Source: a virus | IMG/VR virus record: IMGVR_UViG_3300006802_000098 | Span: 1-64,000 of that record | Reading direction: 5' to 3' (one strand) | DNA: 64,000 nt | Part shown: one piece after another, positions 1 through 64,000 of the stretch | Numbering within the stretch: the stretch's first letter is position 1 | Layout: each line of letters opens with the position of its first letter | Notes under the pieces: generated by a model | Told to the model about the DNA's origin: nothing | Database searches by the model: none | Seen by the model: the letters and a program-made list of their open reading frames with translations, nothing else | Translations under genes and position numbers: made by a program

Positions 1-110
1 AGCCTAGATATGACCCAGATATGGTGAAGAAGCCTGGATATGACCCAGATATAATCGTGCAGCAGCCTAGATATGACCCAGATATGGTGAAGAAGCCTGG
101 ATATGACCCA
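1..110 (+). repeat. 63-bp tandem repeat, about 1.7 copies visible
   Basis: Bases 1-47 are repeated exactly at 64-110, giving a period of 63 bp (21 codons). A shorter sub-repeat, AGCCTRGATATGACCCAGAT, occurs at about 1, 31 and 64. The array may extend beyond the left edge. It encodes the YDPD-containing peptide repeat of the first gene. Confidence 0.85.
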
Positions 111-245
111 CGGGTCTATGACCCGGGTATGGAACGTGATCGTACACAAGGTTTAGATCAAGATTTTAGCAAGCGTGTGCAACAACAAAATCAAAAGAAT
201 ATGAAGTTAAACAATAGTAAATTCAGCGATTGGGGTAAAAAATAA
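1..245 (+). CDS. Repeat-rich hypothetical phage protein, 5' end cut by window edge
   Basis: The reading frame is already open at base 3, so the N-terminus lies outside the window; an internal ATG at 21 is probably not the true start. The visible part has repeated tyrosine-aspartate-proline motifs (PRYDPDMVKK, PGYDPD), two YDP-based sub-repeats per 21 residues, then a charged Gln/Asn/Lys-rich tail. Its stop overlaps the ATG of the next gene (TAATG). No family is recognised. Position before putative structural genes suggests a virion or head-related protein, which is inference. Confidence is high that it is coding and low on function. Confidence 0.6.
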   Translation, partial: PRYDPDMVKKPGYDPDIIVQQPRYDPDMVKKPGYDPRVYDPGMERDRTQGLDQDFSKRVQQQNQKNMKLNNSKFSDWGKK

Positions 246-766
246 TGAGCGATTTTGCAAGTTTAGTAGCAAAGCTAAATGAAATTAGTGCCAATGAGGA
301 CACGCTAACAGAAAGTGAAGTCTCCGGAGTAAACCTTTATCAGCCTGTGGAAACCATTAAGGGCACAAAATCTACTGCTAATATCCTACGCAAGTTTAGT
401 GAAATACAGGATGAGATTATTGCTGAAGAACGTCAAATGGAAGAAGATGTTGTAAGTGATATCCGTACACGTTACAGCGACTTTATGAAAAGCGAAACAG
501 CCCAAGGCAACGATCTAAACACAATCAATGTTGCAGTTAAAGAAGCAACGAGTTCTGCAATGGCTATTGATGATAGTTTTAACAAAATGTTTAATATGAT
601 GGACCGCTTGTTGAAAGTAACAGGAGAAGATGCTGTTCTCAGTAGAATGGTAGAGCGTGAAGGCGGTGATCCTTCATGGATTGCAGACGCACATCAAAAA
701 CTCGTTGAAGCTATGGAAGCTCTAGAAGAAGCTCATATGTATGCTGTTAGAGAATTAGAGAAATAA
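245..766 (+). CDS. Hypothetical phage protein, helical
   Basis: A 173-residue acidic protein rich in Glu, Ala and Met, likely mostly alpha-helical, with no signal peptide or membrane segment. Its ATG overlaps the previous stop (TAATG) and it ends three bases before the next gene, so it sits in a transcription unit with the repeat protein upstream and the peptidoglycan-binding protein downstream. I do not recognise a domain. The context suggests a virion-assembly or structural role, which is inference. Confidence 0.7.
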   Translation: MSDFASLVAKLNEISANEDTLTESEVSGVNLYQPVETIKGTKSTANILRKFSEIQDEIIAEERQMEEDVVSDIRTRYSDFMKSETAQGNDLNTINVAVKEATSSAMAIDDSFNKMFNMMDRLLKVTGEDAVLSRMVEREGGDPSWIADAHQKLVEAMEALEEAHMYAVRELEK

Positions 767-769
767 AAA

Positions 770-2527
770 ATGACCAATCCTACACAAATTCGTAAATATA
801 TAAATATTTTACTAGAAGCTACTCAGTCTTCTAACTTAAAACAAAATTATGAAAAGTTGCTAGCAACCCTAGAATTAACACCAGGCAGCGATGAAGGATT
901 CTTTGGCAGAAATTTTCGTAACAATCGTAACAATGAAAAACTAGCTCAGTTTGCAAGAGATAATAATTTACCTGGCATGTTTAATCCTGAAACTGGTCGT
1001 TTTGTCAAGTTCGGTGAAGACCCCGAAGGCGCCGGGCCCACTGATACAGTTGATGATGCTGCACTCGCTAGTATGGATGATCTAGAACAACTAGCGGCTA
1101 TTGGAGCTCTCCCTGCTAATGTAGTAGACGAGCTTAATCAGGAAGTAGAATATTATGATACTGGAGAAAGAAGTTTATCCAGAAGAGATATTTTAGGTAA
1201 TATTTTTGGTGATCCAAATCCCGAGTATAGAGACAGACTTTTAGGCATTCTTAAGAAAAATCAAGGAGGTGCTAAGAAAGACGTCCAACCTAAAAGTAAA
1301 TCCCAACCTAACAAAGAACTAGACATAGGCGCTGATAAAGATATGCCCAAGGGTGGAACTGCTCCGGTTAGCCCTGTACAAGGACCTGAGGAACTACCTG
1401 ACCTTCCACCTAACCCCCTGGATGCACCTGAGGCACCATCAAGCGCAGGAAGTAAACCAGATGATATTCCAGCTAGCCCCCTGGATGCACCTGAGGCACC
1501 ATCAAGCGCAGGAAGTAAACCAGATGATATTCCAGCTAGCCCCATGGATGCACCAGATGCAGCATCAAGCGCAAGAAGTAAACCCGATCCTAATGTAAAT
1601 CCTTTAGCAAATAAACCAGGCGATTATACTGGTGCAGATGGTATAGAAGATATGGGCACAGGAATGTTTGTTAAGCCTGAGCCTTCTAATAAAGAACTAG
1701 ACATAGACGCTGATAAGGCTATTAAACCTAAAAAAGCATCATTATCCTCTGAACCAGACCCATCAAGTAAATATTTCGGAAAGAGCGGACATATGGGCCA
1801 AAAGAGCAAGGCAGAAATAAAGGCTCTTCAAACACAACTTAAAAACGCAGGGTATAATCCTGGCGACGCAGATGGTATTATAGGCAAGAATACAACGGCT
1901 GCGATCAAAAAATTACAAAGGGATTCCGGAATAGCAGTTGATGGATTATTTGGTAAAGATTCCCTGAATGCATTAGCACAAAAATTGCGTAATGATTCTA
2001 CAATTAAAGAACAAATGGAAACATTTCTTAATGAAGGACCAGAGGAGAAAAAAGCTGTAGTAGACGCAATTAGAAAATTAGGCACTACTGATGAAGTAAG
2101 ACAGTGGATGGGTCAACAAGGACATAATCTAGATAATATGTCAGATGATGAAGTTGTTAGCAATATTATTAGACCTTACTATAAAGCAGCAATGATGGGC
2201 GGTATTCAAGCAAAAAGAATGGGAATAGATCCTAAAAAAATTGATTCTCTTGTAAGTCAAGCTAAGAACATGCTTCCATTAGCTGGTTTAGCTCAGCTGG
2301 TCGGATACAAGCCCAGTGTTGGTTTGCGTGGTAAAGTGACTACGCCTGGTTTGGACAAAGTTAGACCTGCTGTGATTGACGTTGATCCAAGTGCTAGTGA
2401 TGTTCAAACAGCGGTTGATGTTTATGATAAATTGCGTGGAAATTTTCCAAAAGCAGCAGATATGTTTGACCAGGGAGAATATAAAAACGCCATCTATCAA
2501 ATATATAAACGCATGGCAGACAAGTAA
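770..2527 (+). CDS. Peptidoglycan-binding-domain protein with Pro/Ala repeats
   Basis: A 585-residue protein. Residues about 344-410 match the PG_binding_1 fold: a run of short helices with the pattern LQ.QL...GY.PG..DGI.G..T..AI..LQ, typical of modules that bind bacterial cell wall. Residues about 215-278 are a low-complexity linker with three 21-residue repeats (DAPEAPSSAGSKPDD). The N-terminal and C-terminal parts match no family I can name. No catalytic lysin domain is visible, so this is more likely a virion-associated wall-binding or structural protein than a complete endolysin. The start at 770 follows the preceding gene by three bases. Confidence 0.75.
   Translation: MTNPTQIRKYINILLEATQSSNLKQNYEKLLATLELTPGSDEGFFGRNFRNNRNNEKLAQFARDNNLPGMFNPETGRFVKFGEDPEGAGPTDTVDDAALASMDDLEQLAAIGALPANVVDELNQEVEYYDTGERSLSRRDILGNIFGDPNPEYRDRLLGILKKNQGGAKKDVQPKSKSQPNKELDIGADKDMPKGGTAPVSPVQGPEELPDLPPNPLDAPEAPSSAGSKPDDIPASPLDAPEAPSSAGSKPDDIPASPMDAPDAASSARSKPDPNVNPLANKPGDYTGADGIEDMGTGMFVKPEPSNKELDIDADKAIKPKKASLSSEPDPSSKYFGKSGHMGQKSKAEIKALQTQLKNAGYNPGDADGIIGKNTTAAIKKLQRDSGIAVDGLFGKDSLNALAQKLRNDSTIKEQMETFLNEGPEEKKAVVDAIRKLGTTDEVRQWMGQQGHNLDNMSDDEVVSNIIRPYYKAAMMGGIQAKRMGIDPKKIDSLVSQAKNMLPLAGLAQLVGYKPSVGLRGKVTTPGLDKVRPAVIDVDPSASDVQTAVDVYDKLRGNFPKAADMFDQGEYKNAIYQIYKRMADK
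1414..1602 (+). repeat. Three tandem 63-bp coding repeats
   Basis: Copies begin at 1414, 1477 and 1540. The first two are identical over 63 bp and the third is diverged after about 15 bases. They encode a 21-residue Pro/Ala/Ser-rich linker inside the peptidoglycan-binding protein. Perfect identity of two copies suggests recent duplication or ongoing homogenisation. Confidence 0.9.
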
Positions 2528-2538
2528 TAAGAGTTATT

Positions 2539-2931
2539 ATGCGTTTTACAGAAATTATAGAGGGCAAAAAAGATGCTTGCTATCGCAAAGTAAAATCACG
2601 CTACAAAGTATGGCCCAGTGCATATGCTAGCGGTGCTCTTGTAAAGTGTCGCAAGGTTGGTGCTAAAAACTGGGGAAATAAGACCCAGGAAGATGTACAA
2701 GAAGATTTACAGAAGTGGTTTAAAGAAAAGTGGGTACGTTTTGGACCTGATGGTAAGATCCGTGGAGACTGTGCTAGAGATAATGACAGTGAAGGTAAAC
2801 CCAAGTGTTTACCACAGAAAAAAGCACATGCACTAGGTAAAAAGGGACGTAAGAAAGCAGCCAGTAGAAAGCGCAGAGAAGATCCTAAAAAGAACAGACG
2901 CGGCAAGGCAAAGAATGTGAAAACAAAATGA
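2539..2931 (+). CDS. Basic phage protein, DUF5872-like
   Basis: A 130-residue, strongly basic protein. The middle carries the pattern KWFKEKWVRFGPDGKI followed by a Cys-containing segment and GKPKCLP, which resembles the DUF5872 family seen in many aquatic phages. The C-terminal third is almost entirely Lys/Arg, as in a nucleic-acid-binding or packaged protein. It starts MRFTEII, closely matching the start of the next gene (MRFSEII), so the two may share an N-terminal signal or be partial paralogues. The stop overlaps the next ATG (ATGA). Confidence 0.75.
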   Translation: MRFTEIIEGKKDACYRKVKSRYKVWPSAYASGALVKCRKVGAKNWGNKTQEDVQEDLQKWFKEKWVRFGPDGKIRGDCARDNDSEGKPKCLPQKKAHALGKKGRKKAASRKRREDPKKNRRGKAKNVKTK

Positions 2932-3485
2932 GATTTTCAGAAATTATACACAAACCCTCACCAGTTGAACTAGCAATTAAAGAACATATTGCTCAGTGCG
3001 TTCCTTTTAGTGAATGCATGTTCCGTCCGGGTAGTCGAGCATTTACAGAGTTTTATACTCGTGTGCGTGAGATGCGTGAAAGCCTTAACCTAGATTGGCA
3101 GGATCAAGAACTACTTGATACAGACATTGGTGAATGCATTGTGGTAGAGGGTGAGCGTGTTCCTCTTGATGTTCCTATTGCCGAAGAAGTTGAACTTGAT
3201 GAAGCAGAGTATCAAGGACGCAAAGTTAAACTAAATTCACCCAAGCGTGGCGGTTCTAAGAAGTATTACGTATACGTAAAGAATCCCAAAACTGGCAAAG
3301 TTAAAAAAGTTAGCTGGGGTGACACAACTGGTTTAAGTACCAAGGCTAAAAACCGTGGCGCAGTTCGTAGTTTTGTAGCCAGACATAAATGTAAACAAAA
3401 AAACGATAAAACTAAAGCAGGATACTGGGCATGTCGTACACCACGTTATAAAGCACTTGGTGTCAAAGGCGGACAGTGGTGGTGA
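2928..3485 (+). CDS. Conserved phage protein with basic C-terminal domain
   Basis: A 185-residue protein. The N-terminus MRFSEII mirrors the preceding gene. Residues about 100-185 form a basic domain with GGSKKYYVYVKN, a Lys/Arg-rich stretch and a Cys pair (HKCKQKND, WACRTPRYK), a pattern I associate with uncharacterised proteins of aquatic T4-type phages. It overlaps the preceding gene by four bases and the next by ten. Its role is unknown; DNA or virion association is inferred from the charge. Confidence 0.7.
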   Translation: MRFSEIIHKPSPVELAIKEHIAQCVPFSECMFRPGSRAFTEFYTRVREMRESLNLDWQDQELLDTDIGECIVVEGERVPLDVPIAEEVELDEAEYQGRKVKLNSPKRGGSKKYYVYVKNPKTGKVKKVSWGDTTGLSTKAKNRGAVRSFVARHKCKQKNDKTKAGYWACRTPRYKALGVKGGQWW

Positions 3486-3745
3486 AACCTTACACTGAAC
3501 AAGTAAGGCACAACACAAGAACCCGTAAATTTTCTACACTTACAGAAAGCGATGAACTTGTCTGGCACAGAGATGCTACTGATAGAGAGGTTCACGTGCT
3601 TGAAGGCCTGGGGTGGCATTTTCAGATGGATAATGAATTGCCCGTACCACTAAATCCTGGCGACGTAATACATATACCCAGAGAAACTTATCATCGTATT
3701 ATAAAAGGCAAAACAGATCTTACTGTAAAAATTATAGATAAATAA
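3476..3745 (+). CDS. Small cupin-fold protein
   Basis: An 89-residue protein whose central 60 residues read as a single small beta-barrel cupin: VLEGLGWHFQ, then PLNPGDVIHIPRETYHRI, the usual G.V..IP....H pattern of cupin motif 2. The start is uncertain because three GTG codons occur in a row from 3476 and no ATG is available; any would overlap the preceding stop. No substrate can be inferred. Many phage genomes carry such orphan cupins near structural genes. Confidence 0.65.
   Translation: MVVKPYTEQVRHNTRTRKFSTLTESDELVWHRDATDREVHVLEGLGWHFQMDNELPVPLNPGDVIHIPRETYHRIIKGKTDLTVKIIDK
3737..3744 (+). promoter_or_regulatory. Possible T4-late-type promoter box GATAAATA
   Basis: GATAAATA is one base from the T4 late -10 consensus TATAAATA. 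It lies at the end of the cupin gene, 23 bases before the ATG at 3768, at a suitable distance for transcription to begin near 3751. AT-rich sequence makes chance matches common, so this is tentative. Confidence 0.35.
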
Positions 3746-3767
3746 GGATAAAGACGGGAATTTTGCT

Positions 3768-4094
3768 ATGACTACTTCTTTAGATATTCGTAAAACTATA
3801 ACAATGCTAGAAAAAACTGGCATGGAATATGTAGCCAATAGAGATTTTATAAAAGTTCTCCAAACAATCAAAGATGGAATAACTTACACTCTGGGCAATG
3901 TAGAGCACGATGATGGCGATGTTAAGAAAAATAGTTATAGTATATATAAAAAAGTAAGAGATGGTGGATTTGAATATAATGATAAGTTTTTTCCTCAGGA
4001 ATTCTATGTTGAGGTAGAACCATTACGTGTAAGTGGCTATGCTAAAATGCCAGAAGTACAACAAGCGTTTTCAAAATGGGTAGAAGAAAATTAA
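3768..4094 (+). CDS. Hypothetical protein
   Basis: A 108-residue protein with no recognised domain, signal peptide or membrane span. It has a helical N-terminus and a mixed beta-rich middle. It stands between the cupin gene and the ExbB-like gene with short gaps on both sides (22 and 18 bases), and may be the first gene of a unit that includes the membrane set downstream. Confidence 0.6.
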   Translation: MTTSLDIRKTITMLEKTGMEYVANRDFIKVLQTIKDGITYTLGNVEHDDGDVKKNSYSIYKKVRDGGFEYNDKFFPQEFYVEVEPLRVSGYAKMPEVQQAFSKWVEEN

Positions 4095-4112
4095 AAATAT
4101 TAGGAAATCTAC

Positions 4113-4592
4113 ATGGAGAATTTAAACAAACCATTTCTAAAATGGTGGATCCAGTTTGTGTGTATTAGTTTTGGTGTTGTTGTAGCATTTGAACTAGGCT
4201 GGTGGCATGCCCTTTACCAATCAGATATTACCAAAATTAGTTTAGCCATTCTTGCTATTTTTTGTTTAACAACTTTACTTACTGGTTATATAAGTAAAAA
4301 TTTCCAAAAACAAAAAATAAAACGCCTAGGCAACTACGCATGGTTTTCCAGCGAAGCTATGATAACACTGGGAATGATTGGAACGGTTGCTGGATTTTTA
4401 ATAATGCTAGGCGGTGCTTTCTCTAGTATTAACGTAAATGATGTAGTTAGTGTTCAAAACGCTATTAGTAAAATGGCTGTGGGTATGAGTACAGCTCTTA
4501 GTACAACTCTTGTAGGACTAATTTGTAGTGTATTAACCAAAGTACAAATGGTTATCCTAGAAAATAGCTGGGAAGATGGCGGAGAGAAGTAG
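4113..4592 (+). CDS. MotA/TolQ/ExbB-family proton-channel-like membrane protein
   Basis: A 159-residue protein with about four predicted membrane spans (residues roughly 8-30, 38-58, 88-110, 130-152). The third and fourth carry the family signature: TLGMIGTVAGFLIML followed by MSTALSTTLVGLICS, matching the conserved core of MotA/TolQ/ExbB ion channels, which use proton or sodium flow to drive partner proteins. It lacks the long cytoplasmic insert of MotA. It overlaps the next gene, an ExbD-like partner, by 17 bases. This fits a two-subunit ion channel in the host inner membrane. The family call is firm; the biological role in a phage is unknown. Confidence 0.8.
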   Translation: MENLNKPFLKWWIQFVCISFGVVVAFELGWWHALYQSDITKISLAILAIFCLTTLLTGYISKNFQKQKIKRLGNYAWFSSEAMITLGMIGTVAGFLIMLGGAFSSINVNDVVSVQNAISKMAVGMSTALSTTLVGLICSVLTKVQMVILENSWEDGGEK

Positions 4593-5202
4593 ATACAGGA
4601 CTAACTTTGCTTTTATAGACTTACTGTTTAATTTATTGGTAGGTATCACACTACTATTCTTTTTAGCATTTATACTTATAAATCCAGTAGCAAAAAAGAA
4701 AGATATAGAAGCTAAAGCAGAATATCTAATAACCATGACCTGGCCGGAACGCAATGAGGACGATATTGATATATGGGTAATGGATAACCAAAAACATATA
4801 GTGAGTTTCCGGAACAAAGACAATGCTTTAATATCACTGGATAGAGATGATTTGGGCACAAGGAATGACGAGTTTATAGAACACAGTACCAAAAAAGTTA
4901 TAAGGATATATCAGAATAGAGAAGTTATTAGCATACGATCCAAGGACCCTAGAAGATATCTTGTCACAGTTCACAAATACATGAATACTAGCAAGGAGCC
5001 TACTCATATAACTATTGAACTTACAGAAATAAATCCATATAAAATACACATTGTAAAAAAGCTAGTACTAGATCATATGGGAGACGAAAAACAAGCCTTT
5101 GAATTTGAAGTAATGCCTGATGGCAGTACCATTGTTGAAGAAACTGAGAGACTAGTAATTAATGACCCAAAATTAGGAATTTTAAATCAGGTTGGTAGAT
5201 AA
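4576..5202 (+). CDS. ExbD/MotB-like single-span membrane protein
   Basis: A 208-residue protein with one membrane span near the N-terminus (residues about 12-34) that contains a single Asp (NFAFIDLLFNLLVGITLLFF). A membrane-embedded Asp at this position is the proton-carrying residue of ExbD, TolR and MotB. The rest, about 170 residues, should be periplasmic and includes DDIDIWVMDN, resembling small beta-sandwich modules with a D.DLWV.D motif. No OmpA-like peptidoglycan-binding domain is visible. The gene overlaps its ExbB-like neighbour and its stop shares a base with the next ATG. Confidence 0.7.
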   Translation: MAERSRYRTNFAFIDLLFNLLVGITLLFFLAFILINPVAKKKDIEAKAEYLITMTWPERNEDDIDIWVMDNQKHIVSFRNKDNALISLDRDDLGTRNDEFIEHSTKKVIRIYQNREVISIRSKDPRRYLVTVHKYMNTSKEPTHITIELTEINPYKIHIVKKLVLDHMGDEKQAFEFEVMPDGSTIVEETERLVINDPKLGILNQVGR

Positions 5203-5684
5203 TGTTTGACTTTAGTTTTAATTCTACGATATTACTTTTTATATGGACAGCAGCAGGTATTGTCTGCTTAATACCTATGTTACTCAAGGAGACATGGAAA
5301 AAGTATTTGATTGTACCTACTGTATTCTTTGCCGTGTATGCTAGCTTTATTACAAACAAAGAATTTTTAGGCACACCACTGTACCAACTTCCAGAAGGAG
5401 AATTTGTTTACCTAGGTCATAGAATAACTACAGAAAATAAAAAGAAATACATTACACTATGGGCTATTGTTGATAACAAGGAAAGACTATATTACTTTGC
5501 TAGTAACAATCAACAACAAAAAGAATTATCCAAAAGTAGAACACGTAGCAGTAATGGTCTAGTTCAGCTAGGCAAATTTAAACCTAAAAAACCTATTAAT
5601 AATGTGGAAGATACAAAATTTGCTGAACTACAAACCTATGACTTTCCGTTTCAGGAAAAATTTCCTAAAAATCCAGTTGACTAA
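5202..5684 (+). CDS. Two-span membrane protein linked to the ExbB/ExbD-like pair
   Basis: A 160-residue protein with two hydrophobic segments near the N-terminus (residues about 5-27 and 35-52) followed by a soluble domain of about 105 residues with a Lys/Arg-rich stretch. I recognise no family. The ATG shares a base with the upstream stop, implying co-translation with the channel-like pair, so it is a plausible third subunit. A soluble domain on the same side as both membrane ends would make it a candidate output or regulatory subunit; this is inference. Confidence 0.6.
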   Translation: MFDFSFNSTILLFIWTAAGIVCLIPMLLKETWKKYLIVPTVFFAVYASFITNKEFLGTPLYQLPEGEFVYLGHRITTENKKKYITLWAIVDNKERLYYFASNNQQQKELSKSRTRSSNGLVQLGKFKPKKPINNVEDTKFAELQTYDFPFQEKFPKNPVD

Positions 5685-5705
5685 ACTAACACTGTGTAAT
5701 ATAAT
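5677..5705 (+). promoter_or_regulatory. Sigma70-type promoter upstream of dsbA-like gene
   Basis: TTGACT at 5677-5682, a 17-bp spacer and a perfect TATAAT at 5700-5705. Transcription should begin near 5712, 16 bases before the ATG at 5728, with AAGGAG in between as ribosome-binding site. Confidence 0.8.
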
Positions 5706-5727
5706 ACATTATCATAAGGAGTTATCA

Positions 5728-5994
5728 ATGAGCGATAGTGATAGAGTTTTTAGCCAAGAAGAGAAATCAAAACTAACACAACTAATTAACGAGGGTCTTA
5801 CTGTTTTACAGGAAGTTGATGATTTAAACGAAGGTCTCAACGACACAGTAAAAGCTATTGCTGAGGAGATGCAGATCAAGCCAGCAGTGCTAAAAAAAGC
5901 AGTAAAGACCGCATACAAAGCAGACTTTGCCAAGCATAGTGAAGATCTAGCAGCCCTGGAAAATATCTTAGCCACAGTTGGCAAACTTCAGTGA
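5728..5994 (+). CDS. dsbA: DsbA-like small dsDNA-binding/late-transcription protein
   Basis: The ATG at 5728 has a good AAGGAG site and its own promoter; an open frame upstream to 5602 is not needed. The 88-residue helical protein has the size and layout of T4 DsbA, a double-stranded DNA-binding protein that modulates late transcription: a central segment DLNEGLNDTVKAIAEEMQIK, then KKAVKTAYKADF, then a C-terminal helix. The similarity is one of pattern, not of strong identity. Placement just before the DNA polymerase fits a replication/transcription role. Confidence 0.55.
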   Translation: MSDSDRVFSQEEKSKLTQLINEGLTVLQEVDDLNEGLNDTVKAIAEEMQIKPAVLKKAVKTAYKADFAKHSEDLAALENILATVGKLQ

Positions 5995-6215
5995 CACAAC
6001 AGAAGCCCTACCAGCTACTTGCATGGTTAGGTACAGCTACTATTTTAATTGGATCAGTTCTTGCGGCCTTTAACATTTATCCTGTATACTTGTATGTGTT
6101 CCTGGTTGCTAATGGCATCTGGGCAACAGTAGGCTGGTTATGGCGAGAGCAGAGCTTGGTTATTTTAAACGCGGGAATAACAGTAGTTTATCTTCTCGGG
6201 CTGTACTTTAAATAA
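5991..6215 (+). CDS. Small three-span membrane protein
   Basis: A 74-residue, very hydrophobic protein with three predicted membrane segments (about 8-28, 30-46, 52-72). The likely start is GTG at 5991, overlapping the upstream stop as GTGA. No family is recognised. It lies between the DsbA-like gene and the DNA polymerase. Confidence 0.6.
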   Translation: MTQQKPYQLLAWLGTATILIGSVLAAFNIYPVYLYVFLVANGIWATVGWLWREQSLVILNAGITVVYLLGLYFK

Positions 6216-6236
6216 TTGTGGGAAATATATATATAA

Positions 6237-8888
6237 ATGTATGTCGACGCTCATTTTGATCGAGACCATGATAGAATTAACATAGTAGAGCGTGTAGGGG
6301 GTAGAAGAGAGTATCGCGAATTCCCTGTTAACTACATATTCTACTACAATGATCCGCGTGGTAAACACAGGACAATCTATGGCAATCCTGTAAGTAGGTT
6401 TAGCACCAGAAATGGAAAAGAGTTCCAAAAAGAACTTAAGATTCATGGCAAGCATGGACTCTGGGAAAGTGATATTAATCCAGTATTCAGATGTTTAGCG
6501 GAAAACTATCTAGGTTCAGATGCTCCAAAACTAAACGTAGCATTTTTTGACATTGAAGTGGACTTTGACCCTGAGCGTGGATATAGCACGCCTGATGATC
6601 CTTTTAATACTATTACAGCAATTACAGTATACATGGATTGGCTTAACCGACTTGTAACGCTGGCTATTCCACCCAAGAGTATGAGTATACAAACTGCCCA
6701 GGAAACTGTTGCTGACTTTGATAATAAATTCTTATTTGAACGTGAAGATAATTTACTAGAAGCATTCTTGGACTTGATTGAAGATGCAGATATCCTCAGT
6801 GGTTGGAACAGTGAGGGTTATGATATTCCCTACACAGTTAACAGGATTACCAGAGTACTCAGCAAGGATGATACCAGACGTTTCTGCTTATGGGGACAGT
6901 ATCCAAAGCAGCGGACGTTTGAAAGATTTGGCGCAGAAAATATTACCTTTGATTTAATTGGCAGGCAGCATTTAGATTACATGCAACTGTACCGCAAATA
7001 CACATATCATGAAATGCACAGTTACAGTTTAGATGCTATCGGTGAATATGAACTCAATGAACGTAAGGTTACCTACGAAGGTACATTGGATCAACTATAT
7101 AATCAAGACTTTTATACATTCATTGACTATAACAGACAAGACACAATGCTGTTACATAAGTTGGATACTAAACTAAAATTTATTGATTTGGCAAACGAAC
7201 TTGCTCATGCTAACACTGTGTTATTACCAACTACCATGGGCGCGGTAGCTGTTACAGAACAGGCTATTATTAACCATGCACACGAACAAGGATTGGTTGT
7301 CCCTAACAAGAAAAAGCCGGACGAAAATCATAATAAAGCAGCAGGTGCTTATGTAGCCAAGCCCAAGGTCGGACTACATGACTGGATTGGCAGTATTGAC
7401 TTAAACAGTCTGTATCCCAGTGTTATCAGAGCACTAAACATGGCTCCTGAAACTATTGTAGGGCAACTACGTCCAGTTATAACTGATAAATCTATCCAAG
7501 CAGTGCTAGCACAAAAAGGCACATTTAGTGATGCCTGGGATGGCGAGTTTGGTAGTAAAGAATATCAAGCAGTCATGAACATGGAAGTGGGCACTGAGAT
7601 CACTATTGACTGGGAGAGTGGCGATAGTGATATATTAAGCGCAGCAGATACATGGCGGTTAATCTTTGACAGCAACAATCCCTGGATACTAAGTGCTAAC
7701 GGTACAATACTAACCTATGAAAAGAAGGGCATTGTTCCCGGGTTGCTGGAACGCTGGTATGCTGAACGTAAAGAACTACAGGCAAAGATGCGTGAAGCAA
7801 CTGGGGAGGAACGTGCTTTCTGGGACAAGCGACAGCTGGTAAAGAAAATTAACTTGAACAGTTTGTATGGCGCCATCCTAAATCCATACTGCCGCTTCTT
7901 TGATCATCGTATTGGCCAAAGCACTACACTGACTGGTAGATGTATTGCTAAACACATGAGCGCACAGGTTAACAAATTACTTACTGACAAATATGATCAT
8001 CAGGGAGATTGTATTATCTATGGTGACACAGACAGTGTGTACTTTAGTGCCTGGCCGGTGATACAAGAACAAGTAGAATCTGGCAAAATGAAATGGGGCA
8101 AAGACGAATGCATTCAACTTTATGACCAACTTGGTGAAGCAGTTAACGAAACATTCGCAGCGTTTATGGAACGTGCTTTTCATTGTCCAAGAAGCTATGG
8201 TGAAATTATTGCTGCGGCTAGAGAAATTGTAGCAACCAAGGGCTTGTATATTACCAAGAAACGCTATGCTGCTCTGGTTATTGACACAGAGGGTTTCCGC
8301 AGTGACATGGACGGCAAGCCAGGCAAAGTTAAAGCCATGGGACTTGATCTCAAGCGCAGTGATACACCCAAGTATATGCAGGACTTTCTCATGGAATTGC
8401 TGATTGATGTGCTTACTGGCAAGCAAGAAGATCATATTGTAGAACGTATTAAAGATTTTAAATACCAATTCAAGGACAAACCAGGCTGGGAAAAAGGCAC
8501 ACCCAAGCGTGTTAACAACCTAACAATGTATAGTGCTAGAGAACGTGCAGAAGGTAAAACAAACATGCCGGGACATGTAAGGGCAGCAATGAACTGGAAC
8601 TATCTACGCAAACTTCATGGCGACAACTACAGCCAGCAAATAGTAGATGGCATGAAAACCATTGTGTGTAAACTTAAAGATAATCCACTGGGATATACAA
8701 GTGTAGGCTATCCAACAGATGAGACTACACTTCCTAAATGGTTCAAAGACCTGCCTTTCGATGAGAGTGCCATGGAAGATGCTATCGTAGATCAAAAGAT
8801 AGACAACTTGCTCAGCGAGCTAAACTGGAATCTTAAAGAAAAAACACAGACCAAGAATACATTTGACGATTTGTTTACGTTTGGATAA
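6237..8888 (+). CDS. Family B DNA polymerase, T4 gp43-like
   Basis: An 883-residue replicative DNA polymerase, close to the 898 residues of T4 gp43. Exonuclease motifs: Exo I FFDIEVDF (D105, E107), Exo II GWNSEGYDIPY near 190, Exo III with YNRQDT near 300. Polymerase motifs: motif A DLNSLYPSVIR near 387, motif B KKINLNSLYG near 534, motif C YGDTDSVYF near 594. All catalytic carboxylates are present, so the enzyme should both synthesise and proofread. The start at 6237 lies 21 bases after the preceding stop in a very AT-rich stretch. It acts with the sliding clamp encoded about 1.2 kb downstream. Confidence 0.97.
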   Translation: MYVDAHFDRDHDRINIVERVGGRREYREFPVNYIFYYNDPRGKHRTIYGNPVSRFSTRNGKEFQKELKIHGKHGLWESDINPVFRCLAENYLGSDAPKLNVAFFDIEVDFDPERGYSTPDDPFNTITAITVYMDWLNRLVTLAIPPKSMSIQTAQETVADFDNKFLFEREDNLLEAFLDLIEDADILSGWNSEGYDIPYTVNRITRVLSKDDTRRFCLWGQYPKQRTFERFGAENITFDLIGRQHLDYMQLYRKYTYHEMHSYSLDAIGEYELNERKVTYEGTLDQLYNQDFYTFIDYNRQDTMLLHKLDTKLKFIDLANELAHANTVLLPTTMGAVAVTEQAIINHAHEQGLVVPNKKKPDENHNKAAGAYVAKPKVGLHDWIGSIDLNSLYPSVIRALNMAPETIVGQLRPVITDKSIQAVLAQKGTFSDAWDGEFGSKEYQAVMNMEVGTEITIDWESGDSDILSAADTWRLIFDSNNPWILSANGTILTYEKKGIVPGLLERWYAERKELQAKMREATGEERAFWDKRQLVKKINLNSLYGAILNPYCRFFDHRIGQSTTLTGRCIAKHMSAQVNKLLTDKYDHQGDCIIYGDTDSVYFSAWPVIQEQVESGKMKWGKDECIQLYDQLGEAVNETFAAFMERAFHCPRSYGEIIAAAREIVATKGLYITKKRYAALVIDTEGFRSDMDGKPGKVKAMGLDLKRSDTPKYMQDFLMELLIDVLTGKQEDHIVERIKDFKYQFKDKPGWEKGTPKRVNNLTMYSARERAEGKTNMPGHVRAAMNWNYLRKLHGDNYSQQIVDGMKTIVCKLKDNPLGYTSVGYPTDETTLPKWFKDLPFDESAMEDAIVDQKIDNLLSELNWNLKEKTQTKNTFDDLFTFG

Positions 8889-8898
8889 TATATGCGTA

Positions 8899-8906
8899 TA
8901 TAAATA
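8899..8906 (+). promoter_or_regulatory. T4-late-type box TATAAATA
   Basis: An exact TATAAATA, embedded in an imperfect inverted repeat GCGTATATAAATATATGC (8894-8911). Transcription would begin almost at the ATG at 8912, giving a nearly leaderless message, so its use is uncertain. Confidence 0.35.
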
Positions 8907-8911
8907 TATGC

Positions 8912-9997
8912 ATGAGCAGACTTCATAAAAAGCATAGTTTACTAGATCTTTTTAAAAGAAGACTGAAAAATTTACCAATTAACTTGGACGATCATTTATC
9001 CCTGGCGAAAAAAACCGTATCAGATCAAGTTGCTGTATGGAAAGATAATACAAAATATCAAGTTCTTTCTCAACGAATTAGTGAATTAGAGATTGCAAAA
9101 AATAACTATAATTTAGCAGTACAAGAGCTTGATGATGACATAAACAAATTACTACAAGAAAAAGAAAAAAGAATAATACAACGCGACTATGACAGAGTAA
9201 ACACCTATGAAGCTGAAGATACAGTACTTAGAAATAGCTGGTTAAGCGCAAAAATAAAAGATGTATGTTCAGGAGTTATACAGGCAAACACATTTTGGCA
9301 GTATGCTAGTTTAGAGATTAATCCCGGAGATGGATGTCTTAGTCAGCTTATGAACGCGGCTGATCCACAGTACTGTATTGTAGCAGATAGCAGTGTTGAA
9401 AAACAGGTTAAGAGTAAATTCAACGAATTTTACAGTACTAGGAGATTAAGGTGTTATTCTAGTTTGGATAAGATACCTGATGCTACAGTAGGTTTTGCTA
9501 GTTGTATTAACTTATATGAATATCTACCCTTGGAAAATATCAAAGAAATTAGCACAACAACTTTTACAAAATTAAAGCCTGGTGGAAAGTTTTTAATAAC
9601 ATATAATGACTGTGAGCAAAGATACAGTTTAGAGTTGTTAGATAATGAATTTAGGTGTTTGGCTACCAAAACTCTAATATCCAGTTTACATTTTGGTTTA
9701 GGATATGACGTGTTAGACTCTGGTAACACAGATAACGGTACCTGGAGTTATATGGTGCTACAAAAACCTGGAGAACTTACCAGCCAAAAACTAGCCAGTC
9801 CACAAGTTGAATTTGTTCCTAAATTTGTTCCTTATGCGGTTTGGCCCAGCGAACTACGGGAACTAGTGGAGGCAAAGAAAAGTAGGTCATCGGTTCAATG
9901 GAGGGGTGATGTTATGGCATATTATCAACCTGCGTGGAACAATCTTAAAACCAGTGTACACAAATATATTGATACTTTTTATCACACAAATAGTTGA
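8912..9997 (+). CDS. Rossmann-fold, methyltransferase-like phage protein
   Basis: A 361-residue protein. Residues about 60-100 form a coiled coil. Residues about 125-285 look like a SAM-dependent methyltransferase core: YASLEINPGDGC in the place of the SAM-binding loop, and FTKLKPGGKFLITYND, the common strand-5 signature of class I methyltransferases. The glycine loop is degenerate, so activity is uncertain. It sits between DNA polymerase and sliding clamp. The substrate is unknown; DNA, protein and small-molecule targets are all possible. Confidence 0.55.
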   Translation: MSRLHKKHSLLDLFKRRLKNLPINLDDHLSLAKKTVSDQVAVWKDNTKYQVLSQRISELEIAKNNYNLAVQELDDDINKLLQEKEKRIIQRDYDRVNTYEAEDTVLRNSWLSAKIKDVCSGVIQANTFWQYASLEINPGDGCLSQLMNAADPQYCIVADSSVEKQVKSKFNEFYSTRRLRCYSSLDKIPDATVGFASCINLYEYLPLENIKEISTTTFTKLKPGGKFLITYNDCEQRYSLELLDNEFRCLATKTLISSLHFGLGYDVLDSGNTDNGTWSYMVLQKPGELTSQKLASPQVEFVPKFVPYAVWPSELRELVEAKKSRSSVQWRGDVMAYYQPAWNNLKTSVHKYIDTFYHTNS

Positions 9998-10022
9998 CAC
10001 TATAACCACAAACAAGTATAAT
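9994..10022 (+). promoter_or_regulatory. Consensus sigma70 promoter of the sliding clamp gene
   Basis: TTGACA at 9994-9999, exactly 17 bp, then TATAAT at 10017-10022: a perfect match to the sigma70 consensus. Transcription should begin near 10029, 23 bases before the clamp ATG at 10052. AAAGGA provides the ribosome-binding site. Confidence 0.9.
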
Positions 10023-10051
10023 TAATTAATCATAAAGCAAAGGATTTTTTA

Positions 10052-10783
10052 ATGAAAGATTATCTGTTAGACATTGTTAAGCATACACACAGCCTAGGTA
10101 TTATTGATCTGGTAAAAATTAACGGAGATGATTCCCAGACAAATATTGAAGGCTTGGCAGAAGATCGCAGTGTCATCCTACAAGGTAAATTCCACAACCC
10201 AGTAGCAGAGTTCATGGGCACGTTTGGTATGCCTAATCTAGACAAGCTGGGTGTTATCCTGCGTATTCCCGAATATGCAGAAAATGCTAAGATTACTATT
10301 AACACACAGGAACGCAATGGCGAAACAGTTCCAGTTGGTGTACACTTTGAAAATGCTGCTGGCGATTTCCAGAACACATACAGATTTATGAGCAGCGACA
10401 TTGTCAATGATAAACTTAAAAGTGTTACCATGAAAGCAGTTAACTGGGGTGTAGACTTTGAACCCAGCATTGCTGGTATCCAGCGTCTCAAGATGATGAT
10501 CAGTGCTAACAGCGAACAAAGTGTGTTTACTGCTAGAACAACTGGTAAGGATTTAACTTTTGCTTTTGGTGATGCTAGTTCGCATGCCGGTGAGTTTGTA
10601 TTTCAACCAGATGTTGGTGGTAGTCTCAGCAAAGCCTGGAGTTGGCCAGTTGATAGCATTAGCAAGATCCTAAGTCTAAGCGGCGACATTAGTTACAAGA
10701 TTAGTGATGATGGCGTTAGCCAGATTACAGTTGACAGCGGACTTGGTGTTTACAACTATCTACTTCCTGCACAAACAAAGTAA
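10052..10783 (+). CDS. DNA polymerase sliding clamp, T4 gp45-like
   Basis: A 243-residue protein matching the size of T4 gp45 (228 residues), which forms a trimeric ring that tethers the polymerase to DNA and also activates late transcription in T4. Recognisable parts include an early segment with SLGIIDLVKING, the beta-rich middle and the closing strand VDSGLGVYNYLLPA. It has its own perfect promoter directly upstream, consistent with early high expression. Clamp-loader genes are not in the window. Confidence 0.8.
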   Translation: MKDYLLDIVKHTHSLGIIDLVKINGDDSQTNIEGLAEDRSVILQGKFHNPVAEFMGTFGMPNLDKLGVILRIPEYAENAKITINTQERNGETVPVGVHFENAAGDFQNTYRFMSSDIVNDKLKSVTMKAVNWGVDFEPSIAGIQRLKMMISANSEQSVFTARTTGKDLTFAFGDASSHAGEFVFQPDVGGSLSKAWSWPVDSISKILSLSGDISYKISDDGVSQITVDSGLGVYNYLLPAQTK

Positions 10784-10791
10784 TAAAAAAC

Positions 10792-11634
10792 GTGTATCTT
10801 GACTACTGTGAATTTTATATAACTAATGTTTGTAATTTAACATGCTCTAACTGTAATAGGTTCAACAACTATAATGTAAAAGGTAGAGTAGATTTTAACT
10901 ATGATCTATACAAGCCCTGGGCAGATAAGCTAAATTTTGGTTATATCGGCATCATAGGCGGAGAGCCGTTGCTGCATCCAAACTTAAAAGATTGGATTAT
11001 AGGTATACACAGTCTTTGGCCTAATACTGCCATACAAATAACTACAAATGGAACGAGAATAAATTACGTAAGAGATTTATTCAATACATTTGTAGAGTGT
11101 AATGTAATCATAGAAATTACACTCCATGATACCATTATTGATAAGTTTGTATTTGAAGAGCTGGAAAAGTTTAAAGAAAAAGGCACAAACTGGCAGAAAA
11201 AAGTTATAGATAATACCCAGCTGGACAGGGACAATAAAGAAATGACCATCACTAATGAATATTTAACATGTGATCAAGGGCTAATGATTAAATTTAACCC
11301 TGGCTACTATTTTCAGTCAGTGCAAATTACAGAGAAGCAACATCAATCTAATAGGGTTAAACCTATTATAGGAGATCCAGAACGTGCCCATTATGTTTGT
11401 GGTATAAAAAACTCTCATACGTTTTACGAAGGTAAATTGTATAAATGCGGGTTTATTCCCAGTATAAAAGAATACTTTAAAACATATAATCATAACGATG
11501 GTTGGGATCCTGTTTACAAATATGAAGCACATGAATTTGATTCTGACTTAACTAGATTGACAAAACCAGAGAATGTTTGCAGTTTATGTCCTAATAGAAT
11601 AAAAACTAGTAAAGTTATAACATCATTTAAATGA
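10792..11634 (+). CDS. Radical SAM protein
   Basis: A 280-residue protein beginning at GTG 10792. The radical SAM [4Fe-4S] motif is CNLTCSNC near residue 14, followed by the glycine-rich GGEPLLHP that contacts SAM and by TTNG. Near the C-terminus are additional cysteines (YKCGF, CSLCPNR) that could bind a second cluster, as in SPASM/twitch-type enzymes. Together with the next gene it forms a pair of related enzymes. The four-base overlap (ATGA) implies coupled translation. The substrate is unknown. Confidence 0.85.
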   Translation: MYLDYCEFYITNVCNLTCSNCNRFNNYNVKGRVDFNYDLYKPWADKLNFGYIGIIGGEPLLHPNLKDWIIGIHSLWPNTAIQITTNGTRINYVRDLFNTFVECNVIIEITLHDTIIDKFVFEELEKFKEKGTNWQKKVIDNTQLDRDNKEMTITNEYLTCDQGLMIKFNPGYYFQSVQITEKQHQSNRVKPIIGDPERAHYVCGIKNSHTFYEGKLYKCGFIPSIKEYFKTYNHNDGWDPVYKYEAHEFDSDLTRLTKPENVCSLCPNRIKTSKVITSFK

Positions 11635-12518
11635 AAATATCGATTCCAAATTTAGATCTGTTCATAGCGCAAACTTGTAATTTGAGTTGTAGTGGTTGTA
11701 TTACTTTCAGTGACAGTAAACTAGTAAAGGGGATTACAAGATACAATCCGGATCATCTAGAATTCTGGAGTCAACACATACAACCAGCATACATTAATAT
11801 GTTTGGTGGTGAACCCTTACTTAATCCTGATCTGGAATTATGGATCGCTGGTTGTAGTGGATACTGGCCTGCTAGCAACCTAACCATACAAACAAATGGT
11901 GTAAAACTTACAGTCGATCATCTAGATTTAATAGACAAATATGGAGTAAGTTTTCGTATTAGCCAACACATAGCAGATTACAAGAGCACTATAACAGAGT
12001 TTATAGATGCTGCTCTAGCAACTGGCAAGTTTCAGCCCTGGACAAATGAAAATGGACCAGTACAAAATGGTTATGGTGAACAACGTGGCTGGATAAATGA
12101 AAGCGGTGCTAGTATACAATGGACAGAAAGTTATAGTGAAACAGTTTGGTGGCCATTTTATCAGGGAACTGCTGAAGATAGTAACCCTAGTTTCAGTTAT
12201 TTTAGCAATGATTTTGCTAGTAGTTGGAATACCTGTGTAGCCAAAACGTTTGTTAACATGTTTGAAGGTAATCTCTATAAATGTCCAGCAGTTGCTGGTT
12301 TGTTAATAAATGGGCATAGCCTAGGCCTAGATAAAAAAAATTACTGGTCGGACTGGTTTAATAACTATAAAAGGTTGAATATAGGCAGTGATAGTGCTAC
12401 AATAACTGAGTGGTTTAATGAACAGCAAGGACCACAAAGTTGTTGTAATATGTGCTCTAGAAATGTAAGCACAAACGTAGAAGTACAAACAGGAGTAAAT
12501 TCAAAGGTTAAACTATGA
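11631..12518 (+). CDS. Radical SAM protein, paralogue of upstream gene
   Basis: A 295-residue protein with the cluster motif CNLSCSGC near residue 16, GGEPLLNPD, TIQTNG and C-terminal cysteines including YKCPA and CCNMCSRN. The order and spacing match the preceding gene, so the two arose by duplication or act on the same pathway. The ATG overlaps the upstream stop and its own stop overlaps the next start. The tryptophan- and serine-rich middle is longer than in the neighbour. The reaction and target are unknown. Confidence 0.85.
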   Translation: MKISIPNLDLFIAQTCNLSCSGCITFSDSKLVKGITRYNPDHLEFWSQHIQPAYINMFGGEPLLNPDLELWIAGCSGYWPASNLTIQTNGVKLTVDHLDLIDKYGVSFRISQHIADYKSTITEFIDAALATGKFQPWTNENGPVQNGYGEQRGWINESGASIQWTESYSETVWWPFYQGTAEDSNPSFSYFSNDFASSWNTCVAKTFVNMFEGNLYKCPAVAGLLINGHSLGLDKKNYWSDWFNNYKRLNIGSDSATITEWFNEQQGPQSCCNMCSRNVSTNVEVQTGVNSKVKL

Positions 12519-12742
12519 AAAACAGAGATAAAATTAGAATTTTAGAAGATCAACATCGTAGACTAGATAGTGCTTGTTATGAACTTGAGCGCCTGAGAGA
12601 ACTGGATCGTAGTGAGGATATGAAATTTAAACTACAGGACCTTAAGAAGAAAAAACTTGCTGTAAAAGACGAAATTGCTTTCTTAATGAAAAGCGAATTG
12701 GCTGAACAAGAAGCATTTGATTTTGAAAATTATGAAAGATAG
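12515..12742 (+). CDS. YdcH/DUF465-like small coiled-coil protein
   Basis: A 75-residue helical protein. The pattern LEDQHRRLDSACYELERL, then LKKKKLAVKDEIAFL, is that of the DUF465 (YdcH) family, small antiparallel coiled coils of unknown function in proteobacteria and phages. The ATG overlaps the upstream radical SAM stop (ATGA). Confidence 0.65.
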   Translation: MKNRDKIRILEDQHRRLDSACYELERLRELDRSEDMKFKLQDLKKKKLAVKDEIAFLMKSELAEQEAFDFENYER

Positions 12743-12747
12743 TTTTC

Positions 12748-13377
12748 ATGACTGAAAGATATTATAAAGTATACTTGTTGGGATATGGAGGCGAACATGT
12801 TATTGGCACTCTTACAAAAGAACAATATGATTTTTGGAAAGATCTAGAAGAAGAAGACATTATTAACCATGCGTTCTGGGATCCATGGGACGAAAGTGAT
12901 GAGAATCCTGTGTTTGACGATACTGATCCAAGATTTTTGGGAAACTGGTATGATCTAGATGACTTAATGCATGAAAATGGCGTATCTGCCGAAAATGCTC
13001 TAATAACTATAGAAGAAGTTGATAGTTCTGATTATGATGCTAAAATATTAGAGACACTAATAGAAAATGTATCCTGGGAAGAGTTTGTAGAAAAATACAA
13101 TATAAGCCTGGGTAAAGATCAGGTTATAGATTTAGAAGAAACCATGGATTATACAGAATATACCTTTCACGGGTTCGCTGCGGAAAAGGGTTGTTTAGGC
13201 GTGTATGTTATTAAAACAGACAGTGAGTTAGACATTAATAAATTAAACTTTTGCTTGACACATGTGCCAAATACGGATACAATATTAGAACTAATCGATT
13301 ATGCTGGTCAGGACGTGGATCGCGAAGGTGGCGATACAATAGGCAAAGGGTACTACGCAAGTGTCCAACAAAATTAG
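12748..13377 (+). CDS. Acidic hypothetical phage protein
   Basis: A 209-residue, strongly acidic protein (many Asp/Glu, few basic residues), with YKVYLLGYGGEHVIGTL at the start. No domain is recognised. Such very acidic small phage proteins sometimes act as DNA mimics or host-protein inhibitors, but nothing here shows that. Its end overlaps the next gene by 17 bases. Confidence 0.65.
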   Translation: MTERYYKVYLLGYGGEHVIGTLTKEQYDFWKDLEEEDIINHAFWDPWDESDENPVFDDTDPRFLGNWYDLDDLMHENGVSAENALITIEEVDSSDYDAKILETLIENVSWEEFVEKYNISLGKDQVIDLEETMDYTEYTFHGFAAEKGCLGVYVIKTDSELDINKLNFCLTHVPNTDTILELIDYAGQDVDREGGDTIGKGYYASVQQN

Positions 13378-13615
13378 TGACAGTGAGATGCAAGAAGTTT
13401 ATGACAGATTTTTTACTCTAGCTATGACTATAGCAGAAGAAAAAGACGATATTTCACTTGTTGCTGGTATCATGCTAGCACAGGCAATGCGTTTATACAA
13501 GACCATGCTTGGTGAACAAGACTTTCTTGATCTATGTGAAACAGTGTATGAAACATCTAAAGAAATAAAACCTTTAGACCTAGAAACCTACGATTTATCT
13601 AAAACTTTTCACTGA
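13361..13615 (+). CDS. Hypothetical helical protein
   Basis: An 84-residue protein, predicted mostly helical, starting at GTG 13361 within the end of the preceding gene. No family is recognised. An AAGGA site after its stop serves the next small gene. Confidence 0.55.
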   Translation: MSNKISDSEMQEVYDRFFTLAMTIAEEKDDISLVAGIMLAQAMRLYKTMLGEQDFLDLCETVYETSKEIKPLDLETYDLSKTFH

Positions 13616-13633
13616 AAGGAAAAAATCAAAACT

Positions 13634-13804
13634 ATGTTTGCTGTTAAGGTATTAGTTGATGATACTTGGTTGTACGTTACTAAAACGGATCAGCCTGATC
13701 CAATATTATTTGATACTGAAGATGAAGCCGAAGATTTTGCTAGTGCGTGGCGGCTATCCGGTGCAGAAGGAAATGTAAAGGTGGTGAACTATGACGGGCT
13801 TTAA
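13634..13804 (+). CDS. Small hypothetical protein, 56 residues
   Basis: A short gene that starts at ATG 13634 after an AAAGGA site and encodes an acidic protein (MFAVKVLVDD... ending VNYDGL). It overlaps the next gene by 14 bases. The pattern, a beta strand, then DTEDEAEDFA, resembles other tiny phage early proteins, but I do not recognise a family. Confidence 0.6.
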   Translation: MFAVKVLVDDTWLYVTKTDQPDPILFDTEDEAEDFASAWRLSGAEGNVKVVNYDGL

Positions 13805-13964
13805 AAACAAACAAGACTACACTGACTGGGCTTACTATCAGATGAAAAAGTACGGTATTCGTATGCCAGAAACATATTCAGCTGATGAATTGGAATATCT
13901 TAATCCCAGTGTTCCCAGAGATTTTATTGATAACCTTGTAAAGCAGAGAGACAACAATGGCTGA
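13791..13964 (+). CDS. Small hypothetical protein, 57 residues
   Basis: Starts at ATG 13791 inside the end of the previous small gene and ends 8 bases into the next gene. It encodes MTGFKNKQDYTDWAYY and onwards, with a Tyr/Asp-rich composition. The nested overlaps at both ends are typical of this phage and support it being real. No family is recognised. Confidence 0.55.
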   Translation: MTGFKNKQDYTDWAYYQMKKYGIRMPETYSADELEYLNPSVPRDFIDNLVKQRDNNG

Positions 13965-14415
13965 AACCAGAGAAAGTCATGACGAATATATCCTACGTAA
14001 GATGCGTGAAGAAAGTCTAAAAGATCGCTTACGCAGAGCGGACAAAATGATCTGGGTAACCTTCCAGAAAGAAGGTATCCACAAGTATCCTGCTGCTCTC
14101 AACGATCCTAAACTAGCAACTGGCGATGAATATGATGTAAGTTTCCTGGGATATCCGCACAGGCACATATTTCATTTCCGTGTATGGATCGAAGTATTCC
14201 ATGATGATCGCGATATTGAATTTATACAATTCAAGCGTTGGTTGGAAAACTTATATAAAGACGGAACATTAGAATTAGATTTTAAATCTTGCGAAATGAT
14301 CAGCGATGATTTGTACTTACAAATCCTGGAACGCTATCCAGGTCGTAATGTTCAAATTGAGGTAAGCGAAGACGGTGAGAACGGTTCACAAACTTTTTAT
14401 AACAAGGATATTTAA
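13957..14415 (+). CDS. Conserved-looking phage protein, 152 residues
   Basis: A 152-residue protein, basic at the N-terminus (RKMREESLKDRLRRADKM) and rich in aromatic residues in the middle (HRHIFHFRVWIEVFHDDRD). No membrane segment. I recall proteins of this pattern from T4-type phages of aquatic bacteria but cannot name a function. The start at ATG 13957 overlaps the previous small gene. Confidence 0.65.
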   Translation: MAETRESHDEYILRKMREESLKDRLRRADKMIWVTFQKEGIHKYPAALNDPKLATGDEYDVSFLGYPHRHIFHFRVWIEVFHDDRDIEFIQFKRWLENLYKDGTLELDFKSCEMISDDLYLQILERYPGRNVQIEVSEDGENGSQTFYNKDI

Positions 14416-14416
14416 A

Positions 14417-14629
14417 ATGAAACAAGAAGTAACACGAGTATTTGACGACCTAGACGATTTCCTACGTTTTTGTGCAACGTTTGGTCACCCCTATAACGAG
14501 GCTGATCTATATAACGACGAAAGCGAAGTATATCAGCAGTATCGCATGCTAAAAGATGGCAAGCGTATCAGCAACAACTGGATGCGAGATGCTAAAATTC
14601 ATGGACACCGAATTTTTGGAAACAGATAA
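14417..14629 (+). CDS. Small hypothetical phage protein, 70 residues
   Basis: Begins at ATG 14417, directly after the upstream stop; an open frame from 14375 exists but would overlap the upstream gene without a better ribosome-binding site. The protein begins MKQEVTRVFDDLDDFLRFC and is aromatic- and Asp-rich. The stop overlaps the next ATG (TAATG). Function unknown. Confidence 0.6.
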   Translation: MKQEVTRVFDDLDDFLRFCATFGHPYNEADLYNDESEVYQQYRMLKDGKRISNNWMRDAKIHGHRIFGNR

Positions 14630-14970
14630 TGTCTCCGGAACAAGCAAAATTTCCCTATAGTGTTGTTGTTAAAAGCGAACATTATACACAACGAGCAAAT
14701 CATCTACCTGTTCAAGGGGGAGCATTAAACGCTGGTTACACCGTCGCGCCGGCGCGACGGCCGGCACCAGTGGATGCCCTTTGTATGATCAGTAATTTAC
14801 TTGGCAAACACGGTCTACAGTACAATGTAGACTGGTGGTGGGAAGGTTTTGGTAGTGGAGATTATAATCCAAACACTGGGCATACTAGTAGGATACAATT
14901 AAGGTTTAAAAAAGAAGAACACAAATTACTTCTCCATCTTAGCCCAGACATGGATCACAGGTTATGTTAA
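14629..14970 (+). CDS. Hypothetical protein carrying a GC-rich palindrome insert
   Basis: A 113-residue protein with no recognised domain. A Trp-rich stretch (DWWWEGFG) and a basic C-terminal half follow an unusual segment encoding TVAPARRPAPV, where the DNA contains a perfect 20-bp GC-only-like palindrome (14741-14760). That segment has a base composition unlike the rest of the gene and may be an insertion. The end overlaps the start of the epimerase gene by seven bases. Confidence 0.6.
   Translation: MSPEQAKFPYSVVVKSEHYTQRANHLPVQGGALNAGYTVAPARRPAPVDALCMISNLLGKHGLQYNVDWWWEGFGSGDYNPNTGHTSRIQLRFKKEEHKLLLHLSPDMDHRLC
14741..14760 (+). repeat. Perfect 20-bp GC-rich palindrome
   Basis: The left arm CCGTCGCGCC is the exact reverse complement of the right arm GGCGCGACGG. 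Eighteen of 20 bases are G or C in an otherwise AT-rich region. It lies within a coding sequence and keeps the frame. Confidence 0.95.
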
Positions 14971-15791
14971 CAAATGTATTACTAATAGGTGGTGCTGGAT
15001 TTATAGGCGGGCATCTTAAAAATAAACTAGAGTCTAATGGTACCACTGTTGATGTCATTGACAAAAAACATGGAAAAAATATACTGGACGAATATGCTCT
15101 AGTAGCAGACAGAGAATATAGTCATGTAGTATTTTTAGCAGCAGAAGCAAATCTTAGAGCAGTAAAACGAAATCCTGTTGATGCTATCAAAACAATGACT
15201 GTAGGTTTAATGAACTGTTTGAAATATTATTCAGACAGTCATTTTACATATATTAGTAGTAGTATGGTTTATGGCAACTGGGCTGGAGACAGTGTAAGTG
15301 AAAATGATGCTCGAGCTCCTATAGACTTGTATGGCCAACTTAAACTGGCTGGAGAAGGCATTGTTAAAGAATTACACAGCAACTATACCATTATAAGGCC
15401 CACGGCAGTTTATGGTCCTGGTGATGATCCTACTAGAGTACTTCCACACTTTATAAACCTAGCAAGACAAAATCAAATACTTACAGTAAAAGGGTCTAAC
15501 AACATGCTAGATTTTACGCATGTTGACGATATTATACAAGGAATTATACTGGGTATGAATAGACCTAAATACAGTACAGGCGTTTACAACATAAGTTACG
15601 GTAACGCAGTACCCTTAGAAACTGTAGCTAAATACATTACAAAGTGCTTGGGCACCGGATCAGTTAAAGTAGATCCGCTGGACTTAGAATACCCAAAACG
15701 TGGCAGCATGAATATCACAAAAGCAAGAACTGAACTGGGATACAAGCCTACAACGCACGTATTTGATGGTATAAATGAACTATTATCATAA
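14964..15791 (+). CDS. NAD-dependent epimerase/dehydratase (extended SDR)
   Basis: A 275-residue extended short-chain dehydrogenase. The NAD-binding motif GGAGFIGG is at residues about 8-15, the SSSMVYG segment near 100, and the catalytic YGQLK (YxxxK) near 130. The family includes sugar-nucleotide epimerases and dehydratases. It is followed ten bases downstream by a UDP-sugar dehydrogenase, so it likely acts on a sugar nucleotide. The exact substrate cannot be read from sequence. It is somewhat shorter than typical UDP-glucose 4-epimerases (about 330 residues). Confidence 0.85.
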   Translation: MLTNVLLIGGAGFIGGHLKNKLESNGTTVDVIDKKHGKNILDEYALVADREYSHVVFLAAEANLRAVKRNPVDAIKTMTVGLMNCLKYYSDSHFTYISSSMVYGNWAGDSVSENDARAPIDLYGQLKLAGEGIVKELHSNYTIIRPTAVYGPGDDPTRVLPHFINLARQNQILTVKGSNNMLDFTHVDDIIQGIILGMNRPKYSTGVYNISYGNAVPLETVAKYITKCLGTGSVKVDPLDLEYPKRGSMNITKARTELGYKPTTHVFDGINELLS

Positions 15792-15800
15792 GGATATTTA

Positions 15801-17024
15801 ATGTATATTGGTTTTATAGGGTTAGGTAAACTTGGCATGCCCTGTGCTGAAGCAATGGCACAAAAATACGACGTAACAGGATACGATATACAGCCAAAAA
15901 CCAGCAACTTAGTAGACATAGTATCTAACTTAGAGCAAGCAGTTACAAACAAAGACCTAGTATTTGTTGCTATTCAAACACCACATCAGCAGGAATACGA
16001 TGGTAGCCAACCGTGCATGGACCTTGAACCCAAGGACTTTGATTACAGTCAAGTAAAGCAGTGCTTACAAGAAATAAACAAATATGCAAATAAGCACACG
16101 TTAGTAGTTCTTATTAGCACAGTGTTGCCGGGTACGGTTCGCAGAGAACTAGCACCACTAATCACCCAGGCTCGTTTTATATACAACCCATACCTAATAG
16201 CAATGGGTAGTGTTAGTTGGGACATGATTAATCCAGAAATGGTTATCGTTGGTACAAAAAACGGCAGTTATACAGACGATGCTACATTAATTATTGACTT
16301 TTACAAGGAGTTAATGGAGAACAATCCACGTTATGTTGTAGGAACCTGGGAAGAAGCAGAAAGCATTAAGATTTTTTATAATACATTTATTAGTGCTAAA
16401 CTAAGTCTTGTAAACATGATCCAGGATGTTAGTATGAAATTGGGTAATATGAATGTTGATGTTGTAACGGATGCACTATCAAGAAGCACACAACGTATCA
16501 TGGGTCCACAATATATGAAAGCTGGCATGGGGGATGGCGGTCCTTGTCATCCCAGAGACAATATTGCTCTACGTTTTATGGTACAAGAACTTGGGTTAGG
16601 CTATGACTTGTTTGATGCTATTATGCAAGCCAGAGAAATACAAGCTGAAAACGTTGCTTTTAAACTAGTAGATTTAGCTAATGAATATAATATGCAGATT
16701 GTCATACACGGTAAAGCATACAAGCCACAAGTTCCATATTTAGAAGGCAGCTATAGTTTGCTAATTGGACACTACTGTAAAAAACTAGGGTTTGATCCTG
16801 TATATGTTGATCCAGAAACCGGTGATGCATTTGAACCTACAGAGCCTTGTGTTTTTTTACTAGCGCACAGCGCCAACACTACTTATAAGTATACTAACAA
16901 TCAACCAGTTGATACTAATACAATGTACTGTTTAGTGCCTGACGGAAGTGTTGTTGTTGACATGTGGAGAAACTATACCAATAACAAGTGTACAGTTATT
17001 CATTATGGAAATACACGTGACTAA
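15801..17024 (+). CDS. UDP-glucose/GDP-mannose dehydrogenase family protein
   Basis: A 407-residue protein with the N-terminal NAD motif GLGKLGMP, the STVLPGT segment of the family, and the active-site cysteine in GGPCHPRDN, where the usual form is GG.CFPKD. The C-terminal third is the UDP-binding domain, with GKAYKP. The enzyme would oxidise a UDP- or GDP-sugar to the acid. Substitution of the usual Phe and Lys near the catalytic Cys suggests an altered specificity. The gene overlaps the following oxygenase gene by 20 bases. Confidence 0.85.
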   Translation: MYIGFIGLGKLGMPCAEAMAQKYDVTGYDIQPKTSNLVDIVSNLEQAVTNKDLVFVAIQTPHQQEYDGSQPCMDLEPKDFDYSQVKQCLQEINKYANKHTLVVLISTVLPGTVRRELAPLITQARFIYNPYLIAMGSVSWDMINPEMVIVGTKNGSYTDDATLIIDFYKELMENNPRYVVGTWEEAESIKIFYNTFISAKLSLVNMIQDVSMKLGNMNVDVVTDALSRSTQRIMGPQYMKAGMGDGGPCHPRDNIALRFMVQELGLGYDLFDAIMQAREIQAENVAFKLVDLANEYNMQIVIHGKAYKPQVPYLEGSYSLLIGHYCKKLGFDPVYVDPETGDAFEPTEPCVFLLAHSANTTYKYTNNQPVDTNTMYCLVPDGSVVVDMWRNYTNNKCTVIHYGNTRD

Positions 17025-17532
17025 TTGGCACATAGACAAAATAGAATCTTTTTGGGACAATGATCATCAATTCCTAAACTACGAATCAGAAAATTTTAAC
17101 AATCCCGACGATATTTTAAATTGGCAAGGAAAAGGATATAAACCACCATTTGTTGGTGAACTCTGCGACATGCGTAAACCACAGGCTTGGTACACAGATA
17201 ATGTCGTGGAATACTTTAAAAACAAGTATAGCATAGAAAACGTTGGTACAAGTTTTTACAGAATGTCCACAGGCATTATACTTCCTAAACACCGAGACAC
17301 ATACAAAAAATACAGAGAATTGTTTGGGGTTAGTGTACACCAAATCCAACGTATTATAGTTTTTTTAGAAAACTGGCGCAGCGGACATTATTTTGAAATT
17401 GAAGGCACACCAATTGTAGATTGGCAAGCCGGAGATTATGTTTGGTGGAGAGGCGATGCAGAACACATGGCAGCTAACCTAGGAACGGAATATAGATATA
17501 CGCTACAGATAACAGGACATGATGGATTATAA
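17005..17532 (+). CDS. 2-oxoglutarate/Fe(II) oxygenase-like (aspartyl hydroxylase fold)
   Basis: The start is set at ATG 17005, near the end of the upstream gene; a longer frame from 16948 would overlap more. The 175-residue protein has an iron-binding pattern: HRD in LPKHRDTY near residue 95 and a distal His in GDAEHMAANLG near 155, followed by Arg in TEYRYTLQI. This arrangement fits the aspartyl/asparaginyl beta-hydroxylase branch of Fe(II)/2-oxoglutarate enzymes. It lies among sugar-nucleotide genes. The target is unknown. Confidence 0.65.
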   Translation: MEIHVTNWHIDKIESFWDNDHQFLNYESENFNNPDDILNWQGKGYKPPFVGELCDMRKPQAWYTDNVVEYFKNKYSIENVGTSFYRMSTGIILPKHRDTYKKYRELFGVSVHQIQRIIVFLENWRSGHYFEIEGTPIVDWQAGDYVWWRGDAEHMAANLGTEYRYTLQITGHDGL

Positions 17533-18124
17533 GGTTCTTGAAGATTTTGAAAACTTATTAAGTAAGTATACTGGTGCTCCTTATGTTGTTCTTACTGACA
17601 GTTGTACTCATGCTGTAGAACTTTGCATACGTCAGCAAAAGTGGCAGGGCCCGGTTATACTTCCTCCAAAAACATATATTAGCATACCCATGACCATGCA
17701 TAAACTTGGTTTACAAGTTTACTGGGATCACGAATATAACTGGAAACACCAGTATAGAATTGCGCCCACAAATATCTGGGATAGTGCTCGAGCATTTGAT
17801 AAAAATATGTACAAGCCAGGTGCTTGGCAGTGTTTAAGTTTCGGCTGGGACAAAAGGTTAGCCATTGGCCATGGTGGGGCTATATTGTTAGACAAAAAAA
17901 GCGATTACATTTCGCTTAAATGTATGGCATATGACGGCAGATTTCTAGATATAAAACCCTGGCAAGAACAATCTAATTGGCAGTTAGGTTTTCATTATAA
18001 TATGAGACTGGAAGACGCTGCTAAAGGTATAGAACTATTATCTCAACCTGATAAATTGCCAATGATGTATACGCAGGTAAAAGAGTATCCTGACGTGAGC
18101 AAAATTAAAATTAAACTTGACTAA
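17519..18124 (+). CDS. Short DegT/DnrJ/EryC1-type aminotransferase
   Basis: A 201-residue protein matching the first two thirds of sugar aminotransferases: YVVLTDSCTHAVEL for the phosphate-binding region, NIWDSARAFD for the Asp that contacts the PLP ring, and SFGWDKRLAIGHGGAI with the likely PLP lysine. Full family members have about 370 residues; the C-terminal domain is missing here, and the frame ends cleanly before a promoter. It could be a trimmed but active enzyme or a remnant. A second, longer DegT-type gene is at 41594-42586. Confidence 0.65.
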   Translation: MMDYKVLEDFENLLSKYTGAPYVVLTDSCTHAVELCIRQQKWQGPVILPPKTYISIPMTMHKLGLQVYWDHEYNWKHQYRIAPTNIWDSARAFDKNMYKPGAWQCLSFGWDKRLAIGHGGAILLDKKSDYISLKCMAYDGRFLDIKPWQEQSNWQLGFHYNMRLEDAAKGIELLSQPDKLPMMYTQVKEYPDVSKIKIKLD

Positions 18125-18145
18125 TCGTCTAAATAATCTTATCAT
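18117..18145 (+). promoter_or_regulatory. Sigma70-type promoter upstream of dpdA-like gene
   Basis: TTGACT at 18117-18122, a 17-bp spacer, and TATCAT at 18140-18145. Transcription should begin near 18152, 19 bases before the ATG at 18171. The promoter overlaps the stop of the aminotransferase gene, separating the sugar block from the deazaguanine block. Confidence 0.7.
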
Positions 18146-18170
18146 TAATAATAAAAAAAGGTACAACTAT

Positions 18171-19634
18171 ATGGCAGTTAGAATAAATCTAAGTGAAAAA
18201 AATCATGACTATGCAGTGTTCACACCTGCGCTTAGTGGCTTTTATCAGAGTTATGTAAGCAAGCAACAGCAAGATCCCAATCATGTAGAACAATCACGTA
18301 TACCAGCAAAGTTTGAAAATGGTATTGAAGGCTTGAACTTCTTAAATCCTGAGCAGGGATACTTTACCTACAATCATGTTCTTTACAGTGCTGGACATGC
18401 TGAACTAGACATGGCTAAAGCAGTGGATCGTGAAAGTATGATCCATAAGCGTGATAGAAACAATACTGTGCTTATTGGTGACAGTGGCGGGTTCCAGATT
18501 AGTAAAGGTGTGTGGCAGGGTAACTGGCTAGAGCCTGAAGGGCAATGTGCTGACACAGACAAAAAGCGTGGTGTAGTTCTCAACTGGTTAGAAAATACAG
18601 CAGACTACAGCATGGTACTGGATATCCCCACAAACGGTTTGAACTTCATAGACGAAACAACAGGCAAACCTAGATGTGGTTTGAATGACTATGCTGAGTT
18701 CCGTGATGCTACTCGAGCCAACAATAACTATTTCTTTAAACATAGACAGGGCAAAACAAAGTTCCTAAACGTGCTACAGGGCAGTACATATGAACAAGCA
18801 GATGACTGGTTTGATAATGTATGCTTGCCTATTGTAAATGAAACAAGTGGATGGGCATTTGGTGGTGTACAAAAAACAAACCTCAACCACAGCCTAAGAA
18901 GGTTGCTATATCTCAAAGAACTTGGATTGCTACAAAAAGCAGAATGGATTCACTTCTTGGGCACAGGTAGACTTGACCAGGGTGTAATGTATACTGCTAT
19001 GCAACGGGCTATCAGAAAGTCTATAAATCCGTTCCTTACAATAAGCATGGATTGTGCAAGTCCATTTATTGCTACAGCAAACGGCCAAGTGTATACTGAC
19101 AATACATTTAACAACAAGCGTATTGGCTACAACATGGTACACATGGTAGACGAAAAGGATCCCGCAAACAAAGAAGCACCCTGGCCCTGGGACGACTCAC
19201 CTATTGGCGCCAGACTTACCTGGCGTGATGTTAACTGGTATGATCCAGGTGACTTAAACAAGATTGGTAAAGAAGGCAAAACCAGTTGGGATAGTTTTGC
19301 ATACTGTTTGATGATGGGACATAACATCTACAAGCATATTGATTCAGTACAAATGGCTAACCGTCTAATGGCAAGGCCAATTGGTATGAATGAATGGATA
19401 CCAGACCAATATTTGCAATTCCAGGATCTATGTGTAGACTTGTTTGCTAGAGATTATAACAAGAGCATGGCTGCTATTGATGCAGAACTTGACAAGCATG
19501 AAGGTTTGATTAGTAAACTAAGCCGTATTAAAAATCTTAAAAACACAAACGCATTTGAGAGTTTGTTTAGTTTTGATGTTCCAACAACCAACACTGATAT
19601 AGACAGTAGCCAGGAAGAGGACGATGCCCGATGA
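18171..19634 (+). CDS. dpdA: DpdA-like tRNA-guanine-transglycosylase-family DNA modification enzyme
   Basis: The ATG at 18171 has an AAAAAGG site and the promoter above. The 487-residue protein has the TGT signature DSGGFQISKG near residue 105, the GGV.K segment near 225 and HFLGTGRLDQG near 260. In DpdA, a TGT relative, the enzyme swaps guanine in DNA for a 7-deazaguanine, protecting phage DNA from restriction. A tRNA-directed TGT is the alternative, but a phage carrying folE, queD and queE favours DpdA. The stop overlaps the next ATG (ATGA). Confidence 0.75.
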   Translation: MAVRINLSEKNHDYAVFTPALSGFYQSYVSKQQQDPNHVEQSRIPAKFENGIEGLNFLNPEQGYFTYNHVLYSAGHAELDMAKAVDRESMIHKRDRNNTVLIGDSGGFQISKGVWQGNWLEPEGQCADTDKKRGVVLNWLENTADYSMVLDIPTNGLNFIDETTGKPRCGLNDYAEFRDATRANNNYFFKHRQGKTKFLNVLQGSTYEQADDWFDNVCLPIVNETSGWAFGGVQKTNLNHSLRRLLYLKELGLLQKAEWIHFLGTGRLDQGVMYTAMQRAIRKSINPFLTISMDCASPFIATANGQVYTDNTFNNKRIGYNMVHMVDEKDPANKEAPWPWDDSPIGARLTWRDVNWYDPGDLNKIGKEGKTSWDSFAYCLMMGHNIYKHIDSVQMANRLMARPIGMNEWIPDQYLQFQDLCVDLFARDYNKSMAAIDAELDKHEGLISKLSRIKNLKNTNAFESLFSFDVPTTNTDIDSSQEEDDAR

Positions 19635-20707
19635 ACACCATTTATATTATATGTCTGGAGCCTATTGATCAGAGATATACTAAACAGTGGTTTACAAACA
19701 TTCCCAGTATACTGGAACAGCGTATCCAGGAACAGGGCTTAGATTATCGTGTAGTTACTATTGAAGGTGACACAGTGCCTGATAATACTACAGCAGGTGC
19801 GTTTTTGGACTTTGGTGCTACAAACGTCTACAAAGCAAGCCAGACTGTAACTGTTAGCAAGATGTTTAGTCAGGGAGACATCAAGCCTGGTGATAAGTTT
19901 TTAGTTACAGATGCCTGGAACTTTATTATTACACCTATCAAATACATGAGTGACCTGCTGGACATTCCAGTAGAAATACACAGCATCTGGCATGCTGGGG
20001 CATATGATCCCAGTGACATCCTGGGTTACAAAATGAACAAGCCATGGCCCTGGGATGCTGAGCGTAGTTGGTTTTATAGCAGTGACTATAACTACTATGC
20101 CAGTGAAAATCATCGTAAAATGTTTTTAACTAACTTAAACATACCAGAAGAATATCATCACAAAGCAGTGCGAAGTGGCCAGCCACACGAATTGATAATC
20201 GATGATCTTGTTAGGCATCAGAATACAGACAAACAAGATCGTGTTATGTGGCCACATCGTTACAATGCTGACAAGCAACCAGCGATCGCAGAAGATCTTG
20301 CTGCCAACTTTGACATGGTTATTACTCAGAAAATGAACTTGAACAAAGCAGATTACTATGCTACAATGGGCACAAGTAAACTTATTTTTAGTTGTGCACT
20401 ACATGAGAACCTTGGCATCAGTGTCATGGAAGCAGTGCTAACTGGAGCAGTTCCAGTGGTGCCGGATCGTTGTAGTTACAGTGAAATGTATTTAGATGAA
20501 TTTAAATATCCCAGTGAGTGGACAGAGGATCTGGAAAGTTATCAGAAAAATAAACACAGGGTAGCAGAGTTTATTCAGGATAAACTGGATAACTACTCTA
20601 ATTATCATAATCTTATTCGTGAGCAACAGAGTATTCTCGTACGAGATTATTTAAGCAGCAATATTATGATGGACAAATTATTAGAAAAAAAGGAACTTAG
20701 TGCATGA
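19631..20707 (+). CDS. GT-B glycosyltransferase-like protein
   Basis: A 358-residue protein. The C-terminal half has HENLGISVMEAVLTGAVPVV, the donor-binding motif of GT4-type glycosyltransferases (E-x7-E with a sugar-nucleotide site), followed by a helical tail. The N-terminal half is diverged, with no clear acceptor domain. Genes overlap on both sides (ATGA), locking it between the DpdA-like gene and folE. That placement makes DNA-base glycosylation a testable idea, but lipopolysaccharide or virion glycosylation is equally possible. Confidence 0.7.
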   Translation: MNTIYIICLEPIDQRYTKQWFTNIPSILEQRIQEQGLDYRVVTIEGDTVPDNTTAGAFLDFGATNVYKASQTVTVSKMFSQGDIKPGDKFLVTDAWNFIITPIKYMSDLLDIPVEIHSIWHAGAYDPSDILGYKMNKPWPWDAERSWFYSSDYNYYASENHRKMFLTNLNIPEEYHHKAVRSGQPHELIIDDLVRHQNTDKQDRVMWPHRYNADKQPAIAEDLAANFDMVITQKMNLNKADYYATMGTSKLIFSCALHENLGISVMEAVLTGAVPVVPDRCSYSEMYLDEFKYPSEWTEDLESYQKNKHRVAEFIQDKLDNYSNYHNLIREQQSILVRDYLSSNIMMDKLLEKKELSA

Positions 20708-21393
20708 GAAATACTTCCGAACAAATTATAGAACGTATAAAACAGTCCAATGGCCGTTACTGGGCTGGAGATAATATTAGTGAATATCTAGGGCCAGGTG
20801 ACAAAGAAGCACTTATTGAAGAACTTACTGTTAAGTTTGAAAGTGTACTGGATAGTTTGGTGATCGATCGTCACACTGATCCAAACAGTCAGGATACTGG
20901 CAGACGTTTGGCCAAGATGTACATTCGAGAGATAATGAGTGGTCGTTACAATCCTAAACCTAACGCAACAGCATTTCCTAATCATACAAATGAGCGATAT
21001 GATGGTATGCTAGTCGTGCGTAGTGAACTTAAAAGTATGTGTTCACACCACCATCAACCAGTCACTGGTGTAGCATACATTGGAATTATTGCTGCTGATA
21101 CTCTCATTGGTTTAAGTAAATATACACGAATAGCACAATGGTGTGCTCGCCGTGGAACTCTACAAGAAGAACTTGCCATGGATATTGCCCGAGAAATTCA
21201 GGCAGCAACTGGCAGTAATGATGTTGGCGTATATATTCAGGCTACACATGGTTGTTGTGAAAATCGCGGCATAGGTGCTCATAGTAGCCTAACACAAACT
21301 ACAGTTTTGCGTGGCAGTTTCCACAATGATCCTGCTTGCAAGAAAGAGTTTATGGATAACATTAAACTACAACAAGGATTTGCTCCAAGATGA
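20704..21393 (+). CDS. folE: GTP cyclohydrolase I
   Basis: A 229-residue enzyme converting GTP to dihydroneopterin triphosphate, the first step of folate and 7-deazaguanine synthesis. Zinc-site residues are visible in SMCSHHHQPVTG near residue 112 and HGCCENRGIGAHSS near 185; GLSKYTRIAQ in between is also characteristic. The usual CEHH is CSHH here. The length is typical. Its neighbours (DpdA-like gene upstream, QueD and QueE downstream) point to 7-deazaguanine synthesis rather than folate. Overlaps both neighbours by four bases. Confidence 0.9.
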   Translation: MRNTSEQIIERIKQSNGRYWAGDNISEYLGPGDKEALIEELTVKFESVLDSLVIDRHTDPNSQDTGRRLAKMYIREIMSGRYNPKPNATAFPNHTNERYDGMLVVRSELKSMCSHHHQPVTGVAYIGIIAADTLIGLSKYTRIAQWCARRGTLQEELAMDIAREIQAATGSNDVGVYIQATHGCCENRGIGAHSSLTQTTVLRGSFHNDPACKKEFMDNIKLQQGFAPR

Positions 21394-22100
21394 TACTGTT
21401 ATTTGATGTAGACGGTACTCTTACTCCGAGCAGGGGAGAAATGAATCTTGAGTTTGCTAATAAGTTTCTCAAGTTAAAAAACTTTAGTTTAGTCACTGGC
21501 AGTGACTGGCCAAAAACAGTGGAACAAGTTGGCACAAAAATATTTGAAGATGCTGATTATTCATTTAATTGTAGCGGCAATGATGTTTACAGCAAAGGAA
21601 AACACATAGCCAAAAATAACTGGAAACCCGGCACAGACTTACTGGATTACCTTAGCAAGTGTTTAGGGGAATCTAGTTATCCTGAAAAATATGGTAACCA
21701 TATTGAAATACGAACTGGAATGCTTAACTTTAGTATAGTAGGAAGAAATGCTATAGGTAAGCAAAGAACAGATTATTATAACTGGGACGTTCAAATGCTG
21801 GAACGTGACAGAATATGCAGAGGAATCAAATATCATTTTCCAGAACTTTGTGCTGAAGTTGGTGGTGAAACTGGTGTTGACATTTATCCAGTTGGTAATG
21901 ATAAATCCCAGTGCTTAAAATATTTTGGTGGTCGACCAATACATTTTTTTGGTGATTCTTGTCACGCCGGCGGGAATGATTATAGCATAGCAAGTATACT
22001 GGAATCTAGATCAGATTGTAAAGTATATCATGTCAATGATTGGAAGGAAACATGGCAGATCCTAAACCAAAAATATATGAATCACCTGATGGTGGATTAA
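21390..22100 (+). CDS. Eukaryotic-type phosphomannomutase (HAD superfamily)
   Basis: A 236-residue protein with the HAD nucleophile motif DVDGTLTPSR at residues 6-15, VTGSDWPK, MLNFSIVGRN and VDIYPVGNDKSQCL, followed by the metal-binding FFGDSCHAGGND. The order matches the alpha-phosphomannomutase (PMM1/PMM2) family of eukaryotes rather than the usual bacterial ManB type. It should convert mannose-6-phosphate to mannose-1-phosphate, feeding GDP-mannose. The last 49 bases overlap the next gene. Confidence 0.85.
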   Translation: MILLFDVDGTLTPSRGEMNLEFANKFLKLKNFSLVTGSDWPKTVEQVGTKIFEDADYSFNCSGNDVYSKGKHIAKNNWKPGTDLLDYLSKCLGESSYPEKYGNHIEIRTGMLNFSIVGRNAIGKQRTDYYNWDVQMLERDRICRGIKYHFPELCAEVGGETGVDIYPVGNDKSQCLKYFGGRPIHFFGDSCHAGGNDYSIASILESRSDCKVYHVNDWKETWQILNQKYMNHLMVD

Positions 22101-22384
22101 CTGTATACGCCAGAGATTTTGGTGCTCCAACGGATAGTAGAGTCGAGATTACCATGCCTGATAATCTTTACTATGACGAATTGTCTGGCTGGGAAGTTAA
22201 AATAAGTGATAATCGTTCTAACGGTTATATAGAGTATGACGCCATCAAAGAAGCAATAAAAAGTAACAGTACATTTGTAGATGTTGAATTACACAACAAA
22301 TATCCTGAACTCAGGGAAGCCTGGGAAGAATACAAAAAATTACAGGATCAATATAGTATGTGGCAACATATAGCACAAAAATAA
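22052..22384 (+). CDS. Hypothetical phage protein, 110 residues
   Basis: The start at ATG 22052 follows a GGAAGG site; a frame from 22040 is also open. The protein begins MADPKPKIYESPDGG, an acidic protein with a C-terminal helix. I recognise it as resembling short uncharacterised proteins of aquatic phages but cannot name a family. It is the last gene before the autotransporter promoter. Confidence 0.6.
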   Translation: MADPKPKIYESPDGGLTVYARDFGAPTDSRVEITMPDNLYYDELSGWEVKISDNRSNGYIEYDAIKEAIKSNSTFVDVELHNKYPELREAWEEYKKLQDQYSMWQHIAQK

Positions 22385-22394
22385 TCCAAAACGG

Positions 22395-22422
22395 TTGACG
22401 TTCGACAACCTCATGCTATCAT
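22395..22422 (+). promoter_or_regulatory. Sigma70-type promoter of the autotransporter gene
   Basis: TTGACG at 22395-22400, preceded by ACGG, with TATCAT at 22417-22422 after a 16-bp spacer. Transcription would begin near 22429, 35 bases before the ATG at 22464, with GAGG as ribosome-binding site. The ACGG prefix recurs at other promoters in the window. Confidence 0.65.
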
Positions 22423-22463
22423 AATATTATGCAATGGTGCATATTTGATAAATGAGGTAAAAA

Positions 22464-25400
22464 ATGAACAAAGCATATATTGGTGCTTTGCTTGCTTCAA
22501 CTGCTCTGCTCAGTGCTTGTGTTCCTGGAAGTGGAACTCTAAGCTCTGCTGCAAGTACTGTAAAGTCTGCGTTTAACGCTAACAACGCTTTTGCTGTTAT
22601 TAGTGGGCAAATCTCAGAACTTGAAAATGTAGTTGCGGTGGCGCAAAGCAGCGCAAGCCTAAGCGCATTGGTCAATCCAACTAATGAAGACAGGACCAAT
22701 GCTGCCAACGTCGTTAGCAAGATTGATGCTGTTATCCGTGGCTGGGAAGATCATAAAGCCAACATGGATCCTAATCTACTTGCCGTTAAACTTAGTACAG
22801 CAGAATGGCGGCAAGCAGAAGCTGTTGTAAAACTACTCAAGGATGATCTCCGTCCCGTAGTTGACCGTGTAGTTCAGGGCGGCAACTATGATACCAAAGA
22901 CTTTGAATTCCTCGCAAAGAAGGAATCACTTGAACAAAAGATTAATGAAAAGAAGGCTGCCATTTTTGAAGCAGCCCAGCCCACTGTTATTAGCGCAACT
23001 ACCAGTGCAGTAACAGTAAACACTGGAGCGTCGTCCATGTCTCCTGAACGTGTCAAAAGCACTGAAGTTGTAGACGGTACACAAACGGTAACAGGTGGTA
23101 GTAGCATAAGCGATCTAACTCGTACAGCAACCTGGACCAGGACAACTACTCTGAGCATGGAGTATGATCGTACCTGGACTGTTGATGTACAGGATGTTAC
23201 TACAACTGTTTTCAGTAATGGTACTACATCTGAATCTCGTGGTACAGTTCGCAGCATTACAAACACTCAGACGTTTGATGCTCAACCACAGGTTAGCAGC
23301 CAGGAGATGACGCAAAACATTGGTTATACTGTTACAGAGCAGAATACACCAACTGTTAGTGTTACTAATGGAGAACCCACTGTTGTTGCTGAACACGTAG
23401 ATAGGGTTGAACAAACAACTCAGGAAAATGGAAGTATTTTACATACTACTATTAGGACTACTACAACTACTACTACCACTCCTGTGACAACTACTACAAC
23501 TTATCCAAAAATTAGTGTCTACAACTATGAAGATGGACACTCTTTTACACACGATGCTACTGATGAAGTTTTGAGTAGCACAGTGGATGATGTTGTTGTT
23601 GCTACCAGTGAGGCTGTCGTAGAAACTATTACTGAGCATGTTGTAACAACAGAAACTACTACTAATGAAGTTGTTACACAGGTTACAGAAGGTAATCCAG
23701 TATTTGTTACTACACACGAAGATGTTACTACTACAAATACTGTAAACGGCGTAACTACTACTACAGTTACTCGTAACTATACTACAACTGCTACAGTGAC
23801 AACTACTACCACGACAAGTACTACCCCTGTAACTGTTAAAGTGTGGACAGACGGTAAACAAGAAACTATTCGTGGCGAAACTGTTGTAACAACGGAAACC
23901 AGTGAAAGTGTAGTAACTGACCAGTGGGCAAAAGTAATGGAACAAACCACTACTGATGCTGTTGCGGAAGAAACTACAGAGTCAGCAGGAAGTGTTAATC
24001 TTGCTGACCTAGGAACCCCAACGCCTGGAATGAGCAGCAATCCAGCAGACTTTAAGACCAATGAGTTTACCCTTGGTGCTACTGGTGGCTGGACTGACAA
24101 CAAAAGCATTATCAAGGCTGATGTTGCTTATAGTCGTGGTTGGACTGGTAAAGGTAGTTTGATTACCATTGCTGACACTGGCTATAATACCACGCACACT
24201 GACTTAGAAGCAAAACACACTTTTAATACTATCACCGGTGATTCGACTAACATGGAAGATAATGTTGGACACGGATCACATGTTATGGGTATTGCAGCTG
24301 GCCGTAGAAACGGAACTGGTATGCATGGTGTAGCATTTGATGCTGATGTTGCTGTAGTTAAAGTAACAGATACCACAGGTTACAGTTTCGCTCGTGCTAG
24401 AACTGGCGCGACTTGGGCTGCTAACCTAGGCAGTGTTGCTTACAACGTAAGTGCTAACTATAGCTCAGACAGTGCTTTGCGTAGCAGTATTGTAGCAACA
24501 GGTGATGGCACCTATAAGTCCACGCACTATTACTACGGTGTTAATGGCTATAATGGTGTACTACAAGAAGCCCAATTATGGAAAACCGCACTGGGTACTG
24601 AACAGATCCTAGTAAACAGTGCCGGCAACCAGACCAGCGATGTTGTATTTGGAACAGGACAAATGGCAACTGCTACAGAAAATGGTCAGCTTATCCTAGG
24701 CGGACGAATGCTGGTAGTTGGCAACTGGGACCAGAATAACAACGTTGTTCAGGGTGCAAAAGCTGGTCATCTTTGTACCACATACGATGAAGCAGCAGCA
24801 ACTTGTAAAGACGCTGCTAGCATGCGGGACTTTTACATTCTTGCTCCAGGCATGAGTGTTAAGAGTGCTAACAAAGGAGATCCAAACGCTATCGTAGACA
24901 TGAGTGGTACTAGTATGGCAGCACCACAGGTTACTGGCGCACTTGCTATTCTTAACCAAATGTGGCCACACATGAAAGGTGAAAACCTTGTCAAGTTGGT
25001 AACTACTACTGCCAGCAAGGACTTGCCTGGATACAATCCAGGTGTACACGGCAGCGGTTTGCTGGATTTGGATCGTGCTACACAGCCTGTAGGTGCTACT
25101 GGTATCCCAACAAGTGGTCGTACCAGTGGCGCTATCGCAAGCCTGAGCACACTAAGCGGTGGTGCCCTAGTTGGCTCAATTAGCAGTGAAGCATTTGCTC
25201 CGCTTGCAAATGTTATGGTACTAGACAGCTTTGAGCGTGATTACACTATTGACCTTAGTGAAGCACAAAAGGTTGATACACGCCCAGGTAGCTATGTAGA
25301 ATCTCTAGCATTTGGCAACGGCGACTACGACGCTTATGGAAACCTTGCCAGCAGTAATGCTAATCTTGCACTACCAAACATGCTAGGCTATACTGGTAAT

Positions 25401-26030
25401 ATTAAAATCAACGAGAACGCAACTGGCGACTATGCATTTAGTGTTGGTTACAATCTTGTTGATGATAAGGATACCAAAGTAGATTTTGGTTTGGGCTTTG
25501 TCAAAGAAACAGGTAAGTTTCTTAACAACGTTCAGCAGGGCTTCATGGGAGTTGGTGAAAATCACACCACAAACTATGCCAGCCTAAAGATTAAACACAA
25601 CTTCAATGATACAGTGTTTGGGTTTGGTAATCTCCAGCTGGGTATGACAGATGTTGAATCCAGCAAGGATTTTAGCCTAGTTACAGGATACAGCAATCTA
25701 GTAAGTCGCAGTTTTGCTGTAGGCGCTGGGGTAAAGCCTGCTCAAGGCTGGAAACTCGGGGCTACATATAGTCAGCCACTAAATATCATGAGTGGCAAAA
25801 TGAACTACAAAGTTCCTGTAGCCAGAACCTTGGATGGTCAAGTTCAGTTTAATGAAGGAAGTGCTGATGCAAGCACAAAAGTTATTGAACATGACCTGGG
25901 TCTTTTTGTACAATATAAGATGGATGAAAACTTTAGCTTTGCTGGCTATGGTGAACACAGAATAAACGTTGCCGGTACAAAAGGAAACAGCCAGACTAAC
26001 GTAGGTGTAAAATTTAACTGGCAGTTCTAA
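22464..26030 (+). CDS. Lipoprotein-signal autotransporter with subtilisin-like (S8) protease domain
   Basis: An 1188-residue protein. Residues 1-19 are a lipoprotein signal with lipobox LLSAC. Residues about 20-180 are helical. Residues about 200-520 are an exceptionally Thr/Val-rich region. Residues about 550-875 are a subtilisin-type protease with the full triad: Asp in ITIADTGYN (near 571), His in GHGSHVMG (near 604), Ser in GTSMAAP (near 816). The last 290 residues look like an autotransporter beta-barrel ending in Phe (FNWQF). It should be anchored in or exported across the outer membrane of the infected cell. Own promoter upstream; strong GGAGG site for the next gene. Confidence 0.85.
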   Translation: MNKAYIGALLASTALLSACVPGSGTLSSAASTVKSAFNANNAFAVISGQISELENVVAVAQSSASLSALVNPTNEDRTNAANVVSKIDAVIRGWEDHKANMDPNLLAVKLSTAEWRQAEAVVKLLKDDLRPVVDRVVQGGNYDTKDFEFLAKKESLEQKINEKKAAIFEAAQPTVISATTSAVTVNTGASSMSPERVKSTEVVDGTQTVTGGSSISDLTRTATWTRTTTLSMEYDRTWTVDVQDVTTTVFSNGTTSESRGTVRSITNTQTFDAQPQVSSQEMTQNIGYTVTEQNTPTVSVTNGEPTVVAEHVDRVEQTTQENGSILHTTIRTTTTTTTTPVTTTTTYPKISVYNYEDGHSFTHDATDEVLSSTVDDVVVATSEAVVETITEHVVTTETTTNEVVTQVTEGNPVFVTTHEDVTTTNTVNGVTTTTVTRNYTTTATVTTTTTTSTTPVTVKVWTDGKQETIRGETVVTTETSESVVTDQWAKVMEQTTTDAVAEETTESAGSVNLADLGTPTPGMSSNPADFKTNEFTLGATGGWTDNKSIIKADVAYSRGWTGKGSLITIADTGYNTTHTDLEAKHTFNTITGDSTNMEDNVGHGSHVMGIAAGRRNGTGMHGVAFDADVAVVKVTDTTGYSFARARTGATWAANLGSVAYNVSANYSSDSALRSSIVATGDGTYKSTHYYYGVNGYNGVLQEAQLWKTALGTEQILVNSAGNQTSDVVFGTGQMATATENGQLILGGRMLVVGNWDQNNNVVQGAKAGHLCTTYDEAAATCKDAASMRDFYILAPGMSVKSANKGDPNAIVDMSGTSMAAPQVTGALAILNQMWPHMKGENLVKLVTTTASKDLPGYNPGVHGSGLLDLDRATQPVGATGIPTSGRTSGAIASLSTLSGGALVGSISSEAFAPLANVMVLDSFERDYTIDLSEAQKVDTRPGSYVESLAFGNGDYDAYGNLASSNANLALPNMLGYTGNIKINENATGDYAFSVGYNLVDDKDTKVDFGLGFVKETGKFLNNVQQGFMGVGENHTTNYASLKIKHNFNDTVFGFGNLQLGMTDVESSKDFSLVTGYSNLVSRSFAVGAGVKPAQGWKLGATYSQPLNIMSGKMNYKVPVARTLDGQVQFNEGSADASTKVIEHDLGLFVQYKMDENFSFAGYGEHRINVAGTKGNSQTNVGVKFNWQF

Positions 26031-26040
26031 GGAGGAAGAA

Positions 26041-26523
26041 ATGCAACTAGTGCAGATCACATTAGAAAACTATAAGAAACTTAAATTTAATATCGATGAT
26101 GATCCAGTACGGCCTGAGCTAACTTTAGACTTTAGACTAGCACCAGGGCGTGAGATTTGGGCACTAGTTGCAGATGACGAATACAAGGCGGCGGTCTGTG
26201 TGGCATACTGCAACGAAGTACCTATTACTGTAAAAGAACTTGATTATTACAGTCAAGCAGCGCATCAAGACGATCAACATGGTAATATTGCAATCGCATA
26301 CACAGTTTGGACCAAGCAACCTGGTGCTGGAAGAAAACTAATATTGGACATGATAAAACTATTAGAACAACAACGTGTCCTGCGCCTAGTAACTCTAAGT
26401 CCAAAAACAGCAATGGCGAGAAAATTCCATTTAAGAAATGGCGCCTTTATTTTTCAATTAAATACTGAGACAGACAACTATGAATATAAACTTTATCAAG
26501 AACAGGAAACGAGTAATACTTGA
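26041..26523 (+). CDS. GNAT-type acetyltransferase-like protein
   Basis: A 160-residue protein with a perfect AAGGAGG site. The layout fits a small N-acetyltransferase: beta-rich middle, YTVWTKQPGAGRKLILDMI where the acetyl-CoA loop lies, then KTAMARKFHLRNGAFIF, the typical end-of-domain pattern of GNAT proteins. The usual QxxGxG/A loop is reduced, so the call is moderate. The target is unknown. It overlaps the cupin gene by 44 bases. Confidence 0.6.
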   Translation: MQLVQITLENYKKLKFNIDDDPVRPELTLDFRLAPGREIWALVADDEYKAAVCVAYCNEVPITVKELDYYSQAAHQDDQHGNIAIAYTVWTKQPGAGRKLILDMIKLLEQQRVLRLVTLSPKTAMARKFHLRNGAFIFQLNTETDNYEYKLYQEQETSNT

Positions 26524-26923
26524 CAGACTGGGAAACAACCCTTATCTTGTTAGATACTACTTGTTCCTTAAAGATAGAAAATGGTTTCCATTCAATATTT
26601 TCCTACACAAGTTTCTAAGCAGTGACCCAGATGAACTACATGACCATCCCTGGCCCTACTTTACACTTATACTACGCGGCGGATACTGGGAAACAACACC
26701 AAATGGCAGATTTTGGAGACAGCCTGGGCATTTTAGGTTTTGTAAACCAAAAGATTTACATCGCATTGAACTAGAGCCTGATATTACCGCCTGGACTCTT
26801 TTTATTCCTGGCCCAAAACTTAGAGAATGGGGTTTTATAGTAAACGGAAAGTGGATGCATAACGAGCAATATTTTGCTTGGAGAAAACAAAAGGTAAAAA
26901 ATGAAAAAGTTGTATCTTTCTAA
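26480..26923 (+). CDS. Cupin-like protein
   Basis: A 147-residue protein. The middle has DELHDHPWPYFTLILRGGYWE followed by HFRFCKPKDLHRIEL, which is the two-motif pattern of a cupin barrel with His ligands. It is found in many aquatic phage genomes but without assigned function. The start overlaps the acetyltransferase and its end overlaps the phosphoribosyltransferase. Confidence 0.65.
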   Translation: MNINFIKNRKRVILDRLGNNPYLVRYYLFLKDRKWFPFNIFLHKFLSSDPDELHDHPWPYFTLILRGGYWETTPNGRFWRQPGHFRFCKPKDLHRIELEPDITAWTLFIPGPKLREWGFIVNGKWMHNEQYFAWRKQKVKNEKVVSF

Positions 26924-27434
26924 TAAACAGATTAAAAAAAGCATACACGATATTGTTTCACAAATGTATGCTGATAACTGGCGACCTGACTACATTGTAG
27001 GTATTACTCGTGGCGGTCTTGTCCCCGCTGTTCTTATGAGCCATCTAACAGGTATTAAGATGCATACCCTTGATGTTAGATTACGTGATGCCGCTGGCGA
27101 AAATGAATCCAACTACTGGATGGCAGAGGATGCTTTTGGCAACCATAGAACTGATGATCTACCAAGTTATAGCAATCCGCATCTTAGGAAAAATATTTTA
27201 ATCTTGGATGATATCAATGATAGCGGAGCAACTCTTGAATGGATCAAAAACGATTGGCCCAGCGGATGCTTGCCAAATGATCCTGCTTGGAATGATGTTT
27301 GGCACAATAATGTTCGTTTCGCGACCATTGTAAATAATCTATCAAGTCCCTTTGAAGTTGATTATTCCTGTATCGAAATAAACAAAGCGGAAGAAGATGT
27401 TTGGGTAGTTTTTCCCTATGAGGAATGGTGGTAA
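26901..27434 (+). CDS. Phosphoribosyltransferase
   Basis: A 177-residue type I phosphoribosyltransferase. VGITRGGLVPA near residue 35 and the PRPP-binding motif ILILDDINDSGATLE near residue 97 are both clear. The family transfers phosphoribose to purine or pyrimidine bases. The substrate-side loop is not diagnostic; hypoxanthine/guanine- or xanthine-type activity is possible, for purine salvage or handling of a 7-deazaguanine base. Close to queD and queE. Confidence 0.85.
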   Translation: MKKLYLSNKQIKKSIHDIVSQMYADNWRPDYIVGITRGGLVPAVLMSHLTGIKMHTLDVRLRDAAGENESNYWMAEDAFGNHRTDDLPSYSNPHLRKNILILDDINDSGATLEWIKNDWPSGCLPNDPAWNDVWHNNVRFATIVNNLSSPFEVDYSCIEINKAEEDVWVVFPYEEWW

Positions 27435-28003
27435 TGCTGTTTACAGAATACAAAAATTGGATATCTGATAAGGAACACATTGATATTTTAAGTAAAATTG
27501 TATACGCACCAAAGTGGCGTTTTGGCCAAGTAAGTGATGATCAAATTGAACCAAACTATCCAATGTGGTTCCAGGGATTTTATCACGTGCACAAACATGA
27601 ATTTAAGGACGATTGTCCTGATATTGCTAAAACTTTAACGGAACGGTTTTTGGACCTAGCACCCGACAACTATATGTTGGTTAGAAGCATGGCTAGTAGT
27701 AATACGTTTGGTCAGGACGGAGACTTTCACACAGATTGGCCAGTATTTGGGCAAAGCATTACTGGTGTACTTTATACTGATAAAGTATGGGAAACAAACT
27801 GGGGCGGTGAAACCTTGTTTAAAGGAGATCAGGTTTTAGAAGCAAGTGAGTATGAGCCTTGTAAACTTGTTACTTTTGATAGTAGCATTCCGCACATTGG
27901 TAAAGGTCCCCAACGTAGGTGCAAGGAAATGCGTAGCATACTAGCATTCCAAGCAGTGGAAGCCGATGCTCTCAGAGAAAGAATGAATAAAAAACTTGAC
28001 TAA
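27425..28003 (+). CDS. 2-oxoglutarate/Fe(II)-dependent oxygenase
   Basis: A 192-residue enzyme. Iron ligands are visible: HTDWP near residue 100 (HxD) and IPHIGKGPQRR near 155 (distal His and an Arg that binds 2-oxoglutarate), with GGETLFKGDQ between. This matches the prolyl-4-hydroxylase-like branch that is common in aquatic phages. The substrate is not known; candidates are host or phage proteins, or the modified base. It overlaps the upstream gene by ten bases. Confidence 0.8.
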   Translation: MVVMLFTEYKNWISDKEHIDILSKIVYAPKWRFGQVSDDQIEPNYPMWFQGFYHVHKHEFKDDCPDIAKTLTERFLDLAPDNYMLVRSMASSNTFGQDGDFHTDWPVFGQSITGVLYTDKVWETNWGGETLFKGDQVLEASEYEPCKLVTFDSSIPHIGKGPQRRCKEMRSILAFQAVEADALRERMNKKLD

Positions 28004-28024
28004 ATAGAAAGTACTTGTTATTAT
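27996..28024 (+). promoter_or_regulatory. Sigma70-type promoter of queD
   Basis: TTGACT at 27996-28001, a 17-bp spacer and TATTAT at 28019-28024. Transcription should begin near 28031, exactly at the first base of a hairpin. The promoter overlaps the end of the oxygenase gene. Confidence 0.7.
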
Positions 28025-28030
28025 AATAAT

Positions 28031-28057
28031 AAGAGGACTTAGTGTTCGTTCCCTCTT
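28031..28057 (+). promoter_or_regulatory. 5'-terminal leader hairpin upstream of queD
   Basis: AAGAGG (28031-28036) pairs with CCTCTT (28052-28057) around a 15-base loop. It would be the very 5' end of the queD message, 40 bases before the ATG. Its stem resembles that of preQ1-I riboswitches, but the tail does not contain the A-rich stretch followed by CUA that the class needs, so it is only a candidate regulator or RNA stabiliser. Confidence 0.35.
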
Positions 28058-28096
28058 TAAATATTCCGCGCACTCCATAACCAAGGAGTATAAATT

Positions 28097-28576
28097 ATGG
28101 CAAAATATATTAGTACTAAAACATATAGACACTTAGGTCCAGTAGCATACAGGCAGTGGAGAGCAGACAGTCATTGTAATTTAATTCATGGATACGCATT
28201 AAGTTTCCATTTTGAATTTGAATGCGACACACTGGATGCTAGAAACTGGTGCATGGACTTTGGTGGTTTGAAGCCACTAAAACAAAACCTAGAAGATTGG
28301 TTTGATCATACGCTATTAGTAGCACAAGACGATCCAGACCGAGAAACATTGTTAGATCTTGGTAAAAAAGGATTAGCAAAGATCACAGAAGTTGAAAAAA
28401 CTGGCTGCGAGGGTCTAGCAGACTTCCTTTATGAATACGTAAATACTATTTTCTTACCCAACTATGGCAAAGCAGAAGCAGAACGTATCTGGTGCTGTAA
28501 AGTTGAGGTAAGGGAAACCGACTCAAATATGGCTATGCGTGTCGGGCATAGAGAAGATGGAGAATTCGATGTTTAA
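28097..28576 (+). CDS. queD: QueD-like 6-carboxytetrahydropterin synthase
   Basis: A 159-residue member of the 6-pyruvoyl-tetrahydropterin synthase family. Features: SHCNLIHGYAL near residue 24 (the usual HGH is HGY), MDFGGLK near residue 52, WFDHTLLV near 67 and EVRETDSNMA near 138. It should convert dihydroneopterin triphosphate, made by FolE, into 6-carboxytetrahydropterin for 7-deazaguanine synthesis. It has its own promoter with a leader hairpin and an AAGGAG site. QueE follows two genes on. Confidence 0.85.
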   Translation: MAKYISTKTYRHLGPVAYRQWRADSHCNLIHGYALSFHFEFECDTLDARNWCMDFGGLKPLKQNLEDWFDHTLLVAQDDPDRETLLDLGKKGLAKITEVEKTGCEGLADFLYEYVNTIFLPNYGKAEAERIWCCKVEVRETDSNMAMRVGHREDGEFDV

Positions 28577-28784
28577 AACTTTTTGGAACTTTATTTCTGG
28601 TTTAGGCAGTGTTGAAGACATTGTAAAGACAGCTACAGTAACAGAAGCAGAACTTAAAAAGATGACCAAAAAAGAAATTGATGACTGGGCTGCTAGTTCA
28701 GGCGTTACACTTGATCGTCGTCTTACAAAAGATAAGATGATTGCTGAACTTAAAACACACACATCTAAAGTTAACATTACATAA
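28569..28784 (+). CDS. Small SAP-like-domain protein
   Basis: The ATG at 28569 has a GGAG site seven bases upstream; a GTG at 28539 and ATG at 28557 are alternatives. The 71-residue protein ends with KMTKKEIDDWAASSGVTLD, then TKDKMIAEL, which resembles a SAP or HeH helix-extended-loop-helix domain. Such domains bind DNA or RNA. It lies between queD and queE; whether it has a role in DNA modification is not known. Confidence 0.5.
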   Translation: MFKTFWNFISGLGSVEDIVKTATVTEAELKKMTKKEIDDWAASSGVTLDRRLTKDKMIAELKTHTSKVNIT

Positions 28785-28793
28785 GAGGCATTA

Positions 28794-29675
28794 ATGAAAA
28801 TAAGATACACTGAAGCGTTTTATAGTGTACAAGGCGAAGGAAGGTTTGTTGGAGTTCCCAGCGTTTTCTTGCGTATGTACGGTTGTAATTTTACATGTCC
28901 AAAGTTTGGGCTAGCAAGGGATGCAGATACAAGTCAGACTGATAAAAAGTTAGCGGACATTGTTTACGAAACAACCAAGGTGTTTCCTGAAAAATATGAT
29001 AGTGTAGATAAACTCCCACTTATTGAAACAGGCTGTGACAGTTATGCCGCTTGGCATCCTGCTTTTAAACATCTACAGAATGACGTAGACTTGGACACAC
29101 TTGTAGATAGACTGCTAGCACTAACACCCACTGGATCATGGACACAGGAAAATGGTCAAGACATACACTTGGTTATCACAGGTGGTGAACCTTTGTTGGG
29201 TTGGCAGCGTGTGTATACAGAACTATTTGAACATCCAAAAATGAAGGATCTTAAAAATGTCACTTTTGAAACTAACACCACACAGCCTTTGCAGGACAAT
29301 TTCCAGTCTTACCTCAACAATAACCAACAACTACATGTTACATGGTCATGTTCCCCGAAGCTATCGGTTAGTGGACATGCTTGGGATGATGCTATACAGC
29401 CTAGTATTGCTAGGAGTTACAGTGACATTCGTGATAGCTACCTATATTTCAAGTTTGTTGTATGTGATGATGTTGATGTGGAAGAAGTTGACCGAGCTGT
29501 GGCGGAATTTAGAGCTGCCGGTATTACTGCGCCGGTTTATGTCATGGCTGTCGGAGGTACAACAACAAGTTACTTTGCTAACGGCAAAACTGTGGCGGAA
29601 CTTGCTCTTAAAAAAGGCTATTGTTATTCGCCCAGGCTTCATGTCGACGTTTTTGGCAATGCCTGGGGAACGTAA
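28794..29675 (+). CDS. queE: QueE-like 7-carboxy-7-deazaguanine synthase (radical SAM)
   Basis: A 293-residue radical SAM enzyme. YSVQGEGRFVGVPSVF near residue 10 is the classic QueE start. The cluster site is CNFTC at 31-35; the expected third Cys two residues later is absent (CPKFG), and Cys81 in ETGCDSYAAWH is a candidate third ligand. GGEPLLGWQ near 140 and FETNTT follow. The reaction is ring contraction of carboxytetrahydropterin to 7-carboxy-7-deazaguanine. The variant site is typical of phage QueE-like proteins I have seen, but activity is inferred. Confidence 0.85.
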   Translation: MKIRYTEAFYSVQGEGRFVGVPSVFLRMYGCNFTCPKFGLARDADTSQTDKKLADIVYETTKVFPEKYDSVDKLPLIETGCDSYAAWHPAFKHLQNDVDLDTLVDRLLALTPTGSWTQENGQDIHLVITGGEPLLGWQRVYTELFEHPKMKDLKNVTFETNTTQPLQDNFQSYLNNNQQLHVTWSCSPKLSVSGHAWDDAIQPSIARSYSDIRDSYLYFKFVVCDDVDVEEVDRAVAEFRAAGITAPVYVMAVGGTTTSYFANGKTVAELALKKGYCYSPRLHVDVFGNAWGT

Positions 29676-29688
29676 TAAATCCACTGGT

Positions 29689-29769
29689 ATGCCTGTAATA
29701 GAAAAACAAAAACAAGAAAAACTAGTCCCAAAAGATTTAGAACAGAGACTTAGAGAATCAGGATTATGA
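29689..29769 (+). CDS. Possible mini-gene, 26 residues
   Basis: ATG 29689 to TGA 29769 encodes a charged peptide (MPVIEKQKQEKLVPKDLEQR and six more residues), whose stop overlaps the next ATG (ATGA), as for neighbouring genes. An alternative start is ATG 29659. The gap it fills is 90 bases. There is no clear ribosome-binding site, so confidence is low. Confidence 0.4.
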   Translation: MPVIEKQKQEKLVPKDLEQRLRESGL

Positions 29770-30329
29770 AATCAGTTTGGGTAAGACACGGTCAAAGCGA
29801 ATACAATGCTCAAAACTTGAGCACTGGTTGGCACGATCCTGATCTTACAGAACAGGGAGTGATAGAAGCGCATCAAGCAGGTGTTGTGCTTGCTGAAAGA
29901 TACACAAGCGTTGCTGGCGTATATGCTAGTGACCTACGTCGTAGTTTTAATACTGCTAATATTATAGTAGAAACCACTGGTTGGAATATTACCCCACAGG
30001 TTAGTCCTGCTATAAGAGAACGTGATTATGGCGATTGGAGTGGTAAAAATAAAGATCAGATCAAGCAGGAACTGGGGGAAGATAAATTCTTACAAATACG
30101 CAGAGGTTGGCAGGCCAGCCCAGTTAACGGCGAAAGTTTAAAAGATACTGCTGCAAGAGTTTATGGTTTTTTACGCGAAATAGAAGACAGAGCAAATGAA
30201 CTACCACATATTATTATTTGTCATGGTAATACAATCAGGGCGGCCGCAGTAGTGCTGGGAAAAAGAACACAAGAAGACGTACATGAGTTTGAAGTACACA
30301 CAGGAGAAGTAATTGAATGGGACTTTTAG
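29766..30329 (+). CDS. Histidine phosphatase (phosphoglycerate-mutase-like)
   Basis: A 187-residue protein. The catalytic RHG motif is in VRHGQSEYN at residues 7-9, then YASDLRRSFNTA near 57 and the second His in IICHGNTIRA near 152; REDYGDWSG-type segment is RERDYGDWSGKN. The branch includes alpha-ribazole phosphatases and other small-molecule phosphatases. The substrate cannot be told from sequence. Its end overlaps the next gene by 13 bases. Confidence 0.8.
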   Translation: MKSVWVRHGQSEYNAQNLSTGWHDPDLTEQGVIEAHQAGVVLAERYTSVAGVYASDLRRSFNTANIIVETTGWNITPQVSPAIRERDYGDWSGKNKDQIKQELGEDKFLQIRRGWQASPVNGESLKDTAARVYGFLREIEDRANELPHIIICHGNTIRAAAVVLGKRTQEDVHEFEVHTGEVIEWDF

Positions 30330-30685
30330 ATGATGCAAAACGTGCTATGGGCCTGGGGAAAGCAAAAGTAGTAGAAGAGCCAAAACCTAGAGCGCCTAAA
30401 AAAACAGCAAAAGAAATTGCTACAGAAAAGGGAGAGCCCTGGGTAAGTGTGCTCGATATAGAACTGGATCCTGAAAATCCTGGAAACGGTGCTTTTGAAC
30501 TTGACTGGAACGAATATTTTATAAAGCGTCTTTGGAAGGCTGGCTACCGTGACGAAGATGAAAATGACATGGTAGATCGTTGGTTCCAGGATGTTTGTAG
30601 ACAGGTAGTTCTTGAAACATATGAAAAAGATGAAGCAATGGTAACCAGAAATGATCTAGGTGATGGAAAGACAGAGTATAGATAA
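30317..30685 (+). CDS. Conserved-looking phage protein, 122 residues
   Basis: A 122-residue protein with a basic, proline-containing N-terminal part (AKVVEEPKPRAPKKTAKEIA) and an acidic, aromatic second half (FELDWNEYFIKRLWKAGYRD). It resembles an uncharacterised protein of aquatic T4-type phages. Overlaps both neighbours; the stop shares a base with the next ATG. Confidence 0.65.
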   Translation: MGLLDDAKRAMGLGKAKVVEEPKPRAPKKTAKEIATEKGEPWVSVLDIELDPENPGNGAFELDWNEYFIKRLWKAGYRDEDENDMVDRWFQDVCRQVVLETYEKDEAMVTRNDLGDGKTEYR

Positions 30686-31455
30686 TGTTGCTATACGTAA
30701 ATGGTGATAGTCATAGTGCTGGAGCAGAACTTGTTAAAGACTATTGCTTTGCAGAAGACGACAACCGATATCGTCATTATGGCAGAACTCCTCACCCTGA
30801 AGCAATACCAAAAACATTTGGACATCATTTGTCTAAAAAACTTAACGCTGGCTACTTTTTAGACGCTGAGAGTGCAAGTAGTAATGATCGTATCCTCCGG
30901 ACAACTCAGTTATTCCTAGGTGAGAAAATACGCAAACCGCGTACAATAGTTATTGGTTGGAGTTCCTGGGAGAGAGAAGAGTTTTGGCATACTGATAGAT
31001 ATTATCAGTTTACAGCAAGTGGAACTGATAGTGTTCCTGAAGAATTAGAACTTGATTATAAAATCTGGGTTGCAGAACAAACTAATGATACACTAAGAAT
31101 AAAGCACATATACTGGCACAATAAAATCTGGGATTTTCACCAGGAACTTGTGGAGAAAAACGTTAAACATTTATTCTTTAATGCCATGCAAAATTTTAAT
31201 CCAGGCTGGGTAGAAAGCAAGGACTGGCAGGGAAGTTATATAGAGCCATATGATAATAACTGGGTATACATAAACTGGGCTAAACAACAAGGCTTCCTAA
31301 CAGCAAACTTCTTTGGCAGTCATTATGGCGAGGACGCTCATAAAGCCTGGGCAAGAGAACTTCATACACGGTTGACAGGACCAGTAGAATCTAGTACAAT
31401 AAACACTAGAGTAGTAAATGCAAGAGTAAACCCTTACAAACCGAGGAAGTTGTGA
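30685..31455 (+). CDS. SGNH-hydrolase-like phage protein
   Basis: A 256-residue protein starting MLLYVNGDSHSAGAEL, in which GDSH stands where SGNH hydrolases carry the nucleophile Ser, and ending with SHYGEDAHKAWARE, similar to the DxxH block V of that fold. A middle NGxND-type block is not obvious. It might be an esterase acting on modified sugars; this is inference. The promoter for the next gene is embedded in its last 85 bases. Confidence 0.55.
   Translation: MLLYVNGDSHSAGAELVKDYCFAEDDNRYRHYGRTPHPEAIPKTFGHHLSKKLNAGYFLDAESASSNDRILRTTQLFLGEKIRKPRTIVIGWSSWEREEFWHTDRYYQFTASGTDSVPEELELDYKIWVAEQTNDTLRIKHIYWHNKIWDFHQELVEKNVKHLFFNAMQNFNPGWVESKDWQGSYIEPYDNNWVYINWAKQQGFLTANFFGSHYGEDAHKAWARELHTRLTGPVESSTINTRVVNARVNPYKPRKL
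31372..31400 (+). promoter_or_regulatory. Sigma70-type promoter inside the SGNH-like gene
   Basis: ACGG followed by TTGACA at 31372-31377, a 17-bp spacer and TACAAT at 31395-31400. Transcription would begin near 31407, 45 bases before the exonuclease start at 31452. Intragenic placement, but it matches the other promoters of the window including the ACGG prefix. Confidence 0.6.
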
Positions 31456-32444
31456 CCACATACTTACTTGTTGATACAGCAAATACTTTTTTTAGAGCAC
31501 GGCACGTCTCCCATCGGGGCATGGATACCTGGACCAGACTGGGCTTTAGTATACATGTTACAATGAGTGCTATTAACAAAGCCTGGCGTATTGCTGGTGC
31601 TGATCATGTTGTTTTTGCGCTTGAAGGTCGTAGTTGGCGCAAAGACTACTATGAACCTTATAAGAAGAACCGCAAAGTAAAGTACGACTCACTCACTGAA
31701 GAACAGCAGGAAGAAGACAAACTGTTCTGGGAGACCTATGATGAACTTACTGGTTTTTTGACAGATACCAGTAATTGTAGTGTGTTACGTTGTGATATTG
31801 CTGAAGCAGATGATATTATAGCACGTTGGATTAACAAGCATCCAGATGATGATCATGTTATTGTTAGCAGTGACACTGACTTTGTGCAGTTGGTTAGCGA
31901 TAACGTCCGCCAATACAATGGCATTCAAAATCATATGATTACGCTGGATGGTATTTTTGACGATTATGGTAAACCTGTAAAAGACAAAAAGACAGGCGAA
32001 GCCAAGGAAATTCCTGACCCAGAATGGTTGCTGTTTGAAAAGTGTATGCGTGGCGACCCTACCGACAATGTTTTTAGTGCCTATCCTGGTGTGCGAAAAA
32101 AGGGTACTAAGAACAAGGTAGGGCTGGCTGAAGCTTTTGAGGATCGCAACACCAAAGGCTACAACTGGAACAACCTTATGCTACAACGCTGGACTGACCA
32201 TAATGGTGACGAGCATCGTGTGCTTGATGACTACGAACGCAATCGTACACTAGTAGATTTAACTGCTCAACCAGAAGAACTAAAAGAGTATATTGACAAC
32301 GCAATAGAAGATCAGTTAGAATCTAAAAATAATAGCATGGTTGGTGCTAAGTTTCTTAAGTTCTGCGGCAAGTATGAACTTAATAGAATTGCTGAGGAGG
32401 CAACAAAGTATGCTGAATGGTTACAACGGGGATACAATGTATAA
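31452..32444 (+). CDS. 5'-3' exonuclease, T4 RNase H (flap nuclease)-like
   Basis: A 330-residue protein. LLVDTANTFFRARH at the start contains the first metal-binding Asp. Further acidic clusters are IAEADDIIARW near 117 and VSSDTDFVQLV near 138, then GDPTDNVFSAYPGV near 197, which is the helix-hairpin-helix region of PIN-domain 5' nucleases. This matches T4 RNase H, which removes RNA primers from Okazaki fragments. The start is likely the GTG at 31452, which overlaps the upstream TGA. Confidence 0.85.
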   Translation: MTTYLLVDTANTFFRARHVSHRGMDTWTRLGFSIHVTMSAINKAWRIAGADHVVFALEGRSWRKDYYEPYKKNRKVKYDSLTEEQQEEDKLFWETYDELTGFLTDTSNCSVLRCDIAEADDIIARWINKHPDDDHVIVSSDTDFVQLVSDNVRQYNGIQNHMITLDGIFDDYGKPVKDKKTGEAKEIPDPEWLLFEKCMRGDPTDNVFSAYPGVRKKGTKNKVGLAEAFEDRNTKGYNWNNLMLQRWTDHNGDEHRVLDDYERNRTLVDLTAQPEELKEYIDNAIEDQLESKNNSMVGAKFLKFCGKYELNRIAEEATKYAEWLQRGYNV

Positions 32445-32898
32445 AGCAAAACCTGTTATAGCTGACAAGTTTTGGATTGTGGAACAAAACGGAGAACGTG
32501 TGGGCACTATTCGTAAGGGCACTGATTTAACTGTCAGTTTAGCAGGAAAGAATATTGGTAGATGCAGCAATCTCGATGAACTAGAAAACAAGTTTAATAT
32601 TCGCCTGGTGTCTGGGAAAGAACTTACTGTTGGTAAGGAAGAAAAATCAGTACTTGAAGTTCACGGTTATCCATCTAAAACAGCGCCATTTAATGCTATG
32701 TATGACATGAAACGTAAACTGCCGCTTTATACAAAAACACAGAACAGCCAGAGTTTTTATTGTGCTGGTTATTACATTATTCAGTTTGACAAATGGTTAC
32801 CAAGTTTTTGCCCTAAACTTTTAACATTGAGTAGGAACGAGTTTAAAGGCCCATTTAAGACTAAACTAGAAATGCAGCAAGTCCTTAAAAATACATGA
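32437..32898 (+). CDS. Conserved-looking phage protein, 153 residues
   Basis: Begins MYKAKPVIADKFWIVEQNG at ATG 32437, overlapping the exonuclease end. An upstream ATG at 32410 has a stronger AGGAGG site nine bases away and would add nine residues. The protein is basic and beta-rich with a repeated hydrophobic pattern. It resembles an uncharacterised protein of T4-type aquatic phages. The stop overlaps the next ATG (ATGA). Confidence 0.65.
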   Translation: MYKAKPVIADKFWIVEQNGERVGTIRKGTDLTVSLAGKNIGRCSNLDELENKFNIRLVSGKELTVGKEEKSVLEVHGYPSKTAPFNAMYDMKRKLPLYTKTQNSQSFYCAGYYIIQFDKWLPSFCPKLLTLSRNEFKGPFKTKLEMQQVLKNT

Positions 32899-33113
32899 GA
32901 CTACCTAACACGAGCAACCTTGAAACATTTGTAAAACGTGCAAACGCTGGAAATGCGCCTGGCATATCCATTAGTAGACTAGAGGCACAGGGTATTTCCA
33001 GAGAATATATTAATCTTGTAAACTATGTTATGAAACTTCAAGATCGTATTATTGAATTAGAAGAGCAACAAAACAATCCTGATACACTGGAGATTGTAAC
33101 TCCTAACTTCTAA
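32895..33113 (+). CDS. Small hypothetical helical protein
   Basis: A 72-residue protein, with a C-terminal coiled-coil-like segment (KLQDRIIELEEQQN). No family recognised. It shares four bases with the preceding gene. Confidence 0.6.
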   Translation: MRLPNTSNLETFVKRANAGNAPGISISRLEAQGISREYINLVNYVMKLQDRIIELEEQQNNPDTLEIVTPNF

Positions 33114-33132
33114 CAAAACCTGCTGAATATTA

Positions 33133-33140
33133 GATAAATA
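33133..33140 (+). promoter_or_regulatory. Possible late-type promoter box GATAAATA
   Basis: GATAAATA is 24 bases before the ATG at 33165, a spacing that gives a normal leader. The sequence ATATATGCGTATAT, which follows, also occurs upstream of the gene at 8912. Confidence 0.4.
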
Positions 33141-33164
33141 TATGCGTATATTTTAGGAACTAGT

Positions 33165-33452
33165 ATGAGCAGACCCAAACCTGAAGTTTTAATAGAAAAG
33201 GTAGACAAAGCAACATATAAATCTGAACAGATACTTGCTAGCGAAGGCATCTGGAGTGTCTATTATCAAGGCAGGCCCATAAATTTAAAAAGTCACAATA
33301 TTCTTATTAGTTACCCTGGACCAAAATATAAAAAAGTAAGTTTTAGTAACAGCGGTCATGCTATCAACTTGGCTAAAAAGTTAAACAAAAAATTTAACTG
33401 TGAAGATTTTAGTGTGGTGCTTCTCAAACTAGGTGATGTAATATATCCATAA
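33165..33452 (+). CDS. Hypothetical phage protein, 95 residues
   Basis: A 95-residue basic protein with an N-terminal PKPEVLIEKVDKATY and a beta-rich middle (GIWSVYYQGRPINLK). It looks like a small conserved phage protein, but I cannot name it. Its stop TAA at 33450-33452 overlaps the apparent start of the next gene. Confidence 0.6.
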   Translation: MSRPKPEVLIEKVDKATYKSEQILASEGIWSVYYQGRPINLKSHNILISYPGPKYKKVSFSNSGHAINLAKKLNKKFNCEDFSVVLLKLGDVIYP

Positions 33453-33802
33453 CAAAAAAACAATATGCTGAAAAGTTTGCTGAAGTTGGCAGGCTAGATA
33501 TTCCAGTTGACGAACTTGCTGGTTTTTTTTGGATGAATATACGTGACAACGGCGGCCTTAGGTTAAACGATAACGGATATACCTACCTAGTGAACAATTT
33601 AGAATTAGAATCTTATACAGTAAACCTGTACGAGCAGGCAATAAATCATAAATTTTTGCTGGAACTAGACAAGTTTATGGATTGTCCATATTTTCTTGTT
33701 AGGGGGAGATGGCCAAAAATAATATTGTTTAGTGAGCAAACTTACATGTGGTGTTGTTTACATGAAGATTTTAGGAGTTTTCTAAATGGATACAAAGTTT
33801 GA
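33449..33802 (+). CDS. Hypothetical protein with a possible ATA start
   Basis: The conventional start is ATG 33533 (89 residues), but the frame stays open and looks coding back to 33449 (ITKKQYAEKFAEVGRLDIPV...), a 28-residue extension lacking ATG, GTG or TTG. No ribosome-binding site precedes 33533. The first in-frame codon after the preceding gene is ATA at 33449, overlapping that gene's TAA. Either ATA is used as start or an indel in the nearby seven-A run hides a normal start. The 117-residue product is Trp- and aromatic-rich; function unknown. Confidence 0.45.
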   Translation: MTKKQYAEKFAEVGRLDIPVDELAGFFWMNIRDNGGLRLNDNGYTYLVNNLELESYTVNLYEQAINHKFLLELDKFMDCPYFLVRGRWPKIILFSEQTYMWCCLHEDFRSFLNGYKV

Positions 33803-34085
33803 ACTTGGATACACAAAGAAAATTCAAGGGTCTAGATGGAAGCATATAATAAATGTAGACTTACCATTATACACAAATCATACGCCACAAAAGCAAGAAT
33901 TCCTAAATTTTATGCAAATAGAATATGGCATTGTAGACAAAAGATATAGTATTCGCTGGACAGACCATGGCGCTGATGTAAGGTTTGAATCTGATGCTGA
34001 TGCTGCTAGTTTTTTGATGTTGCATACTAAACAATACAATTGGGCTATTAAAAAAACTAGATATTCTAGTATTAGGGGTCACTAA
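33786..34085 (+). CDS. Hypothetical protein, 99 residues
   Basis: A 99-residue protein with mixed beta/alpha character and a segment FESDADAASFLMLHTKQYNW near its end. It overlaps the preceding gene by 17 bases and is followed directly by a promoter. No family recognised. Confidence 0.55.
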   Translation: MDTKFELGYTKKIQGSRWKHIINVDLPLYTNHTPQKQEFLNFMQIEYGIVDKRYSIRWTDHGADVRFESDADAASFLMLHTKQYNWAIKKTRYSSIRGH

Positions 34086-34091
34086 AAACGG

Positions 34092-34119
34092 TTGACTATC
34101 CGTGTATCTGTGTTATGTT
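34092..34119 (+). promoter_or_regulatory. Sigma70-type promoter (copy 1 of a repeated pair)
   Basis: ACGG then TTGACT at 34092-34097, a 16-bp spacer and TATGTT at 34114-34119. The sequence ATCTGTGTTATGTTTAGT around the -10 is repeated exactly at the promoter 280 bases downstream. It serves the small gene at 34163. Confidence 0.65.
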
Positions 34120-34162
34120 TAGTATGTAAGTTGATGTTAACGGGTAAGAAACGGAGAAGATT

Positions 34163-34351
34163 ATGACATATACTATTTCAATGGAAGAGTATGTTGACGG
34201 AGAAGTTGTAGATACTCAAACCTTTACCTTTGATTCTAAGGATGAACGTGACGAAGCCGCAGGAATGATTTGGAGGTCTTACACTATGCTCAATGAAGCG
34301 TGGATAGAAGATGGGTTTGGTACTGGTTGGCTAATGCTCGACGAAGAATAG
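34163..34351 (+). CDS. Small acidic hypothetical protein
   Basis: A 62-residue acidic protein beginning MTYTISMEEYVDGEVVD, with its own promoter 44 bases upstream and GGAGA as ribosome-binding site. A second promoter follows it. A strongly expressed, single, small early protein is likely, but no function can be read. Confidence 0.65.
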   Translation: MTYTISMEEYVDGEVVDTQTFTFDSKDERDEAAGMIWRSYTMLNEAWIEDGFGTGWLMLDEE

Positions 34352-34370
34352 ATCATAGGACGATAATTGG

Positions 34371-34398
34371 TTGACATATCACAGATCTGTGTTATGTT
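34371..34398 (+). promoter_or_regulatory. Sigma70-type promoter (copy 2) of the MoxR gene
   Basis: TTGACA at 34371-34376, a 16-bp spacer and TATGTT at 34393-34398, with the same 18-bp core as the promoter at 34092. Transcription should start near 34405, 24 bases before the ATG at 34429; AAGGAG is the ribosome-binding site. Confidence 0.75.
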
Positions 34399-34428
34399 TA
34401 GTTATAGTTATTAACAAGGAGTAACAAG

Positions 34429-35538
34429 ATGTCAGAAGCAGTTGATGCCCGCACAGTTACGCTAGCAGAAGCAGAACAGCGTATTGTTCGTGCTTTCCGC
34501 AAAAAGCGTCCTGTGTTTTTGTGGGGCTTGCCGGGTGTTGGCAAGAGTGAGCTCATGGAGCGCATTGCCAACAAGGCTTACCTGGGCAATACATACCTGG
34601 TAGATGTTCGTGTGGCGCTCATGGAGCCCACGGACCTGCGTGGTATGCCGTTTTACAATCGTGAGACAGGCAAGATGGAATGGGCGCCGCCTGTAGATTT
34701 GCCGGATGAGGCTCTTGCTAGCCAGTACGATACTGTTATCTTGTTCTTGGACGAGATGAACAGTGCTGCTCCGGCTGTCCAGGCCGCTGCCTACCAATTG
34801 GTGCTCAATCGCCGTATTGGTCAGTTTAAGTTGCCTGACAACGTGGTTATTGTTGCTGCTGGCAACCGCGAAAGTGACAAGGGTGTTACTTATCGTATGC
34901 CCACGCCGCTTGCTAACCGTTTCGTCCACCTTGAAGTTCGTGTGGACTTTGACAGTTGGTTTGACTGGGCTGTGGAGAACAAAATCCATGAAGATGTGGT
35001 TGGCTATGTCAGTTTTGCCAAGGCTGACTTATGCAACTTTGATCCCCGTTCCAGCGGACGTTCGTTTGCTACCCCGCGTAGTTGGACGTTTGTTAGCCAG
35101 TTCCTGGACGACGATGCCAGTGATATGGAGTTAACTGACTTAATCAGCGGTTGCATTGGCGAAGGTACTGCTCTTAAGTTCATGGCCCATCGCAAGATTG
35201 CCAAGGACATGCCAGAGCCTACTGCTATCCTGGCCGGCAAGGTCAAAGAGCTCAAGGTCAAAGAGATCAGCGCCCAGTATGCTCTTACTGTTGGTATGTG
35301 CTATGAGCTCAAGGATGCCTACGACAAGTTCGGCAAAAAGGACACCAAGAAATGGCACGAAATGGCAGACAACTTCTTCCGCTTTACCATGGACAATTTC
35401 CCTACTGAGATGGTTGTTATGGGGGCACGTATGGCGATTACCAACTATAACTTGCCCTTCCAGCCCAACAAGCTCAGCAACTTCAAGGAATTCTTTGATC
35501 GGTTTGGCAAATATGTTGTCAAGGCCATGGAGGACTAA
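34429..35538 (+). CDS. MoxR-family AAA+ ATPase
   Basis: A 369-residue AAA+ ATPase. Walker A is GLPGVGKSEL near residue 37, Walker B is VILFLDEMNSA near 106, followed by sensor-1 AAGNRESDKG near 143. RMPTPLANRF, near 153, is typical of the MoxR/CbbQ group. MoxR proteins act as chaperones that remodel partners, usually with a VWA-domain protein; one is encoded 3 kb downstream at 38482. Codon use is noticeably more GC-rich than in neighbours. Confidence 0.85.
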   Translation: MSEAVDARTVTLAEAEQRIVRAFRKKRPVFLWGLPGVGKSELMERIANKAYLGNTYLVDVRVALMEPTDLRGMPFYNRETGKMEWAPPVDLPDEALASQYDTVILFLDEMNSAAPAVQAAAYQLVLNRRIGQFKLPDNVVIVAAGNRESDKGVTYRMPTPLANRFVHLEVRVDFDSWFDWAVENKIHEDVVGYVSFAKADLCNFDPRSSGRSFATPRSWTFVSQFLDDDASDMELTDLISGCIGEGTALKFMAHRKIAKDMPEPTAILAGKVKELKVKEISAQYALTVGMCYELKDAYDKFGKKDTKKWHEMADNFFRFTMDNFPTEMVVMGARMAITNYNLPFQPNKLSNFKEFFDRFGKYVVKAMED

Positions 35539-35712
35539 ATGAAAGGTTTAAAACTTATAATTGCTGTTGTTGTTCTCGTAGTGGTTGGTGTTAGTGGATG
35601 GCATTTAACACGCTGGTTTAACTATGAATTTGGATACAATGCTAAAATTGAGCAAACCGTGTGTCACATGGTTAAACCAGCAGCACTTATTAACCCTAGC
35701 AAATGTAAATAG
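35539..35712 (+). CDS. Small single-span membrane protein, 57 residues
   Basis: Starts at ATG 35539 immediately after the ATPase stop. It has a short basic start, one hydrophobic span (KLIIAVVVLVVVGVSGW) and a short tail with two cysteines (TVCHMVK and PSKCK). Too short for the usual track of genes but clearly organised. It is followed by a lipoprotein; together they resemble an inner/outer membrane pair. Confidence 0.6.
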   Translation: MKGLKLIIAVVVLVVVGVSGWHLTRWFNYEFGYNAKIEQTVCHMVKPAALINPSKCK

Positions 35713-35722
35713 GAAAAATTAT

Positions 35723-35926
35723 ATGAAAGCAACTATTGTTGCGTTGATAATGACTACTGTGCTGGCAGGATGCACTTTTAAAACAGTTAAAAAGTGCACC
35801 CTGGGTTGCGGCGAGTTTGTGCTGGTAACGAGAGACGGCGTTACTTACGCCAGAACTGTAGACAAACAAACGCTGAACGTTCCTCCTTATATTAATGACA
35901 GACCGGAGAAAAACAATGAAAAATAG
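35723..35926 (+). CDS. Small lipoprotein, 67 residues
   Basis: The ATG at 35723 has an AGGAAA site. The first 18 residues are a lipoprotein signal with lipobox VLAGC, then a short soluble part with two further cysteines and a charged tail ending RPEKNNEK. It might be an outer-membrane spanin or an exclusion/decoy lipoprotein; its order after a one-span inner membrane protein fits the first. The evidence for either is weak. Confidence 0.6.
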   Translation: MKATIVALIMTTVLAGCTFKTVKKCTLGCGEFVLVTRDGVTYARTVDKQTLNVPPYINDRPEKNNEK

Positions 35927-36194
35927 TTTAACACTTGCTGAAGACTTTGATCTATGGTGGAAGATGCGGAAATACCAAACTAGAGATATTCCAGCCAGGG
36001 AGTTTGGTGACCAAACTGTTGTAATGCGTCATGGCAGTAACTCAGGTTGGCCTGGTGAAGAGAAAGACGTAGAGTACTGGGTAGAACTTAAGAATGGCAT
36101 GGCTGTTGGTTTCCGACATGGGCGTAGTTCAACTGGAGTCCGACGTGCAAAATATGCTGAATTTCCAGTAGTAAAATTGTTGACAACAGGTTAA
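35916..36194 (+). CDS. Hypothetical protein, 92 residues
   Basis: ATG 35916 has a GGAG site within the preceding gene; a frame from 35895 is also open. The 92-residue protein includes FDLWWKMRKYQTRDIPARE and HGSNSGWPGEEKD, with no recognised domain. It ends just before a promoter. Confidence 0.6.
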   Translation: MKNSLTLAEDFDLWWKMRKYQTRDIPAREFGDQTVVMRHGSNSGWPGEEKDVEYWVELKNGMAVGFRHGRSSTGVRRAKYAEFPVVKLLTTG

Positions 36195-36208
36195 CAATAT
36201 ACTATAAT
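36180..36208 (+). promoter_or_regulatory. Consensus sigma70 promoter of the ParB-like gene
   Basis: TTGACA at 36180-36185, 17-bp spacer, TATAAT at 36203-36208: a perfect match. Transcription should start near 36215, one base before a strong hairpin. Confidence 0.88.
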
Positions 36209-36215
36209 AATAGAG

Positions 36216-36279
36216 TAAGTTGATACCCAACTTATATGGTCCTTACCAAGGACTTTTAATAAACCGCTCGTTTTAGAGC
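36216..36279 (+). promoter_or_regulatory. Structured leader with three successive hairpins
   Basis: Hairpin 1: TAAGTTG (36216-36222) with CAACTTA (36228-36234), loop of five. Hairpin 2: GTCCTT (36239-36244) with AAGGAC (36248-36253), loop of three. Hairpin 3: GCTC (36266-36269) with GAGC (36276-36279). They fill the space between the promoter and the AAAGGA site of the gene at 36299. No run of T follows, so these are not classic terminators. Confidence 0.65.
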
Positions 36280-36298
36280 ATAAAAAGGAAACACTAAA

Positions 36299-37567
36299 AT
36301 GAAAAAAGACACTATTGGTCTATTTGTAGATACATCGCGACCAAAAGCAGAGTTAACAGACACTGCTTATTCTGTCATGAGCTATGCTCAACAGGTTAAC
36401 GAGAAATTCAACACAAAAGAAGATACGATTGTAGAGCTGGCTACTCGGTTTGTCCAGGCTATCGTAGAAAAAGATCCTAACTTGCCTGATTTTCTTAGGG
36501 AATTAGCACAAGAATTTCGTAATCGTAATCCACAATACACAGAGTTTGCTGACATGTATGCTGATATGGTGCAGATGTCTGCAAACAAGAAGGAACGTGT
36601 TAAACTCAAGCAGATGCTTATTAACGCAACTATCCAGCGTGAAGTTGATCCTGAATGGGTTTTAAAAATCGTTGGAAAGTTTGATCCTTTCTTTGTTAAC
36701 ATTATTCGCTTATATCCCGTGCTGAATGGAAAAGCTGAACAAAAATTGTTTGCTATCTGGGACGGTCAGCATACGACCCTTAGTTTGCTCTGCATTGCTA
36801 TGTACGCATTTGATATGAGCTTTGAGGACGCTATGGAACTTGAAGTACCAACGGCAATATATCCTGGCAGAGATGTTGCAAAGTTACGCAAACGGTTTAT
36901 TGGTGTACATGATGACACTATGAGCAAACGGTTGGACAAGATTGATTTGTATATGCAGTATGTATGGGCAGTACGAAACAATGGAGATACTGATCCCTGG
37001 AGCATGCGTTTTGAAGAAATCCAGTGCGCTCTAGAAGAGTTCAATTGCTTTTTTACGCATGACAAGTTTGGAGACACAGACAAGCCTGGTGCTGTATCAC
37101 GTCCTACAGAAATTTTTCCTAAAGGTCGTGATGTGACTAAGTGGAAGAGTAGTGTGCTACGGCGAGTTTTCCAGTATCACAATATGTACCTTGCAGATCA
37201 GCCCATTGAGCCTCTGGAAATTGACAATATGGCACATATTTTCCGTGCTTGCGATCTGCAGGCCATTGTTGTAGACGATGATTATGTGCGTGAATTTGGC
37301 AAGTACCTTGCCGCTGTTACAAAGAATACTTGGGCAAAGGGATATACTAATAAGCAACTTAAACACAAGTTAGTTTCTAGTGCCTACAAGAGTTGGTTTA
37401 ATAGACAGGACTCGCGAGTCCGTATGACACTGAATAGCCGCTGTAATCAGACAGAAGTTGCTCCTACTTGGATCTGTCAGGCAATAGCCAAAGCAGGGTT
37501 TTCCAAAGACTTGCCGATCTTTACTGGTAGGTTTGCATATGATTTTGATGACAAGGAGTTAGGCTAA
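36299..37567 (+). CDS. ParB/sulfiredoxin-fold protein
   Basis: A 422-residue protein. Residues about 145-160 contain KLFAIWDGQHTTLSLL, matching the DGxHR motif of the ParB N-terminal/sulfiredoxin-like nuclease fold, where the usual Arg is Thr here. The rest is helical, with no helix-turn-helix that I can assign. Similar large ParB-like proteins in phages have been linked to nuclease or NTP-hydrolysing activity, but I cannot tell here. Next gene begins at its last base. Confidence 0.6.
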   Translation: MKKDTIGLFVDTSRPKAELTDTAYSVMSYAQQVNEKFNTKEDTIVELATRFVQAIVEKDPNLPDFLRELAQEFRNRNPQYTEFADMYADMVQMSANKKERVKLKQMLINATIQREVDPEWVLKIVGKFDPFFVNIIRLYPVLNGKAEQKLFAIWDGQHTTLSLLCIAMYAFDMSFEDAMELEVPTAIYPGRDVAKLRKRFIGVHDDTMSKRLDKIDLYMQYVWAVRNNGDTDPWSMRFEEIQCALEEFNCFFTHDKFGDTDKPGAVSRPTEIFPKGRDVTKWKSSVLRRVFQYHNMYLADQPIEPLEIDNMAHIFRACDLQAIVVDDDYVREFGKYLAAVTKNTWAKGYTNKQLKHKLVSSAYKSWFNRQDSRVRMTLNSRCNQTEVAPTWICQAIAKAGFSKDLPIFTGRFAYDFDDKELG

Positions 37568-38007
37568 TGACATTACGCGATCCTAACCTGGACCTTCTTA
37601 AAGAAGGCGTAGCATTAAGAAATGCCCGTAAAACACGTTGTAGCGTTGAAGGCTGTGAGAAATTTCTCACAGCCTATCAGGGCCCAGGTAGCGATACACT
37701 TTGTAGAGAACATCAGAAAAATCTTGCTGACTATAATGGTTTAGCTACTATAAAAAAGGCTTATAGCCATCATCGTGGCACTCATTGTGAACACTGTGGA
37801 TATACCCCCTTGACGGACACCAGGGTTCAAGAAATAGAAGATGTTAAAATTAAAAACAGACTTATTAGAACTCTGCTAACTGTTGATCATATGGATGGCA
37901 ATCATAGTAATAATAATCCGGAAAATCTACAAACACTATGCACTGTATGTCATGCTATAAAAACTGTTATCAACGGCGATACACTGACTCCTAGCAACCA
38001 AAATTAA
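37567..38007 (+). CDS. HNH endonuclease-like protein
   Basis: A 146-residue protein. A first zinc-like cysteine set includes CSVEGC and LCREH. The HNH core follows: HCEHCGY, then TVDHMDGNHSNNNPENLQTL and CTVCH, with all canonical His/Asn. It may be a phage DNA-processing nuclease, homing-type or host-DNA-degrading. It is directly followed by a strong terminator, which ends this transcription unit. Confidence 0.8.
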   Translation: MTLRDPNLDLLKEGVALRNARKTRCSVEGCEKFLTAYQGPGSDTLCREHQKNLADYNGLATIKKAYSHHRGTHCEHCGYTPLTDTRVQEIEDVKIKNRLIRTLLTVDHMDGNHSNNNPENLQTLCTVCHAIKTVINGDTLTPSNQN

Positions 38008-38010
38008 TAA

Positions 38011-38037
38011 AATAGCCCTAGAAATAGGGCTATTTTT
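38011..38037 (+). terminator. Rho-independent terminator
   Basis: A perfect 10-bp stem, AATAGCCCTA with TAGGGCTATT, closed by a GAAA loop and followed by TTT. It lies four bases after the HNH stop and three bases before the next promoter's -35. Confidence 0.9.
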
Positions 38038-38039
38038 GG

Positions 38040-38067
38040 TTGACAAAACTGCTATCTATGCTAATAT
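38040..38067 (+). promoter_or_regulatory. Sigma70-type promoter of the mini-gene cluster
   Basis: TTGACA at 38040-38045 right after the terminator, then TAATAT at 38062-38067 after a 16-bp spacer. Transcription would begin near 38074, 22 bases before the ATG at 38096, with GAGGAG as ribosome-binding site. Confidence 0.7.
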
Positions 38068-38095
38068 GTATATGTAGGAAATGAGGAGAAAACAT

Positions 38096-38170
38096 ATGGA
38101 TTACGTCGAAAACTGCTTCTTCGAAAAGGAATGCCTCGCCGCTGTCAAAGGCATTTTGGAGATCACCTAA
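38096..38170 (+). CDS. Mini-gene, 24-residue peptide
   Basis: ATG 38096 to TAA 38170 encodes a peptide starting MDYVENCFFEKECLAAVKGI. It has an excellent GAGGAG site and a dedicated promoter, and its stop overlaps the next ATG (TAATG). Its codons are GC-rich relative to neighbours. Function unknown; a host-targeting early peptide or a leader peptide are options. Confidence 0.6.
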   Translation: MDYVENCFFEKECLAAVKGILEIT

Positions 38171-38277
38171 TGATCGAGTTCTTTGATAACCTTCCAAAGG
38201 CTTTAACGGTCATAGCTATCTTGCTGCCGCCGTCTTTGGTGCTGACTTGGTTGATTAAACGGAGTGAACCCAAATGA
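38170..38277 (+). CDS. Mini-gene, 35-residue single-span membrane peptide
   Basis: ATG 38170 overlaps the previous stop. The peptide has a hydrophobic span (LTVIAILLPPSLVLTWLI) flanked by an acidic start and a KRSEPK tail, so it should insert in the inner membrane. The stop overlaps the next ATG (ATGA). Confidence 0.6.
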   Translation: MIEFFDNLPKALTVIAILLPPSLVLTWLIKRSEPK

Positions 38278-38429
38278 GTGGCTTTCTCGTAAACGCAGCA
38301 GCTAAACAGATCGACGCTGGCAACGCCCAGGTCAAACTCTTGACGCTGGGCTATGCGATTAAGGTGGAAGTTACCCGCCAGGTTGAACTGGGCGCTTTTA
38401 CCGCTGAATACGGTTTTGATTTCGTCTAA
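38274..38429 (+). CDS. Mini-gene, 51 residues
   Basis: ATG 38274 overlaps the previous stop. The product begins MSGFLVNAAAKQIDAGNAQV and ends with an amphipathic beta-rich part (YGFDFV). No family recognised. It is the last of three translationally chained mini-genes before the next promoter. Confidence 0.6.
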   Translation: MSGFLVNAAAKQIDAGNAQVKLLTLGYAIKVEVTRQVELGAFTAEYGFDFV

Positions 38430-38434
38430 AACGG

Positions 38435-38462
38435 TTGACAAGTACAAGCTATATGTTAGTAT
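38435..38462 (+). promoter_or_regulatory. Sigma70-type promoter of the VWA/HExxH gene
   Basis: ACGG then TTGACA at 38435-38440, with TAGTAT at 38457-38462 after a 16-bp spacer. Transcription begins near 38469, 13 bases before ATG 38482, leaving just room for the AGGAG site. Confidence 0.7.
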
Positions 38463-38481
38463 ATACATATAGGAGACAAAC

Positions 38482-39780
38482 ATGACCACTACAACTGCGA
38501 ATAAGAAAAACGTAGAAATTCCAGTAGGATTTGAGACAGATCCTCTAGAGGATGCGCTTGCTCGTGAAGCCCTTACTACTGCTAGAGTAGCCCTGCTCCT
38601 TAAAGCCAGCTTCTTCGGCAACATGGCTACTCGCTTGCCGCTTGTAAACGCAGATGCTTGGCTTCCCACAGCGGCTACTGATGGACGCTATTTCTACTAC
38701 AATAGCAAGTTCATCAACATGCTTAAAAAGAAGGAAATTGAGTTCCTGTTTGGGCATGAGGTGCTCCACAATGTGTATGAGCACCTGGGCCGTAGCAAGC
38801 TGAACAAACATAACCCTATGATTGCTAACATTGCGGCAGACTATGCTGTAAACGGTGACCTTGTTAAGAGTCGTATTGGTCAGCTGATTACCACTGTACC
38901 TGCTCTGCACGATACAAAATACTATGGCATGAGCATGGAAGAGATCTACGACGACATTTATGAAAATGCCGAGAAGATAGATCTAGATCAACTTGCTGAT
39001 ATGCTGCTAGATGAGCATCTGGAAAGCGACGATGAGCAGGACGGCAATAGTGGTGCTGGCGGCCCTCAAGAAGACGAGAACGGCAACCTCAAGAGTAAAA
39101 GCAAGCCCAAGTACAGCGAAGAAGAGCGCAAAAAGATTCGTGATGAGATCAAGGAGAGCCTCATCAATGCTGCCAAGCAAAGTTCAGGTGCTGGTGAAAT
39201 TCCTGGTGGTGTACAGCGCATTATCAAGGACTTGACCGAGCCCAAGATGAACTGGCGCGAACTGCTTGCTCAGACTATCGAGAGCAGCATTAAAAGCGAT
39301 TATAGCTTTATGCGTCCTAGCCGCAAGGGCTGGGGTATGGATGTGGTACTTCCTGGCATGGTTGCAGAAAACACTATTGACATTGCGGTTGCTGTGGACA
39401 TGAGCGGCAGCATCAGCGACCAGCAAGCCCGGGACTTTTTTAGTGAGATTAAAGCTATCATGGATAGCTACACTGACTTTAAGATCAAGCTCTGGTGCTT
39501 TGACACGCAGGTTTATAACTATGCTGAGTTTGATAACACGAACATAGATGATATCCTTGTTTACGAGCCGGCTGGCGGTGGCGGCACTATGTTTGAGTGT
39601 AACTGGGCTTACATGAAGGAAAACGACATACAGCCCAACCGCTTTGTTATGTTTACTGATGGCTATCCTTGCGGTACCTGGGGAGATGAGTTCTACTGCG
39701 ATACGGTGTTTATTATTCACGGTCCAGAAACTATCAAGCCATCATTTGGTAATTATGCCTACTACGATGGTAAGAAATAA
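38482..39780 (+). CDS. VWA-like protein with HExxH metallopeptidase-type motif
   Basis: A 432-residue protein of the DUF2201 type: an N-terminal zincin-like region with FGHEVLHNVYEHLGR near residue 91 (HExxH), an acidic linker near 175-220, and a C-terminal VWA-like domain with the metal-site motif VAVDMSGSISDQ near 308 (DxSxS) and FTDGYPCG near 392. VWA proteins of this kind work with MoxR ATPases, here encoded at 34429. Cellular target unknown. Like the MoxR gene, its codon use is more GC-rich than neighbouring genes. Confidence 0.8.
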   Translation: MTTTTANKKNVEIPVGFETDPLEDALAREALTTARVALLLKASFFGNMATRLPLVNADAWLPTAATDGRYFYYNSKFINMLKKKEIEFLFGHEVLHNVYEHLGRSKLNKHNPMIANIAADYAVNGDLVKSRIGQLITTVPALHDTKYYGMSMEEIYDDIYENAEKIDLDQLADMLLDEHLESDDEQDGNSGAGGPQEDENGNLKSKSKPKYSEEERKKIRDEIKESLINAAKQSSGAGEIPGGVQRIIKDLTEPKMNWRELLAQTIESSIKSDYSFMRPSRKGWGMDVVLPGMVAENTIDIAVAVDMSGSISDQQARDFFSEIKAIMDSYTDFKIKLWCFDTQVYNYAEFDNTNIDDILVYEPAGGGGTMFECNWAYMKENDIQPNRFVMFTDGYPCGTWGDEFYCDTVFIIHGPETIKPSFGNYAYYDGKK

Positions 39781-39977
39781 TGAGGTACTGGACAGAGTAT
39801 CAAAATTTCAAGCATGCTCAAATAGTAAAAAAATACCAGCACTCTTATCCTATAAGCAAGGGTAAGATGCCACTTTTTTCCTGGGCTGGTTTTGATGGTA
39901 TAGATACTAGTGTATGGATACCTAAAACCTATTCTGAGTGGTTAACAAATAGAAAAAAAAATGAAAGAAAAACATAA
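39780..39977 (+). CDS. Hypothetical protein, 65 residues
   Basis: A 65-residue basic protein starting at an ATG that shares a base with the VWA stop (TAATG). It contains a segment KMPLFSWAGFDGIDTSVW and a Lys/Arg/Asn-rich end. No family recognised. It overlaps the dCMP deaminase start by 17 bases. Confidence 0.6.
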   Translation: MRYWTEYQNFKHAQIVKKYQHSYPISKGKMPLFSWAGFDGIDTSVWIPKTYSEWLTNRKKNERKT

Positions 39978-40422
39978 GCGAGCACACATGCGGGCAGCCT
40001 TTGCATATGCTGAATGTAGCACTGCGAAGCGTTTGCAAGTGGGTTGTGTTATAGTAAAGGACGATCGCATTATCAGCATCGGCTACAATGGCATGCCCAG
40101 TGGCTGGACAAATGAGTGCGAAGAAGAAGTTGTTGAAGTTCCTGAGTTACAGGCGGCTTTACCTGAAAACGAAATAAGATACTTGGTTACCAAACCAGAA
40201 GTGCTACACGCGGAAATGAATGCTCTTATGAAGTTGGCTCGATCTACTGAGAGTGGCGAGGACGCAACTGCATTTATAACACATCAACCCTGCATGGAAT
40301 GTTCTAAAGGTTTATATCAAGCAGGTATTAAGGAAATATTCTATGTTCATCCATATAGATTAAACGATGGACTAGAGTTTTTAAAAAAATGTGGTATACC
40401 CGTTGAACAAATAAATGTTTGA
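39961..40422 (+). CDS. dCMP deaminase
   Basis: A 153-residue zinc deaminase. VLHAEMNALMKLA near residue 81 holds the HAE motif with catalytic Glu; HQPCMECSKGLYQAG near 108 holds the PCxxC zinc ligands. The pattern GYNGMPSGWTNECEE near residue 41 is typical of dCMP deaminases. The product dUMP is the substrate of ThyX, encoded on the other strand 2.7 kb away. Phages of this type use the pair to make dTTP. Confidence 0.9.
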   Translation: MKEKHKRAHMRAAFAYAECSTAKRLQVGCVIVKDDRIISIGYNGMPSGWTNECEEEVVEVPELQAALPENEIRYLVTKPEVLHAEMNALMKLARSTESGEDATAFITHQPCMECSKGLYQAGIKEIFYVHPYRLNDGLEFLKKCGIPVEQINV

Positions 40423-41659
40423 TATCTTTTGTATGCAGATTACAGGTAACAATGTTGACCTACCCGCTAATACACAATACACTCGTTGGAATGGTACACA
40501 CCTAGACACAATACGTAGGTGTGTAAATCATGCTAGAACAGAGTACGTTTGGATTGTAGCAGACTGTTGCAATTATTCTAACTTTGATTTTACCTGGCAA
40601 CCCGTGCCCTGGGAAGCAGATCAGATACACTGCTGGGCAAGCGGTAACCAACAGTTTGGTGATACTTTCCTGGTGCCTGTCAGTGCTTTTAAGAAGCAAG
40701 AGCAAGGGCTTAAACTACTTGAGTGGTATGAGTATATCAACTGGCACAGTGAGCCCAGTGTGCCGCGCTATGAATGGCCCACAGTGACCGATTTAGATGC
40801 TCAGACCAGCTTGTATGCTTGGCACAAGCAAACCAGCGCAGACATTGACTATGAGCCCAGTTTATGGAAAAAACGTGATCTACACGCCTTTACACAGAGC
40901 GGTAGTGTACTACTAGTGCCCAGGGACTGTAAAACGCATTTTAAAGAGCAATACTACGACTACCCACATATCTTGCGCCATACGGACTATAATATACCTG
41001 AAAAACTACTTGATGTAGTATACTTGAGCAACGGTGAAAAAAACGCCCTTAAAAACTGGAATATATTAAAAGAAATTTGCCCTAGGGCAAAATGGGTTGA
41101 GGGGGTAACAGGCAGGGCAGCGGCATATAAAGCCTGCGCTGAGATAAGCGATACACCCTGGTTCTTTAATGTGTTTGCTAAGTGTATTGTAGATCCAGAC
41201 TTTGACTTTAACTGGCAACCAGACTGGTTACAAGGACCCAAGCACTGGATATTTCACAGTCGTAATCCTGTTAATGGGTTGGAATATGGACACATGGGTA
41301 TCATTGCTTACCACAAGCAGATGGTACTTGATGCTACTGAATGGGGGCTAGACTTTACGCTGAGTGCTAGACACGGCGTTGTGCCTGTGGTGGGTAGTAC
41401 AGCAGACTTTAATACTAGTCCATACGAAACTTGGCGTACTGCTTTTAGAGAATGTATCAAACTGTATGGACAATCAGATCCAGAAAGTCGCTACAGGTTA
41501 AATCAATGGTGTACAGTTGGTAAAGGTGACTATGCTGAGTGGAGTATAGAAGGTGCTACTTATGCCACTGTTTATGCTGCTAGCGGAAACGATCTACAAG
41601 CCACCTTTGAATGGAAATTCCTCAAAGAACTCTTTGATAGCAAGTATAACATGGTGTAG
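40415..41659 (+). CDS. Glycosyltransferase-like protein with two related halves
   Basis: A 414-residue protein. Two similar segments are visible: RRCVNHARTEYVWIVADCCNY... near 35 and YKACAEISDTPWFFNVFAKC near 240, each followed by a D.DF.F.WQP block. The second half resembles the protein at 57088-58005 (shared ARNAVNGLxYG/ RNPVNGLEYGH region). That relative keeps a DGDN metal/sugar-nucleotide motif; here it is replaced (FAKCIVD), so catalysis is doubtful. The 3' end overlaps the convergent aminotransferase by 66 bases. Confidence 0.6.
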   Translation: MFDIFCMQITGNNVDLPANTQYTRWNGTHLDTIRRCVNHARTEYVWIVADCCNYSNFDFTWQPVPWEADQIHCWASGNQQFGDTFLVPVSAFKKQEQGLKLLEWYEYINWHSEPSVPRYEWPTVTDLDAQTSLYAWHKQTSADIDYEPSLWKKRDLHAFTQSGSVLLVPRDCKTHFKEQYYDYPHILRHTDYNIPEKLLDVVYLSNGEKNALKNWNILKEICPRAKWVEGVTGRAAAYKACAEISDTPWFFNVFAKCIVDPDFDFNWQPDWLQGPKHWIFHSRNPVNGLEYGHMGIIAYHKQMVLDATEWGLDFTLSARHGVVPVVGSTADFNTSPYETWRTAFRECIKLYGQSDPESRYRLNQWCTVGKGDYAEWSIEGATYATVYAASGNDLQATFEWKFLKELFDSKYNMV

Positions 41660-42586
41660 TTCATGATCTGTCATATAAGGATCACAGGGAAGAGCTAGTT
41701 GGCATAAACAGTTTTCTGTGGCTTGTGGTGATTTATAAATTGGTTGTTCGTAAACACGTTTAATTTGTATTTCACGCTTTATCATCCACATTTCTAGTTC
41801 TACTCTAAGCGGAGTGCTTATCACAAACTTGCTTACTTGACCACGTGGATCAGTTACGCAGGTAACTAGATGTCTAATTTGTTGATAATAGTCTCTGGCA
41901 ATCTCTTGTCTGCGTTCTTGCCAAATTGGAAAGTGATCCAGCTTTACTAGAAGTTCAGCACATTCACGTTCACTGGGTATACTATTGCCGCCTATTTCCA
42001 AACCATGTCGTCTTAGGGATCGTAAATTACCAGCAATAGTATCTGAGTTTGTTACGACTGCGCCGGCGTTTCCAAAGTTAGGTAAACTTTTTGTAGGATC
42101 AAAACTATAACTAGCAAAAATGCCCTGTAGTGGAGCACCAAAATGTTGAGCTCCATCTTCATATATTTTTTTATTTTCTGGTAAGTGTTGATAATTATTT
42201 CCAAACAAGCCTACCCAAATAACATGATCTATACCACTGGGTATTTTATTCCAATCCAGTAAACCAGTATCTGTTACATCAACCGGCACTGGAATATTAT
42301 TACTCCTATTAATACTGTTTTTTGTTGCTATAAAGGTTTGTGCTGGAAATGCAATTAAAGATTTAGATAAGCCACTGGCTACTAGACCATAATATAACGC
42401 ATCACTGCCACTACCAAGCATTACACAGTGCTTTGCTTGACTTAGTTTGGCAATTCTATTTTCTAGTTCTTTTGTACAGTTTCCTAGCAGATGCCTTCCT
42501 GATTGATAAACCTGTTCAGTTGCTAGGTCTAGGCTTTGTTTTAATTCAGCATACAATCTATCTAGATTGTGGAGGTGGATTGTCAT
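41594..42586 (-). CDS. DegT/DnrJ/EryC1-family PLP aminotransferase
   Basis: A 330-residue protein: CVMLGSGSDALYYGL near residue 54, IYEDGAQHFGAPLQG near 140 (Asp contacting PLP) and SYSFDPTKSLPNFGNAGA near 158 (PLP lysine). Complete, but shorter than the usual 370. These enzymes aminate keto-sugars. It ends inside the convergent gene at 40415-41659 and is the last gene of the minus-strand cluster. Overlaps the upstream small gene by 29 bases. Confidence 0.8.
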   Translation of the reverse strand: MTIHLHNLDRLYAELKQSLDLATEQVYQSGRHLLGNCTKELENRIAKLSQAKHCVMLGSGSDALYYGLVASGLSKSLIAFPAQTFIATKNSINRSNNIPVPVDVTDTGLLDWNKIPSGIDHVIWVGLFGNNYQHLPENKKIYEDGAQHFGAPLQGIFASYSFDPTKSLPNFGNAGAVVTNSDTIAGNLRSLRRHGLEIGGNSIPSERECAELLVKLDHFPIWQERRQEIARDYYQQIRHLVTCVTDPRGQVSKFVISTPLRVELEMWMIKREIQIKRVYEQPIYKSPQATENCLCQLALPCDPYMTDHELHHVILAIKEFFEEFPFKGGL

Positions 42587-42791
42587 CTTCTGAAACTTTT
42601 ACTTGTTGCAAATTAAGAATAACTAATTCACGTAATTCATCTATGTTAACATCACCTGACTCGATCATGTCTAATGCTTGGCTTGGTTTTATTTTTTTTA
42701 ATCGCACAAGAGCAGAAGATAAAATCACTAATTCCGGTCTGCTCATTTTCGGGTATTTTTTAATTATACTTAATATGTCTGTGTAAGTCAT
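42558..42791 (-). CDS. Small hypothetical helical protein
   Basis: A 77-residue protein with an N-terminal helical part (MTYTDILSIIKKYPKMSRPE) and an acidic, proline-rich end. No family recognised. One base separates it from the upstream gene. Confidence 0.6.
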   Translation of the reverse strand: MTYTDILSIIKKYPKMSRPELVILSSALVRLKKIKPSQALDMIESGDVNIDELRELVILNLQQVKVSEDDNPPPQSR

Positions 42792-42792
42792 T

Positions 42793-43089
42793 TTATTCCC
42801 TATGCTGCTTATTATACCATTTTAAAGTCCAGAGCGCCAGTTCGTTAGGATCCTCAAAGCTCATTACCGCTTGGTTCTCATCAGGCGTAAACCACCAACC
42901 CCATTTACTTTGGCAATTTTCTATAGCCCACTCTATACTAGGATACATAACACCATTTGTATTTAAAAAACAGTTGTAGTCAAACTTTTTATTGTATCCA
43001 CAATCAGGGTTTTTATCTTTAATCATTGGGTCTAGTTTTTGCCATTCATAATAAGTAAACCCTTGTTTGTTTATCCTAGGTAGTCCCAT
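42793..43089 (-). CDS. Hypothetical phage protein, 98 residues
   Basis: The likely start is the ATG at 43089, which overlaps the ThyX stop; a longer frame to 43131 would lie more deeply in thyX. The product (MGLPRINKQGFTYYEWQKLD...) is rich in Trp and Asn and has several cysteines. No family recognised. Confidence 0.6.
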   Translation of the reverse strand: MGLPRINKQGFTYYEWQKLDPMIKDKNPDCGYNKKFDYNCFLNTNGVMYPSIEWAIENCQSKWGWWFTPDENQAVMSFEDPNELALWTLKWYNKQHRE

Positions 43090-43768
43090 CCCATTCAAAC
43101 ATTTCGTCCGCAAGTGGGAACACATCTGCAATTACTCGTGCACACGCATGAGCAATCTCCATGTGTTCCTTTTGAGTACCATTAGCACCACGTAGTTCAA
43201 TATAGTGTACCCAACTACGTAGCGTACCGTTCATATACATGCGACTTACTGTATTACCCTCAGGCAATACAGCCCTAGCTTGTTCTTTAGCAATACCGTT
43301 CTCAATAGCCCACTGATATGCCTTTTTTGATGCATCAATTACAAATTGTTGAGCAGCAGTCCACTGATGTTCTAGTTCTTCGTCATTTACATCAATACTG
43401 TTCTGCCTGTTTGTAGTGTCCTGCAAACGTGCTTCACGAGTAACAAACTCTAGATCCTTTGTGGGATCAGCGTAGCGTTGGCTAAACTCTTGGAAACTGA
43501 AACTCCTGTGACGCAGGATCTGCCTTGCTATGTCACGAGTAGTTTGAATCTCCATACAAGCACTGACCATTTCTAGGGGACTCCAATGCTTGTGTTTGAT
43601 GAGATATTTAATGAGCTTTGCGCTAGTTTCCATGTTTAACTGTCCACTAGGGTTGCTGACTCTAGCACAGAACGCAATAAGGTCCTGCACGTCTGCATCA
43701 ACAAGATCATGAGCAGTTAAAAACTCTGGACTGGCTTGGCTATAGCTAACCAGGCTTACTTTCATCAA
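43076..43768 (-). CDS. thyX: Flavin-dependent thymidylate synthase ThyX
   Basis: A 230-residue protein with the ThyX motif RHRSFSFQEFSQRYA near residue 86, where the consensus is RHRxxSxxExSxR. It methylates dUMP to dTMP using FAD and methylene-tetrahydrofolate. The C-terminal region has MNGTLRSWVHYIELR, also typical. Its partner dCMP deaminase lies on the plus strand. Overlaps the upstream gene by four bases. Confidence 0.95.
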   Translation of the reverse strand: MMKVSLVSYSQASPEFLTAHDLVDADVQDLIAFCARVSNPSGQLNMETSAKLIKYLIKHKHWSPLEMVSACMEIQTTRDIARQILRHRSFSFQEFSQRYADPTKDLEFVTREARLQDTTNRQNSIDVNDEELEHQWTAAQQFVIDASKKAYQWAIENGIAKEQARAVLPEGNTVSRMYMNGTLRSWVHYIELRGANGTQKEHMEIAHACARVIADVFPLADEMFEWDGTT

Positions 43769-44394
43769 GCAGCAGCCTTTTTACGTCCACGCTTCTTAGG
43801 TGCTAGACTTGGATCTAGATCCTGAGCCTGGGCTGTTAACCTTTCAATCTCTTCTGTAAGAACATTAATCTGTGCTCGCATACCATCAGCTTGCTTAACT
43901 AAATCCTGAGCTAAATCAGCATCAGTTAGTACGCCTCCAGGTGTTGCAGCGGCGGCCGCAGCTTCTCTGCCTGCCTGTTGCTTGGCTGGATCAGCCAATC
44001 CTGACGTAGCATCAATCTCAGCTAGTCTGCTAGCAGCATCACCACCAGCTTCCATGTCACGGATAATCTGATTAATTTCATCTAACCTAGCACCCTGACC
44101 ACCTGGACTTGGTGTCATGATAATATCCTGTGTGCGTACCTTCTTCATCCAACCTTCTCTGTGCATTTTAGTAAGAAGGTTAGCACCGTCGGTTCCTACT
44201 ACACGGTGTAATGCGTCACCAAGATGTTTTGCTGCCTGACCGGCATTGCTTTCAATACATTTCATGATATCGTCATGAAACCCTGTAGGCAACTGCTGGG
44301 GGTATGCTACCAGAGCCATGTGTTCTTCTCCGGGAACTTCACGGAAAACAACAACTACTCTTTTATCACCTTGTCTACCTACGTGTTTAAGCAT
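43765..44394 (-). CDS. Conserved-looking phage protein with Ala-rich coiled region
   Basis: ATG 44394 has an AAGGAG site seven bases upstream; an ATG at 44415 is an alternative. The protein of 209 residues starts MLKHVGRQGDKRVVVVFREV and continues with PGEEHMALVAYPQQL, a pattern I associate with an uncharacterised protein of T4-type aquatic phages. The second half is Ala-rich and helical, and the C-terminus is a basic Lys/Arg tail (KKRGRKKAAA). Confidence 0.65.
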   Translation of the reverse strand: MLKHVGRQGDKRVVVVFREVPGEEHMALVAYPQQLPTGFHDDIMKCIESNAGQAAKHLGDALHRVVGTDGANLLTKMHREGWMKKVRTQDIIMTPSPGGQGARLDEINQIIRDMEAGGDAASRLAEIDATSGLADPAKQQAGREAAAAAATPGGVLTDADLAQDLVKQADGMRAQINVLTEEIERLTAQAQDLDPSLAPKKRGRKKAAA

Positions 44395-44755
44395 TGTCTG
44401 CTTCTCCTTCTTCATGTGAGTGTTCTACATCACCATCAACATGTGAATGTGTAGTGCCATCATCATGTGTATGTTCTACTTCTTGTTGAGCAGAAGGCTG
44501 ATTTAATGTTCTAGCACCATTAGCTACTAGAAAAGTAATAAGCCTGTTGTACAGGGTGCCTACTGCTTCCATTTCACCAGCACGGATTGCGCCGCGTTGT
44601 GATACTGCTTCAAGCACATTTGCCATAAGATTTAAGTCAGCAACACCTAGTTGCGGTGCTTGAACCGCTGATTCGCCAACTACTGGATCTACACTGGCAT
44701 CTGCCTCTACTGCTTCTTCTTCTGTTTCTTCTACTACATTCATTTCTTCACTCAT
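44387..44755 (-). CDS. Acidic hypothetical protein with His-rich C-terminus
   Basis: A 122-residue acidic protein. The N-terminus is Glu/Val-rich, and residues about 90-118 are His-rich in the repeated pattern EHTHDDGTTHSHVDGD, then EHSHEEGE, which could bind metal ions such as zinc or nickel. Its end overlaps the next gene by eight bases. No family recognised. It has its own promoter, overlapping a divergent gene. Confidence 0.65.
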   Translation of the reverse strand: MSEEMNVVEETEEEAVEADASVDPVVGESAVQAPQLGVADLNLMANVLEAVSQRGAIRAGEMEAVGTLYNRLITFLVANGARTLNQPSAQQEVEHTHDDGTTHSHVDGDVEHSHEEGEADNA

Positions 44756-44787
44756 GTTATCGATTCTCCTTTTAGGTCGATAAGTAT

Positions 44788-44816
44788 ATTATATAGGATT
44801 ACTTTATGATTTCCAA
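44788..44816 (-). promoter_or_regulatory. Sigma70-type promoter on the minus strand
   Basis: Read on the minus strand: TTGGAA (44816-44811), a 17-bp spacer and a perfect TATAAT (44793-44788). Transcription would begin near 44781, 26 bases before the start codon at 44755, with AAGGAG as ribosome-binding site. It overlaps the start of the divergent gene at 44806. Confidence 0.65.
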
Positions 44817-45348
44817 ATACTTTTTTATAATTTTAACAATTTTTTTATTAACTACTAAGCCTCTTTTTTCTCAAGAAATTAATTCAGGGGAAATGATTGT
44901 TAATAATATTTTTACCTTGTTTGAAGCAAGTCTTCAATGTCAGGCAGTAGCAGAAATCACTGCCAATTACTACATTATTTACCTAGGATTCAAACACAGT
45001 TTAGAAAAATCTGATATTAAAAAGTTAGAAACGCCAAAAAGTATAAGTTACCTCAAAACACAATTTACAAAATATGAAGAGTTAATACAAGAAATAAAAA
45101 AGTTATTAACTCGCTTAGACAGTACTACGGCAAACAAAATAAAAAATTATGAACAAAGTACATACATAAAAATAAAACAACAACTACTATATTTTTTATT
45201 GAACAGAATAGAGCCAGATTTTATAGAAAATACTATGGCCTTGAACAGTGAATGTTATCAAAAATTTAAATTTCGCCAAGATTATTTAAAGACAATATCT
45301 GCAGATATTGACAGGCATATACAAGAAAATCCTAGCTTAAAACCTTAA
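44806..45348 (+). CDS. Putative secreted/periplasmic helical protein
   Basis: A 180-residue protein with a cleavable signal peptide (hydrophobic KYFFIILTIFLLTTKPLFS, likely cut near residue 23). The mature part is Lys-rich and helical with several cysteines. It is the only plus-strand gene between 41.7 kb and 61 kb, and is more AT-rich than its surroundings, which suggests later acquisition. It overlaps the convergent carbamoyltransferase by 17 bases. Function unknown; exclusion, envelope effects or lysis are possible. Confidence 0.65.
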   Translation: MISKYFFIILTIFLLTTKPLFSQEINSGEMIVNNIFTLFEASLQCQAVAEITANYYIIYLGFKHSLEKSDIKKLETPKSISYLKTQFTKYEELIQEIKKLLTRLDSTTANKIKNYEQSTYIKIKQQLLYFLLNRIEPDFIENTMALNSECYQKFKFRQDYLKTISADIDRHIQENPSLKP

Positions 45349-46813
45349 CACCATAATGCTTTTCAAACCTATCTGCGTCCGCTCTAGTATTAATCATGGG
45401 CTCGCCACGGATATTTAGACTAGTGTTTAACAGCATTGGACAGTCAGTTAGCACATACCATTTTTCTAGAAGTTCCCTTACGCCAGAATGATCGTTTCTA
45501 CCAACCGTTTGTACTCTACTGGTTGAGTCTACATGAAGTATAGCAGGAAAGCCAAGCCTTGTACACCCGTAGACGCTCTGCATATATGGATTTGTTTCCC
45601 AGGGCGGCATAGCAAAATAATCGCTGGCATGTTCATTTAGAATCATGGGAGCAAAAGGTCTAAACTTTTGTCTGCGTTTTATTTCATTTACACGGTCTTT
45701 GATATCAGCACCTCTCGGATCTGCTAGCAAACTTCTAGTGCCCAGTGCTCTTGGTCCAAACTCCGCTCTGCCACTGGCCACTCCCACTATTTTGTTTTCC
45801 ATTAGTTCACTGATAATTTCATCAACTGGATATTCACCTGGTATATTGGTACCCAGATATGGTCCTTGCCAGTTTAAGCGTTTACCATAGGCTAATGCGG
45901 CTGCTCCTAGACTGCTACCACAATCTCCTGGATTGGGCATTATCCAAAACCTGTTCCATATCTCACTTATTTTAGCATTTGCTACACAGTTTAAGGCAAC
46001 GCCGCCCATGTATACACAATCATCTATATCAGTATAAGTTTCAGCAAGTTGACGCATTAAGGTAGTTAAACAGCGTTCAGTTACAAGTTGTGCGCTTAAT
46101 GCCAAACTTTCTGGGTCAATATCTGGCAACATGGATTTAGGTATACCAGTATGACAGTTATACTTCCAGGTTTGATTGTGATCAGCATCTACAAAGGTAT
46201 TATAAACGTCTTTGTACCAATTTGGCATGCCATAAGCACTCATACCCATTAAGATATATTCTTCTTCCATGGGTTTAAGACCAACTGCTTGTGTCATAGC
46301 ACTGTAAAATAATCCTAGACTGTTTGGGTATCTGCGTTTTAGAACGGATTTATACACCGCATTGCCATGGTTATCATAACTGGCAATATAGGCACTGTAG
46401 GTATCCCATTCTCCAATAGCATCTACTACCACAACCATGGCTCTATCAAACGGTGATGTTTGAAACCCTGCGGCAGCATGACTCAAATGATGACTATATG
46501 TGGTTATTGGTTTGTTTATGCCAACGTCTGCTAGATGACGTTTAGGAGATTTATCAGTAAGTGCTTTGCGCCATTCTCCGCTGTAGAGTTGTCGTGTCTT
46601 TTTAAGCCAGGGTCGCTCATACCAAGCAACTTGACTTATATCACCATAACTCAAGGCTTCATCTATTATTTCTTGGTTAAGTTCTGGGTCATTTTTAACA
46701 CGACTATATCGTTCGCTGTGAGCAGCAAATAGAATATCACCGTGATTGTTGATTACACTCACACCAGCATCATGAAAGCCGGCACTCACACCCAGTATAT
46801 TTGGTAGTTTCAT
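45332..46813 (-). CDS. Carbamoyltransferase (NodU/CmcH family)
   Basis: A 493-residue protein starting MKLPNILGVSAGFHDAGVSV, with HSERYSRVKND and YSHHLSHAAAGF near residue 105 (the metal-binding His pair of the Kae1-like fold), then VYMGGVALNCVAN near 270 and GRAEFGPRALGTRSLLADPR near 350. These enzymes transfer a carbamoyl group to a hydroxyl of a sugar or antibiotic, using carbamoyl phosphate via an adenylate. In this cluster a sugar of a surface polysaccharide or the virion, or another metabolite, could be the target. Confidence 0.9.
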   Translation of the reverse strand: MKLPNILGVSAGFHDAGVSVINNHGDILFAAHSERYSRVKNDPELNQEIIDEALSYGDISQVAWYERPWLKKTRQLYSGEWRKALTDKSPKRHLADVGINKPITTYSHHLSHAAAGFQTSPFDRAMVVVVDAIGEWDTYSAYIASYDNHGNAVYKSVLKRRYPNSLGLFYSAMTQAVGLKPMEEEYILMGMSAYGMPNWYKDVYNTFVDADHNQTWKYNCHTGIPKSMLPDIDPESLALSAQLVTERCLTTLMRQLAETYTDIDDCVYMGGVALNCVANAKISEIWNRFWIMPNPGDCGSSLGAAALAYGKRLNWQGPYLGTNIPGEYPVDEIISELMENKIVGVASGRAEFGPRALGTRSLLADPRGADIKDRVNEIKRRQKFRPFAPMILNEHASDYFAMPPWETNPYMQSVYGCTRLGFPAILHVDSTSRVQTVGRNDHSGVRELLEKWYVLTDCPMLLNTSLNIRGEPMINTRADADRFEKHYGVKVLS

Positions 46814-46911
46814 TTATATATAAAAGGGTCTCTACGTCTCAACTCTTTTAATCTTTTTCTATACTGTATTTCCAGTTTAATACGGTTTATAATATTTTTA
46901 ATCCACTGCAT
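46810..46911 (-). CDS. Small basic phage protein, 33 residues
   Basis: ATG at 46911-46909 inside the end of the upstream radical SAM gene, and TGA at 46812-46810 overlapping the carbamoyltransferase ATG (ATGA). The product starts MQWIKNIINRIKLEIQYRKR and ends RRRDPFIYK. The strong Lys/Arg heptad pattern and the DPFIYK ending resemble a tiny conserved protein seen in T4-type aquatic phages. It fills the only 84-base gap here and is well placed for translational coupling. Confidence 0.65.
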   Translation of the reverse strand: MQWIKNIINRIKLEIQYRKRLKELRRRDPFIYK

Positions 46912-48181
46912 CTGGTATATCCTTCCACCATTTGATAAGAGCAGGATCGCGTAACGTGTCTATAAACCTTGTCCCTTTTCTACCTGTATCCAGACTTTCC
47001 ATTCGTTGTTTGGCCCTACATCTGGCCTCGAGATATACTTCCGACGGATATTCTTCTTCAAACGTTTTACGTTTTAGTAGGTTTATTAACACGTCACGCA
47101 TCGCACCTTTTGTATTAGGAACTATACTATTAATTATCTGTTCTAAAATATGACGCGGAAGAAATAATGGACTCATTGCTATATCAGGCGTAAACGCAAA
47201 ACAAACCTTTGCTAATATTTCTACGTCCAGTTCGTCTGCTAATTTAGTAATTTCTGGTACTTGAAATAAGCCTGGCGTGGTTAATGTAAAGTCTATACGC
47301 ATCATGCGTTTGTTTTTAGCATATGCTAAACCTTGTTTAAAATTTTCTAACCACTCATCGTATTTCAATCCAGTTCGTATATACTCTCCTATCTTACCAA
47401 CACCATCCAAACTGGCACATATTTGCCAATCTCTAATTTTATCTAATATATCAGTATACAAGTTTACACCCTGATAATCTACACGACTTAAATTTGTATT
47501 GTATCTAGCATACAAACCAGGACCATCGCCTAGTTCAATAATCCGTTGCATGTACCGCCAATGCTGTTCATACATCAGTGGCTCGCCGCCTACCCAGTAT
47601 ATTTCTTCTATGCGATGTTCTTCAACTGCCCGGGCAAACTCTGCTTCTATTTGTGTGTCTTGATAGTTGCTAATTTGTTTTTTTACACTGGGTTCCATCC
47701 AGGGTTCTATTTTGCCCTGTTTGCGAGCCTCTGTTTCCCAACTGCTGGATAGCATAGGTCCACACATACGACATTTAAAGTTACATAGGTTGCTGAAACG
47801 ATAGTCCCAACTCACAGGTTGCATGGTTGTATAGCCAGTGGCATCGGTGGTTTCTGCTATTTGCTTATATTTGTGTTTGAATAAATGCCAAAAATAATCA
47901 CGATAAACGTCTGTGTTAAGTAACTTCTTGTCGCATACTTCGCACTCAGGTGGCAGTTCTCCGGCCATCATTTGACGGCGCACACGGCGTATATGCTCAC
48001 CATTCCACCACTCATCTAAGGTTTGCGGTTTATACTCATTTGTGCCATCTGCGGTGTCTATATATTGACGAAAGTTCTGTGCTGGCTCTCTACTAGCACA
48101 ACACAGTCTACGCTCTGTCTGTGGACTAAGATAGGTATGTAAAAAAGGTGCAAGGCATAAATTATCAGGCTTATCTTTCAT
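46898..48181 (-). CDS. N-terminal-twitch radical SAM protein
   Basis: A 427-residue protein. An N-terminal cysteine-rich part (CLAPF...RRLCCASRE, then CEVCDKK near residue 85) should hold an auxiliary iron-sulfur cluster. The radical SAM core then has CNFKCRMC near 134 and YWVGGEPLMYEQ near 195. This 'auxiliary domain first' order matches the N-twitch radical SAM family. The next two upstream genes have the same layout. The substrate is not known; peptide or sugar modification is possible. Overlaps the upstream gene by 11 bases. Confidence 0.85.
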   Translation of the reverse strand: MKDKPDNLCLAPFLHTYLSPQTERRLCCASREPAQNFRQYIDTADGTNEYKPQTLDEWWNGEHIRRVRRQMMAGELPPECEVCDKKLLNTDVYRDYFWHLFKHKYKQIAETTDATGYTTMQPVSWDYRFSNLCNFKCRMCGPMLSSSWETEARKQGKIEPWMEPSVKKQISNYQDTQIEAEFARAVEEHRIEEIYWVGGEPLMYEQHWRYMQRIIELGDGPGLYARYNTNLSRVDYQGVNLYTDILDKIRDWQICASLDGVGKIGEYIRTGLKYDEWLENFKQGLAYAKNKRMMRIDFTLTTPGLFQVPEITKLADELDVEILAKVCFAFTPDIAMSPLFLPRHILEQIINSIVPNTKGAMRDVLINLLKRKTFEEEYPSEVYLEARCRAKQRMESLDTGRKGTRFIDTLRDPALIKWWKDIPDAVD

Positions 48182-49343
48182 AACCTATTACTCTGGCAAA
48201 TTTTTCATGTGTAGTAGCAAAGTTTTTATCCCTAAAGTCATCTTTTTCTTTTAACCGTTTTTTTAGTTTTTCGCCATCGTTTTCATCACTACGTTGGCTA
48301 ACTATAAACTTAATGCTGCGGATCTTTTCTTCATAATCAGGGTGCTGAACTATACACTTATCTAAAGCCAGCATAACCGGAGCCTTGGCAGTCTTTGGTA
48401 GATTATACAAACTAAACTCTTCCGGATCATGCATTAGATTATAGTGTACGTCAGTGATAGGTTGTTTCTTTACCCAGGTTAAGAAGTCAGCCATGTACAT
48501 AACGTTTTGCACGTTCCAGGTTACACAAATTTGAAACTCAAAAGGATATCCTTGGTCTCGTAGTTCATAAAATTTTTCTATATTACGGTTTACTGTTGCC
48601 CATTTAGCACCATCGCGCTCATATTCAAAACGCTCGCCCACATTGTCTATGCTAAAAGCGATCTGTACACGTTTAAACTTTTTCCATACTTCATGCTGTT
48701 TTGGAAACTGTGTTCCGTTTGTATTGTAGTGTATGTCAATATCACCAGCATAACCACCATCCACTGCTCGCTGTAGCAAATCAAAATGCTGTTTAATCAG
48801 GAATGGTTCGCCACCAGTGAACTCAAAATACTTAATGTCGGGTAATAGTTCATCTACGTGTTCCCAGAATTTTTTACTGCTTCTAGGCCAGCGTCCCTGA
48901 CTTAACCACTGCTTGGCTATGTGCTTTTCGCCAAATTGTGCTAGGTCTTCCTGCGCCCAGGCGCTGCTACTCCAACTGCCACAAATTCTACATTTTAGAT
49001 TACAGATATTGCCTAGTTTTAAGTCTAAAAATCTTAGCGTATCTCCACGGGTGTCTTCGTAGTTTACTTCTATGTCTTTAAACTTTTCCAGCATGTACTG
49101 TCGTTTACTTTTTTTGCCAGCATCTTCTTCTTTAAAACATTTGGCACACTGACCAGGTTGGCGATTTTTCATAAATGCTTCACGCAACTCTGTCATGTAT
49201 TCACCTTGTAAAACTTCTGTTAGGGTGTGTGTTTTTACATTAACAAATGGTATTTCTCTGTCAAATAAACAGCAGGGCCTAAGGTTTCCCAGTGGCGTTG
49301 TCTCTAAACTAATCCATGGTAGTATACATCTATTATCTGTCAT
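48171..49343 (-). CDS. N-terminal-twitch radical SAM protein
   Basis: A 390-residue protein of the same type: CILPW...LRPCCLFDRE near residues 6-30, CAKCFKEE near 64, then the SAM site CNLKCRICG near 114, and FEFTGGEPFLIKQH near 175. The loop region IGDIDIHYNTNGT matches others in the cluster. Related to both flanking genes, which indicates tandem duplication. Overlaps neighbours by 11 bases each, suggesting a co-translated operon. Confidence 0.85.
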   Translation of the reverse strand: MTDNRCILPWISLETTPLGNLRPCCLFDREIPFVNVKTHTLTEVLQGEYMTELREAFMKNRQPGQCAKCFKEEDAGKKSKRQYMLEKFKDIEVNYEDTRGDTLRFLDLKLGNICNLKCRICGSWSSSAWAQEDLAQFGEKHIAKQWLSQGRWPRSSKKFWEHVDELLPDIKYFEFTGGEPFLIKQHFDLLQRAVDGGYAGDIDIHYNTNGTQFPKQHEVWKKFKRVQIAFSIDNVGERFEYERDGAKWATVNRNIEKFYELRDQGYPFEFQICVTWNVQNVMYMADFLTWVKKQPITDVHYNLMHDPEEFSLYNLPKTAKAPVMLALDKCIVQHPDYEEKIRSIKFIVSQRSDENDGEKLKKRLKEKDDFRDKNFATTHEKFARVIGYER

Positions 49344-50649
49344 AGTCTTGTAATCTCTCTAATTCAGGGAATACACTAAAGAAATTTTCGTTGCGCCAAC
49401 GATCAAGTTCCTTAGCCCGCACTACAAACTCTGGTATGTGTTTGCTGTTATCTGAATTGCTCATAAAGTTAATAGCACTTTTGAATCCTTGTGTAGCACG
49501 ACTTAGTGGATCCTGTGGTTCCAACCAAGTAATATGATTTTGGTATAGTTCAACAAGTTCCTGTTTCATGTCTTCAGGTAATACATCTAATCTAAATCTA
49601 ATAGGATCTTGTAATATATTTACATTCCAATCCTGTGGCTTTACTAATCCTAGCTCTACCCACTCCTTGTGGAAGTCTACAATGTTGTAACTGTTCATTA
49701 GACTAAGTGTTGAACTTACATAAAAGTCTACAGTAGGACACTTCTCTAGCATACGTTCTCTGTTTGCTACAATCTTACTCCACACCGTGCCTTTACGTAT
49801 GAGCTCACCACGTTCATAGTTTGCGTCCAAACTTGCACCAATGCTTACAATGTCAAACTCATTCCACATGTCCAACACATCCTGCTGTTTGAATACTAGC
49901 TCTGTAAAGTTTGTATTGTAGTTCAGTCTAACGTCTGTGCGTCCTCTGCGTAGTAGCTCACGAAGTAAATTGTAATGCTCTACCATCATAAGTGGTTCAC
50001 CGCCCGCAAAGTAAATGTTTTCTATACTGTCAATGTGAGGCTCTAACTGTTCCCACATGTCCATTTCATAACGTCCTGCATACTGTACATTTGGATGGTT
50101 AGGTTTTAGCCAACTCATCTTCTTTGCTTCTTTTACCCAGTTACTACTAAAGATATCTCCGCATGTACGGCACGCAAGGTTACATAAATTACTAAAGCGA
50201 ATATCATAGTACTTGAGTTCAAAACGTTCTAGTGTACCATCTTCCAGTGTCTCATCTACAATACCAATGTGATGTCCTTCGTTTTTGTTCTGTGCATTGC
50301 GCATACTGAAGAACCCGTTCTTTTCCTGTTCATAACATTTTGTGCATTCTTTACAAGGCTTGTCTGCTAGCATGTTACGACGCATTTCACGCAAGGATTC
50401 GTCATTCCATACTTCAGCCATTGTTTGTTCACGTAGGTTACCAATAGGATGTTCCATAACACTTAAACAACAAGGATAAGCACGGCCGTCTGGAAATGCA
50501 TGCATGTGTATCCAGGGCAAAATACAAAATGTATCGCTATATATTAATCTATTGGTTTGCTGATCGTTTAAGTCCTGCAAATTTACGTAAACAGGATTAC
50601 GTGCACCATAGTCATAATTTTCATAATAATTTTTTAATTTGTCTGTCAT
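49333..50649 (-). CDS. N-terminal-twitch radical SAM protein
   Basis: A 438-residue protein. The N-terminal cluster region is FCILPWIHMHAFPDG...YPCCLS near residues 40-62 and CKECTKCYEQE near 98; the SAM site is CNLACRTCG near 157, with YFAGGEPLMMVEH near 213 and NYNTNFTE. It is the clearest example of the type with the CILPW/PCC pattern, shared with the two genes downstream. Stop and start overlap neighbours by four to eleven bases. Confidence 0.87.
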   Translation of the reverse strand: MTDKLKNYYENYDYGARNPVYVNLQDLNDQQTNRLIYSDTFCILPWIHMHAFPDGRAYPCCLSVMEHPIGNLREQTMAEVWNDESLREMRRNMLADKPCKECTKCYEQEKNGFFSMRNAQNKNEGHHIGIVDETLEDGTLERFELKYYDIRFSNLCNLACRTCGDIFSSNWVKEAKKMSWLKPNHPNVQYAGRYEMDMWEQLEPHIDSIENIYFAGGEPLMMVEHYNLLRELLRRGRTDVRLNYNTNFTELVFKQQDVLDMWNEFDIVSIGASLDANYERGELIRKGTVWSKIVANRERMLEKCPTVDFYVSSTLSLMNSYNIVDFHKEWVELGLVKPQDWNVNILQDPIRFRLDVLPEDMKQELVELYQNHITWLEPQDPLSRATQGFKSAINFMSNSDNSKHIPEFVVRAKELDRWRNENFFSVFPELERLQDYDR

Positions 50650-52052
50650 AGGCTGTTATACCATTCAACTAATTCTGGGAAGGTTTCTGTAAAGTTTTTA
50701 TTCCTACGCACATCATATTGACTATAAAACTGTTTAAAGTCATTGTGCAGTTTTGGCATTTCAAACGCTTCGTCGTGCGGTGTGTTAACAACTTTCAAAT
50801 ACTGAATTAATCTGTCTAATTGTCCTGTTTCAAATTCGTGGAAAACATCTGGACTATCTATGTGTCCTTGATCACTAGTCCACCTTTGCCTTAGCTCAAG
50901 TAGTCTGTTTACGTGTCTTTGTTTTATACTGTTGTCTAATACCAATGGTGACTGAAAACTAGGAAATCTTAAAATATTAAAACTCATTATTGCAAATCTT
51001 CTATTTCCATATTCAATTCGTTTAGTCATTATACGATTTACTAGTTCTGGCAAAGTTTCCAAGCAAAGGGCATTTATAGTACACATACAATGTGTATCTA
51101 TCCCTGATTCATGCAACCTTTGTATATTTTTCCACCAACGATCAAAAACCATTCCATCTCGTATGTATTCTGCAGCCTCGTCGGTTGCTTCTGCACTTGT
51201 GTATACTCCAAGACTTGGTAAGTGTGCCTTAACATCTATTAGTCTTTGTATTAATTCTGGTTTAGCAACAAGGTTACTGTTTATTGCTAGACTTGTTTGA
51301 CTTTTATCTCCGTTTTTTTCAAACCATTCTACAAGTTTCCAAAGGTCAGAACTCATTAATGGTTCTCCACCTGTGACTCGTAACTGTCTAAGTGTTTTAT
51401 GTAGATCGCTTTCCCACCATTTAAAAAATGCTTCCACATATGGATTGAATTCACCATATCCATATAACTGGTTGCTATCATGTGTGTGAGTAAAGTGTCC
51501 TCGTCCATCGCTGACTAAATTTTCATAAGGTCCATTTTTATTTAGATCTTTGACCCAAGTGCTTGAAAAAGCAGGATTACAGTAACTACATGCAAAATTA
51601 CATGTTCTATCAAAAGCAATCTCTAAACTTCTAAGATCAAAATCTGTATTATGGTCTGTTGTATATGCATCGCTAAGTTCTTCATCTGTGTAAATCCAAC
51701 TTTTGTAGACTCTATCACTTAAATGATCACCTCCCATATCCTCAATTTTCCAGCAATAGTTACAACCCTCAGGCCTTTCGCCACACTGCATTTGTCTACG
51801 TTGTTCTTTTTTTTCTGGTGTATTATGTAGTAGTTTAGGATTTGATTGTACTGCAATAGGATCTATTTTATGAGGCAGTGGATGATGACAACTAGTTGTC
51901 ATACCACTTCCAAGCCACACAGTAGCATTATACCATTTTGCACCGCAGAAACTTGCACTCTTACTATCCAAATGTTGTTGTTTGAAATCGTGCGGCGGTA
52001 GTGTATCTTGTAGTATACGTTCTAGATTATTAACTGGGTTGCCTTCAGTCAT
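50646..52052 (-). CDS. N-terminal-twitch radical SAM protein, CHHP subtype
   Basis: A 468-residue protein of a second subtype: FCGAKWYNATVWLGSG then SCHHPLPHKID near residues 35-60, NYCWKIEDMGGDHLSDR near 98, and the SAM site CNFACSYCN near 155, followed by RVTGGEPLMSSDLW near 226. It closely resembles the protein at 55156-56517 and differs from the three CILPW/PCC genes. Its start overlaps the small gene upstream. Substrate unknown. Confidence 0.87.
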   Translation of the reverse strand: MTEGNPVNNLERILQDTLPPHDFKQQHLDSKSASFCGAKWYNATVWLGSGMTTSCHHPLPHKIDPIAVQSNPKLLHNTPEKKEQRRQMQCGERPEGCNYCWKIEDMGGDHLSDRVYKSWIYTDEELSDAYTTDHNTDFDLRSLEIAFDRTCNFACSYCNPAFSSTWVKDLNKNGPYENLVSDGRGHFTHTHDSNQLYGYGEFNPYVEAFFKWWESDLHKTLRQLRVTGGEPLMSSDLWKLVEWFEKNGDKSQTSLAINSNLVAKPELIQRLIDVKAHLPSLGVYTSAEATDEAAEYIRDGMVFDRWWKNIQRLHESGIDTHCMCTINALCLETLPELVNRIMTKRIEYGNRRFAIMSFNILRFPSFQSPLVLDNSIKQRHVNRLLELRQRWTSDQGHIDSPDVFHEFETGQLDRLIQYLKVVNTPHDEAFEMPKLHNDFKQFYSQYDVRRNKNFTETFPELVEWYNSL

Positions 52053-52342
52053 GTAAGTTTCTTCTTTAATATTTGTTTGATATCATCTTCAGTAAATTTT
52101 AATTCCCACGTACCATTGAAACTAACGTAATTTACATTTTTTAATTCTTTATAATCCTCATTATCAGTGGTCATGTTACTAAATTGAAACAATTCGTTTA
52201 ACAAGAGATCTTTGTAGTATATACTTTTTATAATAACATAGTCTTTTGCATTTGTTACATAGTTTTTTCCATAAAAATGAATTTTTGTTCCGTTGACATC
52301 ATATTGTATTGACCCGTTGTCTTCAAAAACATAATCTATCAT
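52049..52342 (-). CDS. Small protein with YGKNY domain
   Basis: A 97-residue protein. KIHFYGKNYVTNAKDYVIIK and the following strand pattern match the N-terminal half of the protein at 53213-53704 (HYGKNYSTDTDTHFELQKLY). The fold looks like a small beta-sandwich. It lacks the LYLGHNG second domain. Overlaps neighbours by four bases on each side. Role unknown; it might be a carbohydrate-binding unit or a substrate/partner of cluster enzymes. Confidence 0.6.
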   Translation of the reverse strand: MIDYVFEDNGSIQYDVNGTKIHFYGKNYVTNAKDYVIIKSIYYKDLLLNELFQFSNMTTDNEDYKELKNVNYVSFNGTWELKFTEDDIKQILKKKLT

Positions 52343-52995
52343 TTGTATCTCGTTGTAATTAAAACACTTGCTCTGGAATTTTTATTAGAGAAGTTTGCAC
52401 TAACATGAAAGTTTTCTCTAGGCCATATCATTGCATCTCCTAATTTCCATTTGTGTATGCAATCTACTGTAAAGCCACCTAATGCATCATAGTTTAGATG
52501 ATTAAGATATTTGTTATAAATTTCTTTGTCAAAAGGAGTGTTGGCTAATCCATAATCGCTACGAGTGATTTGTTTGTACGTAGTAATACCTTTACTGCCA
52601 AGACCGAGTTCGTTATTAAACGTTACTGCCTTTGCACTTTTTTGTTCAAATATTATTGTATAATACGCATCTGTATCATGAACACTTATAGGAATTAAAT
52701 AACTATTTGCAATATTTTTATCTTCATTGATGTATCCATCACTATGAACACCACCAGCACTATAGTCAAAATTTATATTTACAGTAGTAATTTCTTCATC
52801 CTGCGGTAATTTTTCTTGCAACTGTTTTAGTTTCCTACTAAAAAAAGGTTGATCCCAATGAGCCATTGTTAGAAAACGTTGCCCATTATCTCGTGTTTCC
52901 GGAAGTACACTGTGATACCATATAAACCAGTCGCATTCTTTTTTGCTAAAAAAATTATATATCTGTTTCATTTGCAAAATACTCTTTAATTTCAT
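52339..52995 (-). CDS. 2-oxoglutarate/Fe(II) oxygenase-like protein
   Basis: A 218-residue protein. Candidates for the iron site are HSDGYINED near residue 79 (HxD) and NFHVSANFS near 198 (distal His), followed by an Arg (RASVLITTRYK), the usual order in Fe(II)/2-oxoglutarate hydroxylases. The region between has the expected beta-rich composition. It lies between two small related genes in the radical SAM cluster. Target unknown. Confidence 0.6.
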   Translation of the reverse strand: MKLKSILQMKQIYNFFSKKECDWFIWYHSVLPETRDNGQRFLTMAHWDQPFFSRKLKQLQEKLPQDEEITTVNINFDYSAGGVHSDGYINEDKNIANSYLIPISVHDTDAYYTIIFEQKSAKAVTFNNELGLGSKGITTYKQITRSDYGLANTPFDKEIYNKYLNHLNYDALGGFTVDCIHKWKLGDAMIWPRENFHVSANFSNKNSRASVLITTRYK

Positions 52996-53164
52996 TCAAT
53001 ACTTTTTTTGTTGTGTGTTGTCCTTCTTGCATTTCTTTAACAACACCAAGTCGTCTTTGTATATCTAATAATACTGGATTTTGAAACTTCCAAACTATAT
53101 GTCCGTTGTGCCCGAGATATAGATTACCATCTTCCTGCGCAGAAACTTTCACTCTTTGTATCAA
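52955..53164 (-). CDS. Small protein with LYLGHNG domain, TTG start
   Basis: A 69-residue protein whose only near start is TTG at 53164. GNLYLGHNGHIVWKFQNP, then a helical end with NEIKEYFAN, matches the C-terminal half of 53213-53704 (NNLYLGHNGKLVY ... EMKKYFFND). It contains just the second of the two domains. A different frame of the same DNA carries a radical-SAM-like N-terminal fragment (53124-53207). It may itself be a remnant. Confidence 0.45.
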   Translation of the reverse strand: MIQRVKVSAQEDGNLYLGHNGHIVWKFQNPVLLDIQRRLGVVKEMQEGQHTTKKVLNEIKEYFANETDI

Positions 53165-53207
53165 GCATGTCTTTTTTAAATTTAGTATAATCCATAATAT
53201 GGTCCAT
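53124..53207 (-). pseudogene. Possible fragment of an N-twitch radical SAM gene (N-terminus only)
   Basis: ATG 53207 to TAA 53124 would encode 27 residues ending DTKSESFCAGRW and stop. The end resembles the start of the cluster's radical SAM proteins (DSKSASFCGAKW at 50646-52052 and SGSFCLAKW at 55156-56517). It could be the 5' remnant of a deleted third CHHP-type gene. The match is short, so this stays tentative. Confidence 0.35.
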
Positions 53208-53212
53208 AATTT

Positions 53213-53704
53213 TTAATCATTAAAAAAATACTTCTTCATCTCTTGCAGAAATTCTTTATTACTACGCATGCCCTGTGGCTGATGAATATTACTAAAACGT
53301 TCATGGAACCATGGTATACTAGGAGTAATAAATTCATTATATACTAACTTACCATTATGTCCTAGATATAAATTGTTTTTCCACTCCAGGGGATGGTTAT
53401 CTACGTGCCAATTATCCCAAGGAGGTATATCTGGATATTGTATAAAATTATATAGTTCCTGCTTAATGTCTACCTTGTTTATATAAAGTTTTTGCAATTC
53501 AAAATGTGTATCTGTATCTGTACTATAGTTTTTTCCGTAATGAACTATTTCTATAACATGTTTACCGTCTTTTAATTCACAATCAATGGATATACTGCCA
53601 TCTCGTGTACATCTATGGTTAGCATAGATTTTACCATCAACAAGTAATTTTATTAAAGGCAATCCTGCTTTAGTAAAGTCGAACTTAAAATTAGTACGTT
53701 CCAT
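53213..53704 (-). CDS. Two-domain protein: YGKNY domain fused to LYLGHNG domain
   Basis: The start is the ATG at 53704; a TTG six bases upstream also opens the frame. The 163-residue protein has IVHYGKNYSTDTDTHFELQK near residue 53 and NNLYLGHNGKLVYNEF near 107. The first half is a relative of 52049-52342, the second half of 52955-53164. The two halves are thus found here fused and, just downstream, separate. Function unknown. Confidence 0.65.
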   Translation of the reverse strand: MERTNFKFDFTKAGLPLIKLLVDGKIYANHRCTRDGSISIDCELKDGKHVIEIVHYGKNYSTDTDTHFELQKLYINKVDIKQELYNFIQYPDIPPWDNWHVDNHPLEWKNNLYLGHNGKLVYNEFITPSIPWFHERFSNIHQPQGMRSNKEFLQEMKKYFFND

Positions 53705-55178
53705 TGGCAATTTTTTCGTAACTTATCTTTAACCTTTTTAAATGACTGTCGGCGTTCCAAACATGGTATCCTAAATCTACTACATGCTCTTGTAACTCTA
53801 TACGTCTACGGATACGTTCTCTTAGCGTTAAGTCTGGATTGTCTGGCATTAGCCAGTTAAGACCAACCCGATCTCCTGTATCACCTAGGTGCATTAATCC
53901 TAGATCTGTCATTTCATTAAACAAAGGAGTTCCTTCATCTACACTTAATGTAGCACCTAAATTTAGTCCTCTAATTGTTCCATTTAGGGCATATTTTTTA
54001 AAATTAGTAAACATGTCCAGTGTTTGTTGATGATCTTCTTGTCGTTCAGTAGGATATCCACAAATCATACTAAAGAAACAGTTTAAGTTGTTCTTGTCAA
54101 GTTGGTCAATTACCGCGGCAAGTTCTGCTGTAGTAAACTGTTTACGCATGTGTTCTCTGACACGGTCACTGCCAGTCTCTGCTCCTATCATAACATGTGT
54201 GCATCCGGCACGTGCCATTAGTTGATAATCTTTTGGCGTTTGCTGGTTTAACCTTCTAACAATGAATTGGCCGTTAAATCGAAAGTGAGCGTCTGGTAAA
54301 TTATTTTTTTCATAATATTCAATAAGCGAAAACAGTAATTGTCTGAATGCTTTCATACTCCCATTAATTAAACTGTCAGTAAAAGTAAACTGTGTTACTC
54401 CATACTTTTCATAGTTCGTAATCATTTCTTCTGCTAGTACATGCCCACTACGAAACGTAAACTTTTTCCAATGTTCATGTATATCACAAAAACTGCATGC
54501 TCTTACACAGCCGCGGCTCCCGTTAACAGGAAGCATCTTTAATCCGTCATCATATTGATAGTTTAGTTCTATTAAATCGTCATACTCAGGAAAAGGTATA
54601 GTGTCTAAACTTAATTGCTTATAACTGTCATTATTAATACCAGGATACTGGTCGTTTCCTGTTAAAAGTTCTACGAGTGCTATCTCGCCATCACCTCTAA
54701 TAAAATAATCAATCTGGTTTAAGTTTAGCATCTCTGCACCAAAGTCGTTGTATGCACTTGCAATACCATTGGTGCTAATACCAGCACCGCCTATAACTAT
54801 TTTTCCAGTGTATTTCTGTTTTAGTTTTTTAGTAAACAGCCTAGTGGCAAGTTGACACATCATTGTAAACACACTAATGCCAACAACCCTGGGATTTATT
54901 TCTATAACATCATCCACCCAGGAATCAAGTATTTGATCTACTCTAGCATCAATCTCAGGATCTCCATGAGTAGCTTCACTAAAATAATCAAAGAATTTTG
55001 AGTAGTCACTGCCAGTTTTGTTAAACAAATCTAAATTTAAATCTAGAATTGTACAAGTAAAACCAGCATCAACTACACTTCCTTTGAGCTGACTAGTGCC
55101 TGCCGGAGGATACTGTAACCCACTTATGGGTATATTAATTAGTAAAATGTCTAAATTATCGGTTAGCATTGTATTCAC
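53691..55178 (-). CDS. B12-binding-type radical SAM protein
   Basis: A 495-residue protein. The N-terminal 170 residues are a cobalamin-binding-like Rossmann domain (ILLINIPISGLQYPPAGTSQ, VVGISVFTMM, IVIGGAGIS). The SAM site is SRGCVRACSFCDIHEHW near residue 224. It resembles B12-dependent radical SAM methyltransferases and related enzymes (GxxPPxG at the start). No obvious cobalamin lower-ligand DxHxxG motif is visible. Start may be GTG 55178 or ATG 55169. It sits between the two CHHP-type twitch radical SAM genes. Confidence 0.85.
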   Translation of the reverse strand: MNTMLTDNLDILLINIPISGLQYPPAGTSQLKGSVVDAGFTCTILDLNLDLFNKTGSDYSKFFDYFSEATHGDPEIDARVDQILDSWVDDVIEINPRVVGISVFTMMCQLATRLFTKKLKQKYTGKIVIGGAGISTNGIASAYNDFGAEMLNLNQIDYFIRGDGEIALVELLTGNDQYPGINNDSYKQLSLDTIPFPEYDDLIELNYQYDDGLKMLPVNGSRGCVRACSFCDIHEHWKKFTFRSGHVLAEEMITNYEKYGVTQFTFTDSLINGSMKAFRQLLFSLIEYYEKNNLPDAHFRFNGQFIVRRLNQQTPKDYQLMARAGCTHVMIGAETGSDRVREHMRKQFTTAELAAVIDQLDKNNLNCFFSMICGYPTERQEDHQQTLDMFTNFKKYALNGTIRGLNLGATLSVDEGTPLFNEMTDLGLMHLGDTGDRVGLNWLMPDNPDLTLRERIRRRIELQEHVVDLGYHVWNADSHLKRLKISYEKIANGTY

Positions 55179-56517
55179 ATGTACTCCAAAACTCAGTCAT
55201 CTCCGGAAACGTTTCTAAAAAGTTAGTATTTCTTCGGCGATCATGTTCTCTAAAGAAACGATAAAAGTCTGCACGTTTACGCTCTATATCGTCAGTGCCG
55301 GCTTTCATCCAAGCTAAATCTCTTTTCATTTTTAAAACTTCATAGTCCTTGAATCCATGACTATTATGAAGATTTTCTTCCATAAACTCAATACAGTCTG
55401 TTAAACATACCTCATATGCTGGCGGTAATATCTGCATGCTTTGCCAATCAGGCGTGTATAATAACGGAGTATCAAACCATACACGCTGATAAGTTTTTGT
55501 ATATGTTTTGCGTAGGTAAAGTATATGTTCAAGTAATCGCTTTAACCCAATAATGTTTAAATTGCTCATTGTTATTATAAAAGTAAGACTTGAACGTTCT
55601 GGAACTTCATTTATAAAACGTTCAACTCTATTTATAGCAACATCAAAGTCCAGACCATGACGTATATATTCTGCTTGTGCTCCCCAGGTATCTAGACTAA
55701 CAAACTGCATAAAATGTTCTACTGTGCCTGGAAGTTTAGTAATGCGTTTTACATAGTCCAAATATTTTTCAAATAATTGCTGTTCAACACTAAAATTACT
55801 AGTAACATTCAGGTGTAGGTCTGGCTTGGGATTTTCTAACACATAATCAAATACACGAAAGGTATTGGGATCCATTAATGGCTCACCACCTGTCATACGA
55901 AAGTGTTTTAGGTCTTTATATAAATCAGGCCACCAACGCCAAAATGCTTTGCGATATGGATTAGCTTCTCTTTTAGGTATTGGTTTACGATCACCTGTAA
56001 AGTATTCAGGATCATTATGTGGCTTCTGTGTAGGATATGCTCCGTGGTCACGGGATTCACGTTCCCAGGTTGAACTAAACTGTGGACTACAATAACTACA
56101 TTTCAAGTTACAACTATGACTAAAATTTACTTCAACATAACTTGGGTTAACGTCTGCTTCAGGGTTGGCCACAATGTCGTCAAATGCTTCCATAGCCCAG
56201 GGTTCACCACTGCGATAATGACGATCACTGAGGTCACCGTTTTTCTCAATGTTCCAGCAGTAGTTACATTCAGTGCACTTAACACCCGCCATCATTTCAG
56301 CACGGCGCTCTTTCTTATGTGCAGTATTATGTAGGGCACTTGGATTTTCTGCAAGCGGCTCAGTAGGAATACGATGCAGTGGAGGATGATAGCAACTATT
56401 GGTATGCCCTGTTGTTAGATGTAGGCTTACCTGCTTCCATTTAGCCAAACAGAAACTGCCACTAACACCTGCTAGTTTTGCTTTTGCAATTTGTGCATCA
56501 CTAAGGTATTCACTCAT
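55156..56517 (-). CDS. N-terminal-twitch radical SAM protein, CHHP subtype
   Basis: A 453-residue protein: FCLAKWKQVSLHLTTGHTNS then CYHPPLHRIPTEPL near residues 25-50, CTECNYCWNIEKNGDLSDR near 85, SAM site CNLKCSYCS near 139, FRMTGGEPLMDPN near 212. It parallels the gene at 50646-52052 throughout. Overlaps the upstream P-loop gene by eight bases and the B12-type gene by 23. The substrate is unknown. Confidence 0.87.
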   Translation of the reverse strand: MSEYLSDAQIAKAKLAGVSGSFCLAKWKQVSLHLTTGHTNSCYHPPLHRIPTEPLAENPSALHNTAHKKERRAEMMAGVKCTECNYCWNIEKNGDLSDRHYRSGEPWAMEAFDDIVANPEADVNPSYVEVNFSHSCNLKCSYCSPQFSSTWERESRDHGAYPTQKPHNDPEYFTGDRKPIPKREANPYRKAFWRWWPDLYKDLKHFRMTGGEPLMDPNTFRVFDYVLENPKPDLHLNVTSNFSVEQQLFEKYLDYVKRITKLPGTVEHFMQFVSLDTWGAQAEYIRHGLDFDVAINRVERFINEVPERSSLTFIITMSNLNIIGLKRLLEHILYLRKTYTKTYQRVWFDTPLLYTPDWQSMQILPPAYEVCLTDCIEFMEENLHNSHGFKDYEVLKMKRDLAWMKAGTDDIERKRADFYRFFREHDRRRNTNFLETFPEMTEFWSTCEYNANR

Positions 56518-57091
56518 TTTCTAACAAATTCAATCTAAAACTTTCCGCAATAATATCTTCGTCTTTTCCGGCTACAATGTCTGTAACAGGTGCAAAAGGT
56601 CCCCACTCTTTAAAAATTAAGAGTGCCTGTTCAAAATTCTTATTTGTATGACTATATAATTCATCTCTAATAATTTTAGAAAACTTACAAGTATCATTAT
56701 CGATATCTATTAGAACGTCACACTGCTTGTCGGGTATATTATCTTCATAATACCTAACATTACCAACTATAGTATCAAACGCAGATTCAACTGTGTTTCC
56801 TGTCTCATTTTTCCAAAAGACATCATAAAATCTGTGCAAGGATTGATAAAAGTCCTGGGTCCATAATTTGTGGATTTCAAATTTTGGAAAATGCTTTCTT
56901 AAAGTAGTAATAGTTAAGTTATGACATGTATATATTTTTCCAAATTCTACATTAGTATTTTCATCTAGATGTTTACTAAGGCCATAATTATGAGTTTCAT
57001 AATTTTGTTTATGCCCAGTATAATCTAAATCTTGTAGCATTAGCCTATATCTATTAGTACCCACTCCTGGGTATCCACAAATTATAATCAC
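56510..57091 (-). CDS. P-loop protein, sulfotransferase/kinase-like
   Basis: A 193-residue protein starting MIIICGYPGVGTNRYRLML, where GYPGVGTN stands at the position of the Walker A/PAPS-binding loop but the usual Lys is replaced by Thr-Asn. The rest has the helical composition of small kinases or sulfotransferases without diagnostic motifs. The neighbours suggest it modifies the same target as the cluster. Call is tentative. Confidence 0.5.
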   Translation of the reverse strand: MIIICGYPGVGTNRYRLMLQDLDYTGHKQNYETHNYGLSKHLDENTNVEFGKIYTCHNLTITTLRKHFPKFEIHKLWTQDFYQSLHRFYDVFWKNETGNTVESAFDTIVGNVRYYEDNIPDKQCDVLIDIDNDTCKFSKIIRDELYSHTNKNFEQALLIFKEWGPFAPVTDIVAGKDEDIIAESFRLNLLENE

Positions 57092-58005
57092 CAGCCTTCT
57101 GCCTTTCTTATTACTTCTAATTCTGTAGTCATAGGATCGTATGCATGATAGGTCTGACTGTAATAGTGTTTGAAAAACTTACTTTCGTCTACCGAGTAAT
57201 CAACAATGGGTAATTCAAGTATGCGTCTTAATTTTGCTCCATATTCATAGAAGTTTGAGTCCAACCATTCCTGTTCCTGGTCCCACAAACGATCCAGTGC
57301 CCTAAAGTCTCTAACTTCATGCCAGTCCCAGTCTGTGAGCATAAGCATATAAGTGCCTTGACGAGCACCATACATTGCCTCAAAGCCATGTTCAGCATCT
57401 AAGCCAACACTTTGCCAGATACACAGTTTGTCAAAGTTCTTAGCATGCACCTGTTGCTTGAATTCTTCCAGTGTAGGCTTGCGTCCTTTATTAAGACACA
57501 TCTTAACCCCTTCTCTGAAACCAGCACGCCAGGCATGTTTAGCATCCCCGTTGGGGTAGGTAGTGCTGTACACATTATTCATTGCTAGGTATTTTTGATC
57601 AAAACAAAACTCAACCACAGTTTCGTCGGTACCATCAGTTTCTTCGTGCGTTTTCATGTCGTTAATAAATTCACGTGTCCAACAACTTAAACCACCATTA
57701 CCATACATAAGTCCGTTTACTGCATTGCGTGCTTTCCAACGAAATACACAATCCTCATACTCTGGTTTAATATCTAACTGTAGATCAAAAAAGTTACTGT
57801 CTGGAATATTATCGCCGTCAATTAGAATAAAACGTTCAGTGTCGCTGGCCGCGGCGGCGGCTTTGTGTGCTGCATCACTACCTTCAACACCATCCACACG
57901 TTTAGCCCAAGGAACCATATTTTGAATATTTACCCAAAACTCTTCCTTTTGTGGTTCATCATAGGTCAAAAAAATCGTGTCTAAATCCGCTATGTCAACC
58001 AGCAT
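57088..58005 (-). CDS. GT-A-like glycosyltransferase
   Basis: The start is set at ATG 58005, just before the upstream stop; a longer frame to 58059 overlaps the oxygenase by 65 bases. The protein (305 residues) has TERFILIDGDNIPDSNFFDL near residue 60: DGDN is a DxD-type sugar-nucleotide/metal site. RWKARNAVNGLMYGNGG near 95 is shared with the gene at 40415. This suggests a phage glycosyltransferase acting on sugars in the cluster. Confidence 0.65.
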   Translation of the reverse strand: MLVDIADLDTIFLTYDEPQKEEFWVNIQNMVPWAKRVDGVEGSDAAHKAAAAASDTERFILIDGDNIPDSNFFDLQLDIKPEYEDCVFRWKARNAVNGLMYGNGGLSCWTREFINDMKTHEETDGTDETVVEFCFDQKYLAMNNVYSTTYPNGDAKHAWRAGFREGVKMCLNKGRKPTLEEFKQQVHAKNFDKLCIWQSVGLDAEHGFEAMYGARQGTYMLMLTDWDWHEVRDFRALDRLWDQEQEWLDSNFYEYGAKLRRILELPIVDYSVDESKFFKHYYSQTYHAYDPMTTELEVIRKAEGW

Positions 58006-58807
58006 CTTCCATTTCCCTGAGTAGTTTGCGTCGTTCTGCTCTAAGTTCTGCTTTGTCAAAATCTGACAAATGTAAGTCGTTGTTTAAATTTACAACTTCG
58101 CAGTTATAACTAAAACTCCAGCGTTCACCTTTGCTGCGGAAAGGACCAACACTGTGATTAAGCCAGGCTGGAAAACAATATAAGTCACCAACCCTGGGTT
58201 TAACCTTAAATTGTGCTAAACTCATGCCTGTACTTCTGCCATCCCAGAAGTTTATAAGCCCAGCACTGGGATCATGATCCTCTAATAACCATTCACGTTC
58301 AATATCGTCTGGCAATTTAAAGTATCCAACACCGCTAACAGTGCCAGTATGGGTGTGGGGAGGATTGAAGTCACCCGCTACACTAATATTTCCCCAAACT
58401 TGCTGAATGTTAACAGTAATATTCATGTTTTGTAATTGTCTGTCTACGAGTTCTACATGCTTGGGAGTTAATATGCCTTTCTTAAAACGCCACTCTACTA
58501 GTATACTACTAGCATAAAGTTGACTTGCGATATCTGCTAAACAGTTTGTTAGTAGCGGTGTTTTGTCTCCTAGTGTAGTTTCTTGAATTTTAAACTCACG
58601 ACGCATGTTACCAGCAAGAGCATAACTGTTATCGTCTTCCTCACTTATGTCCGATGAATCGCTGTATTTCTGGAATACTTGTTGCATTTCAGTCACTAGA
58701 TCATCCTCCATTGTAGTTTTAACAATGTTACAACTAAACGGCCTAATCACTTCATATTTTTCGTCTACAGTTACCCCAAGTCTATCTTGAACTTCATTCA
58801 ACATCAT
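57995..58807 (-). CDS. 2-oxoglutarate/Fe(II) oxygenase
   Basis: A 270-residue protein with ATG at 58807 after an AAGGAA site. FNPPHTHTGTVSGVGYFKL near residue 152 has the HxH/HxD-type ligand, and PRVGDLYCFPAWLNHSVGPF then GERWSFSYN near 215-240 give the distal His and the 2-oxoglutarate-binding Arg. It belongs to the group of phage 2OG oxygenases related to prolyl hydroxylases. Possible targets are a virion protein or host factor. Confidence 0.8.
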   Translation of the reverse strand: MMLNEVQDRLGVTVDEKYEVIRPFSCNIVKTTMEDDLVTEMQQVFQKYSDSSDISEEDDNSYALAGNMRREFKIQETTLGDKTPLLTNCLADIASQLYASSILVEWRFKKGILTPKHVELVDRQLQNMNITVNIQQVWGNISVAGDFNPPHTHTGTVSGVGYFKLPDDIEREWLLEDHDPSAGLINFWDGRSTGMSLAQFKVKPRVGDLYCFPAWLNHSVGPFRSKGERWSFSYNCEVVNLNNDLHLSDFDKAELRAERRKLLREMEDAG

Positions 58808-59138
58808 CAAGTTCCTTTATACAAAAAAACGGATTATTCTCCAGTGTTTGTGCTGGTGTCTTTTTCCAGTATATATTTTGTGCAGTTTCAATTTTAGCCA
58901 GTTTTCCATCTATAATTCTATGATTAACACTACTAGCATGAAAACTTTTATCAATAATTATATAAGGTTCTGTCCATATAGTATCCACAGTAACAGTGTC
59001 AGCGCGGCTTGTATCAAACTCCCCAGTGTCTTCATTATACGGCAATCTACGCTCTAGAGCAATTTTTGTTTTATTAAATGCTGCTAATGCCCTAGTTAGT
59101 TCACCAAATTCATCGTTATAGTCCCAGTCTTCGCTCAT
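58794..59138 (-). CDS. Hypothetical protein, 114 residues
   Basis: ATG 59138 is favoured over a TTG at 59147. The product begins MSEDWDYNDEFGELTRALAA and has a beta-rich middle. No family recognised. It shares 14 bases with the next gene and 23 with the previous one. Confidence 0.6.
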   Translation of the reverse strand: MSEDWDYNDEFGELTRALAAFNKTKIALERRLPYNEDTGEFDTSRADTVTVDTIWTEPYIIIDKSFHASSVNHRIIDGKLAKIETAQNIYWKKTPAQTLENNPFFCIKELDDVE

Positions 59139-59967
59139 ATCTTTCAATTAAATCCTCTGTACAAAAATCTTTTTGGTAATAGTGAAATGGATAATGCTGG
59201 GCAAATCCACCTAATATTAGATCCATGTCCTTGGTAAGTGTCCAGGGCACAGCATTTCTCCAATCCATGTTAGGATGCCAACCATTAACTGCCCCCTTCA
59301 TGTGCGTAAAGGTTGGATAACCTATTTTGGTGGTAAATCCAATATTACTGTTACAGAACTTGCTGATGGTGCTGGCAATACTAAAGATAACATCAGTATC
59401 AGGTACACTGTAAACATTACCGGCAAGAACACTATTTCCAAGGTTATTATAGTTTTCAACAATCCTCTTTGACAGTTTAAAAAACTCCACACTAGGCCTG
59501 GATAAACGAAAATACATAAAACCATTATAAATATTGCCCAAGCAATTAACATCAAAAAACCTCCTGTATGCTCTAGTATAACTGGGTCTGCCCTGATAAT
59601 CTCTTACTGTATTAGTAAACACAACATTCTGATTTCTGCATCCGTGCCACCAGTGATCTAGGTTGCGAGGAATTAGCATGTCACTTTCAATTTTGAAAGT
59701 TTCTTTGAATGGCGTAAGATCCAGTGCTTGACATTCTAGAGCATAGGGATTACTAGACTTTGGCACCACCCTTATATAATCAAATACACCACGCTGCCTG
59801 TCTGTTAAAGTTTCTGCTGATTCTTCATCAACTACTACAGCAAACTTATTTATAGAGCAGGTTAACTTAATACTAAGAGCGAGCAAGTATGCTTGATTAA
59901 CATAGTTAACAGTGTCTGAGTTTTGTGCAAAAGTTAGCCAACCCTGCGCTTCATCTTTGGCTAGCAT
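59116..59967 (-). CDS. Glycosyltransferase-like protein (nucleotide-sugar fold)
   Basis: A 283-residue protein. KIESDMLIPRN near residue 94 resembles the DxD-type metal site (SDM in place of DAD) of GT-A enzymes such as GT8; the N-terminal YVNQAYLLALSIKLTCSI fits their first strand and helix. DTDVIFS near 195 and a conserved HMKGAVNGW and HYPFHYY follow. Both this gene and the next are probably paired glycosyltransferases. Confidence 0.6.
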   Translation of the reverse strand: MLAKDEAQGWLTFAQNSDTVNYVNQAYLLALSIKLTCSINKFAVVVDEESAETLTDRQRGVFDYIRVVPKSSNPYALECQALDLTPFKETFKIESDMLIPRNLDHWWHGCRNQNVVFTNTVRDYQGRPSYTRAYRRFFDVNCLGNIYNGFMYFRLSRPSVEFFKLSKRIVENYNNLGNSVLAGNVYSVPDTDVIFSIASTISKFCNSNIGFTTKIGYPTFTHMKGAVNGWHPNMDWRNAVPWTLTKDMDLILGGFAQHYPFHYYQKDFCTEDLIERYERRLGL

Positions 59968-60736
59968 ATTGATCTAGTGCTCCATATATTTCTGGATTCT
60001 GTAAACATTTTTTATTCATACAGTGTAGGTTTACACCCTGTATTTTTACAGCATTGTACTTGTCACCGTATCTATAACGTATCAGCAACTTGTCGCCTTC
60101 TACTTTATATATGCTATCTTCGGTGCTTAAACTTGCTAGCGGATGATTAAAGTATGTGCCACTGCTATAACCATTCATAAGTTGATGTGCTACAGTTAAA
60201 CTAAAATCATTGCGATATTTTCCCGCCTTAAAACCGTATAGTTTAGCATAGTAACGCCAATTTGCTTGTATGTTTTTCATGGTTTCAAATATGCGATGTG
60301 CTAGTTCACATTTACGAAAATAGACTACTGTAGCCCAGAGCATGGGCAATCCAGATCTGGTCATTACGTAGTCATTTTTAAAACTATTAGTTTGTGTTAC
60401 GTCCCACACACTATTATAACAGAGAAATTCGTGGTTGCTGGAAAAGTATTGTTTTAAATTATCATTAAATGTAAGATAGTCTACATCTATTAAAAGTGTT
60501 TCGTCGTAGGGAGATAGATCAAAAGCCAGTGTTCTATCACTGTTATACCAGGGCACCGTAACTATCTCGTTGTTATGCCAACGGAATGCTCTAGTATTGC
60601 CTGGCCGTGCTTCACCTACATGTATATGCGTTTCAATGTCTAAATGTTTTTCTACAAGTTTGGCAGCTAGTTTAGCAAACCCTATGTAGTCTATTGTTTC
60701 ATGTGGTGTAGCAAGTAGTAGTGCACCCTTGCTCAT
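59951..60736 (-). CDS. Glycosyltransferase-like protein (GT-A fold)
   Basis: A 261-residue protein. YDETLLIDVDYLTFNDN near residue 80 gives a clear DxD-type motif (DVD). The start GALLLATPHETIDYIGFA is typical of a first GT-A beta-alpha unit. KIQGVNLHCMNKK near 240 is in the position of the distal His metal ligand seen in GT8-like enzymes. It overlaps the neighbours by four and 17 bases. Confidence 0.65.
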   Translation of the reverse strand: MSKGALLLATPHETIDYIGFAKLAAKLVEKHLDIETHIHVGEARPGNTRAFRWHNNEIVTVPWYNSDRTLAFDLSPYDETLLIDVDYLTFNDNLKQYFSSNHEFLCYNSVWDVTQTNSFKNDYVMTRSGLPMLWATVVYFRKCELAHRIFETMKNIQANWRYYAKLYGFKAGKYRNDFSLTVAHQLMNGYSSGTYFNHPLASLSTEDSIYKVEGDKLLIRYRYGDKYNAVKIQGVNLHCMNKKCLQNPEIYGALDQYASQR

Positions 60737-61059
60737 AATTGTTCTACACGTCTAACCTTTTTTAATTCTTCGTGCTGATTGTGCCAATCATTCATTACTT
60801 CGTACCAGCGTTGTCTACAGTGTACTAACATGTCACAAGCATCGGCAATCTTTACTGGATTATCATAGTCGTCTACAAGATATAGCAGTTCATCTGCTGG
60901 CCATGTTGCTAGTAGTGCCATTAGTTCTACAGTGATACGAAACTGACCACCATTATATGTGATAGTTAAGCGTTGTTCCTGTTGTTCTTTAAGTGTGAGT
61001 CGCTGACGATTATGATCTAATCGTTGGCGGGCAAATTCTTCAAATGTTTCCTGAGTCAT
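60733..61059 (-). CDS. Hypothetical protein, possibly leaderless
   Basis: Two ATGs, at 61065 and 61059, can start this 108-110-residue protein (MTQETFEEFARQRLDHNRQR...). The predicted transcription start of the promoter directly upstream falls at 61059, the A of the second ATG, so a leaderless message is possible. The protein is charged and helical, with a hydrophobic middle (ITVELMALLATWPADELLY). No family recognised. Confidence 0.65.
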   Translation of the reverse strand: MTQETFEEFARQRLDHNRQRLTLKEQQEQRLTITYNGGQFRITVELMALLATWPADELLYLVDDYDNPVKIADACDMLVHCRQRWYEVMNDWHNQHEELKKVRRVEQL

Positions 61060-61065
61060 ACACAT

Positions 61066-61094
61066 AGTATAACAGGGGCTTTCGCCCCTGTCAA
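61066..61094 (-). promoter_or_regulatory. Sigma70-type promoter driving the minus-strand cluster
   Basis: Read on the minus strand: TTGACA (61094-61089), a 17-bp spacer and TATACT (61071-61066). The spacer is the inverted repeat below. It is placed to transcribe the glycosyltransferase/oxygenase/radical SAM block down to about 41.6 kb. Confidence 0.75.
61072..61091. repeat. Perfect inverted repeat filling a promoter spacer
   Basis: ACAGGGGC and GCCCCTGT form an 8-bp stem with a four-base loop. Read on the plus strand, the hairpin is followed by CAACTTTTT, which resembles a terminator; read on the minus strand it lies between the -35 and -10 boxes. It could be an operator or a two-way element. 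Confidence 0.85.
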
Positions 61095-61135
61095 CTTTTT
61101 ACCATAAACTTTAATATAATTGGCCCTATTTAAGA

Positions 61136-62125
61136 TTAAGACTCTGAATTTGTTACAGTTGCCCAGGTTAGTGTACCCCAGGTTGCTGAAATAAACGTTG
61201 TTGCTGGTGGTGTTGCTGCAAATACGTCAGCTTTATCTCCATCAACTTGGTCAAGAACGTTATAAATGTTTTTTGCATAACTGGTTTGATCAGTTTCAGC
61301 ATCGCTCCATGTACATTTTAGATGAACAACGGCGCCGTTGTTACCCCTACCATCAGCATGAGCTGTGTCAACTTTGGCTTCTAACTGCCAGAAGTTTGTT
61401 GTGTAAGGAGCAGTATCAGAGAATTGCTTGTAAAGCTCTGTATAAGCTGTTGTTAGATCATAATAACCAGTGTTATTAGCAATGGTTGGTGTTCCACTTC
61501 CGCCGTTCTTTTCTGTGGTTGTAGCACGTAGTCTGACACTTCCAATTAGTGTATTTACAGTGTCTTCCCATTCATTGTACTTATCATCAGTAAAGAAAGG
61601 TGCTGGGGATGGGCCACCAACAGACGTAGTACCGCCTGAAAGACTGGGGTTAACATCAATGTAACCGCCGGCATTAAAGAAGTAACGAGCTTCGTCACCA
61701 CCATCAAATGTTAGTGTTGCTTCGTGTACAATAGTTGATGAAAATGTGCCAGAGCTTGTTAATGTCAAGTCTGTGCTAGCACCAGTACTAGCGTTAACAC
61801 TACCACCAGCTACGCTTGTGTCAAGTGTACCAATGTCCGTTGCGAGAGCAGTAATAGCTGTAATAAGATCACTGGTTGATGGGTTAGTGACACTATCAAC
61901 TGTAATGTTACCATCATCTACTGTATGATCGCTGATGCTTTTGATTCTTGTTAGTAGGGTAGCCCACTGTGTAGCTGTAATTGTGTTGCCGTCAGCTACT
62001 GTGCTGATTGTGGTTGTTTGTCCCCAGCCTCTAATTCCAGTGCTCTGACCCCATAATGCATTGACACTAGTTACAAATCCATTGTAGTGAGTGTCTAGAA
62101 TTGTATCACCTGTTTGATATGCCAT
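61136..62125 (-). CDS. Putative tail-fibre or other virion protein
   Basis: A 329-residue protein, rich in Thr, Ser, Gly, Ala and Asn, with short repeated beta-strand patterns (SDLITAITALATDIGT, SVNASTGASTDLTLTSSG). It starts MAYQTGDTILDTHYNGFV, like short fibre/baseplate-associated proteins that share the MAY start with the next gene. A C-terminal globular part is Trp/Tyr-rich. Virion role inferred from composition and neighbours. Confidence 0.65.
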   Translation of the reverse strand: MAYQTGDTILDTHYNGFVTSVNALWGQSTGIRGWGQTTTISTVADGNTITATQWATLLTRIKSISDHTVDDGNITVDSVTNPSTSDLITAITALATDIGTLDTSVAGGSVNASTGASTDLTLTSSGTFSSTIVHEATLTFDGGDEARYFFNAGGYIDVNPSLSGGTTSVGGPSPAPFFTDDKYNEWEDTVNTLIGSVRLRATTTEKNGGSGTPTIANNTGYYDLTTAYTELYKQFSDTAPYTTNFWQLEAKVDTAHADGRGNNGAVVHLKCTWSDAETDQTSYAKNIYNVLDQVDGDKADVFAATPPATTFISATWGTLTWATVTNSES

Positions 62126-62137
62126 ATTATATAATCC

Positions 62138-63574
62138 TTAATTTATGGTAACAAAGGCTTCTACTGTGCCTTCTTGTTCTGTTGATTTAGATTCAATAGC
62201 ACGTCCAATTACATTAAATGCTGTTGCTTCGCCTGGTTGTGCTGCTCTTGCTAGACCATTGCCTGCGCTAACAAGTCTATCACCTTTATTTACAGTACCT
62301 AGTACTCTAACAGGTACACGACCGGTTACAGCAACTGGTAGACCATCTTCTAGTCCAGCGTTCATTAGGTAAGCTGGCTTCTCAGAGATAACACCAAATA
62401 CCTGCTCGCTGGCTTCTTCGTTTACACGAGTAATTTCTTCCGCACCACCTAGTGCAACAACTGTGCCTGGTGCATACTGTGAGTCTGCTGAGAAATTTTC
62501 TGCAACGTCAGCGTATTGTGCTGCGGTACTAGTTCCATTAAATGTTGTAGCAAATACTGTAGAAATTCTAGAACCACTGCTACCAAAATTAACAGTGCCA
62601 CTTACGAGAATATTACCTGTCATTGTGCCACCGGAGGTAAGTAGAGAACCTGCTCCGCTTACTTGACTATCAACGTATGCTTTTGTAGCTGCGTCTGCAC
62701 TGGCAGTTGGTGTTGCTAGACTAGTAATCTTTTTACTACTAACATCAACAGTGCCGTTTCCATTTGGAGCAAGAATAATGCTGCCGTTTGTGTTTGTGTT
62801 TGTAAACACTGGGTTGCTACTACCGTTAACAGTAATAGTTAAGTCACTGTCTACACCAACAACTAAACCAGTATCATTAAGAACACTTAGTACACCACTG
62901 GTGCTATCGTTTGCATTGCTGCGTAGATAGTTTGCTGCGGCAACGCCACCAAGCGCATCTGCATCAGTTGCTGTGCCTTGTAGCTTGGCACCTGTAACTG
63001 TTGAACTAAGTTGAATACCGGGTTTAATAGTTGTAAATCCGCTTAAGGCTGCTTGTGGAGTAAATTCTGTGTCTTTACTGACTGTACCAACTACAGTATT
63101 GCTTACATATAGTTTTACAACTACGTGATCAGCACTAGCGTTGTCAGTTACAACTTCAACAATGGCCCCTGAAGTTCCTGAACCGCTGGTAAATGCTGGA
63201 CCAATTGTGGTAAAGCTACTACCATTGTAAACTTTTAACTGACCATTTGTAGTATCCCACCACAAATCCCCAGTTACACTGTTACTTGGAGCACTTGCAC
63301 TTGCTGTGCTTGAACTAACAGTTTTAAATGCGGTGCCTGTATAAACTTTGAGCAGACTGTTTGTAGTATCCCACCACATTTGGCCTGCTAGAGGTGAACT
63401 GGGTGCGCTACTATTTGCAAAATTCTCTAGCAGTTTTACGTAGTTTTCATTAAGAAACTCGCCGTAACCTGCGTAGTTTTTACCAATTAGTACTAAATCT
63501 GTTGTTGTGTTAATTGTTCCGTCTGAAACAGTTGCTAGAACAGATCCGTTGGTTTTGTTGACCGTATATGCCAT
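62138..63574 (-). CDS. Tail-fibre protein with G2-peptidase-like C-terminus
   Basis: A 478-residue protein. The N-terminal 100 residues have two copies of a repeated motif (PLAGQMWWDTTNSLLKVYTG and a second with DLWWDTTNGQLKVYNG), common in T4-type aquatic phage fibres. The middle is repetitive and Thr/Ser/Asn-rich. The last 120 residues have YADVAENFSADSQYAPGTVV, then VFGVISEKPAYLMN and VPVRVLGTVNKGDRLV, matching the peptidase G2/intramolecular-chaperone-like domain of phage fibres. The first structural gene of the minus-strand late region in this window. Confidence 0.8.
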   Translation of the reverse strand: MAYTVNKTNGSVLATVSDGTINTTTDLVLIGKNYAGYGEFLNENYVKLLENFANSSAPSSPLAGQMWWDTTNSLLKVYTGTAFKTVSSSTASASAPSNSVTGDLWWDTTNGQLKVYNGSSFTTIGPAFTSGSGTSGAIVEVVTDNASADHVVVKLYVSNTVVGTVSKDTEFTPQAALSGFTTIKPGIQLSSTVTGAKLQGTATDADALGGVAAANYLRSNANDSTSGVLSVLNDTGLVVGVDSDLTITVNGSSNPVFTNTNTNGSIILAPNGNGTVDVSSKKITSLATPTASADAATKAYVDSQVSGAGSLLTSGGTMTGNILVSGTVNFGSSGSRISTVFATTFNGTSTAAQYADVAENFSADSQYAPGTVVALGGAEEITRVNEEASEQVFGVISEKPAYLMNAGLEDGLPVAVTGRVPVRVLGTVNKGDRLVSAGNGLARAAQPGEATAFNVIGRAIESKSTEQEGTVEAFVTIN

Positions 63575-63601
63575 TGTTTTAATTCTCCACGAACTTAAAT
63601 T

Positions 63602-63609
63602 TATTTATC
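63602..63609 (-). promoter_or_regulatory. Possible late-type promoter box GATAAATA
   Basis: On the minus strand GATAAATA lies 28 bases before the fibre ATG at 63574, with GGAG as the ribosome-binding site between. It suits a late structural gene. One base from the T4 late consensus. Confidence 0.5.
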
Positions 63610-63630
63610 ATGTTTTATAAACTAACAATA

Positions 63631-64000
63631 TTATAAACTTGTTAAATTAGTCAAGGTTTGAATACGAATTGTATAATCTATTTGTATCAATCTGTTCAAA
63701 CTTTTTTGTACAGGATGAAAAATAACATGAGTAAGTAACTTACCTGTGTTTACTGTTCCAATCCAGCTTTTTAAACCTAGTTCATCAAATGTATATGTGT
63801 CATTAAAATTACTAGTATTATCAAATGCTTGCTGATCATTGGGTTCGCCATAATCTAACAAGCAACTTACAACAATATCAGTGTAAACTTGGCCGCTTAC
63901 ATGACTTACTGTTAGTTTGTTTCTGCCTGAATCTGTGTTTAGGCTTGAATTATTGTCTACTACTTTGTAGTAGGTTTGATTGTAAAGGCTAGCATTTTGA
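63631..64000 (-). CDS. C-terminal part of a putative virion protein, cut by window edge
   Basis: The frame is open from the right window edge (about 123 codons) to a stop at 63631, so the apparent start TTG at 63861 is not the real N-terminus. The visible part is rich in Asn, Thr, Ser and Val, with beta-strand periodicity (NKLTVSHVSGQVYTDIVV), as in phage fibre or baseplate proteins. It precedes the tail-fibre gene on the same strand. Specific identity unknown. Confidence 0.6.
   Translation of the reverse strand, partial: QNASLYNQTYYKVVDNNSSLNTDSGRNKLTVSHVSGQVYTDIVVSCLLDYGEPNDQQAFDNTSNFNDTYTFDELGLKSWIGTVNTGKLLTHVIFHPVQKSLNRLIQIDYTIRIQTLTNLTSL

Follow-up and report, generated by a model that had tools for sequence, protein, structure and literature searches.

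A conserved phage gene cluster of five N-twitch radical SAM families and glycosyltransferases adjoins tail-fibre genes and may direct decoration of the virion

A cluster of radical SAM (rSAM), glycosyltransferase and carbamoyltransferase genes lies beside tail-fibre genes (Table 1) in the window, a stretch of 64,000 nucleotides from an IMG/VR virus record, and its presence was borne out by domain and profile searches. We propose, with a probability of roughly one half, that these genes act in the cytoplasm to assemble and modify a carbamoylated glycan on the tail fibres of the phage itself, which would be its acceptor. The original prediction that the genes form one pathway is strongly supported, because their order is conserved and their co-occurrence is near-absolute in hundreds of viral contigs. 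The carriers appear to be many large uncultured phages, many of them jumbo-sized and, judging from relatives, aquatic.

Table 1. Features of the conserved unit and its inserts, in window coordinates
Name	Description	Position	Strand	Evidence
GT1-like	GT1-like protein past cluster end, frequent member	40415..41659	+	HMM 81 bits
DegT	DegT/DnrJ aminotransferase, frequent downstream member	41594..42586	-	PF01041 1.6e-34
CarbT	O-carbamoyltransferase, end of core	45332..46813	-	PF02543 4e-32, PF16861 2e-49
rS1	N-twitch radical SAM	46898..48181	-	NF033640 1.6e-87; rS1-first test
rS2	N-twitch radical SAM	48171..49343	-	NF033640 2.2e-101
rS3	N-twitch radical SAM	49333..50649	-	NF033640 4.5e-117
rS4	N-twitch radical SAM	50646..52052	-	NF033640 1.3e-91; rS4-first test
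s97	Small protein, distant s165 relative	52049..52342	-	hhalign probability 85
oxy1	Putative oxygenase, optional	52339..52995	-	No Pfam match
Remnant	Deleted cassette: rS4-like rSAM 5' end joined to 3' end of a second s165	52996..53212	-	
s165	Small 'LGHNG' protein	53213..53710	-	Adjoins B12rS in its few other loci
B12rS	B12-binding rSAM (methyltransferase-like), optional cassette	53691..55178	-	PF02310 + PF04055; 5/80 GT1 loci
rS5	N-twitch radical SAM	55156..56517	-	NF033640 1.5e-98
o193	P-loop-like by eye, optional	56510..57091	-	No Pfam or PHROG match
GT1	Core glycosyltransferase, most conserved of the unit	57088..58059	-	Alignment, AF2, Foldseek
oxy2	2OG-Fe(II) oxygenase, optional	57995..58810	-	PF13759 1.5e-17; 3/80 GT1 loci
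o117	Small protein (F5 family)	58794..59147	-	o117/F5 profile match 97.1
GT2	Glycosyltransferase homologous to GT3	59116..59967	-	80/80 GT1 loci
GT3	Predicted GT-A-fold glycosyltransferase (GT6/GT8-like)	59951..60736	-	80/80 GT1 loci
o110	Small protein between fibres and glycosyltransferases	60733..61065	-	79/80 GT1 loci; no family above cut-off
fib1	Fibre-like protein, no known family	61136..62125	-	78/80 GT1 loci; reciprocal search from fib1
fib2	Virion/tail-fibre protein, conserved unit	62138..63574	-	PHROG tail/virion matches; 78/80 GT1 loci

The cluster had been predicted to occupy one strand between positions 41594 and 61065. All core genes are indeed on the minus strand, and most cluster genes overlap, but the interval also contains a plus-strand ORF (44806-45348) and unrelated genes (o43765, o44387 and a ThyX-type gene called by eye at 43076-43768). 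Moreover, the conserved unit overruns both ends, with the two fibre genes (61136-63574) at one and the plus-strand GT1 homologue at the other. The T4 late-promoter motif TATAAATA was found 5 times in comparison with 7.1 expected occurrences, and is uninformative.

Searches of IMG/VR yielded the recurring order fib2-fib1-o110-GT3-GT2-GT1-rS5-rS4-rS3-rS2-rS1-(F3)-CarbT, which was retained in 134 of the 137 distinct loci that carry all five rSAM families. Variation among loci consists mainly of inserts, and the gene shuffling named beforehand as grounds for abandoning the original prediction was not found. Searches begun from other members gave the same picture. Among 41 fib1 relatives, 39 are followed by GT3-GT2-GT1 and the remaining two lie on contigs that end first. 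GT1 and rS5 lie upstream of rS4 in 70 of 70 loci. Both F3 and CarbT, the latter downstream, accompany rS1 in 60 of 60 loci, with DegT (46/60) and a GT1-type protein (53/60) also downstream. Frequencies for GT1 loci were counted over 80 loci, in which F5 occurs in 61 and o117 in 4. This arrangement resembles the host recognition cluster (HRC) of pelagimyophages and cyanomyophages, a nonsyntenic island in which rSAM cassettes distinguish two HRCs (PMC7029224), in that tail fibres and glycosyltransferases are combined in T4-like aquatic phages. However, the nonsyntenic, hypervariable content of an HRC was not found here, where at least 12 core genes, including those for all five N-twitch families, keep a fixed order.

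Sequence divergence of GT3 and F5 follows that of fib1 above the common background (partial correlation 0.54-0.63), whereas rS5 and rS4 hardly follow it (0.11-0.14 given GT1). Because co-divergence drops with distance from the fibre genes, physical linkage alone could account for it. The glycosyltransferase genes are tied to a structural gene through genetic linkage, and the fibre would be the acceptor. At 46-59% coverage, fib2 shares 37-43% identity with proteins from Atu_ph07, Phosso and PA5oct, and its homologue is annotated as a virion structural protein in one PA5oct record. Virion-protein homologues were found for fib2 only, and position suggests fibre roles for fib1 and for o110, which is perhaps a fibre chaperone.

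The three proteins predicted to be glycosyltransferase-like lack Pfam matches, and structural models and profile comparisons agree with the prediction. The AlphaFold2 (AF2) model of GT3 (pLDDT 86.8) was matched by Foldseek to GTA/GTB, LgtC and GlyE (E-values down to 2.8e-5, probability 1.00). The GT1 model (pLDDT 81) likewise retrieved GT-A enzymes, although with weak TM-scores. GT1 and GT3 are therefore predicted to adopt a GT-A fold, and GT2 probably does so by homology with GT3 (hhalign probability 98.8). The GT1 alignment contains invariant D81/D83 (DxD-like) and NGLxYGNGG motifs, and places the probable start near 58005 rather than 58059. GT1 relatives occur in at least 598 IMG/VR stretches, and none of GT1 or GT3 was found among the isolated phages searched. 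Profiles of GT1, GT3 and rS3 returned nothing useful from solved-structure sequences, and no convincing family or structure match was obtained for the core protein F3.

Given the observed gene content, order and co-occurrence and the predicted glycosyltransferase folds, the pathway might proceed as follows, with the acceptor, step order and product all conjectural. Soluble GT3, GT2 and then GT1 of the phage would glycosylate the neighbouring tail-fibre proteins in the host cytoplasm. Twitch/SPASM sugar enzymes elsewhere catalyse dehydrogenation, epimerisation or deoxygenation, and each of the five N-twitch rSAMs could catalyse its own difficult radical reaction of these kinds on those sugars. 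An amination by DegT may follow, and CarbT would attach an O-carbamate. The final structure would vary between phages, as with serotype genes, through optional inserts (B12-rSAM methylation, 2OG hydroxylation, SGNH, GT10-like and epimerase genes).

The original prediction left the decorated sugar on either the virion or the host surface. A sugar product fits the gene content, and the virion is favoured because the cluster is locked to the fibre genes and lacks membrane or lipid-carrier genes. A flippase (PF13440) was found in none of 15 records compared with 14 of 14 control genomes, and an initiating PHPT (PF02397) in none of 15 compared with 9 of 14; no core family has a consistent membrane segment. 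Remodelling of the host surface, in which LPS or O-chains of the infected cell are altered so that rival phages are shut out or progeny do not stick to debris, is the weaker and rather unlikely option. It has been proposed for HRC glycosyltransferases of pelagimyophages (PMC7029224), and sugar clusters with glycosyltransferase, UDP-glucose dehydrogenase and CarbT genes are present in Pelagibacter and Synechococcus phages. Host enzymes could also supply a flippase and lipid carrier, which counts against placement on the virion. However, the absence of a flippase, PHPT initiator or membrane protein from the cluster and the lock with fibre genes in both search directions argue against this option. 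We regard it as weaker than virion decoration, as we do two further readings considered below, in which the rSAMs edit the fibre polypeptide or the enzymes modify DNA.

All five proteins expected to be N-twitch rSAMs matched the N_Twi_rSAM model (NF033640) over their full length, with scores of 294, 340, 392, 308 and 331 bits against an NCBIfam cut-off of 170 bits, and share with that family the twitch cysteines ahead of the rSAM domain. Across 49-94 viral homologues, CxxxCxxC and GGEP motifs are kept in all five, and the rSAM domain is preceded by four extra cysteines in rS2-rS5 and five in rS1; CxxxCxxC and the N-terminal auxiliary-cluster cysteines are at least 95% conserved. The five are separate old families. 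These phages encode further N-twitch rSAMs away from the cluster, and have 5-19 NF033640 matches per record, whereas most of the cellular loci fetched hold one copy in unrelated surroundings. Those cellular neighbourhoods are mostly mixed and indicate no clear function, with 5 of 107 neighbour proteins matching a GT2-family glycosyltransferase. Weak matches to prokaryotic viperin models raise the thought of viperin-like rSAMs in defence or counter-defence, but these reach only 18-25 bits with NCBIfam (cut-off 180) and at most 30 bits with PADLOC, and are limited to the common rSAM core. Viperin identity was rejected as far under the family cut-off, and such a role is most improbable.

CarbT was found in 14 of 15 large records and, as predicted, is of the NodU type, sharing Carbam_trans_N and C-terminal domains with NodU, TobZ and GdmN. 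Novobiocin carbamoyltransferase, GdmN and TobZ are among the solved structures closest to it, and it is 61% identical to the homologue in another such cluster (L017) and 50% identical to that of marine virus AG-345-D19. Glycosyltransferases also modify phage DNA, which lends some favour to hypermodification of DNA, for example as carbamoylated or glycosylated cytosine. The superfamily also includes a phage carbamoyltransferase that makes 5-carbamoyloxymethylcytosine (PMC8670742). However, CarbT and that 5hmC enzyme share only 25% identity, and the required thymidylate-synthase-type partner (PF00303) is present in 4 of 15 large records, which are possibly incomplete. In the window, a ThyX-type gene but no thymidylate-synthase-type hydroxymethylase lies beside CarbT. 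The cluster sits with fibre genes, and 7-deazaguanine genes of the window are another candidate for DNA modification. We therefore consider this role for the cluster improbable.

The radical enzymes might instead edit the fibre polypeptide by epimerisation, cross-linking, C-methylation or hydroxylation, a RiPP-like treatment of a structural protein in which sugars would form a second layer. Peptides are frequent substrates of SPASM/twitch rSAMs, which counts against sugar editing, and the combination of such rSAMs with B12-rSAM and 2OG enzymes is typical of peptide maturation; proteusin-type RiPP pathways combine rSAM, B12-rSAM and 2OG oxygenase. B12rS also matches a RiPP C-methyltransferase model (5e-25, under cut-off). 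As to an RRE (PqqD-like) recognition domain, the small proteins had no match above cut-off in a general Pfam search. Even so, B12rS and the oxygenases are rare, optional inserts, and it is glycosyltransferases and an O-carbamoyltransferase that accompany the rSAMs constantly. No convincing precursor-peptide ORF was found in the cluster gaps, which hold only a cassette remnant. These last findings make polypeptide editing doubtful, and give no support to the suggestion in the original prediction of a RiPP-like system.

Mycobacteriophages carry glycans on capsid and tail tube (Freeman 2023, as cited in PMC12619734); the cited text concerns other phages and genes and mentions no rSAM, carbamoyl or aminotransferase steps. 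The moraphage paper itself (PMC12619734) was rejected as a possible match, since it mentions no radical SAM. The isolated Pelagibacter phage Mosig EXVC030M (MT647606) shares rSAM, DegT, CarbT and 2OG-type genes adjoining tail fibres, but its rSAMs are MoaA-like rather than clearly N-twitch, and GT1-GT3 and rS1-rS5 are absent from the stretch examined. In the isolated Vibrio phage K566, related rSAMs are interleaved with GT8 and GT4-like genes. These two isolates thus have looser versions of the cluster, and no isolate with the exact core was found. The claim that such a cluster has no described function holds for the rSAM core in the literature examined, but not for glycosyltransferase-rich host-recognition clusters, some with rSAM cassettes (PMC7029224). 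Phage glycan and host-recognition clusters are thus known, and the five-rSAM core appears to be a new form of them.

It is conceivable, if somewhat short of an even chance, that this core represents a widespread, undescribed viral surface chemistry, in which a dedicated pathway of five distinct rSAMs furnishes tail fibres with a carbamoylated and perhaps non-standard glycan, or with edited amino acids, and exchangeable tailoring cassettes make virion surfaces diverse in the way that serotype loci do for bacteria. If so, many large aquatic phages would devote at least 20 kb to oxygen-sensitive radical chemistry for fibre decoration, and virion glycochemistry would be central to the ecology of phages. 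Many rSAM, 2OG and carbamoyltransferase genes annotated as 'auxiliary metabolic' in viromes would then serve structural decoration, not host metabolism, and the clusters would be a source of radical enzymes, as yet uncharacterised, that edit sugars or peptides. Since the enzymes are so tightly linked to the fibre, the question of the acceptor can be tested directly.

Searches also confirmed the DegT domain and the combined B12-binding and rSAM domains expected in the respective proteins, whereas only one of two expected Fe/2OG oxygenases, oxy2, has a Pfam match. The sole profile match of oxy1 is F9, a likewise unverified phage family. Relatives of o193 were found among ORFs of ten fetched viral loci, for which some records overlap. 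The NCBIfam models nearest to B12rS are P- and C-methyltransferases, under cut-off. A scan for s165 relatives returned one, and s165 lies beside B12rS in L004, L005, L028 and the MAG contig L052. The adjoining remnant (HMM 73 bits) preserves 59 residues that are 79.7% identical to the s165 of L004, together with 19-24 residues that are 50-68% identical to rS4 N-termini.

The original prediction placed five N-twitch radical SAM (rSAM) proteins in a single gene cluster, together with a B12-type rSAM, a carbamoyltransferase, a DegT aminotransferase, two 2OG oxygenases and three glycosyltransferase-like proteins. All five N-twitch proteins (rS1 through rS5) score well over the cut-off of the NF033640 model, and the B12-type rSAM (B12rS), the O-carbamoyltransferase (CarbT) and the aminotransferase were each borne out by family searches. 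One oxygenase (oxy2) matches PF13759, and the other (oxy1) stays putative. A Pfam search yielded no match for the glycosyltransferase-like proteins GT1, GT2 and GT3; GT3 and GT1 were recognized by predicted fold, and GT2 by its homology to GT3 in a profile comparison. AlphaFold2 models built with homologue alignments are confident (pLDDT 86.8 for GT3 and 81.1 for GT1). In Foldseek comparisons, GT3 groups with the GT6/GT8 enzymes GTA/GTB, LgtC and GlyE (110 matches at E≤0.001); matches of GT1, to the GT-A enzymes ArnC, HddC and WrtF, are weaker. Because TM-scores are low for both, these predicted structures support membership in the glycosyltransferase fold class but not assignment to a close family. 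The record containing the window comprises 65,457 bases, and its DNA polymerase is nearest to those of jumbo phages Phosso and Atu_ph07 (45-49% identity).

Two initial searches yielded 41 viral loci, of which approximately 20 share gene order. A GT1 profile search of IMG/VR matched at least 598 stretches, and family HMMs were applied to the best 80 of them. Among these 80 loci, the fibre-type genes fib2 and fib1 are each found in 78, the small protein o110 in 79, GT3 and GT2 in all 80, and rS5 in 75, with 1071/1076 matches on a single strand; counts are lower beyond rS5 partly because flanks stop at 10 kb. Across all loci fetched, 137 distinct loci carry all five rSAM families, a count that reflects shared descent rather than independent events. 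Gene order, proposed originally as a point of comparison among related phages, is kept (rS5-rS4-rS3-rS2-rS1) in 134 of them. Median pairwise protein identity inside families is just 0.25-0.64.

Searches begun from other genes recover the same neighbours. With fib1 as the query, o110-GT3-GT2-GT1 come next in 39 of 41 loci (identity down to 23%), and in the two exceptions (L206 and L219) the contig ends within ~1.3-2.3 kb. Searches begun with rS4 recover GT1 and rS5 in 70/70 loci having 9 kb of upstream sequence. Those begun with rS1 recover the phage protein family F3 and CarbT in 60/60 loci having 9 kb downstream, where a second GT1-type protein (53 loci), a GT10-like protein (47) and DegT (46) also occur. 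Fifteen large viral records (85-354 kb) hold 5-19 NF033640 matches each, and 14 control genomes hold none above cut-off. CarbT is present in 14 of these 15 records; in the remaining one, the cluster sits at a contig edge.

The core comprises fib2, fib1, o110, GT3, GT2, the F5-family protein o117, GT1, rS5, rS4, rS3, rS2, rS1, F3 and CarbT, although F3 is absent from the window, where only 84 bases separate rS1 from CarbT. B12rS, oxy1, oxy2 and the small proteins s165 and s97 are inserts carried by few loci. Further inserts among the best 80 of at least 598 GT1 loci are SGNH proteins (31/80; labelled from a GDS...GHP motif together with weak similarity to a GDSL hydrolase), GT10-like proteins (45/80; labelled from a conserved TEK-type motif only) and epimerases (7/80). 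A 217-base gap in the window, in which the initial codons of an rS4-like rSAM are fused to the final 59 codons of another s165 copy (80% identical to the one in locus L004), is the remnant of an insert cassette. Cassettes are therefore gained and lost within a stable frame. In other phages (L036-L040), B12rS relatives adjoin a small protein, mostly of the F13 type, and a putative oxygenase (F9), resembling the B12rS, small protein and oxygenase module of the window.

A tree built from 151 sequences puts viral rS1, rS2, rS4 and rS5 in separate, nearly pure clades, with a few cellular or reclassified members as exceptions, and rS3 is separate as well (16/17 sequences). The five rSAMs are not recent duplicates, and from the separate clades we infer that each catalyses a reaction of its own, instead of all five amplifying a single activity. 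A viperin-like defence role was excluded by score. Cellular relatives of rS5, rS1 and rS2 are mostly from Bdellovibrionota MAGs. One Bdellovibrionaceae MAG contig (L090), which seems to carry respiratory-chain genes too, has CarbT, rS3-like and rS2-like genes near one another at its edge, a possible cellular counterpart of the phage cluster. Contigs in Verrucomicrobia, Pelagibacter and Rickettsiales MAG bins (L050, L051 and L089) hold the fibre-GT-rSAM unit and are therefore probably phage contigs.

The rSAMs are steadily accompanied by glycosyltransferases and CarbT, with sugar-type tailoring genes among the inserts, which points to a glycan as the product. The rSAMs might instead act on the fibre polypeptide, as peptides are frequent SPASM/twitch substrates, but the gaps between genes hold no precursor peptide, and B12rS and the oxygenases are optional. 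DNA modification by the cluster is unlikely, because CarbT shares 25% identity with the 5hmC carbamoyltransferase of PMC8670742 and a hydroxymethylase-type partner is usually missing from the large records.

A simple hydropathy test reveals no consistent membrane segment in any core family. Likewise, the 15 large records, which may be incomplete, contain no Polysacc_synt_3 flippase or PHPT initiating transferase, and control genomes do have them. These absences argue against a change to the host surface, a possible role that matches the interpretation published for pelagimyophage glycosyltransferases (PMC7029224), although host enzymes could supply the flippase and initiating step. For a pathway that is soluble and linked to fibre genes, the simplest target of the glycan would be the phage fibre.

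Divergence of GT3 and F5 tracks that of fib1 more closely than GT1 or rS4 would predict (partial correlations of 0.54-0.63), whereas co-divergence of rS5 and rS4 with fib1 is weak (0.11-0.14 given GT1). This gradient fits a mechanism in which GT3 and GT2 would meet the variable fibre while the rSAMs process a shared moiety, but physical linkage predicts a similar gradient. From what is known of these families, the twitch rSAMs would dehydrogenate or epimerise sugars, which DegT might then aminate.

Host-recognition clusters rich in glycosyltransferases are already known, as is virion glycosylation. PMC7029224 mentions rSAM cassettes in passing, and PMC7150976 notes an enrichment of genes for rSAMs and glycosyltransferases in viruses of the Tasman Sea. 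No description of the ordered fibre-GT-rSAM-carbamoyltransferase core was found in literature judged mostly by title or abstract, with subscription papers and preprints largely outside the search. There is a fair chance that its chemistry represents a new class. Searches among isolated phages found none with the full core; the nearest cultured counterparts are Vibrio phages K566/K567, which have related rSAMs, and Pelagibacter phage Mosig, in which rSAM, DegT, CarbT and oxygenase-type genes adjoin fibres. In K566 (L042), four rSAM genes are interleaved with two GT8 genes and one GT4-like gene, a group that is largely annotated as hypothetical.

Elsewhere in the window, three genes of FolE, QueD and QueE type suggest 7-deazaguanine DNA modification.

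Features located in the window
Positions	Strand	Feature	Observation
10792-12518	+	Two tandem short rSAMs (280 and 295 aa)	Above Radical_SAM cut-off; no N-twitch; far from cluster
14964-20707	+	Second sugar-type group	Epimerase, UDP-glucose dehydrogenase-like, 2OG-like, short DegT, GT-like protein by eye
18117-19634		DpdA/TGT-type look, by eye	No match in family search
20704-21393	+	FolE-like gene	
22464-26030	+	1188-aa protein	Lipoprotein-like signal; subtilase S8 domain (PF00082, 1.2e-26); autotransporter-like C-terminal region by eye; an unexpected protein for a phage genome
28097-28576	+	QueD-like gene	
28794-29675	+	QueE-like gene	
44806-45348	+	Small protein, signal-like N-terminus	Opposite strand inside cluster, downstream of CarbT
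52996-53212		Gap with cassette remnant
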